Origin: Sphingomonas caeni
GTDB lineage: Bacteria > Pseudomonadota > Alphaproteobacteria > Sphingomonadales > Sphingomonadaceae
Assembly (NCBI RefSeq): GCF_026013415.1
Contig: NZ_JAPDOK010000002.1
Coordinates: 124,001-188,000, forward strand
DNA: 64,000 nt
Direction of reading: 5' to 3'
Shown here: in pieces, positions 1-64,000 of the stretch
How the letters are laid out: every line of letters begins with the position of its first letter
Position numbering within the stretch: the stretch's first letter is position 1
Notes under the pieces: model-generated
The model's database searches: none
Told to the model about the DNA's origin: nothing
What the model saw: only the letters and a program-made list of their open reading frames with translations
Position numbers and translations under genes: made by a program

Positions 1-2
1 CG

Positions 3-1115
3 CGCTCGCTCCAGCCGGCGCCGGCGGCGGTGATGCTCTATGGCTCGACCGGCATCCGGTTCCGCAACCTCCATGTCAACGCCGAGAGCGGCTTCGCGAC
101 CTGCGACGCCAATGGCTGCGGCACCTATCTGCGCGCGAGCAAATATCCCTATTCGAACGCGATCATCGACGTGACGCGCGGCGCCCAGATGCGCGAGCGC
201 GAGTTCGCGGTGCTCGACGTGACCGATGCGCCCGTCGCCGATGCCGCCCCGTCGCTCGTGCCCGTCAAGCAGCTCGCCAGCGGCTTCCAGGCGCTGGGCG
301 GCGGCGCGGCGGGGAGTGACGGCCAGCTCTATTTCATCGATCGGATCACGCACCGCATCCATGGCTGGAGCGACAAGCAAGGCCTTTCGGTCCTCACCGA
401 TGCGCCGCTCGATCCGGTCAATCTGGCGGTCGATGGTTCGGGCATGCTGATGATATTGTCGTCGGACGGGCCCGAGGCGACCGTCTATACGATCGATCCG
501 GCGGCGCCCCAATCGGTCCGCCCGATCGCGCCGACGCCGGTAACTGGGCACGCCGCCGCGCGCGTGGCGCTGCCCGGCAGCTTCTGGAACAATGGCGAGT
601 TTCGCGACCAGTTCGACCCCGCCACGGGCCGGTTCACCACGCTCGGCGAGATGTTCGCGCGCGACGCCGCAGCCGCCAAACCGCGCGAATATGTCTCGGC
701 GGATGGCAGCCTGGTGCTGCCCGCCTTCCGCGTCTGGCAGCAGGGCCCGCCCAACCATCTCGGCTGGCGCTTCTCCGATACGCTCGACACCTATGGCTGG
801 GTGACCGGCAAGCCGGGCGAGCGCGTCTATGTCGCCAACGGATCGGAGAACCGCACCTATAGCGGCCTGCTCGGCGCGGGCGGCGCGCTGACCGACCTCA
901 GGCCCTTCGCGCCGCGCGGCGGCGAAAGCGTCGCGGCGGGACCGGACGGGCGCGTCTATGTCGCCAACGGGCAGGTGTTCGTCTATGACGCGCAGGGCCG
1001 CGAGCTGGGCCGGATCGACGTGCCCGATCGGCCGCTGCAATTGCTGTTCGGCGGGCCCGATGGCGCGACCCTCTTCATCCTCACGCACCACGCGCTTTAC
1101 GCCGCGCGGCCCTGA
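3..1115 (+). CDS. C-terminal part of a beta-helix plus SMP-30/propeller-like protein (5' truncated by window edge)
   Basis: The frame is open from the first complete codon at 3, so the GTG at 30 is probably internal and the real start lies upstream of the window. The first 60 or so residues (LYGSTGIRFRNLHVNAE, then RASKYPYSNAIIDV) look like the last rungs of a pectate-lyase-like parallel beta-helix. The rest (GSDGQLYFIDRITHRIHGW, AAGPDGRVYVANG) looks like the blades of an SMP-30/gluconolactonase-type beta-propeller. Such fusions occur in predicted sugar-active secreted proteins. The N-terminus is missing, so neither a signal peptide nor catalytic residues can be assessed. The assignment rests on fold-like repeats only. 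The gene ends 139 bp before the TonB-dependent receptor. Confidence 0.6.
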   Translation, partial: RSLQPAPAAVMLYGSTGIRFRNLHVNAESGFATCDANGCGTYLRASKYPYSNAIIDVTRGAQMREREFAVLDVTDAPVADAAPSLVPVKQLASGFQALGGGAAGSDGQLYFIDRITHRIHGWSDKQGLSVLTDAPLDPVNLAVDGSGMLMILSSDGPEATVYTIDPAAPQSVRPIAPTPVTGHAAARVALPGSFWNNGEFRDQFDPATGRFTTLGEMFARDAAAAKPREYVSADGSLVLPAFRVWQQGPPNHLGWRFSDTLDTYGWVTGKPGERVYVANGSENRTYSGLLGAGGALTDLRPFAPRGGESVAAGPDGRVYVANGQVFVYDAQGRELGRIDVPDRPLQLLFGGPDGATLFILTHHALYAARP

Positions 1116-1254
1116 GCCGAGCCCGCCCGCGCGGCTGTTGCGACTATGGTCGTAGATGCTCGCACGCGTGTGAAGCTTTAAGATGCAGGCCTGACGGCGT
1201 TGCGTCCCCCCAAGGGCCCGTGCGCCTGAACGCACGACAATGGGGAGGATGACA

Positions 1255-4218
1255 ATGAAGGGTTTCTCGATGGACCGCCGCATGCGCGGCACCGCCACCA
1301 GCCTGATCGCGCTCGCCGCGACGCTGACCGCGATGCCCGCGCTCGCGCAGACCACGCCGGCGCCCACTGCCGCGGCGCAATCCGGCGGCCAGGACGCCGA
1401 GGATAATGGCGTCATCACCGTCACCGGCACGCGCATCATGTCGAGCGGCTTCACCGCGCCGACGCCGACGACCGTGATCGGCGAAGACCAGATCGCGAAC
1501 AACGCGCAGCCCAACCTGTTCAACACGATCCAGCAACTGCCGTCGCTCCAGGGCTCGACCGGCGCCGCCACCGGCACCTTCAGCACATCGAGCGGCATGC
1601 AGGGCCTCAGCTCCTTCTCGCTGCGCGGCCTCCAGCCGATCCGCACGCTGACGCTGCTCGACGGCCAGCGCGTCGTCGGCGCCAACGTGACCGGCGTGCC
1701 CGACATCAGCATGTTCCCGCAGCTGCTGGTCAAGCGCGTCGATATCGTCAACGGCGGCGCCTCGGCCTCGTACGGCTCGGACGCGGTGGGCGGCGTGGTC
1801 AACTTCATCACCGACACGCATTTCGTCGGCTTCAAGGCCAATGTGCAGGGCGGCATCACCACCTATGGCGACGACCAGCAGGCGATGGTCCAGGCGGCAT
1901 GGGGCACCGCGCTCGCCGGGGACCGGCTGCACATCGTCGTCAGCGGCGAATATGATCATGAGGACGGCGTCGGCGCGGGCGATTTCGGCACCGATCTCGC
2001 GGGCAGCCGCAACTGGTATCGCGCGACCACGCTGGTCAATACCGGCCAGGCCAATAACGGCTCGCCGCAGTTCCGCTACCGCGACTTCGCCCAGCCCTAT
2101 CAATATGCGCGCTACGGCCTGATCAACAACGGCCCGCTCCAGGGCACCGCGTTCGACGTCAACGGCGCGCCGGTTCCCTTCATCTATGGTTCGGGCGGCG
2201 TGCCGAACGGCAGCGGCGGCGTGACGGGCTGCTTCCCCGGCAACAGCTTCTGCGTCGGCGGCGACCTGTCGGGTGCGCCGGGTTCGGGCGCCTCGCTCAA
2301 GTCGTCGCTCGAGCGCGTCACCGGCTATGGCCGGATCGGCTTCGAATTCGCCGGCAACAACGAGTTCTACATCACCGTCAATGCCGCGCAGGTGAAGACC
2401 AGCAACCAGCCGAGCCCCGGCTATAACCGCGCCAGCCTGACGGTGCAGTGCGCCAACGCCTTCCTGCCGCAGATCATCAAGGACCGCTGCACCCAGGCGA
2501 ACATCACCTCGTTCGGCTTCGGCTCCAGCAACGGCGCCTTCCCCGATCCGATCGTGTTCACCGACCGCAAGCAATATCGCTTCGTCGCGGGCGTGAAGGG
2601 CGAGTTCGCGCTGGGCGAGTCGAATTGGACCTATGACGCCTATTTCGAGCATGGCATCACCATCTCGGACATCGATGTCGACGGCATCGTCATCCAGAAC
2701 CGCTATGTCGCCGCGACCAACGCGATCGTCCAGGGCGGCCAGATCGTCTGCGCCGATGCCAATGCGCGCGCGCTGGGATGCCAGCCGATCAACATCTTCG
2801 GCGGCTTCGCACCGTCGCAGGCGGCACTCGACTATATCACCCCCAAGAACGGGCCGTTCCAGCACACCAAGCTGACCCAGGACGTTGCCAGCATCAACTT
2901 CTCGGGCGAGCCGCTCAACCTGTGGGCGGGCCCGCTCTCGGTGGCGTTCGGCGGCGAATATCGCCGCGAATATTACCGGGTGAATGCCGATCCCTATGGC
3001 GCGGGCGTCTCCGCACTGAGCCCGAACAGCGCGCTCTACCCCGTGGACCCGCTCCTCAACTCGGCCCAGGGCAGCAACTATGCCGCGGGCAACTACAAGA
3101 ACGGCCATGGCCAATATGACGTGGTCGAAGGTTTCCTCGAGCTCAACCTGCCGCTGTTCAAGGACGATGCGATCGGCACGCTGAACCTGAACGGCGCCGG
3201 CCGCGTGACGCATTACAGCACCTCGGGCACGGTCTGGGCCTGGAAGGTCGGCGGCACCTGGGAGACCCCGATCGACGGCGTCCGCATCCGCGCGGTGACC
3301 TCGCGCGACGTGCGCGCACCGAACCTGTCGGAGCTGTTCGCGGCGCCGACCGTCACCACCCTGCCGAGCTTCAACGATCCGTTCCACAATGTCGCGGTGC
3401 AGGCGTTCCAGAACACCGTCGGCAATCCCGCGCTCAAGCCCGAGATCGCGCGCAATACCGAGATCGGCATCGTCCTCTCGCGGCCGTCATGGGCGCCGGG
3501 GCTGAGCCTGTCGGTCGATTATTACAGCATCAACCTGAAGGGCGTCATTTCGAGCCTGTCGGCGCAGCAGATCGTCCAGTTCTGCTTCGAGGGCAAACAG
3601 CAATTCTGCGGCGGCTTCGTGCTCGACAGCGCGCAGCAGGGCGGCAATTTCATCAACGTCCAGCCGTTCAACCTCGCCTCTTGGAAGACCAGCGGGATCG
3701 ACTTCGAGATGAGCTATCAGTGGCAGCGGCCGCTGGGCCTGCCGGGCAGCTTCACACTGCGCGGCCTCGCCACGCATGTCCGCGAGTTCAAGGTCAATGC
3801 GGGGATCGCCGGGGTCGATGTCGTCGAGCAGGCGGGCAACAATGCCGGTGCCACGCCGCACTGGAAGGGGCTGACCGTCCAGACCTATGCCAATGACGAT
3901 TTCAGCCTGTTCGTCCAGGAACGCTGGTTCAGCGCGGGCACCTTCGGCAACCAATATGTCGTCTGCTCGAGCGGCTGCCCGGCCTCGACCGGCAACCATC
4001 CGACGGTCGACTACAACCATATGGACGGCGCCCTCTATGTCGATGTCGGCGGATCGGTGAATATCGGCGAGAATATCACCACCTTCTTCAAGGTGGACAA
4101 TCTGCTCGACCATGATCCGGACGCGTCGCCGCAGACCAATACCGGTCTCGACGTCAATCCGGCACTCTACGACACGCTGGGCCGCACCTATCGCGTGGGC
4201 GTGCGCGTCCGCTTCTGA
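1255..4218 (+). CDS. TonB-dependent outer-membrane receptor
   Basis: A protein of about 987 residues in the usual size range for sphingomonad TonB-dependent receptors. ATG 1255 is preferred over in-frame ATGs at 1240 and 1249 because GGGGAGG (1242-1248) sits six bases before it. A signal peptide ends near PALAQ. An NGVITVTGTRI segment follows, then a plug domain (GLSSFSLRGL, GGASASYGSDAVGGVVNFI), then a long barrel with RAVTSRDVRAPNLSELF near two thirds. It ends in a terminal Phe (VRVRF), as outer-membrane barrels do. It would import a ligand across the outer membrane using TonB energy. The substrate cannot be read from sequence. Its position beside the purine degradation genes makes a purine or ureide plausible, but they are on separate transcripts and this is only an inference. 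Confidence 0.95.
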   Translation: MKGFSMDRRMRGTATSLIALAATLTAMPALAQTTPAPTAAAQSGGQDAEDNGVITVTGTRIMSSGFTAPTPTTVIGEDQIANNAQPNLFNTIQQLPSLQGSTGAATGTFSTSSGMQGLSSFSLRGLQPIRTLTLLDGQRVVGANVTGVPDISMFPQLLVKRVDIVNGGASASYGSDAVGGVVNFITDTHFVGFKANVQGGITTYGDDQQAMVQAAWGTALAGDRLHIVVSGEYDHEDGVGAGDFGTDLAGSRNWYRATTLVNTGQANNGSPQFRYRDFAQPYQYARYGLINNGPLQGTAFDVNGAPVPFIYGSGGVPNGSGGVTGCFPGNSFCVGGDLSGAPGSGASLKSSLERVTGYGRIGFEFAGNNEFYITVNAAQVKTSNQPSPGYNRASLTVQCANAFLPQIIKDRCTQANITSFGFGSSNGAFPDPIVFTDRKQYRFVAGVKGEFALGESNWTYDAYFEHGITISDIDVDGIVIQNRYVAATNAIVQGGQIVCADANARALGCQPINIFGGFAPSQAALDYITPKNGPFQHTKLTQDVASINFSGEPLNLWAGPLSVAFGGEYRREYYRVNADPYGAGVSALSPNSALYPVDPLLNSAQGSNYAAGNYKNGHGQYDVVEGFLELNLPLFKDDAIGTLNLNGAGRVTHYSTSGTVWAWKVGGTWETPIDGVRIRAVTSRDVRAPNLSELFAAPTVTTLPSFNDPFHNVAVQAFQNTVGNPALKPEIARNTEIGIVLSRPSWAPGLSLSVDYYSINLKGVISSLSAQQIVQFCFEGKQQFCGGFVLDSAQQGGNFINVQPFNLASWKTSGIDFEMSYQWQRPLGLPGSFTLRGLATHVREFKVNAGIAGVDVVEQAGNNAGATPHWKGLTVQTYANDDFSLFVQERWFSAGTFGNQYVVCSSGCPASTGNHPTVDYNHMDGALYVDVGGSVNIGENITTFFKVDNLLDHDPDASPQTNTGLDVNPALYDTLGRTYRVGVRVRF

Positions 4219-4263
4219 GGACTGGCCATCTCCCCTGGGTTGGCGTGGTCAAAGGGTTCTTAT

Positions 4264-4285
4264 CGGGCCGCAGCAATGCGGCCCG
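4264..4285. terminator. GC hairpin downstream of the receptor gene
   Basis: CGGGCCGCA and TGCGGCCCG form a perfect 9-bp stem around a GCAA tetraloop, 46 bases after the receptor stop codon. No clear T-run follows, so it could be a factor-assisted terminator or a 3'-end stabiliser. Confidence 0.45.
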
Positions 4286-4428
4286 GCCTCCCCGATCCTT
4301 TGCCTCGCCAACCAATTTTTGGCCGTCCCAGCATGTGAAAGTTGACACTGGCTTCACACTATCGCGCATGTCTTGCGCCGCGCGGTTTCCGGGGGAAACA
4401 CGTCGTTCGCCAAGTGCGGATCGATGGG

Positions 4429-4471
4429 GTCAAAGAGCGACCGGCTCCGTGAGCCAAGCAGACAAAATCCT
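4429..4471. repeat. Short dispersed repeat, copy 1 (GTCAAAGAGCG...AAATCCT)
   Basis: It starts GTCAAAGAGCGACCG and ends GCAGACAAAATCCT. The same two ends, with a different middle, occur at 43969-44017 in another gap between convergent genes. Function unknown. Confidence 0.5.
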
Positions 4472-4543
4472 GCAGTTTCAAGGATTTATGTAGATAACTC
4501 AGCGAACCACGCCCAAAGCCCAAACGCCAATCGAGCACGGACC

Positions 4544-5041
4544 CTAGGCGCCGCGCACGCGGATTGCCTCGGACGGCGCGAGCGCGATTTCGTCGAGATT
4601 GTCGCCCGGCCCGGCGCGATCGACGACGAGGAAATCGCTCTCCGCCTCCAGCGTGAGGAGGAAATGGTGCCAGGTGCCCTTGCGATAGTGCACGCCCTGA
4701 TGCGCTCCGGCGCGGAACACCCGGACCGACGCCGCGTCGAAATCGCCCGCGGGCGCCACCGCGACGAGATAGGGCCCGCCCCCCAGCGGCATGAAGCTCT
4801 GGCTGCCGAGCGGATGGCGTTCGAACAGTTTCAGCACCGGCGAGTCGAGCGGCGTGGCGCGAAACAGGCTGATCACGCCGGTGCCGCCGCGATCGGCCAC
4901 ATCGACATCGGCAAGCCGATCGTACCGCACCGCATGGCCCTGATTGATCGTCACCTGCACGGCGCTTTCGGAGGCTTCGATCACGCTGCCGAACGGCGCG
5001 AACGCCTCGGCGGTCAGCGGCTCGGGGGCGATGTCGCGCAT
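4544..5041 (-). CDS. allA: Ureidoglycolate lyase AllA
   Basis: A 165-residue cupin-like protein that splits ureidoglycolate into glyoxylate and urea, the last step of allantoin breakdown. The family length and pattern fit: LTAEAFAPFGSVIE near the start, FERHPLGSQSFMPL in the middle, and GVHYRKGTWHHFLLTL, which carries the conserved histidines. The frame stays open further upstream, but the real start is ATG 5041. It shares one base with the puuD stop codon (TGATG on the minus strand), so the two genes are translationally coupled. AllA completes a pathway whose other enzymes lie in the divergent plus-strand operon starting at 6331. Confidence 0.93.
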   Translation of the reverse strand: MRDIAPEPLTAEAFAPFGSVIEASESAVQVTINQGHAVRYDRLADVDVADRGGTGVISLFRATPLDSPVLKLFERHPLGSQSFMPLGGGPYLVAVAPAGDFDAASVRVFRAGAHQGVHYRKGTWHHFLLTLEAESDFLVVDRAGPGDNLDEIALAPSEAIRVRGA

Positions 5042-6228
5042 CAGTCTTCCTTCGCTCCGGCCTTGATCCAGGCGCCGAGCCGGGCGCGTTCCGCTTCGGT
5101 CATGCCGGTCTCGTTGCCGAGCGGCATGCTGTGGGTCGTCACCGCGCGGTCGTAGATCGCGTGGGCGTGGCGGCGCAGATCGTCCTCGGTATCGAAGGTG
5201 ACGCCGCCCGGCGCCACCGCGATACCCCGATGGCTCGGCGCCCTGGCGTGGCACATGATGCAATGGCGATCCACCAGCCGGCGTATCTCCTGATAGGTCG
5301 GGACGGGCCCCGAAACCGCTGCGGGCCGCCGGACATGCTCGTTGAGCAGCGCGACCGCGACAAAGGCGATCGCGGCCATGACGAGGACGCCGGGGCGGAC
5401 CAGGCCCGCATTCTTCAAGTTGAAGAAATGTCGGACCGCCGCGCCGATCACGCCCAAAGCGATCAGCCAGAGCCAGTTGAGCGGCGCGCCGAAGATCATC
5501 GGATAGTGATTGCTGATCATGATGAACAGCACCGGCAGGGTCATGTAATTATTGTGGACCGAGCGCTGCTTGGACTGTTTGCCGAGTTCGGCGTCGGGCG
5601 TTTCGCCCGCGCGCACCTGCGCCACCATCTTCTTCTGATTGGGGATGATGATGAAGAAGACATTGGCCGCCATCACCGTGCCGATGATCGCGCCCATATG
5701 CATGAATGCGCCCAGATCCGCGAAGATCTGGGTCAGCGCAAAGGCGATCCAGGCCAGGACGATCAGCCAGACGATCGCGAAGACCGCGAGGTTCTTCCCC
5801 AGGACCGAGCGGCAGAGCCCCTGATAGGCGAGCCATCCGCCGACGATCGCGGCGAGGCCGATCAGGATCGCCTGCCACGGCTGCAGATCGAGCTTGGCGC
5901 GATCGACGAGATTGGTCTCCGCGCCGAGATAGAAGATCAGCGCGAGCAGCACGACGCCGCTGACCCAGGTCGAATAGGCTTCCCATTTGAACCAATGGAG
6001 CTGCTCGGGCATCTCCGCGGGCGCGACCGCGAACTTGTGCTGCTGGTAGAAACCGCCGCTATGCACGCTCCACAGCTCGCCCGAAACGCCGTCGCGCGGC
6101 GGAACGGGCGGGCGCAAATGGCTGTCGAGCCACATGAAATAGAAGGACGAGCCGATCCAGGCGATCCCCGCGATCACATGGATCCAACGGACCGCGAGTT
6201 CCGCCCAATTCCCCCAGTCCAGACCCAT
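5041..6228 (-). CDS. puuD: Membrane urate oxidase (PuuD type) with C-terminal cytochrome c domain
   Basis: It oxidises urate to 5-hydroxyisourate using an integral-membrane urate hydroxylase domain and a c-type cytochrome tail as electron outlet. About eight hydrophobic segments lie between residues 10 and 290, starting ELAVRWIHVIAGIAWIGSS. The tail carries a single heme motif CIMCH (Cys323, Cys326, His327) and a possible Met ligand in SMPLGNETGMTE. ATG 6228 was chosen because GGAGG lies ten bases upstream. An in-frame codon at 6276 lacks this. The next gene on this strand is allA, overlapping by one base. Unlike cofactor-free uricase, this type feeds electrons to the respiratory chain. Confidence 0.94.
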   Translation of the reverse strand: MGLDWGNWAELAVRWIHVIAGIAWIGSSFYFMWLDSHLRPPVPPRDGVSGELWSVHSGGFYQQHKFAVAPAEMPEQLHWFKWEAYSTWVSGVVLLALIFYLGAETNLVDRAKLDLQPWQAILIGLAAIVGGWLAYQGLCRSVLGKNLAVFAIVWLIVLAWIAFALTQIFADLGAFMHMGAIIGTVMAANVFFIIIPNQKKMVAQVRAGETPDAELGKQSKQRSVHNNYMTLPVLFIMISNHYPMIFGAPLNWLWLIALGVIGAAVRHFFNLKNAGLVRPGVLVMAAIAFVAVALLNEHVRRPAAVSGPVPTYQEIRRLVDRHCIMCHARAPSHRGIAVAPGGVTFDTEDDLRRHAHAIYDRAVTTHSMPLGNETGMTEAERARLGAWIKAGAKED

Positions 6229-6330
6229 GCCCCGGGTGCCTCCGTGATTATGCCGCCATCCGGCCGAACACCGCATTTGGCGGGTTGTGCACGGCCGCGC
6301 TCCGTTTCATCCTTGCATCCTTGATAGGCG
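6229..6330. promoter_or_regulatory. Divergent promoter region between puuD and puuE
   Basis: These 102 bases separate the divergent starts of puuD-allA and of the puuE-guaD operon, so both promoters must lie here or inside the genes. I see no convincing -35/-10 pair or operator. No regulator gene is linked to the island within the window. Confidence 0.4.
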
Positions 6331-7248
6331 GTGGATTTGAGTCAGGATAGCTACCCACGCGATCTAATCGGATACGGCCGCACGCCACCGCACGCCGCAT
6401 GGCCCGGCGGCGCGCGCATCGCCGTGCAATGCGTGCTGAACTATGAGGAAGGCGCCGAGGCCAATATCCTGGACGGGGACCAGGGCGCGGAGGTCTTCCT
6501 CTCCGATATCGCCAATGCCGCCCCGGTGCAGGGCGCGCGGCACATGAGCATGGAGCAGATCTACGAATATGGGTCGCGCGCCGGGGTGTGGCGGCTGTTG
6601 CGGCTGTTCGCGCGCTACGATGTGCCGCTGACCATATTCGGCGTCGCGCTGGCGATGCAGCGCAATCCCGCGGTGGTCGAGGCCTTTCTGGAGGCGGGCC
6701 ACGAGATCGCGTCGCACGGATGGCGCTGGATCAACTATCAATATGTGTCCGAAGCCGAGGAGCGCGCCGACCTCGCCCGCGCGATCGCGGTGCACACGCA
6801 GCTGACCGGCGAACGGCCGCTCGGCTGGTACACCGGCCGGACCAGCCCCAATACGCGTCGGATCGTCGCCGAGGAGGGCGGCTTTCTCTACGACGCGGAC
6901 GATTATTCGGACGATCTGCCCTTCTGGACGCGCGTGGCGGAGAAGCGCCAGCTGATCGTGCCCTATTCGCTGGAGACCAACGACATGCGGTTCGCCAGCG
7001 CGAACATGCACACCGGCGACGAGTTCTTCGCCTATCTGCGCGATACGTTCGACACGCTCTATGCCGAGGGCGAGGAGCGGCCGCGGATGATGTCGGTCGG
7101 GCTCCATTGCCGCCTCGCCGGCCGGCCGGGCAAGATCGCCGGGCTCGAGCGGTTCCTGCGCCACGCGCTCGCGCACAGGCATGTCTGGTTCTGCCGCCGC
7201 ATCGACATCGCCCGCCATTGGCGCGCCACGCATCCCCATGCCGGCTGA
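6331..7248 (+). CDS. puuE: Allantoinase, polysaccharide-deacetylase family (PuuE)
   Basis: A 305-residue protein matching the PuuE family, which hydrolyses allantoin to allantoate with a deacetylase (NodB-like) fold rather than the amidohydrolase fold. Visible family patterns are PRDLIGYGRTPPHAAWPGGA near the start, NYEEGAE, EIASHGWRW (metal-site histidine) and GWYTGRTSPNTRR. The start is GTG 6331, since an in-frame TAG lies six bases upstream. There is no strong ribosome binding site. It is the first gene of a seven-step operon and overlaps uraD by 11 bases. Confidence 0.92.
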   Translation: MDLSQDSYPRDLIGYGRTPPHAAWPGGARIAVQCVLNYEEGAEANILDGDQGAEVFLSDIANAAPVQGARHMSMEQIYEYGSRAGVWRLLRLFARYDVPLTIFGVALAMQRNPAVVEAFLEAGHEIASHGWRWINYQYVSEAEERADLARAIAVHTQLTGERPLGWYTGRTSPNTRRIVAEEGGFLYDADDYSDDLPFWTRVAEKRQLIVPYSLETNDMRFASANMHTGDEFFAYLRDTFDTLYAEGEERPRMMSVGLHCRLAGRPGKIAGLERFLRHALAHRHVWFCRRIDIARHWRATHPHAG

Positions 7249-7735
7249 CGCGCTGACCCGCGACGCTTTCGTCGCCCGTTTCGGCCCGGTCTATGAGGCC
7301 TCGCCCTGGGTGGCGGAGGCGGTGTGGCCCGCCGCCGCGCGCGGCGAACTCGACGATCCGGCGGCGCTGGCGCAGGCGATGCGCGATGCCGTGGATGCCG
7401 CGCCCCACGACCGCAAGCTCGCGCTGATCCGCGCGCATCCGCAGCTCGCCGTCGCGGGCCGCATGGCAGAGGCGTCGGTGCAGGAGCAGCGCGGCGCGGG
7501 GCTCGATCAATGCACGCCCGAGGAACTCGAAGCGTTCCGCAGCCTCAATGCGGCCTATCTCGCGCGGTTCGGCCATCCCTTCATCATCGCCGTCAAGGGC
7601 CTGTCGCGCGGCGAGATCCTGGCGGCCTTCGCGGCGCGGATGGAACATGATCCCGAGACCGAATTCGCCACCGCCATCGCGCAGATTAACCGCATTGCGG
7701 GCTTCCGCATCGCCGCATTTTCGGGTTTGGAATGA
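7238..7735 (+). CDS. uraD: OHCU decarboxylase (UraD)
   Basis: It decarboxylates 2-oxo-4-hydroxy-4-carboxy-5-ureidoimidazoline to S-allantoin. The protein has 165 residues, as expected. Motifs include FGPVYEASPWVAE, LIRAHPQL with the catalytic-type histidine, and FGHPFIIAVKG. ATG 7238 lies inside the end of puuE (11-base overlap). The stop codon overlaps the alc start as ATGA, so translation is probably coupled on both sides. Confidence 0.94.
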   Translation: MPADALTRDAFVARFGPVYEASPWVAEAVWPAAARGELDDPAALAQAMRDAVDAAPHDRKLALIRAHPQLAVAGRMAEASVQEQRGAGLDQCTPEELEAFRSLNAAYLARFGHPFIIAVKGLSRGEILAAFAARMEHDPETEFATAIAQINRIAGFRIAAFSGLE

Positions 7736-8727
7736 GCATGTTCGACACGCTGCGCCGCCAATATGTCAATCTCGCCCAGCCCCGGCTCGGCGCCGAGGTG
7801 ACCTATGCCACCGACGATTTCTTCGCCGACAAGGCGCGGCTGATCGACCCCGCCGAACCCGTGTTCATCCCGGGCAAATATGACGCGAACGGCAAGTGGA
7901 TGGACGGCTGGGAGAGCCGCCGCAAGCGCGTTCCCGGTCACGACTGGTGCGTGGTGCGGCTCGGCGTCGAGGGGCTGATCGCGGGCTTCGAGATCGACAC
8001 ACGGCATTTCACCGGCAACTATCCCCCGGGCGCCGAGATCGAGGTCTGCCGGAGCGATCAGGCGGTTCCGGGCGAAGATGCGGGCTGGGTCAAGCTGACC
8101 CCGCGCCTCGCGCTCAACGGCGACGACCGCGCCTATGTCCCGGTCGCGCATGCCGAACCGGTGACGCATGTGCGGCTTCACATCTTCCCCGATGGCGGCG
8201 TCGCGCGGCTGCGCGTCTGGGGCCGGGTCGCCAAGGATTGGTCTAAGGTCGGCGCCGACGCGCGCATCGATCTGCTGGCGATGGAGAATGGCGGGCGCGG
8301 CATCATCGCCAATGACGAGCATTATGGCTGCGTCGAGAACCTCACGGCGCCGGGGCGCGGGGTCAATATGGGCGATGGCTGGGAGACGCGGCGGCGCCGC
8401 GAGCCCGGCCACGACTGGGCGGTGCTCGAACTGGGCGCGCCCGGGCGCATCGAGGAAATCACCATCGATACCGCCCATTTCAAAGGCAATTATCCCGACC
8501 GCTGCTTCATCCAGGCCGCGCCGGACGCAACCGGATCGCCCGACGCGATCGCCGCGGCTTCGGAGAACTGGCCGCTGCTGCTGCCCGAGACCAAGCTGGA
8601 GGCGGACCATGTCCATGTCTTTCGCGAAGGGATCGCCGATCTCGGCGCGATCCGCTTCGTGCGGCTGAACATCCTTCCCGATGGCGGAGTCAGCCGGATG
8701 CGGCTGGTCGGCCGGTTGGTGCTATAG
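7732..8727 (+). CDS. alc: Allantoicase
   Basis: It hydrolyses allantoate to ureidoglycolate and urea. The 331-residue protein shows the internal duplication typical of the family. The two halves carry matching segments: [20 protein letters not shown] with [15 protein letters not shown] in the first, and [20 protein letters not shown] with [14 protein letters not shown] in the second. Both halves end with a matching NILPDGG or HIFPDGG segment. The start overlaps the uraD stop as ATGA. Confidence 0.95.
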
Positions 8728-8734
8728 GCGCGGC

Positions 8735-9073
8735 ATGACCAGCCTCAGCACCCATATCCTCGATACCGCGCACGGCCGGCCCGCCGAAGGCGTCCGCGTG
8801 CGATTGTCGGCCGGCGGCACCCCGCTGTTCGAGGGCCGAACCAATGAGGACGGCCGCTGCCCCGAGCTGATCGGCGACCGGCAACTGACCCCGGGCAATT
8901 ACGCGCTCGAATTCGCGATCGGCGACTATTTCCGCGCGCGCGGCGTCGAACTGCCCGATCCGCCCTTCCTCGACCTGGTGACGATCGCGTTCGGCATCGC
9001 CGAGGGGGACGGCCATTATCACGTGCCGCTGCTGGTCTCGCCGTTCGGCTATTCGACCTATCGGGGAAGCTGA
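8735..9073 (+). CDS. uraH: 5-hydroxyisourate hydrolase (transthyretin-like)
   Basis: A 112-residue transthyretin-like protein that hydrolyses 5-hydroxyisourate made by PuuD. It begins [16 protein letters not shown] with the conserved His and ends in the family signature YSTYRGS. ATG 8735, seven bases after the alc stop, fits the family length. Frame extensions upstream would only read through alc. It lies one base before xdhA. Confidence 0.96.
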
Positions 9074-9074
9074 G

Positions 9075-10496
9075 GTGACCGATTCGCCGATCCATTTCGT
9101 GCTCGACGGCGACACTTCGGTCCAGGCTGACGGCTCGGACCCGACCCGCACCGCGCTCGACCTGTTGCGCGAACATCTCGGGCGCACGGGCGTGAAGGAA
9201 GGCTGCGCCGAGGGCGATTGCGGGGCCTGCACGATCCTGCTCGGCGAGCTCGACGGCGAGCGCGTGGCGTGGCGCGCGGTCAATAGCTGCATCCTGTTCG
9301 CGCCGATGCTCGACGGCAAGGCGGTGCTGACGGTCGAGAGCCTCGCGGAAGGCGGCACGCTCCATCCCGTCCAGCGCGCGCTCGCCGATGGACATGGCTC
9401 GCAGTGCGGCTTCTGCACGCCCGGATTCGCGATGTCGCTCTATGGCCGGAGCATCGGGGCCGAGGGGACAAGGGACACACCGGTCGCGGATGTGATCGCC
9501 GGCAATCTCTGCCGCTGCACCGGCTATGGGCCGATCCTCGAGGCGGGCGAGCGCAATCCGCCCGCCGGCTGCGACGACCGCAAGACCGCCGCGCTGCTGC
9601 GCGATCTTCCCCGCGCGGCATCGGGCCGCGGCTGGTTCGCGCCGCAGACCGCCGATGCGCTCGCCGCCCTCTATGCCGCGCATCCCGACGCACGGATCGT
9701 CGCGGGCGCGACCGATGTCGGCCTGTGGGTCACCAAGGCGATGCGCGACCTGGGGACCGTGATCTTCATCGGCGACATCGCCGATCTCAAGGGGATCGAG
9801 GAAAGTGCCGAGGGCCTTCGCCTCGGCGCAGGCGTGCGCTACACCGAGGCGAAGGAGGCGCTCGCGCGGCTCCACCCCGATCTCGGCGAGCTGGTGCGGC
9901 GGATCGGCGGGCTGCAGGTGCGCAACAGCGGCACGATCGGCGGCAATATCGCCAATGGCTCGCCGATCGGCGACATGCCGCCCGCGCTGATCGCGCTCGG
10001 CGCGGCACTGACGCTTCGCCAGGGCGATGCGCGGCGGACGATCCCGCTCGAGGCCTGGTTCAAATCCTATGGCGTTCAGGACCGCCGGCCCGGCGAGTTC
10101 GTCGAGAGCGTGTGGATTCCCCGCCCCGCCCCCGACGCGCTGATCCGCATCGCCAAGCTCTCCAAGCGCTTCGATAGCGACATATCGGCGCTGTGCGGCG
10201 CCTTCGCGCTGCGGATCGCGGACGGCCGCGTCGCGGCGGCGCGCGTCGCCTTCGGGGGCATGGCGGGCATCCCGGCGCGCGCGCCGGCATGCGAGGCGGC
10301 GCTGACCGGCCAGCCATGGAGTGCGGCGACGGTCGAGGCAGCGGCGGCGGCACTGGCGCGCGACTATCAGCCGCTCAGCGATTTGCGCGGATCGGCCGAA
10401 TACCGGCTGGCCGCCGCCGCCAATCTGCTCCGCCGCCTGTGGCACGAAGCGCAGGGCGAGCGCGTGAGCGTGCTCGACATGGCGCTCGATGGCTGA
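9075..10496 (+). CDS. xdhA: Xanthine dehydrogenase small subunit (2Fe-2S and FAD domains)
   Basis: The electron-transfer subunit of xanthine dehydrogenase, 473 residues. The N-terminal ferredoxin domain has GCAEGDCGACTILLGE. The second 2Fe-2S domain has CGFCTPGF and NLCRCTGYGPI. The FAD-binding half begins around residue 175, with IVAGATDVGLWVTK and NSGTIGGNIANGSPIGDMPP. The start is GTG 9075, preceded by a GA-rich stretch at the end of uraH. It overlaps xdhB by eight bases. Electrons from molybdenum hydroxylation of hypoxanthine or xanthine pass through these clusters to FAD and NAD. Confidence 0.96.
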   Translation: MTDSPIHFVLDGDTSVQADGSDPTRTALDLLREHLGRTGVKEGCAEGDCGACTILLGELDGERVAWRAVNSCILFAPMLDGKAVLTVESLAEGGTLHPVQRALADGHGSQCGFCTPGFAMSLYGRSIGAEGTRDTPVADVIAGNLCRCTGYGPILEAGERNPPAGCDDRKTAALLRDLPRAASGRGWFAPQTADALAALYAAHPDARIVAGATDVGLWVTKAMRDLGTVIFIGDIADLKGIEESAEGLRLGAGVRYTEAKEALARLHPDLGELVRRIGGLQVRNSGTIGGNIANGSPIGDMPPALIALGAALTLRQGDARRTIPLEAWFKSYGVQDRRPGEFVESVWIPRPAPDALIRIAKLSKRFDSDISALCGAFALRIADGRVAAARVAFGGMAGIPARAPACEAALTGQPWSAATVEAAAAALARDYQPLSDLRGSAEYRLAAAANLLRRLWHEAQGERVSVLDMALDG

Positions 10497-12804
10497 CGCC
10501 GCGCCTTCGCCGCCGGACGCGGTCCACGCACCGCTGCGCCACGACAGTGCCGAGGGCCATGTCGCGGGGACGGCGGTCTATATCGACGACTTCCCCGAGC
10601 CGCCGCGCACGGTGCATCTCGCCTTCGGCCTCGCCGCCGAGGGCCATGCCCGGCTGGTCAAGCTCGATCTGAGCAAGGTTCGCGCCTCGCGCCATGTGTG
10701 GGGTGTCTTCACCGCCGCCGACATTCCCGGCGTCAACGACGTCAGCCCGGTCGCGGGCGACGACAAGCTCTTCGCCGAGAACGAGATTCTCTATCCCGGC
10801 CAGCCCCTGTTCGTGGTCGCGGCGATCGACCGCGAGTCGGCGCGCCGCGCCGCGCGGCTGGCGCTGGTCGAGGCCGAGCCTCTGCCGGCGCTGGTGACGA
10901 TCGCCCAGGCGCGCGCCGCGGAATCGGTGATCGAGCCCGCGCAACGCATGGCCCGCGGCGACGCCGATGCCGCGCTCGCCGCCGCACCGCACCGGCTCCA
11001 GGGCAGTATCGCGGTCGGCGGACAGGAGCATTTCTACCTCGAGGGCCAGGTCGCGCTCGCGATTCCCGGCGAGAATGGCCAGATCCATGTGCTGAGCTCG
11101 ACCCAGCATCCGAGCGAGGTCCAGCATCTGATCGCGAAGGTGCTCGGCCTCAGCCATGCCGATGTCACGGTCGAGGTCCGCCGCATGGGCGGTGCGTTCG
11201 GGGGCAAGGAGACGCAGGCCGCGGCGATCGCCGTCGCCTGCGCGCTGGTGGCGCACAGATACAAGGTTCCCGCCAAGCTCCGGCTCGACCGCGACGACGA
11301 CATGGTCCTCACCGGCAAGCGCCACGATTTCGAGATCGGCTATGATGTGGGGTTCGACGGCGAGGGCCGGATCGCGGGCATCCGCCTCGATCTCGCCTCG
11401 CGCTGCGGCGCGACCGCCGATCTGAGCCCCGCGATCAACGACCGGGCGATGTTCCATTCGGATAATTGCTATTTCCTCCCCGCGGTCGAGATCGTCAGCC
11501 ACCGGCTCAGGACGCACACCGTCTCGAACACCGCGTTCCGCGGCTTTGGCGGGCCGCAGGGGATGATGGGGATCGAGCGGGTGATCGACGCAGTCGCCGC
11601 GCATCTCGGCCGCGATCCGCTGGCGGTTCGCCAGGCCAATCTCTACGGGCCCGGCCGCAACGTCACCCCCTATCACATGACCGTCGAGGACAATGTCGCG
11701 CCCGAACTCATCGCCGAGCTCGCGGCGAACGCCGGCTACGCGGCGCGGCGCGAGGCGGTGGCGGCGTTCAACGCCGACCATTCGGTTCTCAAGAAAGGCC
11801 TGGGGCTGACGCCGGTCAAATTCGGCATCTCGTTCACCACCACGCATCTCAACCAGGCCGGGGCGCTGCTCCATCTCTATTCCGACGGCTCGATCCATCT
11901 GAACCATGGCGGCACCGAAATGGGCCAAGGGCTGATGATCAAGGTGGCGCAGGTGGTCGCCGACGTGTTCGCGGTGCCGGTCGAACAGGTCCGCGTTTCC
12001 GCCACGCGCACCGACAAGGTCCCCAACACCTCCGCCACCGCCGCCTCGGCGGGCGCGGACCTCAATGGCATGGCCGCGTTCAACGCGGCCGAGACGCTCC
12101 GCGGGCGCCTCGCCGGTTTCGCCGCCGAGCGCTTCGGCGTGGCGACGGACGCGGTGCGCTTCACGCGTGACGGCGTGATCGCGGGCGAGGAGCGCCTTCC
12201 CTTGAGTCAGCTCTGCCGCCTCGCGCATTTCGCCCGCGTGTCACTGTCCGCCACCGGCTTCTACGCGACGCCCAAGATCCATTACGACCGCGCGACCCAT
12301 CGTGGCCGGCCGTTTCTCTATTTCGCCTATGGCGCGGCGATCAGCGAGGTGGTGATCGACACGCTGACCGGCGAGCATCGCGTGCTCGCGGTCGATATCC
12401 TCCACGATGTGGGGCGCTCGCTCAATCCGGCGATCGACCTGGGCCAGATCGAGGGCGGTTTCGTCCAGGGCATGGGCTGGCTCACCACCGAGGAATTGGT
12501 GTTCGACGATCGCGGGCGGCTGCTCACCCATGCGCCGTCGACCTACAAGATCCCCACCGCGAGCGACCGGCCACGGCGGATGACGATCGGCTTGTGGGAG
12601 CGCGGCCGCAATGCCGAGCCGACGATCCACCGCTCCAAGGCCGTCGGCGAGCCGCCGCTGATGCTCGCCATCTCGGCCTTTTCAGCACTCACCCAAGCCG
12701 TCGCCGCCACGGCACCGGGCAAGGGCCTGCCAAGCCTCGACGCACCCGCCACCCCCGAGCGCATCCTCGCCGCGATCGCGGAGCTTCGGGCTCAGAATGG
12801 CTGA
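10489..12804 (+). CDS. xdhB: Xanthine dehydrogenase large subunit (molybdopterin-binding)
   Basis: The catalytic subunit, 771 residues, carrying the molybdenum cofactor. Recognisable motifs are GQEHFYLEGQVAL, RRMGGAFGGKE, NTAFRGFGGPQGM, GTEMGQGLMIK and KAVGEPPLMLA. The Glu in the last (about residue 721) matches the active-site base of the family. It converts hypoxanthine and xanthine to urate. It overlaps xdhA at its start and xdhC at its end by eight bases each, so all three are probably translated as a coupled unit. Confidence 0.96.
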   Translation: MADAAPSPPDAVHAPLRHDSAEGHVAGTAVYIDDFPEPPRTVHLAFGLAAEGHARLVKLDLSKVRASRHVWGVFTAADIPGVNDVSPVAGDDKLFAENEILYPGQPLFVVAAIDRESARRAARLALVEAEPLPALVTIAQARAAESVIEPAQRMARGDADAALAAAPHRLQGSIAVGGQEHFYLEGQVALAIPGENGQIHVLSSTQHPSEVQHLIAKVLGLSHADVTVEVRRMGGAFGGKETQAAAIAVACALVAHRYKVPAKLRLDRDDDMVLTGKRHDFEIGYDVGFDGEGRIAGIRLDLASRCGATADLSPAINDRAMFHSDNCYFLPAVEIVSHRLRTHTVSNTAFRGFGGPQGMMGIERVIDAVAAHLGRDPLAVRQANLYGPGRNVTPYHMTVEDNVAPELIAELAANAGYAARREAVAAFNADHSVLKKGLGLTPVKFGISFTTTHLNQAGALLHLYSDGSIHLNHGGTEMGQGLMIKVAQVVADVFAVPVEQVRVSATRTDKVPNTSATAASAGADLNGMAAFNAAETLRGRLAGFAAERFGVATDAVRFTRDGVIAGEERLPLSQLCRLAHFARVSLSATGFYATPKIHYDRATHRGRPFLYFAYGAAISEVVIDTLTGEHRVLAVDILHDVGRSLNPAIDLGQIEGGFVQGMGWLTTEELVFDDRGRLLTHAPSTYKIPTASDRPRRMTIGLWERGRNAEPTIHRSKAVGEPPLMLAISAFSALTQAVAATAPGKGLPSLDAPATPERILAAIAELRAQNG

Positions 12805-13729
12805 CTGGACCGAGGCTGCGCGCGCGGCGCTCGACCGGGGACCCGCCGCGCTGATCACCATCCTCGCGACCGAAGGATCCGCCCCGCGCGGGCCCGGTGC
12901 GCGGATGGTGGTGACCAGCGACGCGCTCAGTGGCACGATCGGCGGCGGCGCGCTCGAGCATCAAGCGGTGGAGCAGGCGCGTGCGATCCTCAGCCATCCG
13001 CCGGGGAGCTGGCGCGTGCAGGACTATCCGTTGGGGCCGTTGCTGGGTCAGTGCTGCGGCGGACGCGTACGGCTGATGGTCGAGCGGCTGGATGGCGTGC
13101 CTTCCGGGCAAGGTCCGTACAGGGTCGCCCTCACCGATCACGTCGTTCGCAACCCGTTCCCCGGCGAAGGCCGGGGCCCAGCCGGAAACGGCCCGATACT
13201 GGGCTCCGGCCTTCGCCGGGGAACCATGGCGCCGAGAGGACCGCTCCCGACATCTGGAGCGCAGTTCGTGGAACCGATCGAAGCCGACTCGCTACCCCTC
13301 CTGATGTTCGGCGCAGGCCATGTCGGCCGCGCCATCGCCGCGCATGCGGCCGCCCTCCCGATCCACCTCGCCTGGTTCGACACCCGCCCCGCCGAAGCCG
13401 AGACCCCCGGCGTGATGCTCGCCAACGCCGATGCGATGACCGCCTGCGCCGCCCGTGCGCCGGCCGGCACCGCAGTCGTGATCCTCACCCATGACCACGC
13501 GCTCGACTATCGCCTCACCGCCGCCGCGCTCGCGGGCGACGCCGCGTTCGTCGGCCTGATCGGCTCGCAGACCAAGCGCGCCCGCTTCCTCAGCCGCCTC
13601 GAAAAGGACGGCATCGACTCAACCCGCCTCACCTGCCCGATCGGCATTGCCGGCGTGATCGGCAAGGAGCCCGAGGTGATCGCGGTCGCGACGCTTGCCC
13701 AATTGCTGATGCTGAGGACCGCCGCATGA
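12797..13729 (+). CDS. xdhC: Xanthine dehydrogenase maturation chaperone XdhC
   Basis: XdhC binds and helps sulfurate the molybdenum cofactor before insertion into XdhB. The N-terminal domain has TEGSAPRGPGARMVV, GGGALEHQAVEQA and the conserved GQCCGG. The C-terminal Rossmann-like domain has LMFGAGHVGRAIAAHA, ILTHDHALDYRL, FVGLIGSQTKRARF and CPIGIAGVIGKEPEVI. Residues of about 119-143 are encoded by a palindromic element (13156-13224) read in frame between the two domains. It lengthens the interdomain linker without breaking the gene. The start is inside the xdhB end, and its stop overlaps guaD as ATGA. Confidence 0.93.
   Translation: MADWTEAARAALDRGPAALITILATEGSAPRGPGARMVVTSDALSGTIGGGALEHQAVEQARAILSHPPGSWRVQDYPLGPLLGQCCGGRVRLMVERLDGVPSGQGPYRVALTDHVVRNPFPGEGRGPAGNGPILGSGLRRGTMAPRGPLPTSGAQFVEPIEADSLPLLMFGAGHVGRAIAAHAAALPIHLAWFDTRPAEAETPGVMLANADAMTACAARAPAGTAVVILTHDHALDYRLTAAALAGDAAFVGLIGSQTKRARFLSRLEKDGIDSTRLTCPIGIAGVIGKEPEVIAVATLAQLLMLRTAA
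13156..13224. repeat. REP-like palindrome inside xdhC
   Basis: Two 26-base arms (13156-13181 and 13199-13224) are inverted repeats with one mismatch. The arm core CCGGCGAAGGCCGGGGCCCAG resembles the CCCGGCGAAAGCCGGGACCCAG core of the elements at 48430-48512 and 61973-62055. It is translated in frame in XdhC as GEGRGPAG...LGSGLRRG. Confidence 0.8.
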
Positions 13730-15021
13730 CGCGCCGCGCCTTCCGCGCCGAGATCCTCTCCGTGCCGCACGATCCGGCGCGGGCCGGCCCCGACGCGGTC
13801 CGTCATCACGCGGACGGGATGCTGGTCGTCGAGGACGGGCTGGTCGTCGCCCGCGGCGCCTGGTCCGAGCTGCACGCGCGGTTCGCCGGCGTGCCCGTCG
13901 AGACCTTCGCCGGCGGGCTGATCGTGCCGGGCTTTGTCGACGCCCATGTCCATTATCCGCAAACCGAGCGCATCGCATCGCATGGCGAGCAGCTGCTGCA
14001 CTGGCTCGAGCGCCACATCTTCCCCGCCGAGGCGGGTTTCGCCGACCGGGCCCATGCCGATGCGGTTGCGGCCTTTTTCCTCGACGAGCTGCTGCGCAAC
14101 GGCACCACCTCCGCGCTGGTGTTCGCGACGGTCCATGCCGCTTCGGTCGATGCGCTGTTCGAGGCCGCGCTCGCGCGCAACATGCGCATCGTCTCGGGCA
14201 AGGTGCTGATGGACCTGGGCCCCGAGACGCTGCGCGACACCCCCGCGAGCGGGCGCGCCGACACCGAGGCGCTGATCGCGCGGTGGCGGGGGCGCGGCCG
14301 GCTGGGCTATGCCGTTACCCCGCGCTTCGCGCTGACCTCGACCGACGCGCAGCTCGCCGATGCCGGGCGGCTGCTGGCCGAGCATCCCGAGGTGCTGATG
14401 CACACGCACCTGGCCGAGAATCCCGGCGAAATCGCTGCGGTCGGCGCGCGTTTCGCGGACGCGCGCGACTATCTCGACGTCTATGACCGTTTCGGGCTGG
14501 TCGGCCCGCGCTCGGTGTTCGCGCACTGCGTGCACATGAGCGACGCCGCGCTTGCCCGCATGGCGCAGGCCGGCGCGGGGATCGCGCTGTGCCCCACCAG
14601 CAACCTGTTCCTCGGATCGGGCCTGTTCGATCTCGCCGCGATCGACTGCCACGGCATCGGCATCGGCATCGGCACCGATATCGGCGCGGGCACCAGCTTC
14701 TCGGTGCTGCACACGCTCGGCGAGGCCTATAAGATCGGCCAGCTGCGAGGGCACAGCCTCGATCCCTTCCGCGCGCTGCACCTGGCGACGGCGGGGGGCG
14801 CGCGCATCATGGGAATCGGCGACCGCGTCGGGGCGCTCGAGCCGGGCCAGGAAGCCGATTTCGCGGTGCTCGATTGCGCGGCCACCCCGCTGCTCGCGCG
14901 CCGCACCGCAGGCGCGCCGCTGTTCGACCGGCTGTTCGCGTTGCAGATCCTGGGCGACGACCGGGCGATCGCCGCCACTTATGTCGCCGGCCGGCGCGCC
15001 TATGCCCGTTCCGGAAGCTGA
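13726..15021 (+). CDS. guaD: Guanine deaminase
   Basis: An amidohydrolase-family enzyme of 431 residues that converts guanine to xanthine, feeding XdhAB. Metal and active-site motifs are all present: PGFVDAHVHYPQTE, MHTHLAENPGE, FAHCVHMSD, and GTDIGAGTSFSVLHT with the catalytic Asp. GTTSALVF and LCPTSNLFLGSGLF also match the family. It is the last gene of the purine operon, overlapping xdhC by ATGA and ending four bases before the convergent membrane protein gene. Confidence 0.95.
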   Translation: MTRRAFRAEILSVPHDPARAGPDAVRHHADGMLVVEDGLVVARGAWSELHARFAGVPVETFAGGLIVPGFVDAHVHYPQTERIASHGEQLLHWLERHIFPAEAGFADRAHADAVAAFFLDELLRNGTTSALVFATVHAASVDALFEAALARNMRIVSGKVLMDLGPETLRDTPASGRADTEALIARWRGRGRLGYAVTPRFALTSTDAQLADAGRLLAEHPEVLMHTHLAENPGEIAAVGARFADARDYLDVYDRFGLVGPRSVFAHCVHMSDAALARMAQAGAGIALCPTSNLFLGSGLFDLAAIDCHGIGIGIGTDIGAGTSFSVLHTLGEAYKIGQLRGHSLDPFRALHLATAGGARIMGIGDRVGALEPGQEADFAVLDCAATPLLARRTAGAPLFDRLFALQILGDDRAIAATYVAGRRAYARSGS

Positions 15022-15025
15022 GGCA

Positions 15026-16444
15026 TCAGCCGCGCATCCCGAAGAAATGCGTCAGAACCAGCCCATAAAGGCCGTGATAGGTCACCGCGCCGTGATGCGC
15101 GGCGACATAGAGGGTCGGAATGAGCAGATTGGCCGAGGCCAACGCCATCCGGGTGCGCGGCGACAGCGGTTTCAGCGCAACGGGCAGGGCGACGAGCATC
15201 GCGAAACCGCCAAAGGCCGCCATGCGGGTATAATCGGTGGCGATCGCGGTCAGCGCGAGCCCGCCGCCCAGCGCCAGCGCGATGAGCAAGGCGAGACGTG
15301 GTCGCCCCGTTTTGGCGAGGCTCGCCATCGCTGCCACCGCCGCCACGAGCGTGAGCTTATAGGCCGCGAACAGGCTGAACAGCACCAGCGGCAGCGTCCG
15401 GGTGAATTGATCGAAATTGCTGGTGCCCCCGGTCAGCTGGGCGGCGGTGGCGCTGCCTTGATCGAAGCCGAAGCTCGCCAGCCAGATCAGCAGATAGAGC
15501 GCGAGCAGGCCGAGGAAATGGGGCAGGAAGCGGCGGTCGAAATAGGTGAGCGCGAGCGTGCCGAACGCGAGCACCGCGGCGGATTCATGCGTCAGCAGCG
15601 CGAGCGCGAAGCAGACGGGCTGGACGATCCCGCTGCTGCCCGCGCGATCATGGTCGAGCATGGCGAGCAGGGTCAGCCAGAACACCAGGATTTCGCCATG
15701 GCCCGGCAGGCCGAGCGCGGTCGCTAAGATGCCGGTGGTATAGAGCGACGCCAGTTCGAGCCGCGAGAGCAGCAGCCCCTTGCGCGCGAGATAGAGGCTG
15801 GCCAGCGCGAACGCCGACAGCGCGACGATCCAGTGGAACACGCCGTAGAGCACGCCATCGAGGTGCAGCTCGTGCGCGAGTACGGGCATCAGGATGCGGC
15901 GATGGAAGAAACCCTGGTGCTGGAGGAAGGGCTCGACCGAATTATAGGCGTAGATCCGTCCCATCCCGGTCGGCACGATCTCGAACAGGAAGATGCTCGC
16001 GATCGCCACCCCAATCAGCAGGTCGACCCAGAGCTTGCGGCGGCACAAAGCTGGCCAGATCTCGAGCGCCGCGCGGCGCAGCAGGAACGCGAACACCAGC
16101 AGGCCGGCAAAAAAGGCCGCGCCCTTGATCGAGCCGAGCAGATATTCGTCGTACCGGTCGGCCGCCGCATAGGGAAGCACGCGCCCCGCCGCCGATGGCC
16201 AGTCCGGGCCCAAATGCGCATAGCTGCGGACGAGGCCGAGGATGATATCGTTGGTGAAGCAGCTGATCGCGACGCAGATCGCGAACGCCGCGTAGAGGAG
16301 CAGGGTCGCCACCCGCCGAGCCTCGAAGGGCGTTGCGGTACCGCCGGCCGATGGCGGCGCTGCCGAAGCGTCCGAGTTCAAAAGCCTCCCCCTATCCATC
16401 GCGCCCGGCTTCGGGCTAGCAGTCTTGGTGGCGATGGGGAACAT
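15026..16444 (-). CDS. Polytopic inner-membrane protein of unknown function
   Basis: A 472-residue protein with about ten hydrophobic helices and little soluble sequence apart from a 40-residue N-terminus. Visible stretches include ATLLLYAAFAICVAISCF, AFFAGLLVFAFLLRRAAL and the loop RIYAYNSVEPFLQHQGFFHR. The layout resembles membrane glycosyltransferase or EpsG-like proteins, but I recognise no diagnostic motif. ATG 16444 lies only 24 bases from the divergent gene at 16469 and has no ribosome binding site. A later start (for example ATG 16399) would leave more room for promoters. It may or may not belong to the neighbouring peptide locus. Confidence 0.7.
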   Translation of the reverse strand: MFPIATKTASPKPGAMDRGRLLNSDASAAPPSAGGTATPFEARRVATLLLYAAFAICVAISCFTNDIILGLVRSYAHLGPDWPSAAGRVLPYAAADRYDEYLLGSIKGAAFFAGLLVFAFLLRRAALEIWPALCRRKLWVDLLIGVAIASIFLFEIVPTGMGRIYAYNSVEPFLQHQGFFHRRILMPVLAHELHLDGVLYGVFHWIVALSAFALASLYLARKGLLLSRLELASLYTTGILATALGLPGHGEILVFWLTLLAMLDHDRAGSSGIVQPVCFALALLTHESAAVLAFGTLALTYFDRRFLPHFLGLLALYLLIWLASFGFDQGSATAAQLTGGTSNFDQFTRTLPLVLFSLFAAYKLTLVAAVAAMASLAKTGRPRLALLIALALGGGLALTAIATDYTRMAAFGGFAMLVALPVALKPLSPRTRMALASANLLIPTLYVAAHHGAVTYHGLYGLVLTHFFGMRG

Positions 16445-16468
16445 AGGCGTGATTGAGGAAGGCGTTTC

Positions 16469-17683
16469 GTGACCAGTCCGGCGGCCCGTCCGCGGCCTCA
16501 GGGGAGGATCGCGCTACCGGGACTCGCAGCCGAACCGCGCTTCGTTTTCGCCGCCGCCCGGATGGTGGGGGAAGGCGGCGACCCCGCCCAGCTGCGCGAG
16601 GCCGCCGGCGGGGTTCGCGACTGGGACATCGCGCTGCGCGGGCTCCGGCGGCACGGCCTGATCGCGCTCGCCGCGCCCCTGCTGAAGCGCGAGCGGGTGA
16701 TCCCAGGCGATTTCCTGGCCGTGCTCGAAGCGCAACAGGGCGACCATGCGGTCGCGGCGCTGATGCGCATCCGCGAGGCCTCCCGGATCGTCCGCGCGCT
16801 CGAGGCGGCGGGCATCCGCTATCTCGTCATCAAGGGGCTGGCACTCTCGATCCAGCTCTATGGCGACCCCGCGCTGCGTGGCGGCCGCGATATCGACATC
16901 TGGATCGAACCTGGTCGGATGGCCGATGCCGAGACGATCCTCGGGCAGCTCGGCTATGTGCTGCCGGTCAACGCGCTGCCCAAGGGGCCGGAGGGGCTGG
17001 CGCCGCCCAAGGAAAGCGGCTGGGTGCATGCCGAGAGCCGGATGCTCGTCGAACTCCACGACCGGCTCACCGACAACCCCGCCCTGCTGCCCTGGGCGTT
17101 CGAGGAAATCTGGGAAGAGCGCGAGACCGTCACGATCGCAGGGCATGCCGTGCCGACGATGCCGCGCAGGCGCCTGCCCCTCTATCTGGCAGTACATGGC
17201 GTGCGGCACGGATGGCAGCGGCTGATGTGGCTCGAGGACCTTGCGGCGGTGCTGGACGCGCGCGACGGGTTCGACCGGGCTATGGCCGATGCCGCGAAGC
17301 AGGGCCTCGAGGGCATGATGCTTCATGTCTGCTGGGCGCTGCATCATTGGCTGGCCCGCCCGGTCCCCGGCGATCTGCTCGCCCGCGCCGCGTGGCGGAT
17401 CGACACGCGCCTGATCAACCTGTTCGCCGCGCGCTTTCATGGCGGACGCTATTGGTACGAGGATGCACCCCGCCATTCGCTCAGCCGCTTCCTCGCCGGC
17501 AGCCTGTGGAGCCGGGGGATCACCTATGCGATGCGGCCATCGGCGCGCTTCTGGCGCCGCCAGCTCGCATGGGACCTCGATTCGCCGCATGACCGCGCGC
17601 TGTTTGGACTGTCCCCGCGCGCCGCATGGCTGTACCCGCTGCTGCGGCCGGCCGGCTGGATCATCCGGCGCTTGCGCCGCTAG
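16469..17683 (+). CDS. Nucleotidyltransferase-family protein (PF14907-like)
   Basis: A 404-residue protein with the nucleotidyltransferase-like core KGLALSIQLYGDPALRGGRDIDIWI at about residues 125-150. The DID pair would bind metal, followed by ILGQLGYVLP. A helical C-terminal half has HGVRHGWQRLMWLEDLAAVL. Members of this family often sit in lasso-peptide and related clusters beside HprK-like kinases, PqqD proteins and asparagine-synthetase homologues, as here. The substrate is unknown. The start is GTG 16469, with GAGGAAGG 8-15 bases upstream. It is the first gene of the plus-strand run leading to the first precursor gene. Confidence 0.8.
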   Translation: MTSPAARPRPQGRIALPGLAAEPRFVFAAARMVGEGGDPAQLREAAGGVRDWDIALRGLRRHGLIALAAPLLKRERVIPGDFLAVLEAQQGDHAVAALMRIREASRIVRALEAAGIRYLVIKGLALSIQLYGDPALRGGRDIDIWIEPGRMADAETILGQLGYVLPVNALPKGPEGLAPPKESGWVHAESRMLVELHDRLTDNPALLPWAFEEIWEERETVTIAGHAVPTMPRRRLPLYLAVHGVRHGWQRLMWLEDLAAVLDARDGFDRAMADAAKQGLEGMMLHVCWALHHWLARPVPGDLLARAAWRIDTRLINLFAARFHGGRYWYEDAPRHSLSRFLAGSLWSRGITYAMRPSARFWRRQLAWDLDSPHDRALFGLSPRAAWLYPLLRPAGWIIRRLRR

Positions 17684-17713
17684 CATGGGACTCCTCCGCT
17701 TGGCCGGTAACAG

Positions 17714-18661
17714 GTGACGCACGATTACAGCTTCGGCGGACTTCGGATCCGGTCCGACATCGCGCTGCCGGGCCTGGCCGAGGCCGGTTGGGGGCAGGGC
17801 GCGGCGCCGGAGCTGCGTCTCACCGCCGAAATCGGCGCGCCGCCGCCGTTCGACCGGGTCTGGTATCAATGGCATCAGGGCTATCGCCTCCAGCTCGGCG
17901 AGCGGGACGGGCGCTGGCTGATCCGCTCGCGCTTCGACGGCAGCTTCCTGATCGATCGCGACGGCAGCGCGCTCCACCTCATGGCGCACACCCTGCCCCC
18001 GGCGCCCGAAGTGATCGAGGTGCTGCTGCGGCGCGTGCTCACCCGCGTGCCGGTGATGCATGGCGCGACGGCGATCCATGCCGCGTCGCTGGCCTGTGAC
18101 GGCGGGAGCGCGCTCCTGATCGGCCGTTCGGGCGCGGGCAAATCGACCCTGTGCGCGTCGCTGGCGCTCCATGGCGGCTGGCAGATTCTGGGCGACGACA
18201 CCGCGCTCCTCTGGACTCCGCAGGCCCCGATGCTCGGCGCGGGCGCGCGCAGCGTCTGCCTGTGGCCCGAATCGCATGACGGGCTGGGCGTGCCTTCGGC
18301 GCGAAGCGAGCCGCTGGCGAGCGCCACCGGCAAGACACGCTCGCCGATCGAGCAAAAGGATCCGCCGCCGCGCGTGCCGCTCAGCGCAGTCTTCTTTCTC
18401 GACCGGTCGGCCGATGCGCCGGCCCCGCGGCTCGAACGGCTGAGCGTGGCCGATGCGGTGAGCCTCGCGGTGCCGCAGATCATCCACTTCAATCCGCATG
18501 GCGAGAGCGCGCAGGAGCGGATCGATGCCGTGCTGGGGATCACTCAGGCGCTGCGCATCCGCCCCGCGTGGCGGCTCATTTATCCGAATTCCTACGCGGC
18601 GCTTCCGCAGGTCGAGGCCTTGCTGCGTCCGTTGCTCGCTTGCGCCGCGCCGCCGGCCTGA
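17714..18661 (+). CDS. HPr kinase-like protein (HprK-like), first copy
   Basis: A 315-residue protein with a Walker A motif GRSGAGKST (Gly137, Lys143) and the typical HprK lead-in MHGATAIHAASLACDG. The following GGWQILGDDTALLW has an Asp pair like the HprK catalytic loop. True HPr kinases act on the HPr phosphocarrier. Divergent members in peptide clusters can phosphorylate a precursor (the paeninodin kinase is the known example). Here the first precursor candidate lies about 1.1 kb downstream, so peptide modification is an inference. GTG 17714 fits the conserved start. The gene follows the nucleotidyltransferase by 30 bases. Confidence 0.85.
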   Translation: MTHDYSFGGLRIRSDIALPGLAEAGWGQGAAPELRLTAEIGAPPPFDRVWYQWHQGYRLQLGERDGRWLIRSRFDGSFLIDRDGSALHLMAHTLPPAPEVIEVLLRRVLTRVPVMHGATAIHAASLACDGGSALLIGRSGAGKSTLCASLALHGGWQILGDDTALLWTPQAPMLGAGARSVCLWPESHDGLGVPSARSEPLASATGKTRSPIEQKDPPPRVPLSAVFFLDRSADAPAPRLERLSVADAVSLAVPQIIHFNPHGESAQERIDAVLGITQALRIRPAWRLIYPNSYAALPQVEALLRPLLACAAPPA

Positions 18662-18673
18662 TATCGAACGCAT

Positions 18674-19738
18674 ATGTCGGACCGGGCCGCACTCCTCGAA
18701 GTGATGCTGCAGCAAGTGGCGGAGGAACCGCGCGCGATGATCGCGATCGCGCGCCAGATGCTAGCCGTGGGGGACCGGGTGCGCGCGCTCGATCTGGCCG
18801 AGCGGGTCTTCGCGATGACCGGCGGCGCGGGCGAGGCCGGGGTCACCGCCGCCGAAATCCTGAGCGACGGCGTCTATTCCTGGCACTTCCTGATCCCGCG
18901 CGACCGGGCGCGCAACGACGCCTATGAAATGGCGCTGCTCCGCGCGATCCGGCCGGGCTGCAAGGTGCTGGAGATCGGGGCCGGCACGGGATTGCTGGCG
19001 ATGATGGCCGCCCGCGCCGGCGCCGAAGTCGTGACCTGCGAGGCCGATCCCGCGATCGCCTCTGCCGCGCGCGATGTCGTCGCCACCAATGGCTATGCGG
19101 ACCGCGTCCGCGTGCTCGGCATGCATTCGACCGCGATCGATCCCGAGCGCGACATGGGCGGCCCGGCGGATATCCTGGTTTCGGAGATCGTCAGCAACGA
19201 CTTGCTGAGCGAGGGCGTGCTGGCCGCGCATGAGGATGCGATGCCGCGGCTGATCAAGCCCGGCGCCGCGATCATCCCCGCGCGCGGCGCGATCCGGGTG
19301 GCGCTGGCGGCGGACACGAAGCGTTCTCCGCGGCTGGACAACGCAAGCGGCTTCGACCTCAGCGCCTTCAATCGCCTCGCCTCGCCCAATGAGATGACGC
19401 GAGTCGGCATGGGGCAGATCGCCCTGCGGAGCGATTCGACCGACCTGTTCGCCTTCGATTTCGCGTCGGGCGGCCCCTGGAAAGCCGAGCGCGCCGAGCA
19501 TCGCTTCGCTTCGCATGGCGGCAGGATCGACGGAATCGTCCAGTGGATCGCGCTCGAAATGGACGAGACCGGCCGCTACGAAAATCGCCCCATGGAGGGC
19601 GCAGCCTCTTGTTGGGGCCCGCTTTTCTGGCGTTTCCCCCGGTCCCTGGAAACCGAACCCGGCGACCCCGTCGATATCGGCGGCGCGCATGAGCGGGACC
19701 GAGTGCGTCTTTGGTGCAACTTATTGTCTACCTTTTGA
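18674..19738 (+). CDS. PRMT-like class I SAM methyltransferase
   Basis: A 354-residue protein. The SAM-binding motif VLEIGAGTGLLAMMAARAG starts at residue 98, followed by CEADP. The segment SEIVSNDLLSEG holds Glu171 and Glu180, nine residues apart, matching the double-E loop that holds the guanidinium in protein arginine methyltransferases. The next segment, AHEDAMPRLIKPGAAIIPARG, also resembles PRMTs. An Arg side chain on a peptide is a plausible substrate: the first precursor candidate, 40 bases downstream, has an Arg in its predicted core. The N-terminal 70 residues are helical and unassigned. The real target is unknown. Confidence 0.85.
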   Translation: MSDRAALLEVMLQQVAEEPRAMIAIARQMLAVGDRVRALDLAERVFAMTGGAGEAGVTAAEILSDGVYSWHFLIPRDRARNDAYEMALLRAIRPGCKVLEIGAGTGLLAMMAARAGAEVVTCEADPAIASAARDVVATNGYADRVRVLGMHSTAIDPERDMGGPADILVSEIVSNDLLSEGVLAAHEDAMPRLIKPGAAIIPARGAIRVALAADTKRSPRLDNASGFDLSAFNRLASPNEMTRVGMGQIALRSDSTDLFAFDFASGGPWKAERAEHRFASHGGRIDGIVQWIALEMDETGRYENRPMEGAASCWGPLFWRFPRSLETEPGDPVDIGGAHERDRVRLWCNLLSTF

Positions 19739-19777
19739 GTTGATGGTACCGGGAATCGGTCAAATAGGGGACATAGT

Positions 19778-19933
19778 ATGGAAAAACTTCCGGAGAATCG
19801 GGAGCCCGATACGACGATCGCTGGCAATGACGACACGTGGGTGAAGCCCGAGCTTGTGTCGTTCCTGCCCGCCAAGGCCGCGGAGGGCATCTCGTATCGG
19901 CCGACCGACGGCATCAGCAATCTGACTCCCTGA
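19778..19933 (+). CDS. Candidate RiPP precursor peptide with lasso-like leader and core
   Basis: A 51-residue ORF with a good ribosome binding site (AGGGG seven bases before ATG 19778) between the methyltransferase and sulfotransferase genes. The hydrophilic N-terminus is followed by WVKPEL at residues 21-26, which fits the YxxPxL leader motif that PqqD-type RRE proteins bind in lasso precursors. After AAE the predicted core GISYRPTDGISNLTP (37-51) starts with Gly and has Asp at position 8. This is the usual set-up for an 8-residue macrolactam ring and a 7-residue tail. Against it, the leader has Ala instead of Thr at -2, and no B2 leader protease is visible nearby. Tyr, Ser, Thr and Arg in the core could accept the sulfo, phospho or methyl groups suggested by neighbouring genes. 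Confidence 0.75.
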   Translation: MEKLPENREPDTTIAGNDDTWVKPELVSFLPAKAAEGISYRPTDGISNLTP

Positions 19934-19944
19934 CACGTGCGGGG

Positions 19945-20003
19945 AGGGACGGGTAACGGGTGGACGGCGGCGACGCCGTCCATGTGCTGTGCCGTACGTC
20001 CCT
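19945..20003 (+). other. Stem-loop between precursor gene and sulfotransferase gene
   Basis: A perfect 8-bp hairpin (GGACGGCG, loop GCGA, CGCCGTCC; 19962-19981) sits inside an outer 7-bp pair (AGGGACG 19945-19951, CGTCCCT 19997-20003). It starts 12 bases after the precursor stop. It has no T-run, so it may protect the precursor mRNA or partly block readthrough rather than end transcription. Confidence 0.5.
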
Positions 20004-20016
20004 TCGATGAACCTTC

Positions 20017-20871
20017 GTGAGCGATTCCGATCCGGCCGGGCCAGCGGCCCGGCCCTATGACCTGACGACGGCAGCGCATGACTATCCCGCCCGGGATGAC
20101 GCGCCCACGCGGACAATCCTGCTCTGCACGCATCCGAGATCGGGCAGCACGCTCCTCGGCGAAGCGCTCTATTTTGCGGGCGGGCTCGGCTGCCCGCTCG
20201 AATATTTCCATGCGGGTTTCAGGCCGTCCTTCGCCCGGCGCTGGGACGCGCCCGATATCGGGCGGCTGAGCGCCGCGGTCCGCCGCCACCGCACCGAACC
20301 CAACGGCACCATGGCGGTGAAGCTGTTCTGGCGCGATATCGAGGAGATTGCGCGCGAGAGCGATCCCGCGCTGGCGGACCTGGCCAATGTGCCGCCCGGC
20401 GATGCGCCCGCCGACTATTACCGCGCGCTGGCGGAGCATGTCGAGCGCCTGTTCCCCAACCCGGTCTTCGTCCATCTCTGGCGCGAAGACCGGCTGCGCC
20501 AGGCCATTTCGGCGGTGGTGGCGGTCGATACCGGCCGCTGGCGCCTGATCCCCGGCGTGGAGGGGCAGGCTCCGATCGGCATGCCCGAATTCGATGTCGA
20601 GCGCATCGAGCGCATCATGAGCTATTCGGATTATTGCCACGGCCATTTCCGCAACCTGTTCGCGGCGATGGGCGTGACCCCGTATCCGATCAGCTACGAG
20701 GCGCTGACGACGGACTATACCGCGAGCGTCGCGGGCGTGCTCGCCTGGCTGGGCAGTACGGCCGAGCCCATGGCGCCGCGGATGCAGCGCCAGGCCGATC
20801 TGGAGAGCGAGGCGCTGGTCCTGCGTTATCTGCGCGAGCACGCTCTGTCTGCCGGCGGACCGGCGCGGTGA
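20017..20871 (+). CDS. Stf0-type sulfotransferase
   Basis: A 284-residue protein with the PAPS 5'-phosphosulfate loop LLCTHPRSGSTLLGEAL at about residue 34 and a second PAPS-contact region, FPNPVFVHLWREDRLRQAIS. Both match the Stf0 family, whose best-known member sulfates trehalose. It would transfer sulfate from PAPS to a hydroxyl. Its position directly after a precursor gene and before a 2OG oxygenase suggests it sulfates a hydroxylated or Tyr/Ser/Thr residue of the peptide, which is an inference. The start is GTG 20017 with a weak ribosome binding site. Its stop overlaps the next gene as GTGA. Confidence 0.9.
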   Translation: MSDSDPAGPAARPYDLTTAAHDYPARDDAPTRTILLCTHPRSGSTLLGEALYFAGGLGCPLEYFHAGFRPSFARRWDAPDIGRLSAAVRRHRTEPNGTMAVKLFWRDIEEIARESDPALADLANVPPGDAPADYYRALAEHVERLFPNPVFVHLWREDRLRQAISAVVAVDTGRWRLIPGVEGQAPIGMPEFDVERIERIMSYSDYCHGHFRNLFAAMGVTPYPISYEALTTDYTASVAGVLAWLGSTAEPMAPRMQRQADLESEALVLRYLREHALSAGGPAR

Positions 20872-21479
20872 CCGAAACGCCCCCGCCGGTGATGCTCCCC
20901 TATCTGCGGATCGCGGGGTTCCTCGACGCGGGCGAGCACGCCGCGCTGCTCGAATGGACGCTTGCCAATGAGGCGCGCTTCGCCCCGGCGCAGCTCGCCG
21001 GCGGGCTTGTCGAACCCAAGGCGCGCATTGCCCTGGCGCTGCGCGATCTCGGGCCGTCGGCCCCGATCCTGACCGAGCGGCTGCGCGCCGCCGCCTCCGA
21101 ATGGAGCGCGGCGCTGCGCACCACGCCGTTCGAGACGAGCGAGGTCGAACTCGAGCTCGCCGCGCACAATGACGGTGCGCATTTCACGCTGCATGCGGAC
21201 ACTTATGCGAGTTCGCAGCCCGCGCGCGGCGACCGCATGCTGAGCGCGGTCTATTATTTCCACCGCCAGCCCCGCGGATTCGAGGGCGGGAGCCTGCGCC
21301 TGCACCGGCTCGGCGCGGCACCGGGCGACCCGGGGCTGGACATCGCCCCGGACGACAACAGCCTGGTCGTGTTCCCGTCCTGGGGCCCGCACGAAGTGCT
21401 GCGGGTCAGCTGCCCCTCGCGCGCCTTTGCCGATTCACGCTTTGCCGTGAATGGCTGGATCTATCGCGCGCGGATTTAG
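20868..21479 (+). CDS. 2-oxoglutarate/Fe(II)-dependent oxygenase (prolyl-4-hydroxylase-like)
   Basis: A 203-residue protein with the iron triad of the double-stranded beta-helix oxygenases: HAD (His109, Asp111) and PHE (His175), plus Arg191 in DSRFAVNGW as the likely 2-oxoglutarate ligand. GGSLRLHRL and LVVFPSWGPHEV match the P4H-like layout. It should hydroxylate an unactivated C-H bond. Translation is coupled to the sulfotransferase by a GTGA overlap, so hydroxylation followed by sulfation of the same product is a reasonable guess. Its stop overlaps the convergent PqqD stop. Confidence 0.85.
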   Translation: MTETPPPVMLPYLRIAGFLDAGEHAALLEWTLANEARFAPAQLAGGLVEPKARIALALRDLGPSAPILTERLRAAASEWSAALRTTPFETSEVELELAAHNDGAHFTLHADTYASSQPARGDRMLSAVYYFHRQPRGFEGGSLRLHRLGAAPGDPGLDIAPDDNSLVVFPSWGPHEVLRVSCPSRAFADSRFAVNGWIYRARI

Positions 21480-21772
21480 ACGGGTTCGATCTCGAGCACG
21501 CCGCGTTCGAGAAGGTCCGCCACGAATTCGGTGACGTCGCTGCGGCACGTCTCGGGATCGACGCGAAAGCCGTTGGCCATGTGATCGCACACCGCGCCGA
21601 GGCTCTGGGGCTCCGCGACGAGCGCCCAGATCTTCGCGCCGGTCCGGTTCAGCTGAAAGAAATAGCCGCTGTCGATGTCGAGCAGGATGGCGTCGTCCGC
21701 GACATCGGCTGCGACCAGCCCGGGCTTGCGCCGAAGCCGCGTCGTCGCGTCGATCGTGGGAACGTCTTTCAT
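21476..21772 (-). CDS. PqqD-family (RRE) protein, first copy
   Basis: A 98-residue protein of the PqqD type, which binds leader peptides and presents precursors to modifying enzymes. Typical features are DDAILLDIDSGYFFQLNRTGAKIWALV and a helical C-terminus with VTEFVADLLERGVLEI. ATG 21772 fits the domain boundary. The frame is open further upstream but runs into the cyclase gene. It is the last gene of a three-gene minus-strand operon (PqqD, asparagine-synthetase-like, PqqD) and ends tail to tail with the oxygenase gene. Confidence 0.88.
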   Translation of the reverse strand: MKDVPTIDATTRLRRKPGLVAADVADDAILLDIDSGYFFQLNRTGAKIWALVAEPQSLGAVCDHMANGFRVDPETCRSDVTEFVADLLERGVLEIEPV

Positions 21773-21797
21773 GTCGATGGTGCCTCGGCCGAACGGA

Positions 21798-23696
21798 TCA
21801 GAGCCCGAAGGCATGCTCCAGCCACATATCGGTTGCAAGCGCGAACCAGACCGGACCCCAGGCGCTTGCCGGGATATCCCCGGTCGATCCGTTGCGGCGC
21901 CACGCCGCGAAGGGAGCGTTCAGCGCCTCGATACGCTCGGGATCGATCCAGCCGAGCTTCGCGCAGAGCAGATCCTTGGCGGGCCGCTGACGGAGCAATT
22001 CGGTGATCGCATCGACCTGATGCGACACGAAATAGGATTTGGTGCGCCGCTGGCGGATCTTTTCGGGCAGCGTCCCGCGCATCGCCTCGCGCAGCAGATA
22101 TTTGCGGGTGTTGAACTTGCGCAGATGCTCGCCCGAAGCGCCCATGAAGAACCGCGTCAGGTTCAGATCGTGGAACGGGTGGCGGATCTCGACGCCGTGA
22201 TATTCGGTGAAGGCGAGCACCGTATCGACCATCGTGTAGCGCCGCCCGAGCGAATAGACGCAGTAGCGCGATTTCTGATCCATGCCCTTCAGGCCCTTGC
22301 GGGCGATCTGCTGACGCCAGCGCTCCTCGAGCCCGATCCGCTCCATCCAGTCGGCCCGGATCCAGTCGGGCTTGTCGAGGCGGAAATCGAGATGCGGCCG
22401 CAGCTGCGCCTCGCGGTGCCGCGGGCTGATCAGCGGCATCCCGGCGGTGTAGAGCGTGCGCCGCGCCTGCACATACCAGGGGGAATTGGGCCATTGCTCG
22501 GCGCCATGGCGGAACATGGCGCGCCACTGGCCGCGCAGGAGCTGATCGGACCAATGCGCGTAATAGCCGTTGAGCCAGTCGTCACCGCCTTCGCCGGTCA
22601 GGAGCACGCGCCGCCCGTCGCCCTGAAGCGCGGCACACACGCCCCCCATCGTGTCGAGGACATTGGGGCGCACCGGCAGCTGATAGGAATCGGCGCACCA
22701 TTGCCGCGACCAATCGGGATCGAAGGGTTTCGAGCCGACCGCCTCGGCGGTAATGCCGAGATGATGCTCGACCTCGCTGCTCCACTCGGTTTCGTCGTGC
22801 GGCTCGCCGGGAAAGCGCGCCGTGATCGCGCCGATCTGACGGTCGAGCTTGCCGGCGCGGAACAACTGCGTCGCGCGGCACACCACCGACGAGGAATCGA
22901 GCCCGCCCGACAATTGCGCGGTCACCGGACCGGCGCTGCGGGTGGTGGCGGCCAGCGATTGATCGAACAGATGGTTGAACCGCTCGATATGATAGTCGAG
23001 CGACCGGCTGGAGAGATCCTCGAACGGCCCGCCATGCCAGGCCCAGCTGGAGACGCGTCCGTCCTCGAAGCGGATCGATCCGCCCTGGGGCACGCGTTCG
23101 ATTCCGCCCCAGATCGTGTCGGTCTCCGACACGAACCGCGCCGAAAGAAACTCGCCGATCGCGCCTTCGTTGAGCTTGCGCTCGAACCCCAGGCCCAGGA
23201 TCAGCGCACGCGGCTCGGTCGCGAAGCCGAAGGTGCGCCCGTCGAACGCCCAGAGCAGGGGCCGCCACCCCATCGGCGAGCGGAACAGCTCGAGCCGGCG
23301 CGCACGGGGCTGCCACACCGCGATGGCATAGTCGCCGGTCAGCTGATGGACGAAGTCCCTGCCCTCGCGCTCGAACAGCGCCAGCGCGATCACGCCGTCG
23401 GGAGCGCCGGCCAGCTTCTTCCCGGCGGGCCCCAGCCGGTCGAGCAAATAGCCGCGATTGTCGAGCCGCCCGTCGAGCAGCAAGGCAATCCCCGATTCGC
23501 CGCCGATAAAGGGCTGGGTCTCGCCGCGCGCTTCGGGCGTCGTCGCATGCGCGAAACGCACCAGCCCGGCGGCATCGTCATGCCAGTGCGACACGCCGTC
23601 AAAGCCGCGCCGCATGGTCGAGCCCGCCACGCGGTCGAGCACCTCGGCGGACATGGCGCGCCCGTCGGCGAACAACGCGCCCGCGATCCCGCTCAT
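21798..23696 (-). CDS. Asparagine-synthetase-like protein (lasso cyclase-like), first copy
   Basis: A 632-residue AsnB homologue. The N-terminus reads MSGIAGALF where true AsnB has MCGI, so the nucleophilic Cys of the glutaminase domain is Ser and glutamine hydrolysis should be lost. The synthetase domain keeps the PP-loop SGGLDSSS (from Ser263), LLTGEGGDDWLNGY, and KYLLREAMRGTLPEKIRQRRTK. AMP activation of an acidic side chain without ammonia production is what lasso-peptide cyclases do. GGAGGGG five bases before ATG 23696 supports the start. With PqqD genes on both sides and a lasso-like precursor 1.9 kb away, a macrolactam-forming role is the best guess. Confidence 0.88.
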   Translation of the reverse strand: MSGIAGALFADGRAMSAEVLDRVAGSTMRRGFDGVSHWHDDAAGLVRFAHATTPEARGETQPFIGGESGIALLLDGRLDNRGYLLDRLGPAGKKLAGAPDGVIALALFEREGRDFVHQLTGDYAIAVWQPRARRLELFRSPMGWRPLLWAFDGRTFGFATEPRALILGLGFERKLNEGAIGEFLSARFVSETDTIWGGIERVPQGGSIRFEDGRVSSWAWHGGPFEDLSSRSLDYHIERFNHLFDQSLAATTRSAGPVTAQLSGGLDSSSVVCRATQLFRAGKLDRQIGAITARFPGEPHDETEWSSEVEHHLGITAEAVGSKPFDPDWSRQWCADSYQLPVRPNVLDTMGGVCAALQGDGRRVLLTGEGGDDWLNGYYAHWSDQLLRGQWRAMFRHGAEQWPNSPWYVQARRTLYTAGMPLISPRHREAQLRPHLDFRLDKPDWIRADWMERIGLEERWRQQIARKGLKGMDQKSRYCVYSLGRRYTMVDTVLAFTEYHGVEIRHPFHDLNLTRFFMGASGEHLRKFNTRKYLLREAMRGTLPEKIRQRRTKSYFVSHQVDAITELLRQRPAKDLLCAKLGWIDPERIEALNAPFAAWRRNGSTGDIPASAWGPVWFALATDMWLEHAFGL

Positions 23697-23726
23697 CGCG
23701 GCCCCTCCGTCTGCGCGCGCCGGGCT

Positions 23727-23984
23727 TCAGCCATCCACGAGCAGCCCCATGTCGAGCGCCCCGGCGATGAACGCATCGACATCGCGCCTGACCTTGTCGA
23801 GCGGCGCCCGGTTCGTCTCGGCGAGCTCGGCGGCGATTTCCGCCGCACCCTTTCCGGCGGCGATCCGACGCCAGATTTCGGCGGCCGAAAGGTTGAGCAC
23901 ATGATATCGCCCGTCGCGGCTATCATAGACGGCGAGTTCGCCCGCGACGGGCGGCCAGGAAAGCTGGGGGGCGATCGCAATCAT
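23727..23984 (-). CDS. PqqD-family (RRE) protein, second copy
   Basis: An 85-residue PqqD-like protein (ELAVYDSRDGRYHVLNLSAAEIWRRIAAG, then a helical end VDAFIAGALDMGLLVDG). It is the size of lasso B1 recognition proteins. ATG 23984 fits the fold. Longer in-frame starts reach 24059 but would run into the divergent radical SAM gene leader. It is first in the minus-strand operon, 30 bases before the cyclase gene, so it is the most likely partner presenting a leader peptide to that cyclase. Confidence 0.83.
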   Translation of the reverse strand: MIAIAPQLSWPPVAGELAVYDSRDGRYHVLNLSAAEIWRRIAAGKGAAEIAAELAETNRAPLDKVRRDVDAFIAGALDMGLLVDG

Positions 23985-24102
23985 CGCTTTGCGCTGACAT
24001 GATTTGCGGGCTCCGCGCAAGAGGCCGGGCCGGGCGCTTCGGGTAGACAGCGGCGGCATGAGCGTGCGAGTGAGGATAACTCGTCAACCGGAGGTGGCTA
24101 GC

Positions 24103-25926
24103 GTGGCGACGGCCGGCGGTTTCGCGACCGATATCTGCCTGTTTCTGCCGCCCTTCGCGCCGGTGGATTTTCCCCAGCTCGGCACCGCGGTCCTCAAGAC
24201 GGCATGCCAGCGGCGCGGCCTTTCGACGCGGCTCGTCTATGGCAATCTGATGCTGGCGGGCCGCATCGGGCTCGACCTTTATCAGGCGGTGGACGGGCGC
24301 ATGATGCGAAACATGGTCGCCGAGCTGCTCTTTCGCGACCATGCCTATCCGGCCGAGATCGCCGCGATACTCTCCGAACCGGAGCGGATCGATCATGATT
24401 TCGACGCGGAATATGCCGCGGTCGCGGCCGAGATCGCGCCGGCGATCGAGGCGATGGTCGATGAAATCCTGGCGCTCAGGCCGCGCATCCTCGGCCTGTC
24501 CTCGACCTTCCAGCAGAACATGGCCTGCTCCGCGATCGCGCTCAGGGTGAAGGCGCGCGCGCCCGACATCTGCATCGTCATGGGGGGCGCCAACGCCGCC
24601 TGGCCGATCTGCCTCGGGCTGGCGCGCAGCTTTCCCTGGGTCGATCATTTCTTCGCCGGGGAATCCGACATCGATTTCCCTGACTTTTGCGAACGGCTGA
24701 TCCGGGGCGGCGAAGGGCCACGGGAGCGGGTCATCAGGAGCGCGCCGATCAACGACATGCGCATCGTCGCCCCGCCCGATTTCAGCGATTATTTCGCCAC
24801 GCTGCGCCCGCTCCAGGCCGCGGGCGCGCTGCCCGAATGGCTGCCGCGCTATCTCACCGCGGAGAGCTCGCGCGGGTGCTGGTGGGGGGCGAAGAGCCAT
24901 TGCACCTTTTGCGGGCTCAACGGCGACGACGGCATGGCCTTTCGCCATAAGCCCGCCGAGCGGGTCTGCGAGGAATTCGACGCGCTGGCGGCATGGGGCG
25001 TCCCGCCCATCTACATGACCGACAACATCATGCCGCGCCAATATCTGACCGATTTGCTCCCCCGCCTCGCGGAGGCGGGCAAACGCTTCCAGATCTTCTA
25101 CGAAGTGAAGTCGAACATGTCGCAGTCCGAGGTGGACATCATGGCGCGCGGCGGCGTCAGGATGATCCAGCCGGGGATCGAATCGCTGGCGTCGGGGCCG
25201 CTCAGGCTGATGCGCAAGGGCGTCTCGGCGCATCAGAACATCGCGCTGCTGCGCGATTGCGGCGGGGTAGGGATCATGGTGGCGTGGGGGATCATCTACG
25301 GATTCCCGGGCGAAGCCGCGCGCGACTATGCGGCGATGGCCGACCTGATGCCGCTGCTCGCGCATCTCCAGCCGCCCAATGCGATGCACCGGATCGTCAT
25401 CGACCGGTTCAGCCCGCTCTATCGCGACAATATCGCCAGCGGCATCGGCGCGCTTTCGACCTTCGAGAATTATCGCGCCCTCTATCCGCCCTGGATCGAT
25501 CCGAAGGACGTCGCCTATCACTTCACCGGCGACTATTCGACCGAGCTGACCGGTGACCCGGCGCTGCTCGCGCGGCTCGAGGGACGGATCGCCGAATGGC
25601 GCGCCGGCTGGGCAAGCAAGCCGGTGCCCGTCCTGCAACGCTTCGATCGCGAGGGCGGCGCGATCATCCTCGACACGCGGCCATGCGCGCGCCGGCCGAT
25701 GACGCGGCTGTCCCAGGCGCAGAATGACGCGCTCGCGGCGCTCGAACGCCCGCGGTCATGGGGCACGATCGATCCGGCGACGCATGCCGATGTCGAATGG
25801 CTGGTCGAGCAGGGGTTCGCGATCGATTATGAGGACAAGCTCGTCAGCATCGTCGTGCAGCCGCGCAGCGTGACCGCAGCAGCGGGCGACGCGCCCGATT
25901 TCGCCGTCCAACCCCAAATGGTCTGA
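24103..25926 (+). CDS. RiPP-maturation radical SAM protein with N-terminal B12-type domain
   Basis: A 607-residue protein. The N-terminal part (FLPPFAPVDFPQLGTAVLKTA, then LGLSSTFQQNMACSAIAL and MGGANAAW) resembles a cobalamin-binding domain. The radical SAM core has GCWWGAKSHCTFCGLNG with Cys259, Cys267 and Cys270. The CX7CX2C spacing is that of the RiPP-maturation C-methyltransferase group (TIGR03975 type) rather than CX3CX2C. GTG 24103 is preferred because GGAGG lies eight bases upstream. Other in-frame starts at 24004 and 24058 lack this. It would methylate unactivated carbons of a peptide. Which precursor it serves is unknown. Confidence 0.88.
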   Translation: MATAGGFATDICLFLPPFAPVDFPQLGTAVLKTACQRRGLSTRLVYGNLMLAGRIGLDLYQAVDGRMMRNMVAELLFRDHAYPAEIAAILSEPERIDHDFDAEYAAVAAEIAPAIEAMVDEILALRPRILGLSSTFQQNMACSAIALRVKARAPDICIVMGGANAAWPICLGLARSFPWVDHFFAGESDIDFPDFCERLIRGGEGPRERVIRSAPINDMRIVAPPDFSDYFATLRPLQAAGALPEWLPRYLTAESSRGCWWGAKSHCTFCGLNGDDGMAFRHKPAERVCEEFDALAAWGVPPIYMTDNIMPRQYLTDLLPRLAEAGKRFQIFYEVKSNMSQSEVDIMARGGVRMIQPGIESLASGPLRLMRKGVSAHQNIALLRDCGGVGIMVAWGIIYGFPGEAARDYAAMADLMPLLAHLQPPNAMHRIVIDRFSPLYRDNIASGIGALSTFENYRALYPPWIDPKDVAYHFTGDYSTELTGDPALLARLEGRIAEWRAGWASKPVPVLQRFDREGGAIILDTRPCARRPMTRLSQAQNDALAALERPRSWGTIDPATHADVEWLVEQGFAIDYEDKLVSIVVQPRSVTAAAGDAPDFAVQPQMV

Positions 25927-25935
25927 TCTTGCGCT

Positions 25936-27039
25936 TCAGCCGGGACTGCGCCGGCGCAACACACGGCCCAGAAGCGCGCGCGGGCGTGCCCCCACGGCTT
26001 CCACCCAGGCCACGATCGGCCGCTTTCGGAGCAGGAACGGCCGCTCGACAAAGTGGCAGGAACAGGCCGCAGCCACCAGCGTCAGCGGAAGCGCGGTCAG
26101 GATATTCGCATACCAGGGGCGCAGCGGGGGCCAGCTCCACAGCAGCTGCTGGATCGGATAGGCGAGCACATACACGCCGTAGGAATAGTCATAGCGGCCG
26201 GCGAGCCATGTCGCGCGCGGATTGTACAGGCCCAGCCAGACGGTGAAATAGGCGATCGGCACCATCGCCAGCGCGCGCGTGTGCGGGTAGATATAGAGCA
26301 ACGCGGTCGCGATGAACGACACCACGCCCCAGCGCGAACTCCAGGGCAGCCGGTAGCGGTACAGGTACACGACCACCCCGGCGAGACAGGCGTTCAGCAA
26401 CGACCATGCGTAGAGCCACGGCCCGCGCGGCGCGGGCGTCAGCAAGCCACCGACCCAGATGGCCAGCGTAAAGCCGATCAGGAACAGGAGCCCCATCCAT
26501 CGGCGGCGCATCAGCCCCAGCCCGCCGAGCAATGCCAGCGCGCCGTAGCACCAGAGCTCGTAGGGGATTGTCCACAGCTGCCCGTTCACCTCGGGGCGGG
26601 GGTGATCGAGAAAGACGCCCGGCAGCAAATATTGCGGATCGCCGAGCAGGTTGAGGAAATAGCGCCAGAATAGCGGGTCCGAAAAATACGCGCGCAGCGG
26701 CACCACGGTCACGAGCGGCCCCATCAGCAACGCCGACAGGAATATCTCCGCCGCCAGCGCCGGCATCAGGCGGACGGCCCGGAGCGTCAAAAACCCCTCG
26801 GCCGTGCGCGACCGGGCCAGGCTGCCGGCGACGAGAAACCCCGAAACGCCGAAGAACATCGGCAGGATCGCAAGCTTGAACGGCGCGAACGGGCTCGTCG
26901 TGGTCCAATGCTTGGCCGCGAGCGCATCGGAGAGATCGAAGCTGTGCGAAATGAGGACGCAGATCGAAAGCCCGATACGCATATAGTCGAACCCGCGCGG
27001 GTTCGGGATCGTCTCCAACCGCAATCCGATGCTCGCCAC
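25936..27039 (-). CDS. Acyltransferase-3 family membrane protein, first copy
   Basis: A 367-residue protein with about ten membrane helices and acyltransferase-3 patterns: GFDYMRIGLSICVLISHSFD with the catalytic-type His, PMFFGVSGFLVAGSL, RRAWRL-like LRAVRLMPALAAE, and NGQLWTIPYELWCYGAL. The end FVERPFLLRKR also fits. These proteins acylate sugars or other small groups at the membrane. The start is GTG 27039 with GGGGAG eight bases upstream. It is transcribed opposite to the neighbouring peptide genes and ends nine bases from the radical SAM stop. Confidence 0.9.
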   Translation of the reverse strand: MASIGLRLETIPNPRGFDYMRIGLSICVLISHSFDLSDALAAKHWTTTSPFAPFKLAILPMFFGVSGFLVAGSLARSRTAEGFLTLRAVRLMPALAAEIFLSALLMGPLVTVVPLRAYFSDPLFWRYFLNLLGDPQYLLPGVFLDHPRPEVNGQLWTIPYELWCYGALALLGGLGLMRRRWMGLLFLIGFTLAIWVGGLLTPAPRGPWLYAWSLLNACLAGVVVYLYRYRLPWSSRWGVVSFIATALLYIYPHTRALAMVPIAYFTVWLGLYNPRATWLAGRYDYSYGVYVLAYPIQQLLWSWPPLRPWYANILTALPLTLVAAACSCHFVERPFLLRKRPIVAWVEAVGARPRALLGRVLRRRSPG

Positions 27040-27065
27040 CGCACACTCCCCTTGCGCGCGGGAGA

Positions 27066-27209
27066 ATGGCCGGTCGGCGTTCGGACATCAAACAGATTGT
27101 CTCGAAATCTGCTTCCTTTGAAGCTGGCCCGGCCGCCGGATCTGGTGCACAAATCACGGAGAATGGGGGCAGTTATTGCGTGTTATGGGTGAGCGTTCTC
27201 CGGGGGTAA
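27066..27209 (+). CDS. Possible third small precursor ORF overlapping the cyclase-like gene start
   Basis: A 47-codon frame opening with ATG 27066 and ending GGSYCVLWVSVLRG at a TAA inside the next gene's first codons. It has an alternating Ala/Gly-rich middle and a hydrophobic Cys-containing tail, loosely like the tail of the ORF at 31726. Its only Shine-Dalgarno-like stretch (GGGAG) is two bases from the ATG, which is too close. It could equally be unused leader sequence of the following operon. I cannot assign a family. Confidence 0.3.
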   Translation: MAGRRSDIKQIVSKSASFEAGPAAGSGAQITENGGSYCVLWVSVLRG

Positions 27210-29317
27210 CGGAGCAGGATGGTGCGCGGTTGGGCCATCATCTCGACTTTCTGGTTCCCGACGACTGCGAGGTGCTGATCGACGCGAAGGCGCGGGTGCG
27301 CCTTGCCGCCGCGGCGATGACGATGCCCGCCATCCCGCGGGTCGCGGTCGAAATCCGGCTGGCGGCCGGCCAATCGCAGGTCGATCTCCAGCAATGTTTC
27401 CTGCGCAGCGCGGGCGATTTTCCGCGGCTGGCTGCCTATTGCCAGGCCAAGGCGGCCGAACGGCCCGACTGGGTGCCGGTAGCGCACTATTGCCGCGATC
27501 TGGCCGATCCCGGGCAGGCGTTTGGCGAGAGCGTCACCGAACTCTATCTCGAACACGACCTGCTCGAGACGGGCGAGACGCCATCCGCGCCGGCGCTGTT
27601 CGTGGACCTGCCGGGCGATCCCGCATCGGCGCGCGCGCTTGCTCTGGAAACGGCGCGACGGTTGCAGGGCGCGGCGTTGCCCGGAACCGGCACCGCGATC
27701 GGCCGGATCTTCGATGCCTGCCGCGGCGACGCCTTTGTCTCGCATATCGGCTGCATGACCGGCCGGACCGTCCCCGGTGTGCGGATCAACGTGAAGGGCA
27801 TTCGCCCCGCAGCGCTCGAGCCTTTCCTCAAGGAGTGCGGCTGGCCCGGCGATAGCCGCCGCGGCTCTGCCCTGTTCGATTTTGCTGTCGGGGGATGCGA
27901 CCGGGTCACCCTCGCCTTCGATATCGTCGGCGCGCTGCTGCCCAATTTCGGCGTCGAGTGCTTCTTCGACCACCAGCCGGCCGAGGATCCGGCCTGGCGC
28001 CGCATGTTGAGGCTGCTCACCGCCGATGGCCTGTGCGCGGCGGACAAGGGCGATGCCTTTCAGACAATTCCGGCGACGATCACCCCCGCAGGATGGACCG
28101 GAGCCTGGCCCACGGACATGGCGGTCGGCGCGATGCTGGGCAGCGACCGCGAATTCACCAGCTATGCCCGGCGCGCGGTGCATCTCAAGATCGTCGACGG
28201 CATGGGCGGCAGCCGGAGCGCCAAGGCCTATTATGGCGCGGGCTACCTCACCATCGCGCCGCTGACCGATCCCGAGCACCGCCGCTGGCGCCCCACATTG
28301 GCCGCCCCCGCACCACGCCGCTCGGTCCGCGCCGACCATGTGGCGCTGGCCGATCCCGCCGACCGGGCGATCGCGCACGGCGTCGAGTATCTGCTCCAGA
28401 CCCAGCGCCAATCCGGCCTGTGGCGCGAATTCCCGGTGCCTTCGGGGATCAGCGACAATTGGGTGAGCGGCTTCATCGGGACCCAGCTCGTCGCAACCGG
28501 CGACCCGCGCGGCCGCGCCGCCGCCGAGGAAGCGCTCGACCGCTTGCTGACGCGCCAGCGGCCCGATTCGGGATGGGCCTATAATGAGGACCATCCGACC
28601 GACAGCGACAGCACCGCCTGGATATTGCGGCTGATGCGCAGCCTGGGGCGGCTTGAAGAACCCGCCGCCCGGCGCGCCATCGCGTTCGTGCGGGCGCATG
28701 TCCAACCCTCGGGAGGGATCGTCTCGTTCCGCGAGCGCCAGCCGGTGGCGGACGTCGCGAAGCTTCCCGACGAGTCCTCGCTCGCGGGATGGATGGCGGT
28801 GCATGACTGCGTGACCGCAGGCGCGGCGCCGTTCGGGGGGCCGGCCGTGGCGGACTATCTGCTGGCCAATGAGGCGGATGGCGCATGGCGCGCCTATTGG
28901 TGGGTGCATGACGCCTTCGCCTCCGCGCTCGCGGTCGAGGCGCTGCTGGCGTCGGACCATGCGGCCAAGCCCGAATGGCGCGCGCGGGTGCAGCGGCGCG
29001 CGACAGGCTGGATCGAGGAGGCGCTGGCGAGCGAGCGATGCGAATATTTCGACCTCGCCTTCGCGGTCCGTGCGCTGATCGGCACCGATCCCGAGGCGGC
29101 GAAAGACGCGCTGGTCGCCGCCGCCGCCGCGCGCATGCTCGCCGATCAGGCCGAGGACGGCAGCTGGCGCCCGAGCGCACGGATGCGGGTTCCCTGGCAT
29201 GCGGCGATGCCGGACAGCATGACGGTGGAAACCGTCGCCTATGATCGCCAGGCCGGTTTCACCACCGCGGCGGTGATCGCGACACTGGCGATGCTGCGCG
29301 ACGGGCGAATGCCATGA
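27185..29317 (+). CDS. Terpene-cyclase-like (alpha/alpha toroid) protein with a novel N-terminal domain
   Basis: A protein of about 710 residues in two parts. Residues of about 1-370 form a domain I do not recognise (FLVPDDCEVLIDAKARVRLA, GVRINVKGIRP, ALLPNFGVECFFDHQ). The rest resembles prenyltransferase/squalene-cyclase repeats: LLQTQRQSGLWREFPV, LLTRQRPDSGWAYNED and TDSDSTAWILRLM. The last contains D473-S-D475-S, matching the class II cyclase motif DxDDTA with the final Asp replaced by Ser but the usual acid Asp kept. A long helical barrel follows. The start is ATG 27185 or TTG 27176, and neither has an ideal ribosome binding site. It is first in an operon with Nif11, PqqD and a second AsnB-like gene, so it probably acts on a peptide or its lipid/isoprenoid partner. 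Confidence 0.7.
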   Translation: MGERSPGVTEQDGARLGHHLDFLVPDDCEVLIDAKARVRLAAAAMTMPAIPRVAVEIRLAAGQSQVDLQQCFLRSAGDFPRLAAYCQAKAAERPDWVPVAHYCRDLADPGQAFGESVTELYLEHDLLETGETPSAPALFVDLPGDPASARALALETARRLQGAALPGTGTAIGRIFDACRGDAFVSHIGCMTGRTVPGVRINVKGIRPAALEPFLKECGWPGDSRRGSALFDFAVGGCDRVTLAFDIVGALLPNFGVECFFDHQPAEDPAWRRMLRLLTADGLCAADKGDAFQTIPATITPAGWTGAWPTDMAVGAMLGSDREFTSYARRAVHLKIVDGMGGSRSAKAYYGAGYLTIAPLTDPEHRRWRPTLAAPAPRRSVRADHVALADPADRAIAHGVEYLLQTQRQSGLWREFPVPSGISDNWVSGFIGTQLVATGDPRGRAAAEEALDRLLTRQRPDSGWAYNEDHPTDSDSTAWILRLMRSLGRLEEPAARRAIAFVRAHVQPSGGIVSFRERQPVADVAKLPDESSLAGWMAVHDCVTAGAAPFGGPAVADYLLANEADGAWRAYWWVHDAFASALAVEALLASDHAAKPEWRARVQRRATGWIEEALASERCEYFDLAFAVRALIGTDPEAAKDALVAAAAARMLADQAEDGSWRPSARMRVPWHAAMPDSMTVETVAYDRQAGFTTAAVIATLAMLRDGRMP

Positions 29318-29556
29318 CGGTCGCCGCCGCATTGACCTTTATCCGGCGGGCCCGGGCCGATCCGGCGATTCGCGCGGCGCTCGAATGTGCATCGGAAGCC
29401 GCGGCGACGGGCGCGATCTGCGCGATCGGCGCCGATCATGGCCTCGCCTTTTCCGAATCCGATTTCGACCGCGCCTTTGCGATCGAATGGACGGCGCGAT
29501 GGGCGCATTTCGGCAATCCGGACACGACAATCGACAAGGGAGGGAAGGGCAAGTGA
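29314..29556 (+). CDS. Nif11-domain small protein
   Basis: An 80-residue protein whose first 60 residues match the Nif11 fold pattern: ALTFIRRARADPAIRAALE, then AICAIGADHGLAFSESDFDRA. Nif11 domains serve as leaders of several RiPP precursors but also occur as free helper proteins. After the domain comes only TARWAHFGNPDTTIDKGGKGK, with no Cys or glycine-rich core, so this copy looks more like a helper or a degenerate precursor than a typical substrate. It overlaps the gene before it as ATGA and the PqqD gene after it as GTGA. Confidence 0.8.
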   Translation: MTVAAALTFIRRARADPAIRAALECASEAAATGAICAIGADHGLAFSESDFDRAFAIEWTARWAHFGNPDTTIDKGGKGK

Positions 29557-29849
29557 GTGAGGGTGTTGCGAACGGGGCGGGCGACGAGCGGCTGAGCGCC
29601 AGCGAGCAGGTGATGGCGATCAAGGTCGAGGAGGAGGTGATCGCCTTCCACATGGATCATGGCCGCTATTTCGGGCTGCGCGGCGCGGCGGGCCTGGTGT
29701 GGGAGCGGATCCAGGCCGGCACCGACCGCGAAAGCGCGATCGCGGCGGAGATCCTCGCCAGCCATCGCGGCGATCCCGATCATATCCGCGCCGATGTGGC
29801 AAAGGCGATCGCCGAGATGAAGCGGCTGGGCATCCTGATCGGCGGCTAG
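29553..29849 (+). CDS. PqqD-family (RRE) protein, third copy
   Basis: A 98-residue PqqD-like protein: VMAIKVEEEVIAFHMDHGRYFGLRG, then GLVWERIQAGT and a helical C-terminus ending MKRLGILIGG. The start is GTG 29553, overlapping the Nif11 stop as GTGA, with GGGAGG upstream. A longer open frame upstream is out of phase with Nif11 and not likely to be used. It lies three bases before the second AsnB-like gene, the classic arrangement of recognition protein plus cyclase. Confidence 0.87.
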   Translation: MSEGVANGAGDERLSASEQVMAIKVEEEVIAFHMDHGRYFGLRGAAGLVWERIQAGTDRESAIAAEILASHRGDPDHIRADVAKAIAEMKRLGILIGG

Positions 29850-29852
29850 CGC

Positions 29853-31640
29853 ATGACCGTCTTCGCCTTTGCGCTGGCGCTCGAGCCCGGGAGGCCGCTC
29901 GACCGGTTCGACACGCATCCGCTGCGGCCCGGGCTGGCCGAGCCCGGCACGCTCCATATGCGCAGCGGCCTGGGCTGGCACGCGGCCTGGCGCAATGCGC
30001 CAACGGGGCTGCAGACCGACTTCGCGGCGGAGGCCGACGATCTGGTCGCGATCACGGCCGGACGGTTCGAGCGGCGCGGTGCGCTGTGCCTTGACCTCGG
30101 CGTGGCGCCGGGCGCGCGCGATGCGGTGCTGCTGATCGCCGCCTATCGCCGCTGGGGCGAGGCGATGCTCGATCGGCTGCGCGGCGACTTCGCGTTCCTG
30201 CTCTGGGACGCACGCCAGCGCCGGCTGATCGCCGCGCGCGACCAGCTCGGCTGCTCGCCTCTCTTCTACCGCGAGCATGACGGCGTGCTGCTGGTGGGCA
30301 CCGCATTGGACGCACTCCGCGATCACGATCGCGCCGGATTGAGCCTCGACGAGAACTTCATCGGCGATCTGCTGCTGCAGGGCATGCCGGCCCAGCATGA
30401 GACCAGCGTCTATGCCGAGATCCGGCGCGTGCCGCCCGCGCGTGCCCTGCGCTTTGCCGGCGGACAGGTGGAGACGCGGCGCTACTGGTCGTTTCCCGCT
30501 TATGGCGATCCGCTGATCCTGACGTCGCGCGCGGACTATGCCGAGCGTTTCCATGCGGGGCTGCGCGACGCCGTTGCCGAGCGGCTGCCCGAGACCGGGC
30601 CGGTCGTGATCCTGATGAGCGGCGGGCTCGATTCGACCGCGGTCGCCGCGGTTGCCGCCGAGATATTGGGGCCCGAGGGAGCGCGGGCGCGGATCAAGGC
30701 CTATACCACCGTGTTTCCCGGCTTTCCCGAACAGGAAGGGCATTATGCTGCGCTCGCGGCCCAGCATCTGGGCATCGAGCATCATCTGGTGGAAGCCGGC
30801 GACTATCTGGGGGCGCCGCTTCCCGATCACGACGCCTGGCTTCGCCCCGAGCCCGGCGCGATCGCCGGATTGCTCGCCGAATCGCGCGCCGCCGAGGCTG
30901 CCGCGGCGGGAGGCGGCGTATTGCTCAACGGGCTCGGCGCCGATGTCTATCTCCACCCGCCCGGTGCCAGCTTCTGGCATATCGCGGCGCGCGGCGCCCG
31001 CGCGCTACCCGATACGACGCGGCATGTTCGGCTGTTCGGCCGCATGCCGGACCTGCGCGTGCGGGCGTCGCTCGGCCGGTTGCGGCGCCGGCTGGCCGCG
31101 AAGCCCGCGCCTAAGCTCCCGGCCTGGATCGATGCCGGGTTCGCGGCGCACTCGGGACTGATCGCGCGCACCGCCGCACGTTATGCCGAAAATCGCGAGG
31201 CCGGGGCCGCCCGGCTGACCTCACCCTATTGGGCGGCGCTGCTGACCATGGGGCATCCAGCGACGACCGGACGTTCGCTGCATCCCGCCCACCCGCTGGC
31301 CAGCCTGCCGCTGATCGAGCTTGCGATGCGCCTGCCGCGGGCTGCGGTGACCGACAAGGCGATCCTGCGCTGGGCGATGCGCGGGCGCCTGCCCGACGCG
31401 ATCGTCGATCGCGCCAAGACGCCGCTGGGGAGCATCGGTACCGACCTGATCGAGCGCGACCCGCGCATCGCCGCGCGCACGCGATCCCTGATCGAGGGAC
31501 AGGCGGGCGCGCTCTCGCGCTTCGTCGATCCCGCGCTGGCGATCGATGCGCTCGGCCATGCGCAGGGAAGGGACCGGGTGGCGCTGATGAACCTCGAACT
31601 CCTGGCGGCGTGGTTCGCGAGCGGCGCTGTCCAGTCCTGA
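29853..31640 (+). CDS. Asparagine-synthetase-like protein (lasso cyclase-like), second copy
   Basis: A 595-residue AsnB homologue. The N-terminus MTVFAFALALEPG has no Cys2, so there is no glutaminase nucleophile, although the degenerate glutaminase domain remains (GDFAFLLWDARQRRLIAARD, LGCSPLFYREHDG). The PP-loop is SGGLDSTAV (from Ser256). LNGLGADVYLHPP stands where AsnB has a GEGGDE-type loop, so this nucleotide-site loop is altered (GLGAD). Downstream are SLHPAHPLASLPLIELAMRLP and RWAMRGRLPDAIVDRAKTP. It follows PqqD by three bases and precedes a small precursor-like gene by 85 bases. The chemistry could be amide or other adenylation-driven bond formation. Confidence 0.86.
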   Translation: MTVFAFALALEPGRPLDRFDTHPLRPGLAEPGTLHMRSGLGWHAAWRNAPTGLQTDFAAEADDLVAITAGRFERRGALCLDLGVAPGARDAVLLIAAYRRWGEAMLDRLRGDFAFLLWDARQRRLIAARDQLGCSPLFYREHDGVLLVGTALDALRDHDRAGLSLDENFIGDLLLQGMPAQHETSVYAEIRRVPPARALRFAGGQVETRRYWSFPAYGDPLILTSRADYAERFHAGLRDAVAERLPETGPVVILMSGGLDSTAVAAVAAEILGPEGARARIKAYTTVFPGFPEQEGHYAALAAQHLGIEHHLVEAGDYLGAPLPDHDAWLRPEPGAIAGLLAESRAAEAAAAGGGVLLNGLGADVYLHPPGASFWHIAARGARALPDTTRHVRLFGRMPDLRVRASLGRLRRRLAAKPAPKLPAWIDAGFAAHSGLIARTAARYAENREAGAARLTSPYWAALLTMGHPATTGRSLHPAHPLASLPLIELAMRLPRAAVTDKAILRWAMRGRLPDAIVDRAKTPLGSIGTDLIERDPRIAARTRSLIEGQAGALSRFVDPALAIDALGHAQGRDRVALMNLELLAAWFASGAVQS

Positions 31641-31725
31641 ACCAATACCGTTCGCCGGAAGGGATTGTGCTGCTTGAGAAATTTTTTTACCAAAATGGCG
31701 GTTTCATCAAGGGGAGGGGCCACCA
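31641..31725 (+). promoter_or_regulatory. AT-rich leader before the second precursor gene
   Basis: This 85-bp gap contains AAATTTTTTTACCAAAATGG, the most AT-rich stretch nearby, and ends with a strong GGGGAGG ribosome site. A weak -35/-10 pair (TTGTGC 31665-31670, TACCAA 31688-31693, 17-base spacing) is possible. Separate strong expression of the substrate peptide would make sense. Confidence 0.35.
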
Positions 31726-31881
31726 ATGCGCGACGAGCAGATGATTTCGTTCGAGATGCCGGAATATAAAGACGCCGAGATCGTGGATTATGGCAGCGCG
31801 AACGATATCGTGCGCACGTCTCCGGACGATCATGGCCTGGGGACCGACGGCGCTTCCTGCTGCAGCTGGTACCTTTCCTGA
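31726..31881 (+). CDS. Candidate RiPP precursor peptide with C-terminal Cys-Cys core
   Basis: A 51-residue ORF directly after the second AsnB-like gene, with GGGGAGG eight bases before ATG 31726. The leader contains EYKDAEIVDYGSANDIVRT (13-31), whose Tyr, Ile and Gly spacing fits the lasso-type motif YxxPxLxxxG with Ala in place of Pro. The tail is rich in Gly and small residues and ends GTDGASCCSWYLS. No Gly/Ala/Ser/Cys start residue with an Asp/Glu at 7-9 is apparent, so a standard lasso fold is unlikely. The two adjacent Cys, Ser and aromatic residues may be the modified positions. The sequence before it is AT-rich (31680-31695), unlike the rest of the window, suggesting its own promoter. 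Confidence 0.75.
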   Translation: MRDEQMISFEMPEYKDAEIVDYGSANDIVRTSPDDHGLGTDGASCCSWYLS

Positions 31882-31899
31882 TCCGATCGCGGCGCTTCG

Positions 31900-33129
31900 C
31901 TAGCGGCCGGTCATCACAAAACCGATCGCGCCGATCAGCGCGAAGATCGCCATTCCGGCGATCGCGAACACGAATGTGCCGCGCCTCGTCAGGATCGCAT
32001 CCGGGCGGCGGAAGGGCATTTCGATATAGCGCCACGAGAGGATGCCGGCCGCGACCGCGACCGCGAACAGGATGACGCGCAGCCAGATTGGGAAGTCCTG
32101 TCCCCATAGCCGCTGCGCGACGATGATGATCGGCCAATGCCACAGATAGACCGAATAGCTGGCGATTCCCGCAAAGCGCCATGGCTGGCGGCTGAGCAGC
32201 CTGCCCGACCAGGTCTGCGACCCTTCGTTCGCCAGCAGCAGCAGCGCGGTTCCCAGGCAGATCGGGATGACGTTGACGGCATGAAAGCTGGTGATGATCG
32301 GCAGCCTGAGCGAGGTCAGCACGATCGCGGCGCATCCGATCGCGCCGAGCAATTCGCGCACCGGCCGCGTGAAGCTGAGCCGTCCGCCATGGAGCGCGAG
32401 CGCGCAGCCGAGGAAAATCTCCCAGACGCGGGAGGTGGTGAGGAAATAGGCGCTGACCGAGCGGGTGCTGGTGAGCATCGAGACCGCGAGCAGCAGCGCG
32501 GTGAATCCCAGCATCCCCCAGAAGGACGGGCCGCGGCCGCGCGCGAGCAAGGCGACCAGCAGCGGCGGATAGAGGAGATAATATTGCTCCTCGACACCCA
32601 GCGACCAGGTGTGCGGCAGGGGTGTTTGCGCGAATTCGCCGATCGGATGCAGCCCGATCAGCAGATTGTTGGCGTAGAGCGCGGTCGCGGCGAGCGAAGC
32701 GGCGGAGGCGTGCCGGGCACTTTCGGGAATCACCCAGAAGCCGAGCACCGCCGATACCGCGAGCAGCGCGAACAGCGCGGGGAAGAGCCGGCGGATCCGC
32801 CGCTCATAATAGCGCGCATAACTGAACTTGCCCGCGGCACGGTCGCTCAGGATCACATGGGTGATCAGATAGCCCGAGACGACGAAGAACAGGTCGAGCG
32901 CGGCGGCAGCGCCGGGAAAGATATCGAGCCAGCCAAGATGCGCGGCGAGCACCACCAGCGCCATCACGCCGCGCAGCCCGTCGAGATCGGGGCGGTATTC
33001 GAGCGTGCGCCCGCTGTCCGCGAGCGGATCGCGCGGTGCGGCCGGTGATGCAAAAAGGTCTGCCAATGTCTGGGGCGTATCGAATGCGGCCGGAGGAAGC
33101 GCCGATTTCAAGCAAGTTGGAAGCGGCAT
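31900..33129 (-). CDS. Acyltransferase-3 family membrane protein (OafA-like), second copy
   Basis: A 409-residue membrane protein. It has the OafA-type opening YRPDLDGLRGVMALVVLAAH with the catalytic-type His, DLFFVVSGYLI, YYERRIRRLFPAL, TWSLGVEEQYYLLYP and YSVYLWHWPIII. The family core starts about 45 residues in. No start has a good ribosome binding site. ATG 33129 overlaps the divergent P450 gene by over 60 bases, and TTG 33066 would just abut it, so the true start is unsettled. It probably acylates a surface sugar or a secondary metabolite. Its stop is 18 bases from the precursor gene end. Confidence 0.88.
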   Translation of the reverse strand: MPLPTCLKSALPPAAFDTPQTLADLFASPAAPRDPLADSGRTLEYRPDLDGLRGVMALVVLAAHLGWLDIFPGAAAALDLFFVVSGYLITHVILSDRAAGKFSYARYYERRIRRLFPALFALLAVSAVLGFWVIPESARHASAASLAATALYANNLLIGLHPIGEFAQTPLPHTWSLGVEEQYYLLYPPLLVALLARGRGPSFWGMLGFTALLLAVSMLTSTRSVSAYFLTTSRVWEIFLGCALALHGGRLSFTRPVRELLGAIGCAAIVLTSLRLPIITSFHAVNVIPICLGTALLLLANEGSQTWSGRLLSRQPWRFAGIASYSVYLWHWPIIIVAQRLWGQDFPIWLRVILFAVAVAAGILSWRYIEMPFRRPDAILTRRGTFVFAIAGMAIFALIGAIGFVMTGR

Positions 33130-34193
33130 TGCAAGCGGCGCTCGCCGCGGGCGAGATCGCCTATGACCGGGAAGCAGATGGCTGGCGGGTTACCGGCTTT
33201 CGCATCGCGCGCGCGATCCTGGGCGATGATGCTTTCCGCAAGCCCGATTTCGCGCCGCTCGCACTCGACGCGCTGCCGCCGGCGCTTGCCGCCGCGGTGC
33301 GCCGGGGCGAGACGCTGCAGCGGCTCTGGACGGTGCCGCCCCCCGAAGCCGCCTGGCCGGTGCGCCGCACCTTCGCCGCGGCCTTCGCGCCGCGCCGGAT
33401 CGGCTATCTGCGCGAGGCGATGGGCGCCGAGGCCGAGCGGCTGCTCGCCGGCGCGGAAGGCGACGGCTTCGATCTCGACCGCGATTTCGCGCAGCCCCTC
33501 ACCGAATGGGCGATCGCGCGGCTCTATGGCATCGATCCCGCGGAGATCGGCCGCGTCGCGCAGATGAGCGGCCCGCTCGCCACCGCCTTTTCATTCGGCG
33601 TGCGCGACCGGATCGGCGCAGCGATGGCGATGGCGACGATCGAGCCGGTCCTGACCGCGCTGCTGCGCGCACCCTCGCGCGGCGGCGCGGCGGCACTGGA
33701 GACGGTCCAGGCGGCGATGGCGTCGGGCGAGATCAGCGCGGACGAAGCGCTTTCCTGGATGGCGCTGTCGCTGCTCGGCGGGCTGCAGACCAACCGGCGC
33801 TTCCTGGTCCAGTGGCTTTCCCGGCCCGCGCCGCCGGAGGGCGAAACCGGAAATAGCGACGCCAGCTGGCTCCAGACCGCCGCCGAGCTTGCGCGGCGCA
33901 ACGTCGTCGTCGACAGCATCGCGCGCCAGAGCCGCTGCCCGCTGGCGCTCGACGCGGCGGCGATCCCGGCGGGCGCGACCTTCTTGCTCGATCTCGAGCG
34001 GATCAATCACGATCCGGCGCGCGCGGAGGGCAGCCATCTCTCGTTCGGGCACGGCGCGCATATGTGCATCGGCCGGCATTTGGCGATGATGCAGATCGAA
34101 AGCGCGGGCCGCGTGGTTGCGGGCTGGCCGGCGGCACGGCGCGCGTCGCTCGCGCTGGCCGCCGGTCCGATGAGCGGAGCGGCACCCCATTGA
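33066..34193 (+). CDS. Cytochrome P450, short form
   Basis: About 375 residues. The heme-thiolate motif is LSFGHGAHMCIGRHLA with the ligand Cys334. The K-helix ExxR is ELARR. The I-helix region reads GGLQTNRRF, where the usual acid before Thr is Gln. IPAGATFLLDLERINHDP fits the segment before the heme loop. At about 375 residues it is slightly shorter than typical soluble bacterial P450s. ATG 33066 has AAAAAGG eight bases upstream; ATG 33084 is the alternative. It shares one base with the next gene (TGATG), so it is coupled to the HprK-like protein and may oxidise the peptide product. No ferredoxin gene is nearby. Confidence 0.88.
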   Translation: MSGAYRMRPEEAPISSKLEAALQAALAAGEIAYDREADGWRVTGFRIARAILGDDAFRKPDFAPLALDALPPALAAAVRRGETLQRLWTVPPPEAAWPVRRTFAAAFAPRRIGYLREAMGAEAERLLAGAEGDGFDLDRDFAQPLTEWAIARLYGIDPAEIGRVAQMSGPLATAFSFGVRDRIGAAMAMATIEPVLTALLRAPSRGGAAALETVQAAMASGEISADEALSWMALSLLGGLQTNRRFLVQWLSRPAPPEGETGNSDASWLQTAAELARRNVVVDSIARQSRCPLALDAAAIPAGATFLLDLERINHDPARAEGSHLSFGHGAHMCIGRHLAMMQIESAGRVVAGWPAARRASLALAAGPMSGAAPH

Positions 34194-35095
34194 TGCTGCG
34201 CCAGCTCGACGGATTGACGATCGCACGCGCGGAGGGCCGCTGGCCCGACGAGGCGGCCGCGGACATCCACTGGAAGCACAGCATTGTCGATGCGCTGCCG
34301 GGCGCCGACGGGTCGCATGCGGCCAGCGAAGACCGGGCCGACGGCCGCTGGACGGTCCATGTTTATGCCGAGGCCGGGTGCACGCATCAGCGCTTCGCGA
34401 TCTCGCCGGACGGCGCCTGCGTCGAATCGCAGGGTATCGCGCGCACCCGGGACGACGAGCTGTGGGGACTGATGTCCGAGCCGGTGATGCGCACCCTCTT
34501 CCGGCTGCGCGGCATCCCTTCCTTTCACGCCGCCTCGCTCAGCCGCGGCGGACGCACCATCCTGATCGCGGCCGAGAAGGGCGGGGGCAAATCGACACTG
34601 TCGGCGGCGCTGGTGCGCGGCGGCTGGACCCTGCTGAGCGACGATCTCACCCGGGTCGAGCGGATCGGCGGGGAATGGCGCGCCCATGCGGGCTATAACC
34701 AGCTCAAGCTGCACGCGGATTCGAAGGCGGCGCTGGGCATCGGCGCTGCGGAGCTCGGCTGGCGCTGGCACGACGCCGATCCTCGCCTGCCGGGGAACAA
34801 GCTGGTGTGGAAGCTGCCCGAGGCGCCGGACCTCGCACCGCGGCGCATCGACGAAATCTTCGTGCTCCAACGCCGCGATCCCCTGCTGACCGCGCCGCGC
34901 CAGCATCGCGTGCCCGCGGTCCACGCGATGCTGGCGCTCCAGCCGCATCTCAGCTGCGATCCCTTCCTGGCCGAGACCGCACCCCGCCGCGGGGATATGG
35001 CGGCGCTGCTGTCGCTCTCGGCAGGCGTGGCGTGCACCGCGCTGACGATGCCGGACGATCTGCAGCGCCTCGCCGAATTCGCCGGCGCGATCTGA
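34193..35095 (+). CDS. HPr kinase-like protein (HprK-like), second copy
   Basis: A 300-residue protein with the HprK-like lead RGIPSFHAASLSRGGRTILI and a Walker A motif AEKGGGKST (Lys133) in which the first Gly is Ala. GGWTLLSDDLTRVER supplies an Asp pair. The nucleotide site therefore looks mostly intact but not canonical. It follows the P450 with a TGATG overlap and ends the peptide locus. Like the first copy, it could phosphorylate a precursor, but it could also have another ligand. The frame is open well upstream in the P450, but ATG 34193 fits the operon. Confidence 0.82.
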   Translation: MLRQLDGLTIARAEGRWPDEAAADIHWKHSIVDALPGADGSHAASEDRADGRWTVHVYAEAGCTHQRFAISPDGACVESQGIARTRDDELWGLMSEPVMRTLFRLRGIPSFHAASLSRGGRTILIAAEKGGGKSTLSAALVRGGWTLLSDDLTRVERIGGEWRAHAGYNQLKLHADSKAALGIGAAELGWRWHDADPRLPGNKLVWKLPEAPDLAPRRIDEIFVLQRRDPLLTAPRQHRVPAVHAMLALQPHLSCDPFLAETAPRRGDMAALLSLSAGVACTALTMPDDLQRLAEFAGAI

Positions 35096-35129
35096 GGGGC
35101 GGCCTCGGCCCAAGCGAGGCTCCCCCTTG

Positions 35130-37217
35130 CTAGACCGATTCTTCCGAGGGGACCGTTTTCGAGGCGCAGGCATGGCGAAGCGACGCGCGAAGCTGCTCGT
35201 CGCAGAAGGGCTTGGCCAGGATCGGAACGTCGGGTGCCGGCGGGATGGCCGCGTCGGGCTCGGCATAGCCCGTGATGATGAGCGCGGGCAGGCCTGGACG
35301 CAGCTGCCGCATCTGCCGGATGAGATCGGCGCCGGAAACGCGCGGCATCGCATAGTCGGTCAGCACCATGTCGAAGGATTCGGGAGATGCGCGCAGCAGC
35401 TCGAGCGCGCTGGCGCCGTCCCCCACATCGACCACGCGGTGCCCGAGGTCGGCCAGCATCGCCATGGTGGTCGCCCGGACCCCCTCATGATCGTCGACCA
35501 GGAGAATGTTCAATGCCGGGCACTCGCCGGGCGGAAATTCGGAAGGCTGCCGCTCGGCGATCGCGCCCGCCTCATGCTCGGGCGCCGAAGGGAGCCAGAG
35601 CTCCACTGCCGTTCCCTTGCCGACTTCGCTCTCCACGCGAATGGCGCCGCCGGACTGTTTGACGAAGCCATAGACCATGCTGAGCCCCAGCCCCGTCCCC
35701 TTGCCGATCGCCTTGGTGGTGAAGAACGGCTCCATCACCTGTTCGAGCAGCTCGGGCGCGATCCCGCATCCCGTGTCGATGACCTCGAACACGACATAGG
35801 CGCCCGCCGCCGCATCGAGGCCGGCGATGGGATCGGTCACCTCGCGGTTCGAGGCGCGCACCGTCACCACGCCGCCCTCGGGCATCGCGTCGCGGGCGTT
35901 GATGATCAGGTTCATCAGCGCCAGCTCGAGCTGGGCAGCATCCGCATAGGGTGCGTCGAGCGCCTCGTCCCACGCCCAGCTGACCTCGACCATCCCGCCC
36001 AGCATGTGGTTCATCAATTCGCTCAGCGAGCCGGCGAGCCGCGCAACATCGACCCGGCCGGGCTCGAGCTTCTGCCGGCGCGAAAAGGCCAGCAGGTGCT
36101 TGACCAGCCCGGCGCCCTGTTCGGCTGCGTGGCGCGTCATGCCCAGCACGCGCTGCTCCTCGGCTTCGAGCGGGACGCGCCGCTCGATCATGCCGAGCCC
36201 GCCCAGGATCGCCGCGAGCAGATTGTTGAAGTCATGCGCGATCCCGCCGGTGAGCTGGCCGATCGCGTCCATCTTGCGCACCTGCGTCAGCTGGCTCTCC
36301 AGCTCCTTGCGCTCGGTCACGTCGATGATCGTGCCGGCATATTCCAGCGGTTCGCCGCGCGCGTCGCGGAGCACGACCGCCTGATCGTGGAGATGCCGAT
36401 AGCTGCCGTTGGCGGCGCGCCAGCGATATTCGACATTGAGACGCCCCGTTTCCTGGCGCCGGGCAAGCGCCGCGAGCACGCGTTCACGATCCTCGTCGTG
36501 GATTCGTTCGGCCCAGAGATCGGGATTTGCCTTCACGTCCTCGATCGTGAAGCCGGTCACCGCCTCGAAATTGCCGCCGACATATTCGGGTAGGCGCCGC
36601 TCCTGCTGGAGCGGTTCGAGGAACAGGATGATCGGCAGCGATTCGATGATCGCCGCCTGGCGCTGCTCGGCGAGCCGCAGCTGCCGCTCGGCATCCAGCC
36701 GCTCGGCATTGGCGCGCAGCATCGCGTCGAGCAATTGCTGCTCCTGCAGCGCCTTGCGCTGGATTTCGCGCGTCATCTGGAACAGATCGACGAACACCGC
36801 GACCTTGGACTTGAGCACCAGCGGATCGACCGGCTTGAACACATAGTCCACCGCGCCCATCGAATAGCCGCGCAGCAGGTGCTCGATCTCCTTGTTGACC
36901 GCGGACAGGAAGACGATCGGCACCCGCTTGGTCTGCTCGCGCGCCCGGACAAGCGCCGCCGTCTCATAGCCGTCGAGGCCGGGCATATAGACATCGAGCA
37001 GGATCACCGCGAAATCATGGCGAAGCAGTTGGCGCAGCGCCTCCTCGCCCGATCCGGCCACCACCACCTCGGCGATATCCTCGAGCACGTTGGTGATCGC
37101 GAGCAGGTTGCGCTCGTCATCGTCGACGACGAGCACCCGGGCGCGCTCGACCGCCTGGACCGCCGGTAGCGGCTCCGCCGGCGGCACGCTCTTCAGCGGG
37201 TTGGCGGGCTTGGTCAT
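35130..37217 (-). CDS. Hybrid histidine kinase with REC-PAS-HK-REC layout
   Basis: A 695-residue soluble signalling protein. Residues of about 26-140 are a receiver (VLVVDDDERNLLAI, LLDVYMPGLDGYE, PVDP). A coiled coil and a PAS domain follow (FEAVTGFTIEDVKANPDLW to AGTIIDVTERK, about 188-310). The kinase has the His in GGIAHDFNNLLAAI, then NLIINARDAMPEGG, DTGCGIAPE and GTGLGLSMVYGFV. The last domain is a second receiver (ILLVDDHEGVRATT, LTDYAMPRVSG). There is no membrane segment. The His-box type resembles two-component kinases that phosphorylate their own receiver. It starts four bases after the preceding larger kinase gene, so the two are likely co-transcribed. Confidence 0.93.
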   Translation of the reverse strand: MTKPANPLKSVPPAEPLPAVQAVERARVLVVDDDERNLLAITNVLEDIAEVVVAGSGEEALRQLLRHDFAVILLDVYMPGLDGYETAALVRAREQTKRVPIVFLSAVNKEIEHLLRGYSMGAVDYVFKPVDPLVLKSKVAVFVDLFQMTREIQRKALQEQQLLDAMLRANAERLDAERQLRLAEQRQAAIIESLPIILFLEPLQQERRLPEYVGGNFEAVTGFTIEDVKANPDLWAERIHDEDRERVLAALARRQETGRLNVEYRWRAANGSYRHLHDQAVVLRDARGEPLEYAGTIIDVTERKELESQLTQVRKMDAIGQLTGGIAHDFNNLLAAILGGLGMIERRVPLEAEEQRVLGMTRHAAEQGAGLVKHLLAFSRRQKLEPGRVDVARLAGSLSELMNHMLGGMVEVSWAWDEALDAPYADAAQLELALMNLIINARDAMPEGGVVTVRASNREVTDPIAGLDAAAGAYVVFEVIDTGCGIAPELLEQVMEPFFTTKAIGKGTGLGLSMVYGFVKQSGGAIRVESEVGKGTAVELWLPSAPEHEAGAIAERQPSEFPPGECPALNILLVDDHEGVRATTMAMLADLGHRVVDVGDGASALELLRASPESFDMVLTDYAMPRVSGADLIRQMRQLRPGLPALIITGYAEPDAAIPPAPDVPILAKPFCDEQLRASLRHACASKTVPSEESV

Positions 37218-37221
37218 CGAT

Positions 37222-40200
37222 TCACCCGCGCTCGGCCACGATCAGGTCGCCGACGCGCTGGACTTCGCGCGAGCGGGCGATCCACACGCGGATCAGCGCG
37301 AGCAGCAGATCGATGTCGACGGGCTTGGCGATATAATCCGATGCGCCGGCGTCGAGGCATTTCTGGCGGTCGCCCTTCATCGCCTTGGCGGTGACCGCGA
37401 CCAGCGGCAGATCGGTCAGCGCCGGCCGCTGACGGATCTGCTGCATCGTTTCGTAGCCGTCCATTTCGGGCATCATGATGTCGATCAGCGCGATATCGAT
37501 GCCGGGCGTCTGTTCGAGGATCAGGATGCCGTCCTTGCCGCGTTCGGCGTGGAGCACCTCGACACCGTAGCTTTCGAGCACGCTGGTGAGCGAATAGATG
37601 TTGCGGATGTCGTCATCGACGATGAGGATGCGCGTGCCTTCGAGCTCGGGAACGCGCGGCGCCGACGCGCTCGCCTCGTCGAGATTTGCGGGTTTCAGCT
37701 CGACGACCTTGGCCGAGCTGGTCATGCGCTCCGCCAGCGTATCGAACACCTGGCGCAGCGCATCCGCCTGGACGGGCTTCTCGGTCACCGCGACCGCGCC
37801 GAAATCGAGCGCCTGGTCGAGCTTGTCCGCGCCCGAAATGACATGGACCGGGATGTGGCGCGTCTGGGGATCATGGTTGAGCAGATCGAGCAGGACGAAG
37901 CCGTCGATATCCGACAGGCCCAGATCGAGCGTGATCGCGTGCGGCTGGAGCTTGCGCGCCATCGCCAGCGAACCCGCACCGGCAACCGAGACGACGCCCT
38001 TGAGTCCCGCGTCGTGCGCGATGTCGAGCAGGATCGAGGCGAAGGACGGATCGTCCTCGATGATCAGCACGAACGGATCGCCATCCAGCGCGTCGCGATC
38101 GTCGCTGAGATCGAAGGCGCTCGGCAGCGCGGTCGGCACCATCGCGCCGCTATTGTCGTAGCGCGCGGGCGTGCCCTCGATCGCGGGCAGCGCCGGCGCG
38201 GCGGCGTTGAACGGAGCGAACAGCGTGAAGGTCGAGCCCTCGCCGGGCACCGAGCGCACCTGCAGCTCGCCGCCCAGCAGGCGGGCGATCTCGCGGCTGA
38301 TCGAGAGGCCGAGACCGGTACCGCCATATTTGCGGCTGGTGGTGCCGTCCGCCTGCTGGAAGGCTTCGAAGATCAGCTTCTGCTTGTCCTTGGGAATGCC
38401 GATGCCGGTATCGGTGACCGAGATCTCGATCGCGCGGTCGACCCCGCGCAGCGCCGGATGGCTGGTGCTCCACCCGCTCGTCGCGGCGCGGACGGCGAGC
38501 GTGACCGACCCCGCCGAGGTGAATTTGAACGCATTCGAAAGCAGATTGAGCACCACCTGCTGGAGCCGCTTTTCGTCGGTGCGGATCGTCGCGGGCAGCT
38601 CGGGATCGAACGCGACGATGAAATCGAGATTCTTGTCGGCCGCGAGCTGGCGGAAGGTGCGCTCCATATGCTGCTTGAGGCCCGCCATCGGCATTTCGCC
38701 GATCTCGATCGAGACGGTGCCCGATTCGATCTTCGACAGGTCGAGGATGTCGTTGATCAGGTTGAGCAGATCCGAGCCCGCCGAGTTGATCGTCCGCGCG
38801 AACTCGACCTGCTTGTCGTTGAGATTGCCCTGCTGGTTGTCCGACAGCAGCTTCGACAGGATCAGCAGCGAGTTGAGCGGGGTCCGCAGCTCGTGGCTCA
38901 TATTGGCGAGGAACTCGGACTTGTACTTGGAGGTGAGCGCCAGCTGCTCGGCCTTCTCCTCGATCGCGCGCCGCGCCATGTCGATCTCGATATTCTTGGC
39001 TTCGACCTGCTTCTTTTCATTCTCGAGCAGCTGCGCCTTCTCCTGCAGCTCCTCGTTGGTGTTGTGGAGCTCCTCCTGCTTGGTGGTGAGTTCGGTCTGG
39101 CGCGCCTGCAGCTCCTGCGTCAGCAGCTGCGACTGTTCGAGCAGGCTCTCGGTGCGCATCGTCGCGGCGATGGTGTTGAGCACGATGCCGACCGATTCCA
39201 TCAGCTGATCGAGGAAATTGTGGTGCGTTTCGTTGAACTGGCTGAACGAGGCGAGCTCGATCACGGCCTGGACCTCGTCCTCGAACAGCGCGGGCAGGAT
39301 CGCCACATTGGCCGGCGCGGCATGGCCGAGCCCCGAGGCGACACGCAGGAACTTCGGCGGAACCTTCTCGAGAAGGATCGGGCGTTTGTCCGCCGCAGCC
39401 TGGCCGACCAGGCCTTCGCGCAGCGCGAAACGCGATTTCAGCGCGTCGCGGCTTTCGGCGCCGTAGCTCGCGGCGAGTTCGAGCACGGTCTCGTCGCCGT
39501 CGCGCGAAGTCACGTAGAACACGCCATATTGCGCGTTCACCAGCGGTGCGAGTTCGGACATGATCAGGTTCGACACCGTCGAAAGGTCGCGCTCGCCCTG
39601 CAACATGCGTGAGAAGCGCGCGAGGTTGGTCTTCAGCCAGTCCTGCTCGGCGTTCTTGAGCGTCTGATCCTTGAGATTACCGATCATCTCGTTGATGTTG
39701 TCCTTGAGCGCGGCCATCTCGCCCGACGCTTCCACCGCGATCGAGCGGGTAAGATCGCCCTTGGTGACCGCGGTGGCCACCTCGGCGATCGAGCGGACCT
39801 GATTGGTCAGGTTCGCGGCCAGCTCGTTGACGTTGTCGGTGAGGTCGCGCCACAGGCCCGCGGCGCCCGGCACGCGCGCCTGGCCGCCGAGCTTGCCCTC
39901 GATGCCCACCTCGCGGGCCATGTTGGTCACCTGGTCGCCGAACGCCGAAAGCGTGTCGATCATGAAGTTGATCGTTTCGGCCAGCGCGGCGATCTCGCCC
40001 TTGGCGTCCACGGTCAGCTTGCGCTTGAGATTGCCCTGCGCCACCGCGGTCACCACGTCGGCGATGCCGCGCACCTGGTTGGTCAGGTTGGTCGCCATCA
40101 GGTTGACGTTGTCGGTCAGATCCTTCCACGTGCCGCCGACGCCGGGCACCTGCGCCTGCCCGCCCAATTTGCCCTCGGTGCCCACCTCGCGCGCGACGCG

Positions 40201-42606
40201 CGTCACTTCCGAGGCGAAGCCGTTGAGCTGATCGACCATCGTGTTGATGGTGTTCTTGAGTTCGAGGATCTCGCCCTTCACGTCGACGGTGATCTTCTTG
40301 GACAGGTCGCCCTTGGCCACCGCGGTGGTCACGTCGGCAATGTTGCGGACCTGGCCGGTGAGGTTCGCTGCCATCAGGTTCACATTGTCGGTCAAGTCGG
40401 CCCAGGTGCCCGCGACGCCGCGCACCTGCGCCTGCCCGCCGAGGTTGCCCTCGGTGCCCACTTCGCGCGCCACGCGCGTCACTTCGCTGGCGAAGGAATT
40501 GAGCTGATCGACCATCGTGTTGATCGTGTTCTTGAGCTCGAGAATCTCGCCCTTCACGTCGACGGTGATCTTCTTCGAAAGATCGCCGAGCGCAACGGCG
40601 GTGGTCACCTCGGCGATGTTGCGCACCTGGCCGGTGAGGTTCGCCGCCATCGCGTTCACATTGTCGGTCAGGTCCTTCCAGGTGCCGCCGACGCCCTCGA
40701 CCTGCGCCTGTCCGCCCAGCTTGCCGTCCGAACCCACTTCGCGCGCCACGCGAGTGACCTCGGAAGCGAAGGAGTTGAGCTGATCGACCATCGTGTTGAT
40801 GGTGTTCTTGAGCTCGAGGATCTCGCCCTTCACATCGACCGTGATCTTCTTGGACAGGTCGCCCTTCGCCACCGCGGTGGTCACGTCGGCGATGTTGCGC
40901 ACCTGGCCGGTGAGGTTGCCCGCCATCAGGTTGACGTTGTCGGTCAGGTCCTTCCAGGTGCCGCCGACGCCCTCGACCTGCGCCTGTCCGCCCAGCTTGC
41001 CGTCCGAACCCACTTCGCGCGCCACGCGGGTGACCTCGGACGCGAAGGAGTTGAGCTGATCGACCATCGTGTTGATGGTGTTCTTGAGCTCGAGAATCTC
41101 GCCCTTCACGTCGACCGTGATCTTCTTCGACAGGTCGCCCTTCGCCACCGCGGTGGTCACATCGGCGATGTTGCGGACCTGGCCGGTGAGATTGTCGGCC
41201 ATCAGATTGACGTTGTCGGTCAGATCCTTCCACGTGCCCGCAACGCCGGGCACCTGCGCCTGACCGCCCAATTTGCCCTCGGTACCGACCTCACGCGCGA
41301 CGCGCGTCACTTCCGAGGCAAAGCCGTTGAGCTGATCGACCATGACGTTGATCGTGTTCTTGAGCTCGAGGATCTCGCCCTTCACGTCGACCGTGATCTT
41401 CTTCGAAAGATCGCCCAGCGCCACCGCCGTCGTGACCTCGGCAATGTTGCGCACCTGGCCGGTGAGATTGTCGGCCATCAGATTGACGTTGTCGGTCAGA
41501 TCCTTCCAGGTGCCGGCCACGCCCGGCACCTGCGCCTGCCCGCCGAGCTTGCCCTCGGTACCGACCTCGCGCGCCACGCGCGTCACTTCCGAGGCGAATC
41601 CGTTGAGCTGATCGACCATCACGTTGATCGTGTTCTTGAGCTCGAGGATCTCGCCCTTCACGTCGACCGTGATCTTCTTCGAGAGGTCGCCCGAGGCCAC
41701 CGCGGTGGTCACTTCGGCGATGTTGCGCACCTGGCCGGTGAGGTTGTCGGCCATCAGGTTGACGTTGTCGGTCAGGTCCTTCCAGGTGCCGGCAACGCCT
41801 TCTACCCGCGCCTGCCCGCCGAGCTTGCCCTCGGTGCCCACCTCACGCGCCACGCGCGTCACTTCGCTGGCGAAGGAATTGAGCTGGTCCACCATCACGT
41901 TGATGGTGTTCTTGAGTTCGAGGATCTCGCCCTTCACCTCGACGGTGATCTTCTTCGAGAGATCGCCCGAGGCCACCGCCGTCGTGACCTCGGCGATGTT
42001 GCGCACCTGGCCGGTGAGATTGTCGGCCATCAGGTTGACGTTGTCGGTCAAATCCTTCCACGTACCGGCCACGCCCTTCACCTTGGCCTGACCGCCCAAT
42101 TTGCCTTCGGTGCCGACCTCGCGCGCGACGCGCGTCACTTCGGACGCGAAGGAGGCGAGCTGCTCGACCATCGTGTTCACGACCTTGCCGATGCGCAGGA
42201 ATTCGCCGCGCAAGGGGCGGCCGTCGATCTCGACGGTCATCGATTGCGACAGGTCGCCCTTGGCGACCGCGCCGATCACGCGGCTGACCTCGGCGGTCGG
42301 CTGGACCATGTCCTCGATCAAGTCGTTGACCGCGCGCAGCTTGGTCTCCCAGCCGCCGGTGGCGCCGCGGACATGGCCGCGCTGGGTGATCTTGCCTTCC
42401 TTGCCGACGACGCGCGACAGCCGCTCGAACTCGTTGGTCATCTGCTCTTCGAGGCTGACGACCTCGTTGAACAGCAGGGCGATCTCGCCGTCAGGGCCGG
42501 CCAGATCCTCGGGCAGGCGCACCGAGAAATCGCCGCGGCGGAAGCTGCGGAGGGCGGATACGAGTTGGCGGTGGTCGAGGGTTTCGGGGGCGGATTCGGC
42601 GTGCAC
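37222..42606 (-). CDS. Giant HAMP-repeat hybrid histidine kinase
   Basis: A 1794-residue protein. Residues of about 20-1000 are a chain of roughly eleven HAMP-like units of 92 residues (for example [20 protein letters not shown], then [17 protein letters not shown]). A GAF domain, a long coiled coil ([20 protein letters not shown]) and a kinase follow. The kinase has [18 protein letters not shown] as H-box, then [23 protein letters not shown] and [10 protein letters not shown]. Two receivers end it ([13 protein letters not shown] with [10 protein letters not shown] is the second). There is no membrane helix, so it is cytoplasmic and of the osmosensing Nik1-like kind. GTG 42606 is preferred over TTG 42609 because AGGAG is six bases away. 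Confidence 0.94.
39690..42330 (-). repeat. Tandem 276-bp repeat array coding for HAMP units
   Basis: The coding DNA repeats with a 276-base period matching the 92-residue HAMP unit. The phrases [14 protein letters not shown] and KKITV recur nearly unchanged in the middle units, while the outermost ones drift. The pattern suggests recent duplication or gene conversion. Confidence 0.85.
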
Positions 42607-42832
42607 CAATCACTCCTGCATCTTCCCCCCCGGGAAAAACGCATTCACGACCCCCCGGCCGTGAGGCGAGACATATCAGAAGTTTCGTAGCGCGCGCGTT
42701 AAAAAATGCGGCCGGCCTGTCCCGCCATGAAAGGCCTGCCCGGAAACAATCCTGCGCTACCAATCGGATAGAGAAGGGCGCGTCCCTGATGGGAGCGGAT
42801 TCGGTCCGATCATAACCGGCGGGATCGGAGGC

Positions 42833-42923
42833 TGGCGGAGCGGGAGGGATTCGAACCCTCGATACGGTTGTGCCGTATACTCACTTTCCAGGCGAGCGCC
42901 TTCGACCACTCGGCCACCGCTCC
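42833..42923 (-). tRNA. tRNA-Ser (GGA anticodon)
   Basis: On the minus strand it begins GGAGCGGTGGCCGAGTGG at 42923. It has a seven-base acceptor stem pairing with CCGCTCC, an anticodon loop with CTGGAAA (anticodon GGA), a long serine-type variable arm and the T-loop GGTTCGAATCC. A genomic CCA occupies 42833-42835. It reads UCC and UCU serine codons. No integrase or attachment-site duplication is visible beside it. Confidence 0.97.
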
Positions 42924-43000
42924 GCATGCTCTGGAAGGCGGTGCCCTAAAGGCTCCGCGGGACCTAGGCAAGCGGCGCGGGGCGTGTCAGTTTCCACTCC

Positions 43001-43867
43001 ATGCTCAAGCCTCTGATCGCGCTCATCGCGCTCGCCGCTCCGCTGGCCTTCACCGTGCCGGCCCATGCCCAGTCCAACCCCTGGGACGCCGCCCCCGAGG
43101 ACTGGAAGCCGATCCCCGACAACGAGATTCTGGTGATCACGCTGCGCACGGGCAACCAGGTCTTCATCCGGCTCGCGCCGCGCTATGCGCCCGCGCATGT
43201 CGTCAATATCCGCAAGCTGGCCGAGGCGCATTGGTGGGACGGCACCGCGATCGTGCGGGTGCAGGACAATTACGTCACCCAGTGGGGCAGCGAGAAACCG
43301 CTGCCGCCCCTGGTGATCGAGAACCCGCCCGCGGAGTTCGAATATCGCGGCTATGACGGGGTGACGACGCTGGCGCGGACCGATCCCTATTCGGTCAAGT
43401 CGGGCCACAGCGCCGATGGCTGGAGCCTGGCGACCGACGGCAAGACCAGCTGGCTGCCGCATTGCTATGGCGCGGTGGGCGTCGCGCGCGATGTCGCGCC
43501 GAGCACCGGGAGCGGCGGCGAACTCTATACGGTGATCGGCAGTCCGCCGCGCCATCTCGACCGCAACATGGCGATGGTCGGCCGGGTGATCGAGGGGATG
43601 CAGTGGCTGTCGAGCCTGCCCCGCGGCACCGGGCCGCTGGGCCGCTACCAGACCGACGAGGAGAAGATGCCGATCCTGTCGGTGCGGCTCGCCACCCAAT
43701 TCCCCGAGGACGAGCGCCCGCACTTCCAGTATCGCGCCACCGACAATGTGCGCTTCGCCGCCTGGATCAACTATCGCGAGAACCGGCCCGAGGCGTTTTT
43801 CGGGGTGAAGGCCGGCGGCGCGGATATCTGCAACATGGAAGCGCCGATCCGCCGGACGCCGGGCTGA
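43001..43867 (+). CDS. Secreted cyclophilin-type peptidyl-prolyl isomerase
   Basis: A 288-residue protein with a signal peptide (LKPLIALIALAAPLAFTVPAHAQ) and a cyclophilin-like core: EILVITLRTGNQVFIRLAPRYAPAHVVNIRKL, then GTAIVRVQDNYVTQWG and, later, YGAVGVARD and GELYTVIGSPPRHLDRNMAMVGRV. The core has large insertions compared with small cyclophilins, and a C-terminal extension follows. It would act in the periplasm on proline bonds of exported proteins. ATG 43001 begins the signal peptide. I see no operon partner. Confidence 0.88.
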   Translation: MLKPLIALIALAAPLAFTVPAHAQSNPWDAAPEDWKPIPDNEILVITLRTGNQVFIRLAPRYAPAHVVNIRKLAEAHWWDGTAIVRVQDNYVTQWGSEKPLPPLVIENPPAEFEYRGYDGVTTLARTDPYSVKSGHSADGWSLATDGKTSWLPHCYGAVGVARDVAPSTGSGGELYTVIGSPPRHLDRNMAMVGRVIEGMQWLSSLPRGTGPLGRYQTDEEKMPILSVRLATQFPEDERPHFQYRATDNVRFAAWINYRENRPEAFFGVKAGGADICNMEAPIRRTPG

Positions 43868-43968
43868 CCTGAAAAGGTCCCGTAAAACGCGCCCATTGGT
43901 GACCTTTGCCCGAGGGGAAACGCGCATCCTGATGGATTTGCGGGGCGCCACGGCGCGAAGCTCGACGA

Positions 43969-44017
43969 GTCAAAGAGCGGCCGTTTCCGGCGCGGTCAAT
44001 CGAGCAGGCGAAATCCT
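43969..44017. repeat. Short dispersed repeat, copy 2
   Basis: GTCAAAGAGCGGCCG at one end and GCAGGCGAAATCCT at the other match the copy at 4429-4471, with a different middle. It lies in the 302-bp gap between the convergent cyclophilin and lipoprotein genes (43868-44169). Confidence 0.5.
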
Positions 44018-44033
44018 ACATAGCAAGCGTCTC

Positions 44034-44158
44034 AATCCTCCCCCGCCAGGGGGAGGTGGCGCCGAAGGCGACGGAGGGGGAGGACTCCCCAACGATCGTT
44101 CTGGAATCCGCCCCCTCCGTCAGCTGCGCTGACACCTCCCCCCGCCAGGGGGAGGATC
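44034..44158. repeat. Compound palindrome of CCTCCCCC...GGGGGAGG type
   Basis: Each end is itself a hairpin (CCTCCCCC, GCCA, GGGGGAGG at the left; CCTCCCCCCGCCAGGGGGAGG at the right). The inner parts CGGAGGGGG and CCCCCTCCG pair across the centre. It fills most of the rest of the gap between convergent genes and may act as a two-way terminator. The family looks separate from the GTCATCCCGG elements. Confidence 0.7.
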
Positions 44159-44169
44159 CACGATCCACG

Positions 44170-44760
44170 TTACGGCCCGACCCAGTCGGCCACCTCCGAC
44201 GCGACCTGGTTGGCAGCCTGGTTGAGCGCGGCGCCCACCGGCGCGGCCTCGATCGGGCTCACCGGCACGCGCGCCTCGAAACGGCGTTTCTCGAACACCG
44301 CCTCCTTGCCGCGCATCAGCACCGCGTCATAGACCACCACCGCTTCGCCGCGATCGGCATCGACGCCGAACATGCGGAGTTCTCCGGTGAGCTGGGCGCC
44401 CGGATCGATCTGCGACTGGCGGGTGCTGAGCACCACGCGCCCGGTACGCACCGTCACGGTATCGGCGAGAAGGCGGGCGAACAGGCGCGGCGGGGCTTCG
44501 ACCCACACGGCTTCCTTCACATAGGCGATCGCGATGCCGCCCTGATGGACGGGGATGCGCGGCGCGGCGAGCTCCTGCGGCACTACGGGCACGCCGATGG
44601 TGATCGTCGCGGCGCTGGCCGAGCTCGCCGTCTCGCCGACGGGCATCGTCACCGCGGGCGAGAGGGTGAGATAGGCGGCGGGCGGCTTGCCGCCGCCGAA
44701 CGAGACGCAGGCCGATAGCGGCAGCGCGAGCGCCAGCAGGCAGAGGGTACGGACCGTCAT
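44170..44760 (-). CDS. ABC-transport auxiliary lipoprotein (PqiC/MlaD-partner type)
   Basis: A 196-residue lipoprotein with signal peptide and lipobox LPLSAC (Cys18). The body (PPAAYLTLSPAV, IAYVKEAVWVEAPPRLFARLLAD, GELRMFGVDADRGEAVVVYDAVL) matches the ABC_trans_aux/PqiC-like domain that sits at the outer membrane and works with MCE transport proteins. Its start overlaps the MCE gene stop as ATGA, the last member of the four-gene operon running down from 47678. Confidence 0.88.
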   Translation of the reverse strand: MTVRTLCLLALALPLSACVSFGGGKPPAAYLTLSPAVTMPVGETASSASAATITIGVPVVPQELAAPRIPVHQGGIAIAYVKEAVWVEAPPRLFARLLADTVTVRTGRVVLSTRQSQIDPGAQLTGELRMFGVDADRGEAVVVYDAVLMRGKEAVFEKRRFEARVPVSPIEAAPVGAALNQAANQVASEVADWVGP

Positions 44761-45731
44761 CGGCGGGGGGCTCCCTTCGGGTCATAATCGGGCAGCTTGG
44801 GCGGGCCGAGCAGCCCGGTCGCGCCGCCCTGATCGAGTTTTTCGGCGACCGAGGTGAGCGCGGCGGACATCTGGCGCAGATCCTGGACGAGCTGGCCGAC
44901 CTCGGGGATCGTCTTTTGCGAAAAGGCCTGGAGGCCCGGGCGCGCATCACCGATCGTCGCGTCCAGGGTTTCCATGCTGTGCTGCGCCGAGGCGATGGCG
45001 CGGTTGAGATTCTGGACCGCGGGCTTGATGTCCTCCGCGAGCACGCCGTTGGTGGTCGCGGCGAGCTGGCCGATCTGTTCGGCGGCGAGGCCGGCCTTCT
45101 GGATCGTCACCCGTGTCTCGGCGAGGGTCGCGGCGATCTCCGGCCCGCGATCGGCGAGCGCTCGGGTCAGCCGGTTGGTGTTTTCGAGGATGCCGGCGAT
45201 CGACGCCTGGTTCTTGTCGCCGATCAGCTCGGTCAGCCGCTCGGTGAGGGTCGAGAGGCGCTCGAGCAGCTTCGGCGCCGAGTTGAGCAGCGCGCCCAGC
45301 CCCGCGGTCTTGGCGGGGATGACGGGGACGCCGAGCGGGCAGGCGGATTTGGGGTTTTCGCGCGGGCAGGCGATCGGCGGCGCGCCCTTGACCGCGCCAT
45401 CGAGCTGGACGGTCGAGGGGCCGGTGAAGCTGCCCTGGATCGCGGCGGTGGTCCCCTGGAGGATCGGCACGTCGCTCTTCACGGTGATGCGGACGCGAAC
45501 GAACTGCGGATCGGTCCAGAAGGCGATTTCCTTGACCTGGCCGGAAGGCACCCCCGAGAAGGTGACCTGGGAGCCCGGGCTCAAGCCATCGACCGACTGC
45601 TTGAAGAAGATGTCATACTCGCGGTCGGAGCCGGTACTGACGCGCGCCAGCCATACGGTGAACAGCGCGAGCACCGCGAGCAGGATCAGCACGACGGCGC
45701 CGACAAGGACGTGGTTCGATCTGGTCTCCAT
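44757..45731 (-). CDS. MCE-domain protein (MlaD-like)
   Basis: A 324-residue membrane-anchored protein: one N-terminal helix (VLVGAVVLILLAVLALFTVWL), then an MCE domain (SVDGLSPGSQVTFSGVPSGQVKEI, about 40-115). A long helical tail (LLERLSTLTERLTELIG, IAGILENTNRLTRALADRG) probably multimerises into a channel. MlaD-like proteins carry phospholipid across the periplasm for the MlaFE complex. ATG 45731 has a GAGGG site four bases upstream. An in-frame start at 45749 is possible but weaker. Confidence 0.92.
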   Translation of the reverse strand: METRSNHVLVGAVVLILLAVLALFTVWLARVSTGSDREYDIFFKQSVDGLSPGSQVTFSGVPSGQVKEIAFWTDPQFVRVRITVKSDVPILQGTTAAIQGSFTGPSTVQLDGAVKGAPPIACPRENPKSACPLGVPVIPAKTAGLGALLNSAPKLLERLSTLTERLTELIGDKNQASIAGILENTNRLTRALADRGPEIAATLAETRVTIQKAGLAAEQIGQLAATTNGVLAEDIKPAVQNLNRAIASAQHSMETLDATIGDARPGLQAFSQKTIPEVGQLVQDLRQMSAALTSVAEKLDQGGATGLLGPPKLPDYDPKGAPRR

Positions 45732-45750
45732 CAGTCCCTCTTTCCCCACG

Positions 45751-46584
45751 TCATTTCTTGCGGCTCCGCGTGCGCCCGCGTTCGCGCGGCGGATCAGCGG
45801 CCTGGACCGCGTTGCGGCCGCGCGGCCCGTTGAAATACTCCTGGATCCAGGGATGGTCCAACGCGAGCAGCTCGGGGATGGTCCCCACCGCGATCACGCG
45901 CTGGTCCGCGAGCACCGCCACCCGGTCGCAGATGGCGTAGAGCGTGTCCAGATCATGGGTGATCAGGAAGACGGTGAGTTCGAGCGTCTTCTGGAGCGAG
46001 GCGGTGAGCTCGTCGAACGCGGCGGCGCCGATCGGATCGAGACCGGCGGTGGGCTCGTCGAGGAAGAGCAATTCGGGATCGAGCGCGAGCGCGCGGGCCA
46101 GGCCGGCGCGCTTCTTCATGCCGCCCGACAGTTCGGCGGGATATTTGGGACCGGCATCGGCGGGGAGGCCGCTCATCACCACCTTGTAGGCGGAGATCTC
46201 GTCGAGCAGCTGCTGGTCGAGCGCGGGGTAGAATTCCTTGAGCGGGACCTGGACGTTTTCCGCCACCGTGAGCGTCGAGAAGAGCGCGCCGCCCTGGAAG
46301 AGGATGCCCCAGCGCTTGCGGATATCGACCGCCTCGGTCTCCTCGCGGCCGATCGTATTCTCGCCGAACACCTCGATATCGCCGGCATCGGGGGTCTGGA
46401 GCCCGATGATCGAGCGCATCAGCACCGATTTGCCGGTGCCCGAGCCGCCGACCACGCCGAGAATCTCGCCCCGGCGCACGTCGAGATCGAGATCGTTGTG
46501 GACCACCGCGTCGCCGAAGGTGTTGCGGAGACCCCGCACCCGGATGATCGGCTCATCCTTCGAGGCGGGCCGGTTCAGATCCAT
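45751..46584 (-). CDS. ABC transporter ATP-binding protein (MlaF-like)
   Basis: A 277-residue ATPase with Walker A GGSGTGKS, signature LSGGMKKR (a typical MlaF variant), Walker B LLFLDEPTAG and the switch His in LITHDLDT. It drives the lipid transporter formed by the neighbouring MlaE- and MlaD-like genes. The start ATG 46584 lies inside the end of the permease gene (10-base overlap). A short basic tail follows the domain (GRTRSRKK). Confidence 0.94.
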   Translation of the reverse strand: MDLNRPASKDEPIIRVRGLRNTFGDAVVHNDLDLDVRRGEILGVVGGSGTGKSVLMRSIIGLQTPDAGDIEVFGENTIGREETEAVDIRKRWGILFQGGALFSTLTVAENVQVPLKEFYPALDQQLLDEISAYKVVMSGLPADAGPKYPAELSGGMKKRAGLARALALDPELLFLDEPTAGLDPIGAAAFDELTASLQKTLELTVFLITHDLDTLYAICDRVAVLADQRVIAVGTIPELLALDHPWIQEYFNGPRGRNAVQAADPPRERGRTRSRKK

Positions 46585-47678
46585 CCGATCTGCTCGAAAA
46601 AGACCGCGAAAAAGGCGTCGAGGACGATGACGAGGAAGATCGCCTGGACGACCGCGGTGGTGGTGCGGTGGCCGACCTGCTCGGCGTCGCTTTCGACGAG
46701 CATGCCCTGATAGCAGCCGGTGATCGCGATGATCACGCCGAAGACGGGCGCCTTGATCAGCCCGACCCAGAGATCGGCGAGCGGCACGACCTCGCGGATA
46801 TTCTGGATGAAGGTCACCGGCGGAATACCGAGCGAGACCCAGCAGAACAGACCGCCGCCGATGATCCCGATCAGCGCCGAATAGAAGCCGAGCAGGGGCA
46901 TCATCAGCACCACCGAAATCGTGCGCGGCACCACCAGCGCTTCCATCGGCGACACGCCGATCGTGCGCATCGCGTCGATCTCTTCGGTGAGCTTCATCGT
47001 GCCGATCTGCGCGGCGAACGCGGAACCGGAACGCCCCGCGACCATGATCGCGGTCATCAGCACGCCGAGCTCGCGCAAGGTGATGCGGCCGACCAGATTG
47101 ATCGTGAAGATCTCCGCGCCGAACTGGCGCAGCTGGACCGCGCCCTGCTGGGCGATGACGATGCCGATCAGGAAGTTCATTAGCGCGAGGATGCCGAGCG
47201 CCGAAACGCCGACCACTTCGAAGCGGTGGACGGTCGCGTTGAAGCGGAAGCGGCGGGGGTGGAGCGCGATGTTGACGAAGGCGATGATCGTCGCGCCGAG
47301 AAAGCCGAGCAGGCCGTAGAGCGTGTGCCCGGCCTGGACGACCGCATCGCCGACCTCGCCGAGCACGCGCTTGAACGGGTCCATCTGGGGCGGGGCGACC
47401 GCGACCGGCTGCTGCGCGGCGGCGACCTGGTCGAACAGATATTGCGCGTCCTTGTCGAGCCCGGTGACGGTCGCGCCGCGCGCCTGGGCGAAGCGATGGA
47501 TCACCCAGGCGCCGACCGTGTCGATCCGGTCGATCTTGCTGAGATCGACCTTGACCACGGTATCGGGAAGCGCATCGAGCCGCGCGGGCAAGTTGCCCAG
47601 CCGCGCCAGCGACAGATCGCCGGTGAAGCGGAGCGTTCCGCCGCTCTCGGCCCCGCTGAAATCGGCATAAGCGCTCAT
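46575..47678 (-). CDS. MlaE-like permease with N-terminal STAS-like domain
   Basis: A 367-residue protein in two parts. Residues of about 1-100 resemble a STAS domain (GTLRFTGDLSLARLGNLPARL, VKVDLSKIDRIDTVGAWVIHRF). The rest is the MlaE permease (GRSGSAFAAQIGTMKLTEEIDAMRTIGVSP with several hydrophobic helices). In E. coli the STAS protein MlaB is separate, so this is a fusion of MlaB and MlaE functions. ATG 47678 fits with AAGG upstream. A longer frame to 47768 runs into the divergent gene leader. Confidence 0.93.
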   Translation of the reverse strand: MSAYADFSGAESGGTLRFTGDLSLARLGNLPARLDALPDTVVKVDLSKIDRIDTVGAWVIHRFAQARGATVTGLDKDAQYLFDQVAAAQQPVAVAPPQMDPFKRVLGEVGDAVVQAGHTLYGLLGFLGATIIAFVNIALHPRRFRFNATVHRFEVVGVSALGILALMNFLIGIVIAQQGAVQLRQFGAEIFTINLVGRITLRELGVLMTAIMVAGRSGSAFAAQIGTMKLTEEIDAMRTIGVSPMEALVVPRTISVVLMMPLLGFYSALIGIIGGGLFCWVSLGIPPVTFIQNIREVVPLADLWVGLIKAPVFGVIIAITGCYQGMLVESDAEQVGHRTTTAVVQAIFLVIVLDAFFAVFFEQIGWI

Positions 47679-47739
47679 CGCGCACACCTTGCCGCGTTTT
47701 GGGGTGGAACGGCAAGCGCCTGGCGACTTACATGGGTCA

Positions 47740-48423
47740 ATGCCCACACCTTCGCCGCTTCTCGCCATCTACGACATGGACAAGACGATCACCCGCGCGG
47801 CCACCTGGACGCCGTTCTTGATCCATGCCGCAAGGGCGCGCGCGCCGTGGCGGCTGGCGCTGCTGCCCGCGGCGGGACTGGCCGGGCTGGGTTATATGCT
47901 GAAACTGGTGAGCCGGGCGCGGCTCAAGGAGATCAGCCAGCGGCTGATGCTCGGCCGGGCGCTTTCGGAAGACGACATGCGCGCGGTGGCGGAGGCGTTC
48001 GCCGATCAGGTCGCGGCGACGGGGGTGCTCGAGGGCGCGCGGGCGCGGATCGCTTCGGACCGGGCCGAGGGCTACCGGATCGTGATGGCGACCGCCTCGC
48101 ACGGCTATTATGCCGCCGCGATCGCCGCGCGGCTGGGGATTGGCGATGTGATCGCGACAGGTGCGAAGCGCGATGCGCAGGGGCGTGTCCTTGCCAAGCT
48201 CGAAGGGGACAACTGTTACGGAGGCGCAAAGCTCCGCATGGTCGAGGCCTGGCTGGCGCGCGAAGGGATCGTACGGGGCGGGTGCCATGTGCGGGCCTAT
48301 TCGGATCATGTCTCCGACGCGCCGCTGCTGGCCTGGGCGGATGAGGCGTTTGCGGTGAACGCGCATGGGCCGCTGGCGGCGCTGGCCAAGGCGAAGGGAT
48401 GGGTGGCGCTGGATTGGCTTTAA
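47740..48423 (+). CDS. HAD-IB family phosphatase
   Basis: A 227-residue protein of the phosphoserine-phosphatase-like HAD group. Motif I is IYDMDKTITRAATWTPF with the two catalytic Asp. Motif II is the TASHGYY region. The later motif VRAYSDHVSDAPLLAWAD has the acidic metal ligands. The cap contains ARLKEISQRLMLG. Its substrate is unknown. ATG 47740 starts the compact domain, divergent from the lipid transport operon. Confidence 0.9.
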   Translation: MPTPSPLLAIYDMDKTITRAATWTPFLIHAARARAPWRLALLPAAGLAGLGYMLKLVSRARLKEISQRLMLGRALSEDDMRAVAEAFADQVAATGVLEGARARIASDRAEGYRIVMATASHGYYAAAIAARLGIGDVIATGAKRDAQGRVLAKLEGDNCYGGAKLRMVEAWLAREGIVRGGCHVRAYSDHVSDAPLLAWADEAFAVNAHGPLAALAKAKGWVALDWL

Positions 48424-48429
48424 CCCCTC

Positions 48430-48512
48430 CGTCATCCCGGCGAAAGCCGGGACCCAGAGCCGCAAGCGACACGGCTGAGCTACCCTGGGTCCCGGCTTTC
48501 GCCGGGATGACG
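48430..48512. repeat. REP-like palindrome with perfect 28-bp arms
   Basis: The arms 48430-48457 and 48485-48512 are exact inverted repeats (each starts CGTCATCCCGGCGAAAGCCG or its complement) around a 27-base loop. It sits between the convergent HAD and DUF445 genes and may end transcription from both. Close relatives lie inside ligD and, more divergent, inside xdhC. Confidence 0.9.
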
Positions 48513-48522
48513 ACAATGGGAG

Positions 48523-49788
48523 TCAGAGCAGCGTATCCACCGCATGGATGGCCACGCCGACCAGCCCGCCGACCAGCGTCCCGTTGATCCGGATATATTG
48601 CAGGTCCCGGCCCACGGCGTTCTCCAGCCGCCCGGTCACCGTGCGCGCGTCCCAGCCCTTGATCGTGTCCGACACCAGCCGGACGATGCCGTCGCCATAA
48701 TCCGCCGCCGCCCCCACCGCGGCGCGGCGGACGAAGCGGTTGATCGTGTCGGCGAGGCGGCGGTCATTCTGAAGGGTCGCGCCGAACTGGAGCATCGCAT
48801 CGCCCATCTTGCCCGCCATCGCGCTGCCGGGATCGCGCGCGATCGCCAGCAGGCCGGCCCGGCTCGCTTCCCACAGCCCCTCGATCCATTGCTGGAGCGC
48901 GGGGTTGGCGAGCATCTCGATCTTGAACGCCTCGACCTTGGCGCGGAGCTCGGGCTTGTGCTGGAGATCGTGCGCGAGCCCCGCGAGCCCCTCCTCGGCC
49001 TTGGCGCGCAAGGGGTGGCCGGGGTCGGACGCCATCTCGTCGATCAGCTTGTGGAGGCCGTCGATGATCTTGTTGGCGAGCGTCTCGTCGAGCCCGGTCC
49101 AGCGCATGATTCCGCCGGCGCGGGCATGGACCATGTCGCGGATCAGATGCTCGTTGTGGAGCAGGATGCGCGAGGCCCAGCGGATCATCCCGTCGAGCAT
49201 CGGCACATGGCGGTCGCTGGCGATCGCGGCCTCGAGCGCCTTGCCGAACAGCGGCGCGGTCTCGAGGCCCCGCAGCCGCACCGCGATCGCGCTCTTGACC
49301 ATCCCGCCCAGCCGCTCCTGATCGAGCGATTCGAGCAGATCGGCGGCAAGGCGGCTGGCGCCGGTGCCGAGGCGGCCGCCACCCTTTTCCGGGCGCTGGA
49401 GCCAGCGCCCGAGCGCGCCCGCGGCATCAACGCGGCGCATGCGGCGCGCAACGACGCCGGGGATCAGGAAATTGTCGCGCAGAAAGGCGGCGAGGGTGGC
49501 GCCGATCCGGTCCTTGTTGCGCGGGATGATCGCGGTGTGCGGGATCGGCAGGCCGAGCGGGTGGCGGAACAAGGCGGTGACCGCGAACCAGTCGGCCAGG
49601 CCGCCCACCATCGCCGCCTCGGCGAAGGCGCGGATATAGCCGACGACCGGGTGGACGGGCCCGACCCAGCGCGCGGCGAGGAAGACCGCCGCCATCGCCA
49701 CCAGCAACAGGCTTGCGATCCAGCGCATCCGGCGCAGCTCCGGCGAGACCGGATCGGCCGGACGGGGGGAGCGCGCGAACAGGTTCAT
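48523..49788 (-). CDS. DUF445 family membrane protein
   Basis: A 421-residue protein with N-terminal hydrophobic segments (WIASLLLVAMAAVFLAARWV), the conserved GGLADWFAVTALFRHPLGLPIPHTAIIP, and a long helical region. It ends in another hydrophobic stretch (NGTLVGGLVGVAIHAVDTLL). The family is widespread in proteobacteria, with unknown function. GGGGAGCGC precedes ATG 49788. It ends ten bases from the palindrome at 48430-48512. Confidence 0.92.
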   Translation of the reverse strand: MNLFARSPRPADPVSPELRRMRWIASLLLVAMAAVFLAARWVGPVHPVVGYIRAFAEAAMVGGLADWFAVTALFRHPLGLPIPHTAIIPRNKDRIGATLAAFLRDNFLIPGVVARRMRRVDAAGALGRWLQRPEKGGGRLGTGASRLAADLLESLDQERLGGMVKSAIAVRLRGLETAPLFGKALEAAIASDRHVPMLDGMIRWASRILLHNEHLIRDMVHARAGGIMRWTGLDETLANKIIDGLHKLIDEMASDPGHPLRAKAEEGLAGLAHDLQHKPELRAKVEAFKIEMLANPALQQWIEGLWEASRAGLLAIARDPGSAMAGKMGDAMLQFGATLQNDRRLADTINRFVRRAAVGAAADYGDGIVRLVSDTIKGWDARTVTGRLENAVGRDLQYIRINGTLVGGLVGVAIHAVDTLL

Positions 49789-49831
49789 GCGCTCCCCAAT
49801 CGTTCAGACCGGCCTAAGTTCACTCAGGCGC

Positions 49832-52800
49832 TCACTCCGCCGGGTGGGGATCGTCGGGATAATGGTCGATATGCTCGCCCTTTTTCAGGTCGATCACACG
49901 GCTGCCCGCTTCGTCACCCGGATTATAGGTGAGCAAGGTCTTGCGCAGCTTCGGCCCGAGCCATTGCTCGACCCCGGTGGCGAGGCTGAAGCTCGCGGGC
50001 ACGATCACCAGCGTCAGCACGGTCGACAGGATCAGGCCGCCGATCACGGTGATGCCCATCGGCGCGCGCCACGAGGCGTCGCCGCTGAGCGAGACGGCGG
50101 TGGGGATCATGCCTGCGACCATCGCGATCGTGGTCATCACGATCGGCTGGGCGCGCTTGTGCCCGGCGTCGAGGATCGCGGTGAACTTGTCGACGCCCTT
50201 CTCCATCTCCTCGATCGCGAAATCGATCAGCAGGATCGAGTTCTTCGCGACGATGCCGAACAGCATCAGGATGCCGATGAACACCGGGAGCGAGAGCGGC
50301 TGGCCGGTGGCGAGCAGCGCGAGCAGCCCGCCGAGCGGCGCAAGCAGCAGCGAGCCCATGTTCACCAGCGGCGACATGAAGCGGCGATAGAGCAGCACCA
50401 GCACCGCGAAGACGAGGAAGATGCCTGCCCCCAGCGCGATGAAGAAGTTGGTGAGCATCTCCGCCTGCCACTTGGCCTGGCCGACGGTCAGTTCGCCGAT
50501 GCCCGGGGGCAGATGCTTCATCACATCCAGCTCGTGGATCTGCTTCATCACCTCGCTGTTGACCCAGGGCTTGCCGGTCGCCGGGTTGATGGCGAGGTCG
50601 GCACCGACGACGATGCGGCGCTGCAGGTTGAGCCGTTCGACCTTGGTCGGGCCCGCGCCGAAGCTGATGTCCGCGATCACGCGCAGCGGCACCGATCCGC
50701 CCGACTGGGTCTGGACAGGCATGTTCTGCAGCGTCGAGAGGCGCGTGCGCGCATCCTCGTTCATCGCCACCTTGATCGGGATCTGGCGGTCGGACAGCGA
50801 ATATTTGGCGCTGTTCTGGTCGATATCGCCGAGCGTCGCGGTGCGGATCGCCTGGCTGAGCGCCGCGGTGGTGACACCCATATTGGCCGCCAGATCGAGC
50901 CGCGGCTTGATCAGGATTTCGGGCCGCTGAAGGTCGCCCGAGATACGCGGCGCGGTGAGGCTCTTCATGCCGCGCATCGCCTCGACCAGCTTGAGCGCGG
51001 TATCGTTGAGCAGCTGGGGATCCTCGCCGCCCAGCGTGACGGTGATGTCGCGGCCGCTGGAGCCCCAGCCCTGCTGCGAGCGGAAGCCGACACGGGCATC
51101 GGCGATCTTGAGCAGCGTCGGCGCCATGCGGCGCTGGAAGGCGTTGCTCTGCTCGGGGCGCTTGTCGCGCAGGATCGCGACGACGCGGCCATTGCCGACG
51201 CCCGAGCGCGAATAGACATGCTCGACCGTGCCGCTTTCCTTCCTGAGGATCGCGGCGACCTGATCGACGACGCGCTCGGTCTGTTCGAGCGTGGTGCCGG
51301 GTACCATCTCGATCGTCGCGGTGATCGCGTCCTCGTCCTGCTCGGGCTGGAAGGTCATCGGCAGGATGAAGAAGCAGGCGATCGTCATGGCGAAGGCGAC
51401 GAAGCCCGCGAGCACCGCCGACCAGCGATGCCTGAGCGTCCAGCGCAGCATCGCCAGATAGGCGTTCATCACCGGGCCTTCGCCGTGCGGCTTGTGGCCC
51501 TTGGCCTTGAGGAAATAGGCCGAGATCATCGGCGTGATGAGGCGCGCGACGGCGAGCGACATCAGCACCGCGGCGACCACGGTCATGCCGAAATTCTTGA
51601 AGAACTGGCCCGAAATGCCAGGCATCAGGCCCACCGGCAGGAACACCGCGACGATCGACATGGTGGTCGCGACCACCGCGACGCCGATCTCGTCGGCGGC
51701 GTCGATCGAGGCCTGATAGGCCGATTTGCCCATGCGCATGTGTCTGACGATATTCTCGATCTCCACGATCGCATCATCGACCAGGACACCGGCCACCAGG
51801 CTGAGCGCGAGCAGGGTCATCTGGTTGAGCGTGAAGCCCATCAGATCCATGAAGAAGAAGCTGGGAATCGCCGACAAGGGAATCGCGAGCGCCGAGATGA
51901 AGGTCGCGCGCCAATCGCGCAGGAACAGCAGCACGACGATGACGGCGAGCACGGCGCCCTCGATCATCGCCTCCATCGCCGAGTGATATTGCTGCTCGGC
52001 ATATTTGGACGAGTTGAACAGCAGCTCGAACCGGACCTTGCCGCCATTGGTCTCCTCGAGCTTCTTCAGCTTGGCGTCGGCATCGTGGAACACGGTGACG
52101 TCGGAGGCGCCCTTGGCGCGGTTGATGTCGAACGCGATCACCTGATGCCCGTCGAACTTGGCGCGGCTGCGCTGTTCGGCGAACGAATCCTCGACCTTGG
52201 CGATATCGGCGAGGCGCACGGTGCGCCCGCCGCCCAGCGAAATCTGGGTCTGGCCGAGCGCATAGGCGCTCTTGGCATTGCCGAGCACGCGGACCGACTG
52301 TTCATAGCCCGAGATTTCGGTGCGGCCGCCGGGCGCGTTGAGGTTCACCTGGCGCAGCTGCTGGTTCACCTGGCTCGCGGTGAGGCCATAGGATTGCAGC
52401 TTGAAGGGATCGAGGTTGATCCGGATCTGACGATCGACGCCGCCCGAACGGCTGACCGCCGACATGCCGGGAACCGCGAGCAGCTCCTTCGACACGGTGT
52501 TGTCGATGTACCAGCTCAGCTGCTCGACGGTCATGTCGGGCGCGATCGCGGTGAAGCTGGCGATTTCGTTGCTGGTGGTGTCGGCGCGGCCGACCTGCGG
52601 CTCGAGGATGCCGTCCGGCAGGTCCGAGCGGATCTGCTGGATCGCCGAGCGCACATCCTCGACCGCGCGGTCGATCGGGGTGCCGATCGCCAGCTGGACG
52701 ATCGTCTGCGAATTGCCTTCCTGGACGGTCGAGTTGATCTCGTCGATGCCCTGAAGGCTCCGGACCGCCGACTCCACCTTTTGCGTGACCTGCGTCTCGA

Positions 52801-52984
52801 GCTCGGCCGGCGCGGCGCCGGGCTGCGAGATCGCGATCCAGACGATCGGGAACTCGATGTCGGGATCGTTGTTCACGTCCATCCGCGCGAAGCTGAAAAA
52901 GCCCGCGATGGTGAGCGCGATGAACAGGACGAGCGAGGGAACCGGGTTACGGATCGCCCAGGCGGAGATGTTCCGGAAGTTCAT
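49832..52984 (-). CDS. RND efflux transporter permease (HAE1/AcrB-like)
   Basis: A 1050-residue inner-membrane pump with N-terminal signal-like helix ([20 protein letters not shown]) and two large periplasmic loops. Twelve membrane helices are expected; typical segments are [38 protein letters not shown] with the Asp pair of the proton relay, and [20 protein letters not shown]. It belongs to the AcrB/MexF class that exports drugs or lipophilic molecules through an outer-membrane channel. That channel gene is not in this window. It is the second gene of an operon, starting three bases after the adaptor gene stop. Confidence 0.95.
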
Positions 52985-52987
52985 GGC

Positions 52988-54238
52988 TTATTTGGTCCCT
53001 TGCTTGACCGGAATGACCTTCTGGTTGGGGGTGAGGAACGCACCGGCGGTGAGAACGACCATTTCGCTGCCGTCGAGGCCGGCCGGGATCGCCACGCCCT
53101 GCTCGCTCACGTCGCCGGTGGTGACCGGCTTGCGCTGCGCCGAACACTGGGTGAGCTCACCCTTCTTGTTCTTCTGGCAGTCGATGAGGATGTACACGAA
53201 ATTCTTGCCCTCTTCGTCGGTCTGCACCGCCGACTGGGGCAGGATCACCGCCTGCTGGCCGCCCGCGACGATCCGCGCCGAGGCGAAGCCACCGGGACGG
53301 AGCGCCGGATTGTAGCTGAGCTGGATGCGGGCGATGCCCTGGCGGTTCTGCGGATCGATCACCGGCGAGACCTGCCACACCGTGCCGTTGAATACCTGGG
53401 CGCCGCCGACCGGCGTGACCTGGGCGCCGACCCCGGAATGAACGCGCTGGAGATCGGCCTCGCTCAGCTGGGCGCGGAGCTCCATCTGGCCGCCCGCGGC
53501 GATACGGAACAGTACGCCCGAGCCCGCACTGATGATCTGGCCCGGCTCGACCGCGCGGGTGAGCACCAGCCCGGCGGCGGGCGCGCGGATATCGAGGCGG
53601 CGGTTGCGCGCGCGCGTCTCGTTGAGCTGCGACTCGGCGACGCGAACGCGCGCCACCGCCGCATCGCGGGTCGCGGTCTTGCGGTCGATATCGGCCTTGG
53701 AGACGAAGCCGCGGCCCACGAGCGACTGGGCGCGCTTGAGATCGGCCTCGGCGAGCGTGGCGTCGGCGCGGGCGACGCGCACCTGCGCGGCCTGCGATTC
53801 GGCGGTGTTCGACTGGACCGAGCGGTCGACCGTGGCGAGCACCTGGCCGGCCTGGACCCAGCTGCCCGGCTCGACGAGCACGCGGGTGACCTGGCCGCCT
53901 TCGCCGGCGACGCCGACGGGCATTTCGCGCTTGGCGGCGAGCGTGCCGGTGCCGGTGACCACGATCTCGACATTGGTGATGCCGGGCGTCGCATAGGTGA
54001 CGGTCGGCATCTGATCGTTGCCGCCCTTCTTCTGCCCCGCGGCAGCGGCGCCCGGCGCGCCCTTGGCGGCGCCCTTGGCCGCGGGCTGGGGCGCGCGCAT
54101 CATCACGAAGGCGACCGCGAGAATCGCCACGACCAGCAGGATACCGACGATCCAGGGCCAGCGCCGCTTGCGCCCGTAATCACCCTCCAGTGCCAGCTGA
54201 TCCCCGTTTCTACCGAACATGCCTGCCTCATAATTCAT
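52988..54238 (-). CDS. RND efflux periplasmic adaptor (membrane fusion protein)
   Basis: A 416-residue adaptor with an N-terminal membrane helix (WPWIVGILLVVAILAVAFVMM, about 27-47) and not a lipobox. Typical adaptor parts follow: GTGTLAAKREMPVGVAGEGG, an alpha-hairpin (AQVRVARADATLAEADLKRAQ), and IRAPAAGLVL-like DIRAPAAGLVLTRAVEPGQ. The C-terminus carries an unusual Cys-containing insertion (ILIDCQKNKKGELTQCSAQ). ATG 54238 has AGGA seven bases upstream. It precedes the pump gene on the minus strand. Confidence 0.93.
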   Translation of the reverse strand: MNYEAGMFGRNGDQLALEGDYGRKRRWPWIVGILLVVAILAVAFVMMRAPQPAAKGAAKGAPGAAAAGQKKGGNDQMPTVTYATPGITNVEIVVTGTGTLAAKREMPVGVAGEGGQVTRVLVEPGSWVQAGQVLATVDRSVQSNTAESQAAQVRVARADATLAEADLKRAQSLVGRGFVSKADIDRKTATRDAAVARVRVAESQLNETRARNRRLDIRAPAAGLVLTRAVEPGQIISAGSGVLFRIAAGGQMELRAQLSEADLQRVHSGVGAQVTPVGGAQVFNGTVWQVSPVIDPQNRQGIARIQLSYNPALRPGGFASARIVAGGQQAVILPQSAVQTDEEGKNFVYILIDCQKNKKGELTQCSAQRKPVTTGDVSEQGVAIPAGLDGSEMVVLTAGAFLTPNQKVIPVKQGTK

Positions 54239-54490
54239 GTGCGCATCCTCGAAACCGGCCGCTGGCCGGGCCCAAGAAGCGCTGTATTAGATGAATAAGG
54301 CACCGACCACAAGCCGCGGTTTCGTCCCCCGGCGCGCCAATGCCCGTTTTCGCAATATTCTGCAAGGGTGGCAGGGGATTGGACCGGGCCGAAACGGTGC
54401 AGGGTTAAGAAAGCGGTTGCAATGGCGCCCGCGCGGCGCGACTCTCCGGTCCAGGCTCGCGCGAACGGGCCGCTTACAGGAGGAAACACC

Positions 54491-54754
54491 ATGCCTACCG
54501 GTATTCTCGGCTGGCTTCTGATCGGCCTCGTCGCGGGCGTGCTCGGCAAAATCATCATGCCGGGGAAGGACCCGGGTGGCGTCATCGTCACCATCCTGCT
54601 CGGCATCGCGGGGGCGCTGCTCGCTTTCTATCTGACCCCGATGATGGGCTATGACCTGACCCACGCGATCTGGTGGCAGCAATATCTGGCGGCGACCGGC
54701 GGCGCGATCCTGCTGCTCGCAGTCTACCGGCTGGTGATGGCGAAGCGGACGTAG
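54491..54754 (+). CDS. GlsB/YeaQ/YmgE family small membrane protein, first copy
   Basis: An 87-residue protein with three hydrophobic segments: ILGWLLIGLVAGVLGKII, then GVIVTILLGIAGALLAFYL and GGAILLLAVYRLVMA. This matches the transglycosylase-associated small membrane family induced by stress in many proteobacteria. A textbook ribosome site AGGAGG lies before ATG 54491. A 33-bp perfect palindrome begins eight bases after its stop. A second, diverged copy lies at 55694-55954 on the other strand. Confidence 0.93.
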   Translation: MPTGILGWLLIGLVAGVLGKIIMPGKDPGGVIVTILLGIAGALLAFYLTPMMGYDLTHAIWWQQYLAATGGAILLLAVYRLVMAKRT

Positions 54755-54761
54755 GTTTATC

Positions 54762-54844
54762 GCGGTGCCGGCCCGCTCCCCCACCCGGCCTCCCTTGCTT
54801 TAGTATCCTGTGGGAGGCCGGGTGGGGGAGCGGGCCGGCACCGC
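54762..54844. repeat. Perfect 33-bp inverted repeat
   Basis: Arms 54762-54794 and 54812-54844 are exact inverted repeats (GCGGTGCCGGCCCGCTCCCC at the left end) around a 17-base loop containing CTTTAGTATCC. It lies just after the glsB-like stop. A related, interrupted copy is at 56055-56196. Confidence 0.9.
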
Positions 54845-54883
54845 AATCGCCGCGTGAGCGGTGAAAGCCGTTCAGATTGCATT

Positions 54884-54921
54884 AGTCCCGCGTACGGCAG
54901 CCCCGTGCGCGGGACTTTTTT
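54884..54921 (+). terminator. Intrinsic-terminator-like hairpin just before the SIMPL gene
   Basis: AGTCCCGCG and CGCGGGACT form a perfect 9-bp stem with a 15-base loop, followed at once by a T-run (TTTTTT). It ends 13 bases before ATG 54935, so it may stop readthrough from the glsB-like gene or act as an attenuator in the SIMPL gene leader. Confidence 0.7.
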
Positions 54922-54934
54922 CCGGGAGATTGAG

Positions 54935-55636
54935 ATGAGAGCGTTGATTCTGGGTCTGGCGGCAGCGGCCGCCGTTGCGAGCCTGCCTGCTCAGGCGCAG
55001 GTGACGCCTGTGCCGCAGATGATCGACGGCACCGTGCTCGAGGTTTCGGCCGAGGGCCGCACCACGCGCGTGCCCGATCTCGCGATCGTCCAGGCCGGGG
55101 TGACGACACAGGCGCCGACCGCGGGCGAGGCCTATGCCCAGGCCAATGCCAAGATGGCGCGGGTGATCGCCGCGCTGCGGGCGGCGGGGGTCGCCGAGCG
55201 CGACATCCAGACCTCGAATATTTCGCTCTCGCCGCAATATCGCGACCGCGACAACCAGCCGCCGGTGATCTTCGCCTATCAGGCTTCGAACAGCGTGACC
55301 GTCCGATTCCGGGACATTTCGAAGGCGGGCACGATCCTCGATACGCTCGTCCGCGAGGGCGCGAACACGATTTCGGGGCCAAATCTGACTCTCGCCCAGC
55401 CCGACGCGGCGATGGACGAGGCGCGGGTGGACGCGATCGGCAAGGCGCGCGCGCGGGCCGAACTCTACGCCAAGGCGGCGGGGCTGCGGGTCGACCGGAT
55501 CCTGACGATTTCGGAGGGCGGCGCGAGCCCCATGCCGATTGCAGGGATACGGATGGGTTTCGCCGACAAGGCCGAGGTCATGCCCGGCGAGCAGGAGGTC
55601 AATGTGACCGTGACCGTGCGCTTCCTGCTGAAATGA
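54935..55636 (+). CDS. SIMPL-domain (DUF541) periplasmic protein
   Basis: A 233-residue protein with a signal peptide (RALILGLAAAAAVASLPAQAQ) and the SIMPL pattern: LEVSAEGRTTRVPDLAIVQAGV, NAKMARVIAALRAAGVAERDIQTSNISLSP, VRFRDISKAGTILDTLVREGAN and AELYAKAAGLRVDRILTISE. Its role in bacteria is not settled; oxidative-stress protection has been proposed for a relative. ATG 54935 has GGGAG eight bases upstream, right after the hairpin at 54884-54921. A strong bidirectional terminator follows the gene. Confidence 0.92.
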   Translation: MRALILGLAAAAAVASLPAQAQVTPVPQMIDGTVLEVSAEGRTTRVPDLAIVQAGVTTQAPTAGEAYAQANAKMARVIAALRAAGVAERDIQTSNISLSPQYRDRDNQPPVIFAYQASNSVTVRFRDISKAGTILDTLVREGANTISGPNLTLAQPDAAMDEARVDAIGKARARAELYAKAAGLRVDRILTISEGGASPMPIAGIRMGFADKAEVMPGEQEVNVTVTVRFLLK

Positions 55637-55640
55637 CGTG

Positions 55641-55675
55641 AAAAGGGCCGCGGGTCATCCCCGCGGCCCTTTTTT
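55641..55675. terminator. Bidirectional intrinsic terminator
   Basis: AAAAGGGCCGCGGG and CCCGCGGCCCTTTTTT form a perfect GC stem around TCAT, with an A-run on one side and a T-run on the other. It sits between the convergent SIMPL and second glsB-like genes and can end both. Confidence 0.9.
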
Positions 55676-55693
55676 CCCTCCGCTTCTTGTGGC

Positions 55694-55954
55694 TCAGCGC
55701 ACCGCGCCGCGGCGGATGAGATTGACCACCGCGAGCAGGATGATCGCGCCGACCAGCGAGACCAGGAATGCCGTCGGGTTGGTGGGCGCCTCGTTGATGG
55801 TGCCGCCGCCGAACAGCACCCCGCCCAGAAACGCGCCGACGATGCCGACGACGATGTTGAGGAAGAGTCCTTGCTGCGCGTCGGTGCGCATCACCATGCT
55901 GGCGAGCCAGCCCACGACGCCGCCGATCACGAGCCAAACCAGAAGTCCGACCAT
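55694..55954 (-). CDS. GlsB/YeaQ/YmgE family small membrane protein, second copy
   Basis: An 86-residue protein with hydrophobic segments MVGLLVWLVIGGVVGWLAS, FLNIVVGIVGAFLGGVLF and FLVSLVGAIILLAVVNLI, and conserved small residues of the family. GGAGGG six bases before ATG 55954 sets the start. A longer frame to 55990 has no such site. It differs clearly from the copy at 54491, so the two may respond to different conditions. Confidence 0.92.
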   Translation of the reverse strand: MVGLLVWLVIGGVVGWLASMVMRTDAQQGLFLNIVVGIVGAFLGGVLFGGGTINEAPTNPTAFLVSLVGAIILLAVVNLIRRGAVR

Positions 55955-56054
55955 TTCAAACCCTCCGTTTACGCCCGGCCATCCGGGCATGCGGGAGAAA
56001 AAGCCGTAACGGCCTCAGTTGGTTCCCGATTCCTTAGTTGCGCTGCGCTGAGCT

Positions 56055-56196
56055 GCGGCACCGGCCCACTCCCCCACCCGGCCTCCCTTACTTTAGTAGC
56101 CTATGGGATTGTGAGGTCGGTCATGCCCCCGGCATGACCTGAACAGCGCGGGGCGCTGTTCACCTCACACTGGGTGGCGGAGTGGGCCGGTGCCGC
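56055..56196. repeat. Interrupted palindrome carrying a nested cloverleaf element
   Basis: The outer arms (56055-56079 and 56172-56196, one mismatch in 25) match the arm sequence of the 54762-54844 palindrome. The loop shares CTTTAGTA with it. The element is interrupted by about 60 bases: GTGAGGT (56111) and ACCTCAC (56168) enclose two perfect hairpins, GGTCATGCC/GGCATGACC and AACAGCGC/GCGCTGTT, each with a three-base loop. It lies in the 330-bp gap 55955-56284 between the second glsB-like gene and sciP. Confidence 0.85.
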
Positions 56197-56230
56197 TCCG
56201 TCGCCGTGAGGCGACCACCGGAAACGAAAC

Positions 56231-56260
56231 CGGCCCGCTCCCCTTTCGGGAAGCGGGCCG
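56231..56260 (-). terminator. Terminator hairpin downstream of sciP
   Basis: CGGCCCGCT and AGCGGGCCG form a 9-bp stem. On the minus strand it is followed by GTTTCGTTTCC, a T-rich tail, so it would end sciP transcription. Confidence 0.65.
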
Positions 56261-56284
56261 CCATCTTGCCCGGCGTAACCGGGA

Positions 56285-56584
56285 TCAGTATTTCTGCTGG
56301 CGCTCGTAGAGCGAGCGGTAATGCTGGATGCGCGTCACGCGCAGCCCCGGCATGCCCGAGCGATCGATCGCGCGCTGCCAGCCGGCGAATTCCTCGACGG
56401 TGAGGTTGTAGCGTGCGCAGACCTCGTCGACGCTGAGCAGCCCGCCATTGACGGCAGCCACCACCTCGGCCTTGCGGCGCACGACCCAGCGGGTCGTTTC
56501 GGGCGGCGGCAGCGAATCCAGCGTCAGCGGTTCGCCGAGCGGGCCGATTACCTTGGCGGGGCGAATCTTCTGGTTCTCAATCAT
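56285..56584 (-). CDS. sciP: CtrA inhibitor SciP (DUF1153)
   Basis: A 99-residue protein very close to the Caulobacter cell-cycle regulator SciP, which binds CtrA and stops it activating promoters. Signature stretches are VIGPLGEPLTLDSLPPP, TTRWVVRRKAEVVAAVNGGL and LTVEEFAGWQRAIDRSG, forming a helix-turn-helix-like DNA/CtrA-binding domain. It is a single gene with its own terminator. The ctrA gene itself is not in the window. Presence of SciP supports an alphaproteobacterial origin. Confidence 0.93.
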   Translation of the reverse strand: MIENQKIRPAKVIGPLGEPLTLDSLPPPETTRWVVRRKAEVVAAVNGGLLSVDEVCARYNLTVEEFAGWQRAIDRSGMPGLRVTRIQHYRSLYERQQKY

Positions 56585-56688
56585 CTACTGACCTCATCGG
56601 GGCGGGGGCCCCATTCACTCACAACGTTAAAACGACCGATATCCACCTGACTTGAACATCGGATAAAACGGCACGGTAAACGGCCGCT

Positions 56689-56898
56689 TCAATTCTGTTG
56701 CCGAGGCGTTAGCGCCGGCGCGATCAGGCGATAGCGCGTCAGCGCCAGCGCGGTGATCCGGTGGAAGGCGCCGTGCACGGGGGCGAGCAGCACCTCCATC
56801 GGAGTCGTGACCATCAACTGCGCCTGGGCCCGGGCGGTCGGACTCGCCGCCTGCCGCGCGGCGACGCCGACCAGCAGCACCGCCAGCTCGATCGGCAT
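56689..56898 (-). CDS. Small hypothetical protein
   Basis: A 69-codon frame beginning MPIELAVLLVGVAARQAASP and containing MVTTPMEVLLAPVHGAFHRIT. The first part could be a short membrane or signal segment. No family is recognised. A longer start to 57021 would approach the divergent mnmA start. Coding status is uncertain, but the composition is not the Arg-rich pattern of obvious antisense frames here. Confidence 0.35.
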   Translation of the reverse strand: MPIELAVLLVGVAARQAASPTARAQAQLMVTTPMEVLLAPVHGAFHRITALALTRYRLIAPALTPRQQN

Positions 56899-57064
56899 AG
56901 CCGTGACCGCGACGTCGCGATCCAACCTGGCGAAGCTCAAATCCACAAATACCCATCCGCATGAAATCTCGTTCGGATGGCCATGAGTACCCAAGAAGGT
57001 TGAAGGGGCCGTAAAGCCCATGAAAACTGGCGCTTAACCCTTCGTCCCGTTATGGGGCGGGCGC

Positions 57065-58174
57065 ATGACTTCCGGAGATTTTCAATTGGACGGGCCGCTG
57101 AATGCGCGGCGGATCGTCGTCGCCATGTCGGGCGGTGTCGATTCCTCGGTGGTGGCCGCGCTGGCCGCGCGGACCGGTGCCGAAACGATCGGCGTGACGC
57201 TTCAGCTTTACGATCATGGCGAGGCGGTGGGGCGCGCGGGAAGCTGCTGCGCGGGGCGCGATATCCGCGACGCGCGCGCGGTGTGCGACGGCCTCGGGAT
57301 CGCGCATTATGTGTTCGATCACGAATCGCGCTTTCGCGAACAGGTGATCGACGATTTCGCCGACGAATATCTGGCCGGGCGCACCCCGATACCGTGCGTG
57401 AAGTGCAATATGGGGCCGAAATTCACTGATCTGTTCAAGCTGGCGCGCGATCTGGGGGCGGATTGCCTGGCGACCGGCCATTATGTGCGGCGGATCATGG
57501 GCGCGCATGGGCCCGAGCTGCACCGCGCGGTCGATCCGGCGCGCGACCAGAGCTATTTCCTGTTCGCGACGACCTCCGCCCAGCTCGATTTCCTGCGCTT
57601 TCCGTTGGGCGGGCTGCCCAAGGCGCGGGTGCGCGAGCTGGCGGCCGAGTTCGGGCTGGGGGTTTCGGCCAAGCCCGACAGCCAGGACATCTGCTTCGTC
57701 CCCGACGGCGACTATGCGCGGCTGGTCAAGAAATTGCGGCCCGAGGCGGGGGTGGGCGGCGAGATCGTCGATGAGGCGGGCCGGGTGCTGGGCCGCCATG
57801 CCGGGCTGATCCATTTCACCGTCGGGCAGCGCAAGGGGCTCGAGATCGGCGGGCTGGCCGAGCCGCTCTATGTGCTGCGGCTCGAACCCGAGACCAGGCG
57901 CGTGGTGGTGGGCCCCAAGGCGGCGCTGGCGGTACGCGCGGCGCGGATCGAGGGGGTGAACTGGATCGGCGACGGCTTCGAGGGCCCGGTCACCGCAAAG
58001 GTGCGCAGCCTCGCCAAGCCGGTGCCGGCGGGGATCGAGGGCGACCGGGTGGTGTTCGATTCCCCCGAATATGGCGTCGCGCCGGGGCAGGCGGCGGTGC
58101 TCTATGCCGGCGACCGGGTGCTCGGCGGCGGCTGGATCGCCGAGACCGAGCGGGCGGAGATGGTTACAGCGTAA
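57065..58174 (+). CDS. mnmA: tRNA-specific 2-thiouridylase MnmA
   Basis: It makes 2-thiouridine at position 34 of Lys, Glu and Gln tRNAs. The 369-residue protein shows the ATP-binding PP-loop [14 protein letters not shown], the first catalytic-type Cys in [12 protein letters not shown] and the second in [25 protein letters not shown] and the C-terminal beta-barrel [20 protein letters not shown] follow. ATG 57065 has GGGGCGGG close upstream. It ends with an 11-base convergent overlap with the PhzF-like gene. Confidence 0.96.
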
Positions 58175-58955
58175 ACTCGCCCTCGATCACCGTCACGCAG
58201 GTGCCGCGCAGGATCGCGCGGTCCCCGCTCAACGTGCAGCCGACATGGCCGCCGCGCTTGCTCGCCTGGAAAGCGGTGAAGCTGTCGCGCCCGAGGCGCT
58301 TTGCCCAATAGGGCGTCAGCACCGAATGCGCCGAGCCGGTCACCGGGTCCTCGTCGATCCCGGCGGCGGGGGCGAAGACACGGCTGATGACGTCGGTGTC
58401 GGCGCCCGGGGCGGTGACGATGTTGAGCGTGTCGCCGATCGCGGCGAGCGCACGGAAATCGGGGGTGAGGGCGAGCACCGCATCGGCGCTGTCGAGCACG
58501 GTGAGGTCGTAGCCGCCGGGGTGGCGGAGCGTTTCGGCCGAGGCAATGCCCAAGGCCTCGAGCAGGCCGGGGATGGCCATGGGCTCGGGCGGGTAAGCGG
58601 GGAGCGCCATGGCATAGGCGTCGCCGTCTCGTGCCACCTCCAATATCCCGGCCTTGCGGGTGCGGAAGGTCACCCTCTCGCGGTCGGGGAATTTGCCGAG
58701 GATGTAGTGCCCGCTCGCCATCGTGGCGTGGCCGCACAACGCGACCTCGACCGCCGGGGTGAACCAGCGCAGCTCATAATCCGCCGCGCCGCTCGCATCG
58801 GGGATGATGAAGGCGGTTTCGGCGACGTTATTCTCCTCGGCGATCGCCTGGAGGACCGCATCGTCGAGCCAGGCCTCGAGCGGCATCACCGCGGCCTGGT
58901 TGCCGGTGAAGGGCTTGTCCGCAAAGGCGTCGATCTGGGCGAAGGGGAGTTTCAT
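58164..58955 (-). CDS. PhzF-family isomerase/epimerase-like protein
   Basis: A 263-residue protein of the PhzF fold, which binds small aromatic or amino-acid-like ligands and often isomerises them. It opens [22 protein letters not shown], has the conserved acid in NNVAETAFI, and [13 protein letters not shown]. Later, [20 protein letters not shown] closes the second domain. The specific reaction is unknown. It is the last gene of a pdxH-CDF-phzF operon, starting three bases after the transporter stop. Confidence 0.92.
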
Positions 58956-58958
58956 CGA

Positions 58959-59870
58959 TCAGGTATCCTTGAGGAGATCGGCTTCGGCGAGTGCGTTGCC
59001 GGGCTCGTCAACCTGCCCTTCCGGATCGATATGGATCAAGATTTCGGTGCCGGGAAATTCTTGGGCGAGGCGAAGCTCGACTGTCTCGACCACGTCATGC
59101 GCCTCGCGGATGGTGAGATCAGGGTCCATCCAGATGTGGAACTGGGCAAAATCGCGGTTGCCGCTGGTGCGGGTGCGCAGGTCGTGCAGCCCCTTGAGCT
59201 CGGGATGGCGGCCGGCGATCTCGACAAAGGCGCGGCGCTTCGCCTCAGGCCATTCCTTGTCCATCAGCTGATCGATCGCCGCGACCGACGCGCGCCACGC
59301 GCCGAACAGCAGCCAGAAGCCGATGGCGACTCCGAACAGCGCATCGGCGCCGCCGATGTGCGCGTAATTCTCGAGCAGCAGCGCCGCGATCACCGCGCCG
59401 TTGAGCATCAGGTCCGACTGGTAATGAATATTGTCGGTGCCGATCGCGATCGATCCGGTGCGGCGGATCACCGAGCGCTGATAGGCGGTGAGCGCGAGCG
59501 TGACCGCGATCGCGATCAGCGAGACCGAGATGCCATATTCGGGATCGCTGCTCGTCGCGCCGGCGATCAGCCGGTCGACCGCGCGCCACAGGATCGCCGC
59601 GGCGGAGAGCGCGATGATCGCGACCTGGAACAGCGCCGCCAGCGCCTCCGCCTTGCCATGGCCGAAGCGATGGTCGCTGTCGGCGGGCTGGGAGGCCCAG
59701 TGGACGCCGCCCAGCGTCACCAGCGAGGCGACGAAATCGAGCAGGCTGTCGCCGAGCGAGGCGAGCACCGCGACCGATCCGGTCTTCCACGCCGCCCAGG
59801 CCTTGAGGCTGCCGAGGAAGAGCGCGGCGGCGACGCTGGCGAGCGCGGCACGGCGGGCGAGGTTGGTCAC
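58959..59870 (-). CDS. Cation diffusion facilitator (CDF/FieF-like) transporter
   Basis: A 303-residue metal/proton antiporter with six hydrophobic segments. The CDF patterns are LASLGDSLLDFVASLVTLGGV (metal-binding Asp residues), DHRFGHGKAEALAALFQV and NIHYQSDLMLNGAVIAALLL. The cytoplasmic C-terminal domain has LRTRTSGNRDFAQFHIWMDPDL. It probably exports Zn, Fe or related divalent ions. The start is GTG 59870, ten bases after the pdxH stop. The frame stays open far upstream, but this is an accident of the antisense Ku region. Confidence 0.94.
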   Translation of the reverse strand: MTNLARRAALASVAAALFLGSLKAWAAWKTGSVAVLASLGDSLLDFVASLVTLGGVHWASQPADSDHRFGHGKAEALAALFQVAIIALSAAAILWRAVDRLIAGATSSDPEYGISVSLIAIAVTLALTAYQRSVIRRTGSIAIGTDNIHYQSDLMLNGAVIAALLLENYAHIGGADALFGVAIGFWLLFGAWRASVAAIDQLMDKEWPEAKRRAFVEIAGRHPELKGLHDLRTRTSGNRDFAQFHIWMDPDLTIREAHDVVETVELRLAQEFPGTEILIHIDPEGQVDEPGNALAEADLLKDT

Positions 59871-59880
59871 AGCCGAAGTT

Positions 59881-60459
59881 TCACGGGTAGAGCAGGCCTT
59901 CGGTCCAGCCGCTTTCGGTGCGGGTGAAGAGGCGGCGTTCGTGGAGACGGTGGGCGCGGTCCTGCCAGAATTCGATTCGGGCAGGCGTGACGCGGTAGCC
60001 GCCCCAATGCGGGGGGCGGGGGACGGCACCGCCTTCGAAGCGCGCCTTGATTGCCTCGAACCGGGCCTCGAAGGTTTCGCGCGAGTCCAGCGGGCGCGAC
60101 TGGTCCGAGGCCCAGGCGCCGAGCTGCGAATCGCGGCTTCGCGAGGCGAAATAGGCGTCGCTTTCGGCGTCGGTGGCGAAGCTGACCGCGCCCTCGATGC
60201 GGATCTGGCGGCGCAGCGATTTCCAGTGGAACAGCAACGCCGCCTTGCTGCCGGGCCCCAGCTCGCCCGCCTTGCGGCTCTCGCGGTTGGTATAGAAGAC
60301 GAAGCCGTCGGTGCCATGCCCCTTGAGCAGCACCATCCGCACCGAAGGCTGCCCGTCCGCGCCGACCGTCGCCAGCGCCATCGCGTTGGAGTCGTTGGGT
60401 TCGCTCGCACGCGCTTCCGCGTACCAGGCGTCGAACAGGGCGAAGGGATCGTCGGCCAT
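59881..60459 (-). CDS. pdxH: Pyridoxamine 5'-phosphate oxidase
   Basis: A 192-residue FMN enzyme that oxidises pyridoxamine or pyridoxine phosphate to PLP. Family motifs are NAMALATVGADGQPSVRMVLLKG, GFVFYTNRESRKAGEL, ALLFHWKSLRRQIRIEG, and the end DRAHRLHERRLFTR...GWTEGLLYP. It is slightly shorter at the N-terminus than the E. coli enzyme. ATG 60459 is at the end of a divergent region of 68 bases shared with ku. Confidence 0.95.
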   Translation of the reverse strand: MADDPFALFDAWYAEARASEPNDSNAMALATVGADGQPSVRMVLLKGHGTDGFVFYTNRESRKAGELGPGSKAALLFHWKSLRRQIRIEGAVSFATDAESDAYFASRSRDSQLGAWASDQSRPLDSRETFEARFEAIKARFEGGAVPRPPHWGGYRVTPARIEFWQDRAHRLHERRLFTRTESGWTEGLLYP

Positions 60460-60527
60460 GGCGGCGCATTAGCCGGAACGAGTCCGAGCGTCATGCTTTG
60501 AATCGGCCTCGCAACACGGAGGCAGGC

Positions 60528-61382
60528 ATGGCCGCGCGGGCCTATTGGCAAGGGCAGATCCGGCTGGCGTTGGTCTCCATTCCCGTGGAGATCTACACCG
60601 CCACCAAATCGGGCGCGCAGATCGCCTTTCACCAGATCCACGAGCCGAGCGGCAAGCGGATCAAATATGAGAAGGTCGCGCCGGGGGTTGGGCCGGTCGA
60701 TGTCGACGAGATCGTCAAGGGCTTCGAGATCGAGAAGGGCGAATATGTCCTGCTCGAGCAGGACGAGATCGATGCGGTGAAGCTCGAATCGAAGAAGACG
60801 CTCGAGCTGACCCAGTTCGTCGACGCGGATGAGATCGACGTGCTCTATTATGAAAAGCCCTATTTCGTGGTGCCCGCGGACGATCTCGCCGAGGAGGCGT
60901 TCATCGTGCTGCGCGAGGCGCTCAAACGCAGCCGCAAGGTCGGGCTGGGTCAGCTGGCGATGCGCGGGCGCGAATATGTGGTGAGCCTGAAGCCGTGCGG
61001 GCGGGGGATGGTGCTGGAGACGCTGCGTTATGCCGATGAGGTCAACAAGGCGCAGGGCTATTTCCGCGACATTCCCGATTCGGAGCCCGATCCCGAATTG
61101 CTCGGGCTGGCGGAGTCGCTGATCGAGAAAAAGGCGGGGAAGTTCGATCCCAAGATCTTCCACGACCGCTATGTCGATGCGCTGAAGGGGCTGATCGAGC
61201 GCAAGCGCAAGGCCAAGGGCAGGAAGATCATCGAGGAGGCCGATGAGGGTCCGGCGAGCCGCGGGTCGAACGTGGTCGATCTGATGGCGGCGCTCAAGAA
61301 ATCGCTCGAGAAGCCGGGGGCGAGATCGAGCCCGGCGGTCAAGACCAAGCCGGTGAAGGCGCCCGCGAAGAAGCGGGCGTGA
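60528..61382 (+). CDS. ku: Bacterial Ku protein (non-homologous end joining)
   Basis: A 284-residue Ku that binds DNA ends as a dimer and recruits LigD. It opens with RAYWQGQIRLALVSIPVEIY, has FHQIHEPSGKRIKYEKV, EYVLLEQDEIDAVKLES and DEIDVLYYEKPYFVVP, and a basic Lys-rich C-terminal tail (KTKPVKAPAKKRA). ACGGAGG six bases before ATG 60528 sets the start; an earlier in-frame start at 60498 is weaker. It shares one base with ligD. Confidence 0.96.
   Translation: MAARAYWQGQIRLALVSIPVEIYTATKSGAQIAFHQIHEPSGKRIKYEKVAPGVGPVDVDEIVKGFEIEKGEYVLLEQDEIDAVKLESKKTLELTQFVDADEIDVLYYEKPYFVVPADDLAEEAFIVLREALKRSRKVGLGQLAMRGREYVVSLKPCGRGMVLETLRYADEVNKAQGYFRDIPDSEPDPELLGLAESLIEKKAGKFDPKIFHDRYVDALKGLIERKRKAKGRKIIEEADEGPASRGSNVVDLMAALKKSLEKPGARSSPAVKTKPVKAPAKKRA

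Positions 61383-64000: not shown

Follow-up and report, generated by a model that had tools for sequence, protein, structure and literature searches.

Between 16.4 and 35.1 kb of the window analysed here, a 64,000-nucleotide stretch of the Sphingomonas caeni genome, lies a dense group of genes for peptide modification. The preliminary description of this locus had left the class of peptide undecided and had noticed neither a leader protease nor an exporter among the many tailoring genes. This raises the question of what kind of peptide the locus would make, and of how its leader would be removed.

Two adjacent clusters of probable lasso type

All the enzymes named in the preliminary description were recovered, gene by gene, with profile or motif evidence, supporting its view of a RiPP locus with unusually rich tailoring. 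The region consists of two adjacent lasso-type clusters with one precursor each, cluster A at 16.5-25.9 kb and cluster B at 27.2-35.1 kb, and the genes in the window are all open with intact catalytic residues. Two membrane acyltransferases of family PF01757, both on the minus strand, are of uncertain membership: one between A and B (25936..27039; E 1.5e-16) and one at 31900..33129 (E 3e-29). Acyltransferases of this family are also found near some related loci.

The core machinery of cluster A is encoded on the minus strand and comprises PqqD1 (21476..21772), a B1-type RRE protein (PF05402 E 5e-18; lasso PqqD family NF033536 3e-16, below the cut-off), the predicted lasso macrolactam synthetase AsnB1 (21798..23696) and a second RRE protein, PqqD2 (23727..23984; PF05402 E 3e-12), which occurs in about half of the related loci. 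Cluster B has, on the plus strand, PqqD3 (29553..29849; PF05402 E 9e-11) and AsnB2 (29853..31640), also a predicted lasso macrolactam synthetase. The three PqqD proteins counted earlier are thus present and supply the B1/RRE component of a lasso cluster. Both AsnB-like proteins lack the glutaminase Cys, as had been described, their second residue being other than Cys (MSGI and MTVF, respectively, at the N-terminus), and both contain the SGGLDS ATP motif. The lasso cyclase profile NF033535 matched AsnB1 (E 3e-66) and AsnB2 (E 2e-53) with 224 and 182 bits, far below its cut-off of 525.

The precursor of cluster A, preA1 (19778..19933, plus strand), reads ...WVKPELVSFLPAKAAE|GISYRPTDGISNLTP, the bar marking the predicted cleavage site, and is conserved beside the same enzymes in other genomes. 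Its core would be GISYRPTDGISNLTP, with a predicted ring from Gly1 to Asp8. It follows the lasso precursor pattern of (Y/W)xxP together with Asp or Glu at core positions 7-9 (WVKPEL, Asp8), and the predicted ring residue, at position 8 or 9, is an Asp in all 23 A-type loci whose core was identified. At position -2 the leader has Ala, not the usual lasso Thr, which is found in the relatives L012, L025 and L027; Thr is usual there without being universal, an exception with Ile at -2 having been published (PMC10368454). The peptide ends in T14-P15, and some relatives also stop one residue past position 14. The precursor of cluster B, preA2 (31726..31881, plus strand; ...EIVDYGSANDIVRT...SPDDHGLGTDGASCCSWYLS), adjoins AsnB2, and five related loci share a likeness of its leader and a C-terminal Y..S. 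Its leader motif, YKDAEI, lacks Pro, and its ring Asp is ambiguous, depending on the assumed cleavage site; the lasso precursor pattern is therefore clear for A and at most tentative for B.

Homologues dispersed without linkage over related genomes, or a lack of conservation of the small ORFs, would have spoken against the preliminary description. The opposite was found: the A genes are linked at 24 loci and the B genes at 5, and comparison of the preA1 ORF across other genomes indicated purifying selection (pS 0.41-0.89 versus pN 0.06-0.29). A-type clusters occur in 16 other genomes, and AsnB1 is found in 17 including this one; a wider family search of 398 genomes added none to the known A clusters. 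The peptide class can be corrected from undecided to lasso-type, on the basis of the precursors, the PqqD and AsnB proteins and the B2 protease genes that lie inside five related A loci (L024, L025, L026, L084 and L085).

Predicted tailoring of the cluster A peptide

PqqD would bind the W-V-K-P-E leader of preA1 and present GISYRPTDGISNLTP to a series of tailoring enzymes, all encoded on the plus strand. The nucleotidyltransferase-like NTP_transf_5 protein (16469..17683, with a possible start at 16562; PF14907 E 2e-46) is linked in many A-type loci and is followed by HprK-like kinase 1 (17714..18661; TIGR04352 below cut-off), with conserved His-Lys-Asp-Asp. The claim of two HprK-like kinases holds, the His...GKS/T...Asp-Asp residues being present in this protein and in that of cluster B. 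HprK1, with the NTP_transf_5 protein, would modify the conserved Ser/Thr14, and phosphorylation of Thr14 is predicted for this core. Lasso kinases phosphorylate a C-terminal Ser (PMC9266682); in contrast to the residue used by the characterised kinases, the candidate Thr14 of preA1 precedes P15.

The PRMT-like arginine methyltransferase (18674..19738) has eukaryotic PRMT7 as its best solved relative (phmmer E 1.9e-24). It shares with PRMT7 the double-E loop, here SE-x8-E with eight residues between the Glu, which along with the SAM motif is invariant in 11 sequences. It differs from PRMT7 in being encoded in a bacterial RiPP cluster, in its predicted short-peptide substrate and in having SCW as its THW-like motif. 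The enzyme would methylate Arg5 of the core. A ring arginine is present in 11 of 11 loci with the PRMT gene and in none of 12 without it, counts that are not phylogenetically independent. The main informative contrast is L074, whose core GISFKPND is the only GIS-type core with F4K5 in place of Y4R5, and which has neither PRMT nor Stf0. Since the 398 genomes gave no further A clusters, the assignment of the PRMT and Stf0 sites could not be backed by additional independent cases.

The Stf0-type sulfotransferase (20017..20871; PF09037 E 5e-28; PAPS motif conserved) would sulfate a ring hydroxyl, most likely that of Tyr4; Stf0 is also found in clusters with a Tyr-less core. The Fe/2-oxoglutarate oxygenase (2OG-FeII_Oxy_3; 20868..21479; PF13640 E 1e-16; HxD conserved) accompanies Pro6 within the GIS group, and Pro6 also occurs in clusters lacking the oxygenase. 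Finally, a B12-dependent radical SAM protein of the RiPP C-methyltransferase family (24058..25926, with a possible start at 24103) scored 522.6 bits with TIGR03975 (cut-off 282) and contains C-x7-C-x2-C; clear homologues are linked to A-type clusters at six other loci, with a weak piece in one more. These two enzymes would, respectively, oxidise and C-methylate core positions. AsnB1 would join Gly1 to Asp8 after leader removal.

The fusion enzyme and its partners in cluster B

The genes of cluster B discussed here are likewise on the plus strand. PqqD3 and AsnB2 would process preA2 as in A, by leader presentation and macrolactam formation. The cluster also encodes a fusion of an ABBA prenyltransferase with a class II terpene cyclase (27176..29317, with a possible start at 27230), assigned from an AlphaFold model (pLDDT 80.9) and structure matches. 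Residues 1-360 resemble the ABBA prenyltransferase MpnD (Z 19.0, in the whole-protein model only), and residues 389-711 resemble MstE (Z 40.2), are squalene-cyclase-like, contain a D476-S-D478-S motif and retain the catalytic Asp. The combination of chemistries had been thought new; the fusion by itself is not, as it has a precedent in NctPC, a bifunctional ABBA prenyltransferase-MstE-like cyclase for RiPPs with, by its description, the same two-domain architecture and folds (PMC13290415). NctPC acts on a RiPP Trp (PMC13290415), by geranylgeranylation and cyclisation, whereas the present fusion sits in lasso-type clusters with Tyr common to the precursors. Indeed, Tyr is the aromatic residue shared by all six B-type precursors, and Trp is absent from the five other B cores. 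The fusion enzyme would prenylate the conserved tail Tyr of preA2 and then cyclise the prenyl chain.

A cytochrome P450 (33060..34193, with possible starts at 33036 or 33129; PF00067 E 1e-7) would oxidise the prenylated, cyclised product, and HprK-like kinase 2 (34190..35095; PF07475/TIGR04352 below cut-off) would phosphorylate the C-terminal Ser in which preA2 ends. P450-like and HprK-like genes are each present in 5 of 5 related B loci.

We considered the possibility that the Nif11-like protein (29314..29556; TIGR03798 E 7e-5, 20.9 bits, below cut-off) is a second precursor. Small Nif11-like proteins adjoin the fusion gene in L016, L119, L120 and L121, but in these relatives the Nif11-like domain is followed by nothing more than a short tail, and the tails are unrelated. 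The role of precursor was therefore rejected; judged by its sequence, this is a conserved partner protein that lacks a core. Both its gene and preA1 encode PDTTI; blastn found no DNA shared between the two genes.

A candidate protease encoded elsewhere

The absence of B2 from 16.4-35.1 kb, reported in the preliminary description, was borne out by a profile search with PF13471, which gave only two matches in the whole genome, both outside the window. The reported absence of an ABC exporter was confirmed as well, no ATPase with Walker and signature motifs being found between 15 and 36 kb. There is no exporter near the sphingomonad A and B loci, a motif match in L120 resembling an importer ATPase; L043, a B cluster from Burkholderiales, has a complete ABC exporter immediately before its NTP_transf_5 gene.

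One B2 gene of this genome is an orphan, located at C12:438942-439367 and thus some 250 kb away from A and B. Its product scored 82.4 bits with the lasso B2 profile NF033537 (cut-off 33) and keeps the Cys and His. In a tree that is short and in which two sequences (G011_d and G212_b) appear misframed, it groups with other orphans and with the B2 proteins of kinase/sulfotransferase clusters resembling L017, and it is separate from the canonical B2 of the genome, which is encoded on C19. Members of this subfamily, which occupies two conserved chromosomal (housekeeping) positions, were found in 13 of 15 genomes of the genus with AsnB1 (the B2 counted in 2 of the 13 being the in-cluster one) versus about 20 of 280 without it (Fisher 3e-12). 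The two exceptions, G404 and G438, have other B2 genes. These findings suggest that the missing in-cluster B2 is probably not a missing protease and that the orphan is probably the best candidate leader protease for the clusters. It would remove the leader in trans, before cyclisation by AsnB1.

Could the products instead be unthreaded macrolactams made by AsnB, or retain part of the leader, so that B2 is not needed? The lack of a B2 gene here and in most related loci, the absence of Thr at -2 and cyclase scores far under the lasso cut-off are in keeping with this. Yet B2 genes lie within five related loci, two of which (L024 and L026) have near-identical GISYR cores, the orphan B2 is associated with AsnB1 genomes, and a macrolactam through the core N-terminus requires that this N-terminus be freed, which together render the proposal unlikely. 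Still less credible is a reading of A and B as decayed, unproductive clusters from which protease and exporter have been lost: B2 is absent here and present in some relatives, and the radical SAM gene appears broken or reduced in L068 and L070, but the window genes are intact, the precursor is under purifying selection, and the majority of the relatives, likewise without a B2 gene in the cluster, are nevertheless intact.

The preliminary description had also proposed that two adjacent clusters share enzymes. Their adjacency stands; nothing beyond the orphan B2 gene appears to be shared, since the relatives of each have their own PqqD, AsnB and, usually, kinase. That both sets modify one peptide in a single composite pathway might be suggested by their proximity and mixed strands. 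However, the two sets have separate precursors, each set is found without the other in other genomes, and G404 carries A-type and B-type clusters at separate positions, leaving this the least probable reading of all. We thus consider it likely that A and B are adjacent, separately inherited lasso-peptide-type clusters, that the orphan B2 removes the leader, and that tailoring proceeds as proposed.

The full picture is more tentative: a lasso peptide with a methylated ring Arg, a sulfated ring Tyr and a phosphorylated or phosphoglycosylated tail, and beside it a terpenoid lasso with a prenylated, cyclised Tyr, both freed by one orphan protease serving several dispersed B2-less clusters of the same genome. 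If true, this would add three predicted modifications (arginine methylation, sulfation and a cyclised terpenoid) to those in a June 2026 review, which lists no lassos with a sulfate, a methylated arginine or a cyclised terpene (PMC13352647), and two of them would be tied to single residues through the natural variants R5/K5 and Y4/F4. Cluster-based mining may miss such lassos, because the gene for their leader protease lies outside the cluster and is probably shared. With four lasso-type clusters that lack B2 and a single matching orphan B2, this genome makes a shared protease directly testable in one bacterium.

The closest known systems are the clusters of paeninodin (PadeK), of SyanK from Sphingobium yanoikuyae and of pseudomycoidin (PsmK/PsmN), which share with the present ones PqqD, an AsnB-type cyclase, an HprK-like kinase with His-Lys-Asp-Asp, a nucleotidyltransferase-type protein and precursors with Ser/Thr at or near the C-terminus (PMC8498205, PMC9266682). 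Unlike the present clusters, the kinase-tailored lasso clusters covered by reviews contain the B protease, and none is described with a PRMT, a site-assigned Stf0, a radical SAM protein or a prenyltransferase-cyclase. Maturation enzymes away from the cluster, as proposed here, are known from unclustered lanthipeptide proteases (PMC8960859) and the remote citrulassin PAD (PMC9266682); the difference is that the enzyme encoded at a distance would here be the very one that removes the lasso leader, and that it may serve several clusters of one genome. Benenodin-type lasso clusters of related sphingomonads, such as that of sphingocin, have A, B and C genes and no D exporter, but differ in having an in-cluster B2, another leader and no tailoring genes (PMC11006600). 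One benenodin-type cluster is apparently also present in this genome (L014).

Gene content of the two clusters

Codon-usage gene calling combined with Pfam and NCBIfam recovered every enzyme listed in the preliminary description of the locus, and the same gene calling revealed two precursors beyond that list, preA1 (19778-19933) and preA2 (31726-31881). The 5' part, all on the + strand, encodes the NTP_transf_5 protein (NTP5), the kinase HprK1, the PRMT-like methyltransferase, preA1, the Stf0 sulfotransferase and the 2OG oxygenase; PqqD1, the cyclase AsnB1 and PqqD2 follow on the - strand, then a radical SAM protein (+) and an acyltransferase (-). In cluster B, the genes for a prenyltransferase-terpene cyclase fusion (27176-29317), Nif11, PqqD3, AsnB2 and preA2 are all on the + strand and overlap or are closely spaced; 3' of preA2 lie a second acyltransferase (-), then a P450 and HprK2 (+). 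The left flank looks like purine-catabolism genes and the right flank like a sensor kinase.

The membrane acyltransferases (PF01757; 25936-27039 and 31900-33129) belong to a family that recurrently adjoins or sits within A-type clusters, as also in loci L024, L026 and L074; peptide acylation by these enzymes is possible. The sequence PDTTI is common to preA1 and the Nif11 protein (29314-29556); DNA similarity between the two genes was sought and none was found, and the match is probably due to chance.

The lasso modifications that a review on interlocked peptides covered in June 2026 are C-terminal methylation, hydroxylation, epimerisation, citrulline, cross-links, chlorination, prenylation, glycosylation, phosphorylation, acetylation, Tyr acylation, aspartimide and a second isopeptide bond; sulfation, arginine methylation and prenyl cyclisation are absent from them (PMC13352647). 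This kind of cluster is already known, since sulfotransferase and nucleotidyltransferase genes have been noted beside Firmicutes lasso genes (PMC8498205). As far as the openly readable literature shows, the new elements are the way the enzymes are combined, the predictions at residue level and the detached leader protease, an earlier mention being possible.

Relatives of cluster A and predicted target residues

Relatives of AsnB1 (threshold E 1e-60) are present in 15 of the 295 genomes of the genus, host included, and in 2 genomes of other genera. We read 24 A-related loci, counting L017, a further cluster of the host genome with an AsnB2-like cyclase. The order NTP5-HprK-PRMT-precursor-Stf0-2OG-PqqD-AsnB-PqqD is nearly whole in L068-L071, and L024, L072 and L073 carry the NTP5-to-PqqD gene set rearranged. 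The C-terminal ends of preA1 relatives include GISYRPTDGLSNLTP, GVSYRPTDGMSNLTP, GISYRPNDGISNLT, GISYRPSDGLSNLTA and GISYRIGDGISNLT. Synonymous change exceeded non-synonymous change in the leader-core stretch in 11/11 comparisons, indicating that the preA1 ORF codes for a protein under selection. Other A-related clusters have divergent cores (AATINPGDALSSNS, GNGGAGFDFASEASN, GLGGAGIDFASEQS, GIGGGVSDGSGGNVS) and share the WVKPE leader type, Asp8 or Asp9, and Ser/Thr at or near the end. Near the AsnB1-PqqD1 pair of L077, precursor and tailoring genes were not recognisable. L027, with one in-frame TGA within the match to the AsnB1-type gene and an intact precursor ORF, is possibly a decaying cluster.

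All enzyme-to-residue assignments in cluster A are predictions. The predicted ring contains Arg in 11/11 PRMT-bearing loci vs 0/12 PRMT-less loci, an association whose significance is inflated by the common descent of the loci. The informative contrast for the PRMT and Stf0 targets is L074 (core GISFKPND), which has 2OG, radical SAM, PqqD1 and AsnB1 as in the window and lacks both PRMT and Stf0. The PRMT is nearest to PRMT7 among solved structures, and the double-E loop is retained in all homologues. Because the duplicated precursors of L068 and L076 replace Ser3 by Ala or Phe and keep Tyr4, the sequences favour Tyr4 over Ser3 as the predicted sulfation site in the preA1-type group. The four loci whose ring is devoid of Tyr, Ser and Thr (L025, L027, L082, L083) all lack Stf0. 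In L012, L079 and L081, Stf0 is present and Tyr absent; there, the predicted sulfation must be on another residue, perhaps Thr3. By analogy with PadeK and SyanK (PMC9266682), HprK1 is predicted to act on core position 14.

The prenyltransferase-cyclase fusion of cluster B

The cluster B gene set (precursor, AsnB, HprK, P450, fusion, PqqD) was found in G295, G404, G459 and two MAGs, one from Sphingomonadales and one from Burkholderiales; a Nif11-like protein is a usual, not a constant, member. AlphaFold models the fusion (pLDDT 80.9) with an N-terminal part in which a strand-strand-helix-helix unit is repeated; this part matches ABBA prenyltransferases (MpnD, Z 19.0 over 305 residues; PagF among the Foldseek matches). 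The C-terminal domain aligns with MstE (Z 40.2, 321 residues, 28% identity), and the position of MstE D109N coincides with the second Asp of D-S-D-S. NctPC, which has the same architecture, attaches a geranylgeranyl chain to Trp and cyclises that chain (PMC13290415), whereas the fusion likely modifies Tyr, since this is the sole aromatic residue common to the B cores. In 6/6 B precursors the C-terminal residue is a Ser preceded by Tyr, either directly or with 1 residue between them. The preA2 ring is uncertain; it would close at Asp9 if cleavage between VRTS and PDDHGLGTD puts Thr at -2.

Unlike in sphingomonad B clusters, an ABC exporter overlaps NTP5 in the Burkholderiales cluster (L043:168-1925). 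In Mycobacterium and Gemmatimonadaceae MAGs (L042, L044, L045), the cyclase half is found by itself, close to TP_methylase-like (borosin-like) genes. Separate genes encode the prenyltransferase-like and cyclase halves in L122:9739-11861 and L123:8982-11088, in clusters that also encode a lanthipeptide synthetase of class II, and two precursor-like ORFs are present in L123.

An orphan B2 protease gene

The absence of a B2 leader protease noted earlier was borne out by a PF13471 search, which found two B2 genes in the whole genome, both outside the window. Four lasso-type clusters of the host lack B2: A, B, L012 and L017 (L017:9272-13428), the last with HprK, PqqD and a Sulfotransfer_1-type sulfotransferase in place of Stf0. 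A canonical-looking, benenodin-like cluster, L014, has its own B2 and two precursors, MSEDTRKLIDLGAATTQTKG... and MDREPNETIDLIDLGVASVETQG... (C19:40000-56000, 8654-8988). The orphan B2 gene (C12:438942-439367, equal to L013:8940-9368) encodes a protein above the NCBIfam lasso-B2 cut-off. Five related A loci (L024, L025, L026, L084, L085) contain B2, and in the L017 relatives L161-L163 it adjoins PqqD, sulfotransferase and HprK.

At least one B2 gene is present in 15/15 AsnB1 genomes of the genus. The orphan subfamily (at least 110 bits) is found in 13/15 of these vs about 20/280 other genomes of the genus, the 13 including G303 and G376, where the gene is the in-cluster B2, and some, e.g. G208 and G322, where it lies within an L017-like cluster. 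In the B2 tree, whose fine detail is weakened by two misframed sequences, the orphans and the B2 proteins of L017-like clusters form one group with support 0.92; it lies close to the B2 found within the L084/L085 clusters and apart from canonical B2. We infer that the orphan B2 may cleave in trans for the B2-less clusters. In contrast to a cluster gene, the orphan has fixed chromosomal positions, adjoining a phospholipase-D-like gene in 5 genomes and a peptidase-like gene in 6 others. The host's gene and L125:7195-7665, an orphan from another species of the genus, represent two housekeeping positions that are conserved.

Follow-up and report, generated by a model that had tools for sequence, protein, structure and literature searches.

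A 51-residue open reading frame at positions 31,726–31,881 (plus strand) of a 64-kb window of Sphingomonas caeni contig NZ_JAPDOK010000002.1, the window being the whole stretch of DNA analysed and the frame for all coordinates given here, probably encodes a RiPP precursor processed by lasso-type machinery together with a fused prenyltransferase–terpene cyclase, with chemistry predicted from the peptide and the proteins encoded around it. The architectural features examined for a prenyltransferase–terpene cyclase RiPP pathway are present, as judged from sequence and structural models, and lasso-type machinery is, on the same sequences, the apt description, rather than lasso peptide, because two defining features of the latter fail, namely residue 1 paired with an Asp at 7–9, and a peptidase gene.

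The precursor (MRDEQMISFEMPEYKDAEIVDYGSANDIVRTSPDDHGLGTDGASCCSWYLS) was compared with relatives using a profile built from the precursors of ten related loci, with the window sequence left out, and searched against the 468 window ORFs of 25–150 aa, among which it ranked first (13.4 bits, E = 0.0016), the runner-up scoring 3.0 bits (E = 2.7). A Y-x(0,1)-S C-terminal end occurs in 2 of these 468 small ORFs, and the leader pattern as well in the precursor only. The ORF starts 85 bases 3′ of an AsnB-like gene (29,853–31,640), before which lies the gene for a PqqD-type RRE (29,553–29,849), and sequence inspection found a purine-rich GGGGAGGGG a few bases 5′ of its ATG. An earlier note on this DNA had described an ORF following PqqD and AsnB-like genes, with a strong ribosome site, as a RiPP precursor with a lasso-type leader going with this type of AsnB, and these points are borne out. 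Within the leader, the segment Y14–R30 (YKDAEIVDYGSANDIVR; 31,765–31,815, plus strand), aligned with those of the relatives, is the counterpart of the YxxPxL recognition segment. At −17 to −12, where lasso leaders have YxxPxL, the window reads YKDAEI, with Ala for Pro and Ile for Leu; the Pro is kept in most of the relatives' leaders.

According to the part of PMC10368454 drawn on here, core residue 1 lies 17 residues on from the leader anchor Tyr. Counting from Y14, this rule makes T31 core residue 1 and Asp41 residue +11 (canonical register), correcting the earlier note, which had begun the tail at GTDG, and gives the predicted core TSPDDHGLGTDGASCCSWYLS (31,816–31,878, plus strand). A register shifted by two, with T31 at −2 and Pro33 as alternative start, places Asp41 at +9. 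For the Thr (or Ile/Val) at −2 that is a lasso feature, the window has Val in the canonical register and Thr31 in the shifted one, and Sphingomonadales lasso precursors are reported with Val/Ile at −2 in that same part of PMC10368454. Read in the canonical register, the 11 precursors compared have Thr (6), Val (4) or Ala (1) at −2, and their cores begin with T, N, S, G or A. The textbook core, with Gly or another small residue 1 and Asp/Glu at 7–9, the range given in the same source, was not found in the window, as the earlier note had seen: the canonical register gives Thr1/Asp11 and a ring of 11, outside that range, and the shifted register alone yields Pro1/Asp9, leaving the predicted ring size, 9 or 11 residues depending on register, uncertain. 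Classical lasso cores starting from Gly37 or Gly39 were rejected, because Asp41 would fall at +5 or +3.

Twelve loci with a full-length fusion gene, all from Alphaproteobacteria, were used for comparison (the window, L066, L067, L068, L018, L019, and L101–L106). An intact precursor with leader, Asp, and tail was present at 11 of the 12; at L104 (10,996–11,230, minus strand), the precursor lies in two overlapping frames, one with the leader and the other with the tail, reflecting an assembly error or a frameshift, and this locus was omitted, leaving the window and 10 relatives. Part of the precursors were found by leader or tail pattern among small ORFs, those of L067, L105, and L106 came from full small-ORF lists of the gap with no pattern filter, and that of L101 from a list restricted to small ORFs with an aromatic residue close to the C-terminus. 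In the alignment of homologues that the earlier note had recommended, two elements proved constant: an Asp, which lies between core +8 and +11 in all 11 precursors (canonical register; +8 or +9 in six), and the Y-x(0,1)-S end, shared by all 11, a tail count inflated because some precursors were partly selected by tail pattern. The Cys pair of the earlier note fared differently: none of the 10 relatives has Cys in its core, and the residue is confined to that of the window. Tyr is the sole nucleophilic aromatic residue in 10 of the 11 cores, to which the window core adds His36 and Trp48, this Trp being found in the window alone. Several relatives have very short tails of 4–6 residues. On the window precursor, these elements mark Asp41 (31,846–31,848) as the predicted macrolactam acceptor, Tyr49 of the Trp48–Tyr49 pair (31,867–31,872) as the predicted prenyl acceptor, with Trp48 as alternative, and the C-terminal Ser51 (31,876–31,878) as the predicted phosphorylation site, a terminal Ser occurring in 11/11 precursors and a kinase gene at 12/12 loci.

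Kinase-linked precursors were also collected from loci with no fusion gene, where 29 loci yielded six precursors and the other 23 none by the pattern used. Five of the six end in Ser, and one of the six, from L028, in Tyr-Ser, so the Y-x(0,1)-S tail is found in 11/11 precursors with a fusion versus 1/6 kinase-linked precursors without (Fisher p = 0.001, for sequences that are few and related). Since the fusion-free precursors mostly end in Ser and one in Tyr-Ser, the comparison suggests that Ser accompanies the kinase and Tyr the fusion, with one clear exception. That exception (L028:7,273–7,449, plus strand) lies on contig C18 of the same genome, in a locus of AsnB, kinase, and PqqD genes without a fusion, and its putative precursor ends in GNYS; the Tyr may therefore be read by the kinase.

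The fusion protein (713 aa; 27,176–29,317, plus strand, with a possible ATG start at 27,185) was delimited by modelling and profile searches, and its full AlphaFold2 model has a pLDDT of 78.8. Residues ~16–360 (27,221–28,255) form a predicted ABBA-fold prenyltransferase domain, modelled from 15 sequences (pLDDT 86.6) as five strand pairs alternating with helices, with 12 residues invariant across these sequences. Among the best 50 Foldseek and best 50 VIA-align matches listed, all are soluble prenyltransferases (ABBA, DMATS or cyanobactin types), the best having Z 19.3 (rmsd 3.8, 297 aligned), and the cyanobactin enzyme PagF Z 14.3 (rmsd 4.2, 255 aligned), while phmmer with this domain alone gave no match among PDB sequences. 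Residues ~393–711 (28,352–29,308) correspond to a MstE/XiaE-type class II terpene cyclase: in hmmsearch with a six-sequence profile, this half matched MstE at E = 7e-71 and the prenylcyclase 6IJ1, which we take to be XiaE-like, at 3.9e-63 (27–33% sequence identity to the two), and residues 393–711 superpose on MstE with VIA Z 40.0 (rmsd 2.2, 313 aligned). Within a conserved D-x-D-S-T motif (DSDST, 28,601–28,615), Asp478 aligns to the MstE residue that entries 6sbd and 6sbe carry in altered form, presumably Asp109 given an inferred numbering offset. Assignment as a squalene-hopene cyclase was rejected, the Pfam match being below cut-off and covering only the C-terminal half, with MstE-type matches far stronger. 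The cyclase-like protein that the earlier note had listed as a partner recurs with the precursor, and is this fusion of ABBA prenyltransferase and MstE/XiaE-type cyclase. Relatives of the prenyltransferase domain, either lone or in a split fusion, lie near LanM-type lanthipeptide synthetases at L070, L071, and L069 (Pfam-checked for L070 and L069), and because of this adjacency the domain looks like a member of a peptide-prenyltransferase family, as far as sequence goes.

The fusion, Nif11-like, PqqD, and AsnB genes form a series with overlapping or nearly touching members, the fusion first. The small Nif11-like protein (29,314–29,556, plus strand; Pfam Nif11 E = 4.4e-4, below the curated cut-off) has no evident core, and has counterparts in L066 (41% identical), L101, and L106, adjoining the fusion gene or the precursor; its recurrence with the precursor agrees with the partnership that the earlier note had assigned to it. 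The RRE (B1; plus strand) beside the precursor was identified by Pfam PqqD (40.9 bits, cut-off 23.4), and scored 33.0 bits against the lasso-specific NCBIfam model, below its cut-off of 70. The AsnB-like protein (plus strand; Pfam Asn_synthase E = 2.9e-30) is divergent, with 595 aa and NGLGADVYL in its second conserved motif, and scored 181.9 bits against the lasso model NF033535, below the cut-off of 525. Alignment showed SGGLDS to be intact, and the glutaminase Cys to be absent, here and in all 8 AsnB proteins compared. Lasso cyclases adenylate a carboxylate, which is then attacked by a peptide amine. The sequence fits a ligase using a peptide amine, and amidation by the AsnB protein is disfavoured because the glutaminase Cys is absent. 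Beyond the precursor, on the other side of an opposite-strand acyltransferase gene, are a cytochrome P450 (33,036–34,193, plus strand; Pfam p450 E = 1.1e-7) and an HPr-kinase-like protein, predicted to be a peptide serine kinase (34,190–35,095, plus strand; 18.2 bits with Pfam Hpr_kinase_C, under the cut-off; 37% identity to its counterparts in L066 and L018), with frames overlapping by four bases. The HPr-kinase His-Lys-Asp-Asp residue pattern was matched at 7 of the 12 loci, missing the window and L018, where the residues were read by eye as FHAA..GGGKST..SDD and FHAA..GAGKST..ADD, respectively; L103–L105 were outside this inspection. No gene for the lasso leader peptidase (B2, PF13471) was found in the window cluster, and the genome's only PF13471 matches, at C12:438978 and C19:47942, are both far from it; PF13471 is present in 9/10 selected genomes and 4/4 others, and in 53/101 genus-sample genomes at a stricter limit.

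These genes make up the second (27.2–35.1 kb) of two RiPP regions in the window, delimited by Pfam and codon-position composition. The first (~16.5–24 kb) contains NTP_transf_5, an HPr-kinase-like protein, a methyltransferase, a first precursor, a Stf0 sulfotransferase, and a 2OG oxygenase, with PqqD-like genes and an AsnB on the minus strand. Its precursor (MEKLPENREPDTTIAGNDDTWVKPELVSFLPAKAAEGISYRPTDGISNLTP; 19,778–19,933, plus strand) has a core that is conserved, since a second genome of the genus has a near-identical tail (GISYRPTDGLSNLTP) next to a kinase gene (L126). Between the two regions lies a gene for a B12 radical SAM RiPP C-methyltransferase (TIGR03975; 24,004–25,926, plus strand) with no obvious precursor of its own. 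Positions 37,222–42,609 (minus strand) encode a hybrid histidine kinase of 1795 aa that contains about ten HAMP repeats.

Fusion matches, counting the own genome, were found in 5/397 family genomes (single-sequence search), 23/396 order genomes (profile search, most being short cyclase-half matches), 21/251 genus genomes (likewise mostly short), and 11/289 class genomes at E 1e-10; searching plasmids with the fusion protein yielded 5 partial matches, and a scan of genome contigs with the AsnB protein gave 2 distant loci (L016 and L017). L069 and L020, where the two fusion halves occupy separate frames or are shifted in frame and AsnB has no match, were left out of the 12 loci, and L070, L071, L107, L108, and L109 have the prenyltransferase half only. 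The fusion region of L105 reads as a 691-aa ORF in one reading, and with one internal TGA in another. Genome G925 has three separate fusion loci (L102, L103, and L104), none with an adjoining AsnB gene. Across the 12 loci, the fusion, RRE, and kinase were each found at 12, P450 at 10, AsnB at 8 (truncated at a contig end in one), leader peptidase at 3, NTP_transf_5 at 3, radical SAM at 1 (the window only), and Acyl_transf_3 at 1; the profiles used were iterative and contain their own matches, and the E-values are inflated for that reason. The same profiles gave putative Nif11 matches in L067, L068, L019, L102, L103, L104, and L105. The constant part is RRE, kinase, and fusion, and the variable part is lasso ligase and peptidase, because AsnB is found at 8/12 and peptidase at 3/12 loci versus 12/12 for the other three. 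The closest relative, L066, repeats the RRE and precursor as well as the fusion (43% identity), Nif11-like protein (41%), AsnB (38%), P450 (31%), and kinase (37%). At L101, genes for the RRE, peptidase, AsnB, kinase, and fusion all occur in one cluster.

In the proposed pathway, the RRE would bind the leader, the kinase would phosphorylate Ser51, and the fusion would prenylate Tyr49 (or Trp48) with a long chain and cyclise that chain by protonation, with the P450 oxidising the terpene or the tail. A leader peptidase encoded elsewhere in the genome, or a replacement, would then free the core, whose new N-terminus the AsnB-like ligase would couple to Asp41, closing a ring of 9 to 11 residues. 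Prenylation with cyclisation, and phosphorylation, neither of which the earlier note had considered, are proposed because the conserved tail points to them. According to the part of PMC9266682 drawn on, phosphorylation of the precursor's C-terminal Ser by HPr-like kinases precedes ring closure, as for paeninodin; the site predicted here is not certain, because BsfK phosphorylates Ser3 instead, as given in the part of PMC10368454 cited above. The earlier note had held that the bond formed may not be a classical macrolactam, and this stands only with respect to the textbook core; as a general statement it was too strong, given the Asp in 11/11 precursors and the glutaminase Cys lost from 8/8 AsnB proteins.

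The same gene counts lend some weight to a linear terpenyl-phosphopeptide, in which the fusion and kinase modify the tail, no macrolactam is made, and the AsnB-like protein is otherwise used or a remnant. The prevalence of RRE, kinase, and fusion over AsnB and leader peptidase, the divergence of the window AsnB, and a core register that misfits ring sizes of 7–9 would all suit such a product, and the Asp may serve something else, because intact precursors keep it at the 4 of 12 loci with no AsnB gene. This reading is nevertheless rather unlikely: the window AsnB retains SGGLDS without the glutaminase Cys and stands in a tight gene series with the RRE, L066 keeps the RRE–AsnB pairing, and the Asp is constant. 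An ordinary phosphorylated lasso peptide of the paeninodin kind, with the fusion acting on another substrate, would account for the kinase, RRE, AsnB, lasso-type leader, and terminal Ser, but is improbable, since the fusion gene opens the same series and adjoins such a precursor in 11/12 loci, and the Tyr tail goes with it. A Cys–Cys thioether, disulfide or C-methyl product of the radical SAM enzyme or P450, suggested by the earlier note and by the presence of the TIGR03975 gene and a downstream P450, is very improbable and was rejected, as neither Cys (0/10 relatives' cores) nor the radical SAM gene (0/11 related loci) was found outside the window, where an opposite-strand acyltransferase gene also separates radical SAM from fusion.

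The preferred reading, a lasso-type pathway with a prenyltransferase–cyclase fusion, combines elements with precedents, as prenyltransferase–cyclase fusions and phosphorylated lasso peptides are each already known. NctPC was reportedly described by Hubrich et al. (Chem 2024) as the prenyltransferase-cyclase of a RiPP pathway. According to the part of PMC13290415 used here, it is an ABBA–MstE-like fusion that geranylgeranylates a Trp of a RiPP and then cyclises; by description only, it resembles the present protein in the fusion of an ABBA prenyltransferase to an MstE-like class II cyclase and in acting, as predicted here, on a ribosomal peptide. It would differ in its acceptor, Trp versus the Tyr conserved here in 11/11 (Trp being present in the window precursor only), and differs in its partners, which here are a lasso-type RRE, AsnB-like ligase, HPr-like kinase, and P450. 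With the paeninodin type (PadeK, ThcoK, SyanK, and BsfK), the cluster shares an HPr-kinase-like gene, discrete RRE, AsnB-like ligase, a leader resembling the YxxPxL type, and C-terminal Ser, whereas the fusion and usually a P450 are added here, the peptidase gene is mostly missing, and the spacing of core residue 1 and Asp is atypical. MstE (merosterolic acid synthase) and 6IJ1 are alike in cyclase fold and catalytic Asp position, but are free-standing and act on small prenylated aromatics, unlike the present domain, which shares one polypeptide with its own prenyltransferase. Prenylated lasso peptides, cited with Trp prenylation in the part of PMC13352647 used, likewise carry a prenyl group on an aromatic residue, here predicted, and no terpene cyclase is reported in that part. 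No lasso-type pathway with a prenyltransferase–terpene cyclase fusion was found in the literature searched, and PMC11484575 (on such fusions) or PMC11197979 (on lasso Trp modifications) may describe one.

If the proposal is true, a short gene cluster would macrocyclise a peptide, phosphorylate it, and build a polycyclic terpene on Tyr, with one leader guiding all, joining two RiPP logics found described only apart, and providing a Tyr-directed counterpart to the Trp-directed NctPC. Tentatively, and at odds we consider rather against it, the products may form a lariat or lasso class in which a polycyclic terpene on the tail Tyr is a bulky stopper beside the phosphorylated C-terminal Ser, allowing the very short tails of several relatives, rings of 8 to 11, and non-Gly first residues, and these would be the first terpenoid–lasso hybrids. 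The very short tails would be a clear test of the terpene as a lasso plug, and the 12 loci would give defined starting points for mining Alphaproteobacteria for peptide–terpene hybrids.
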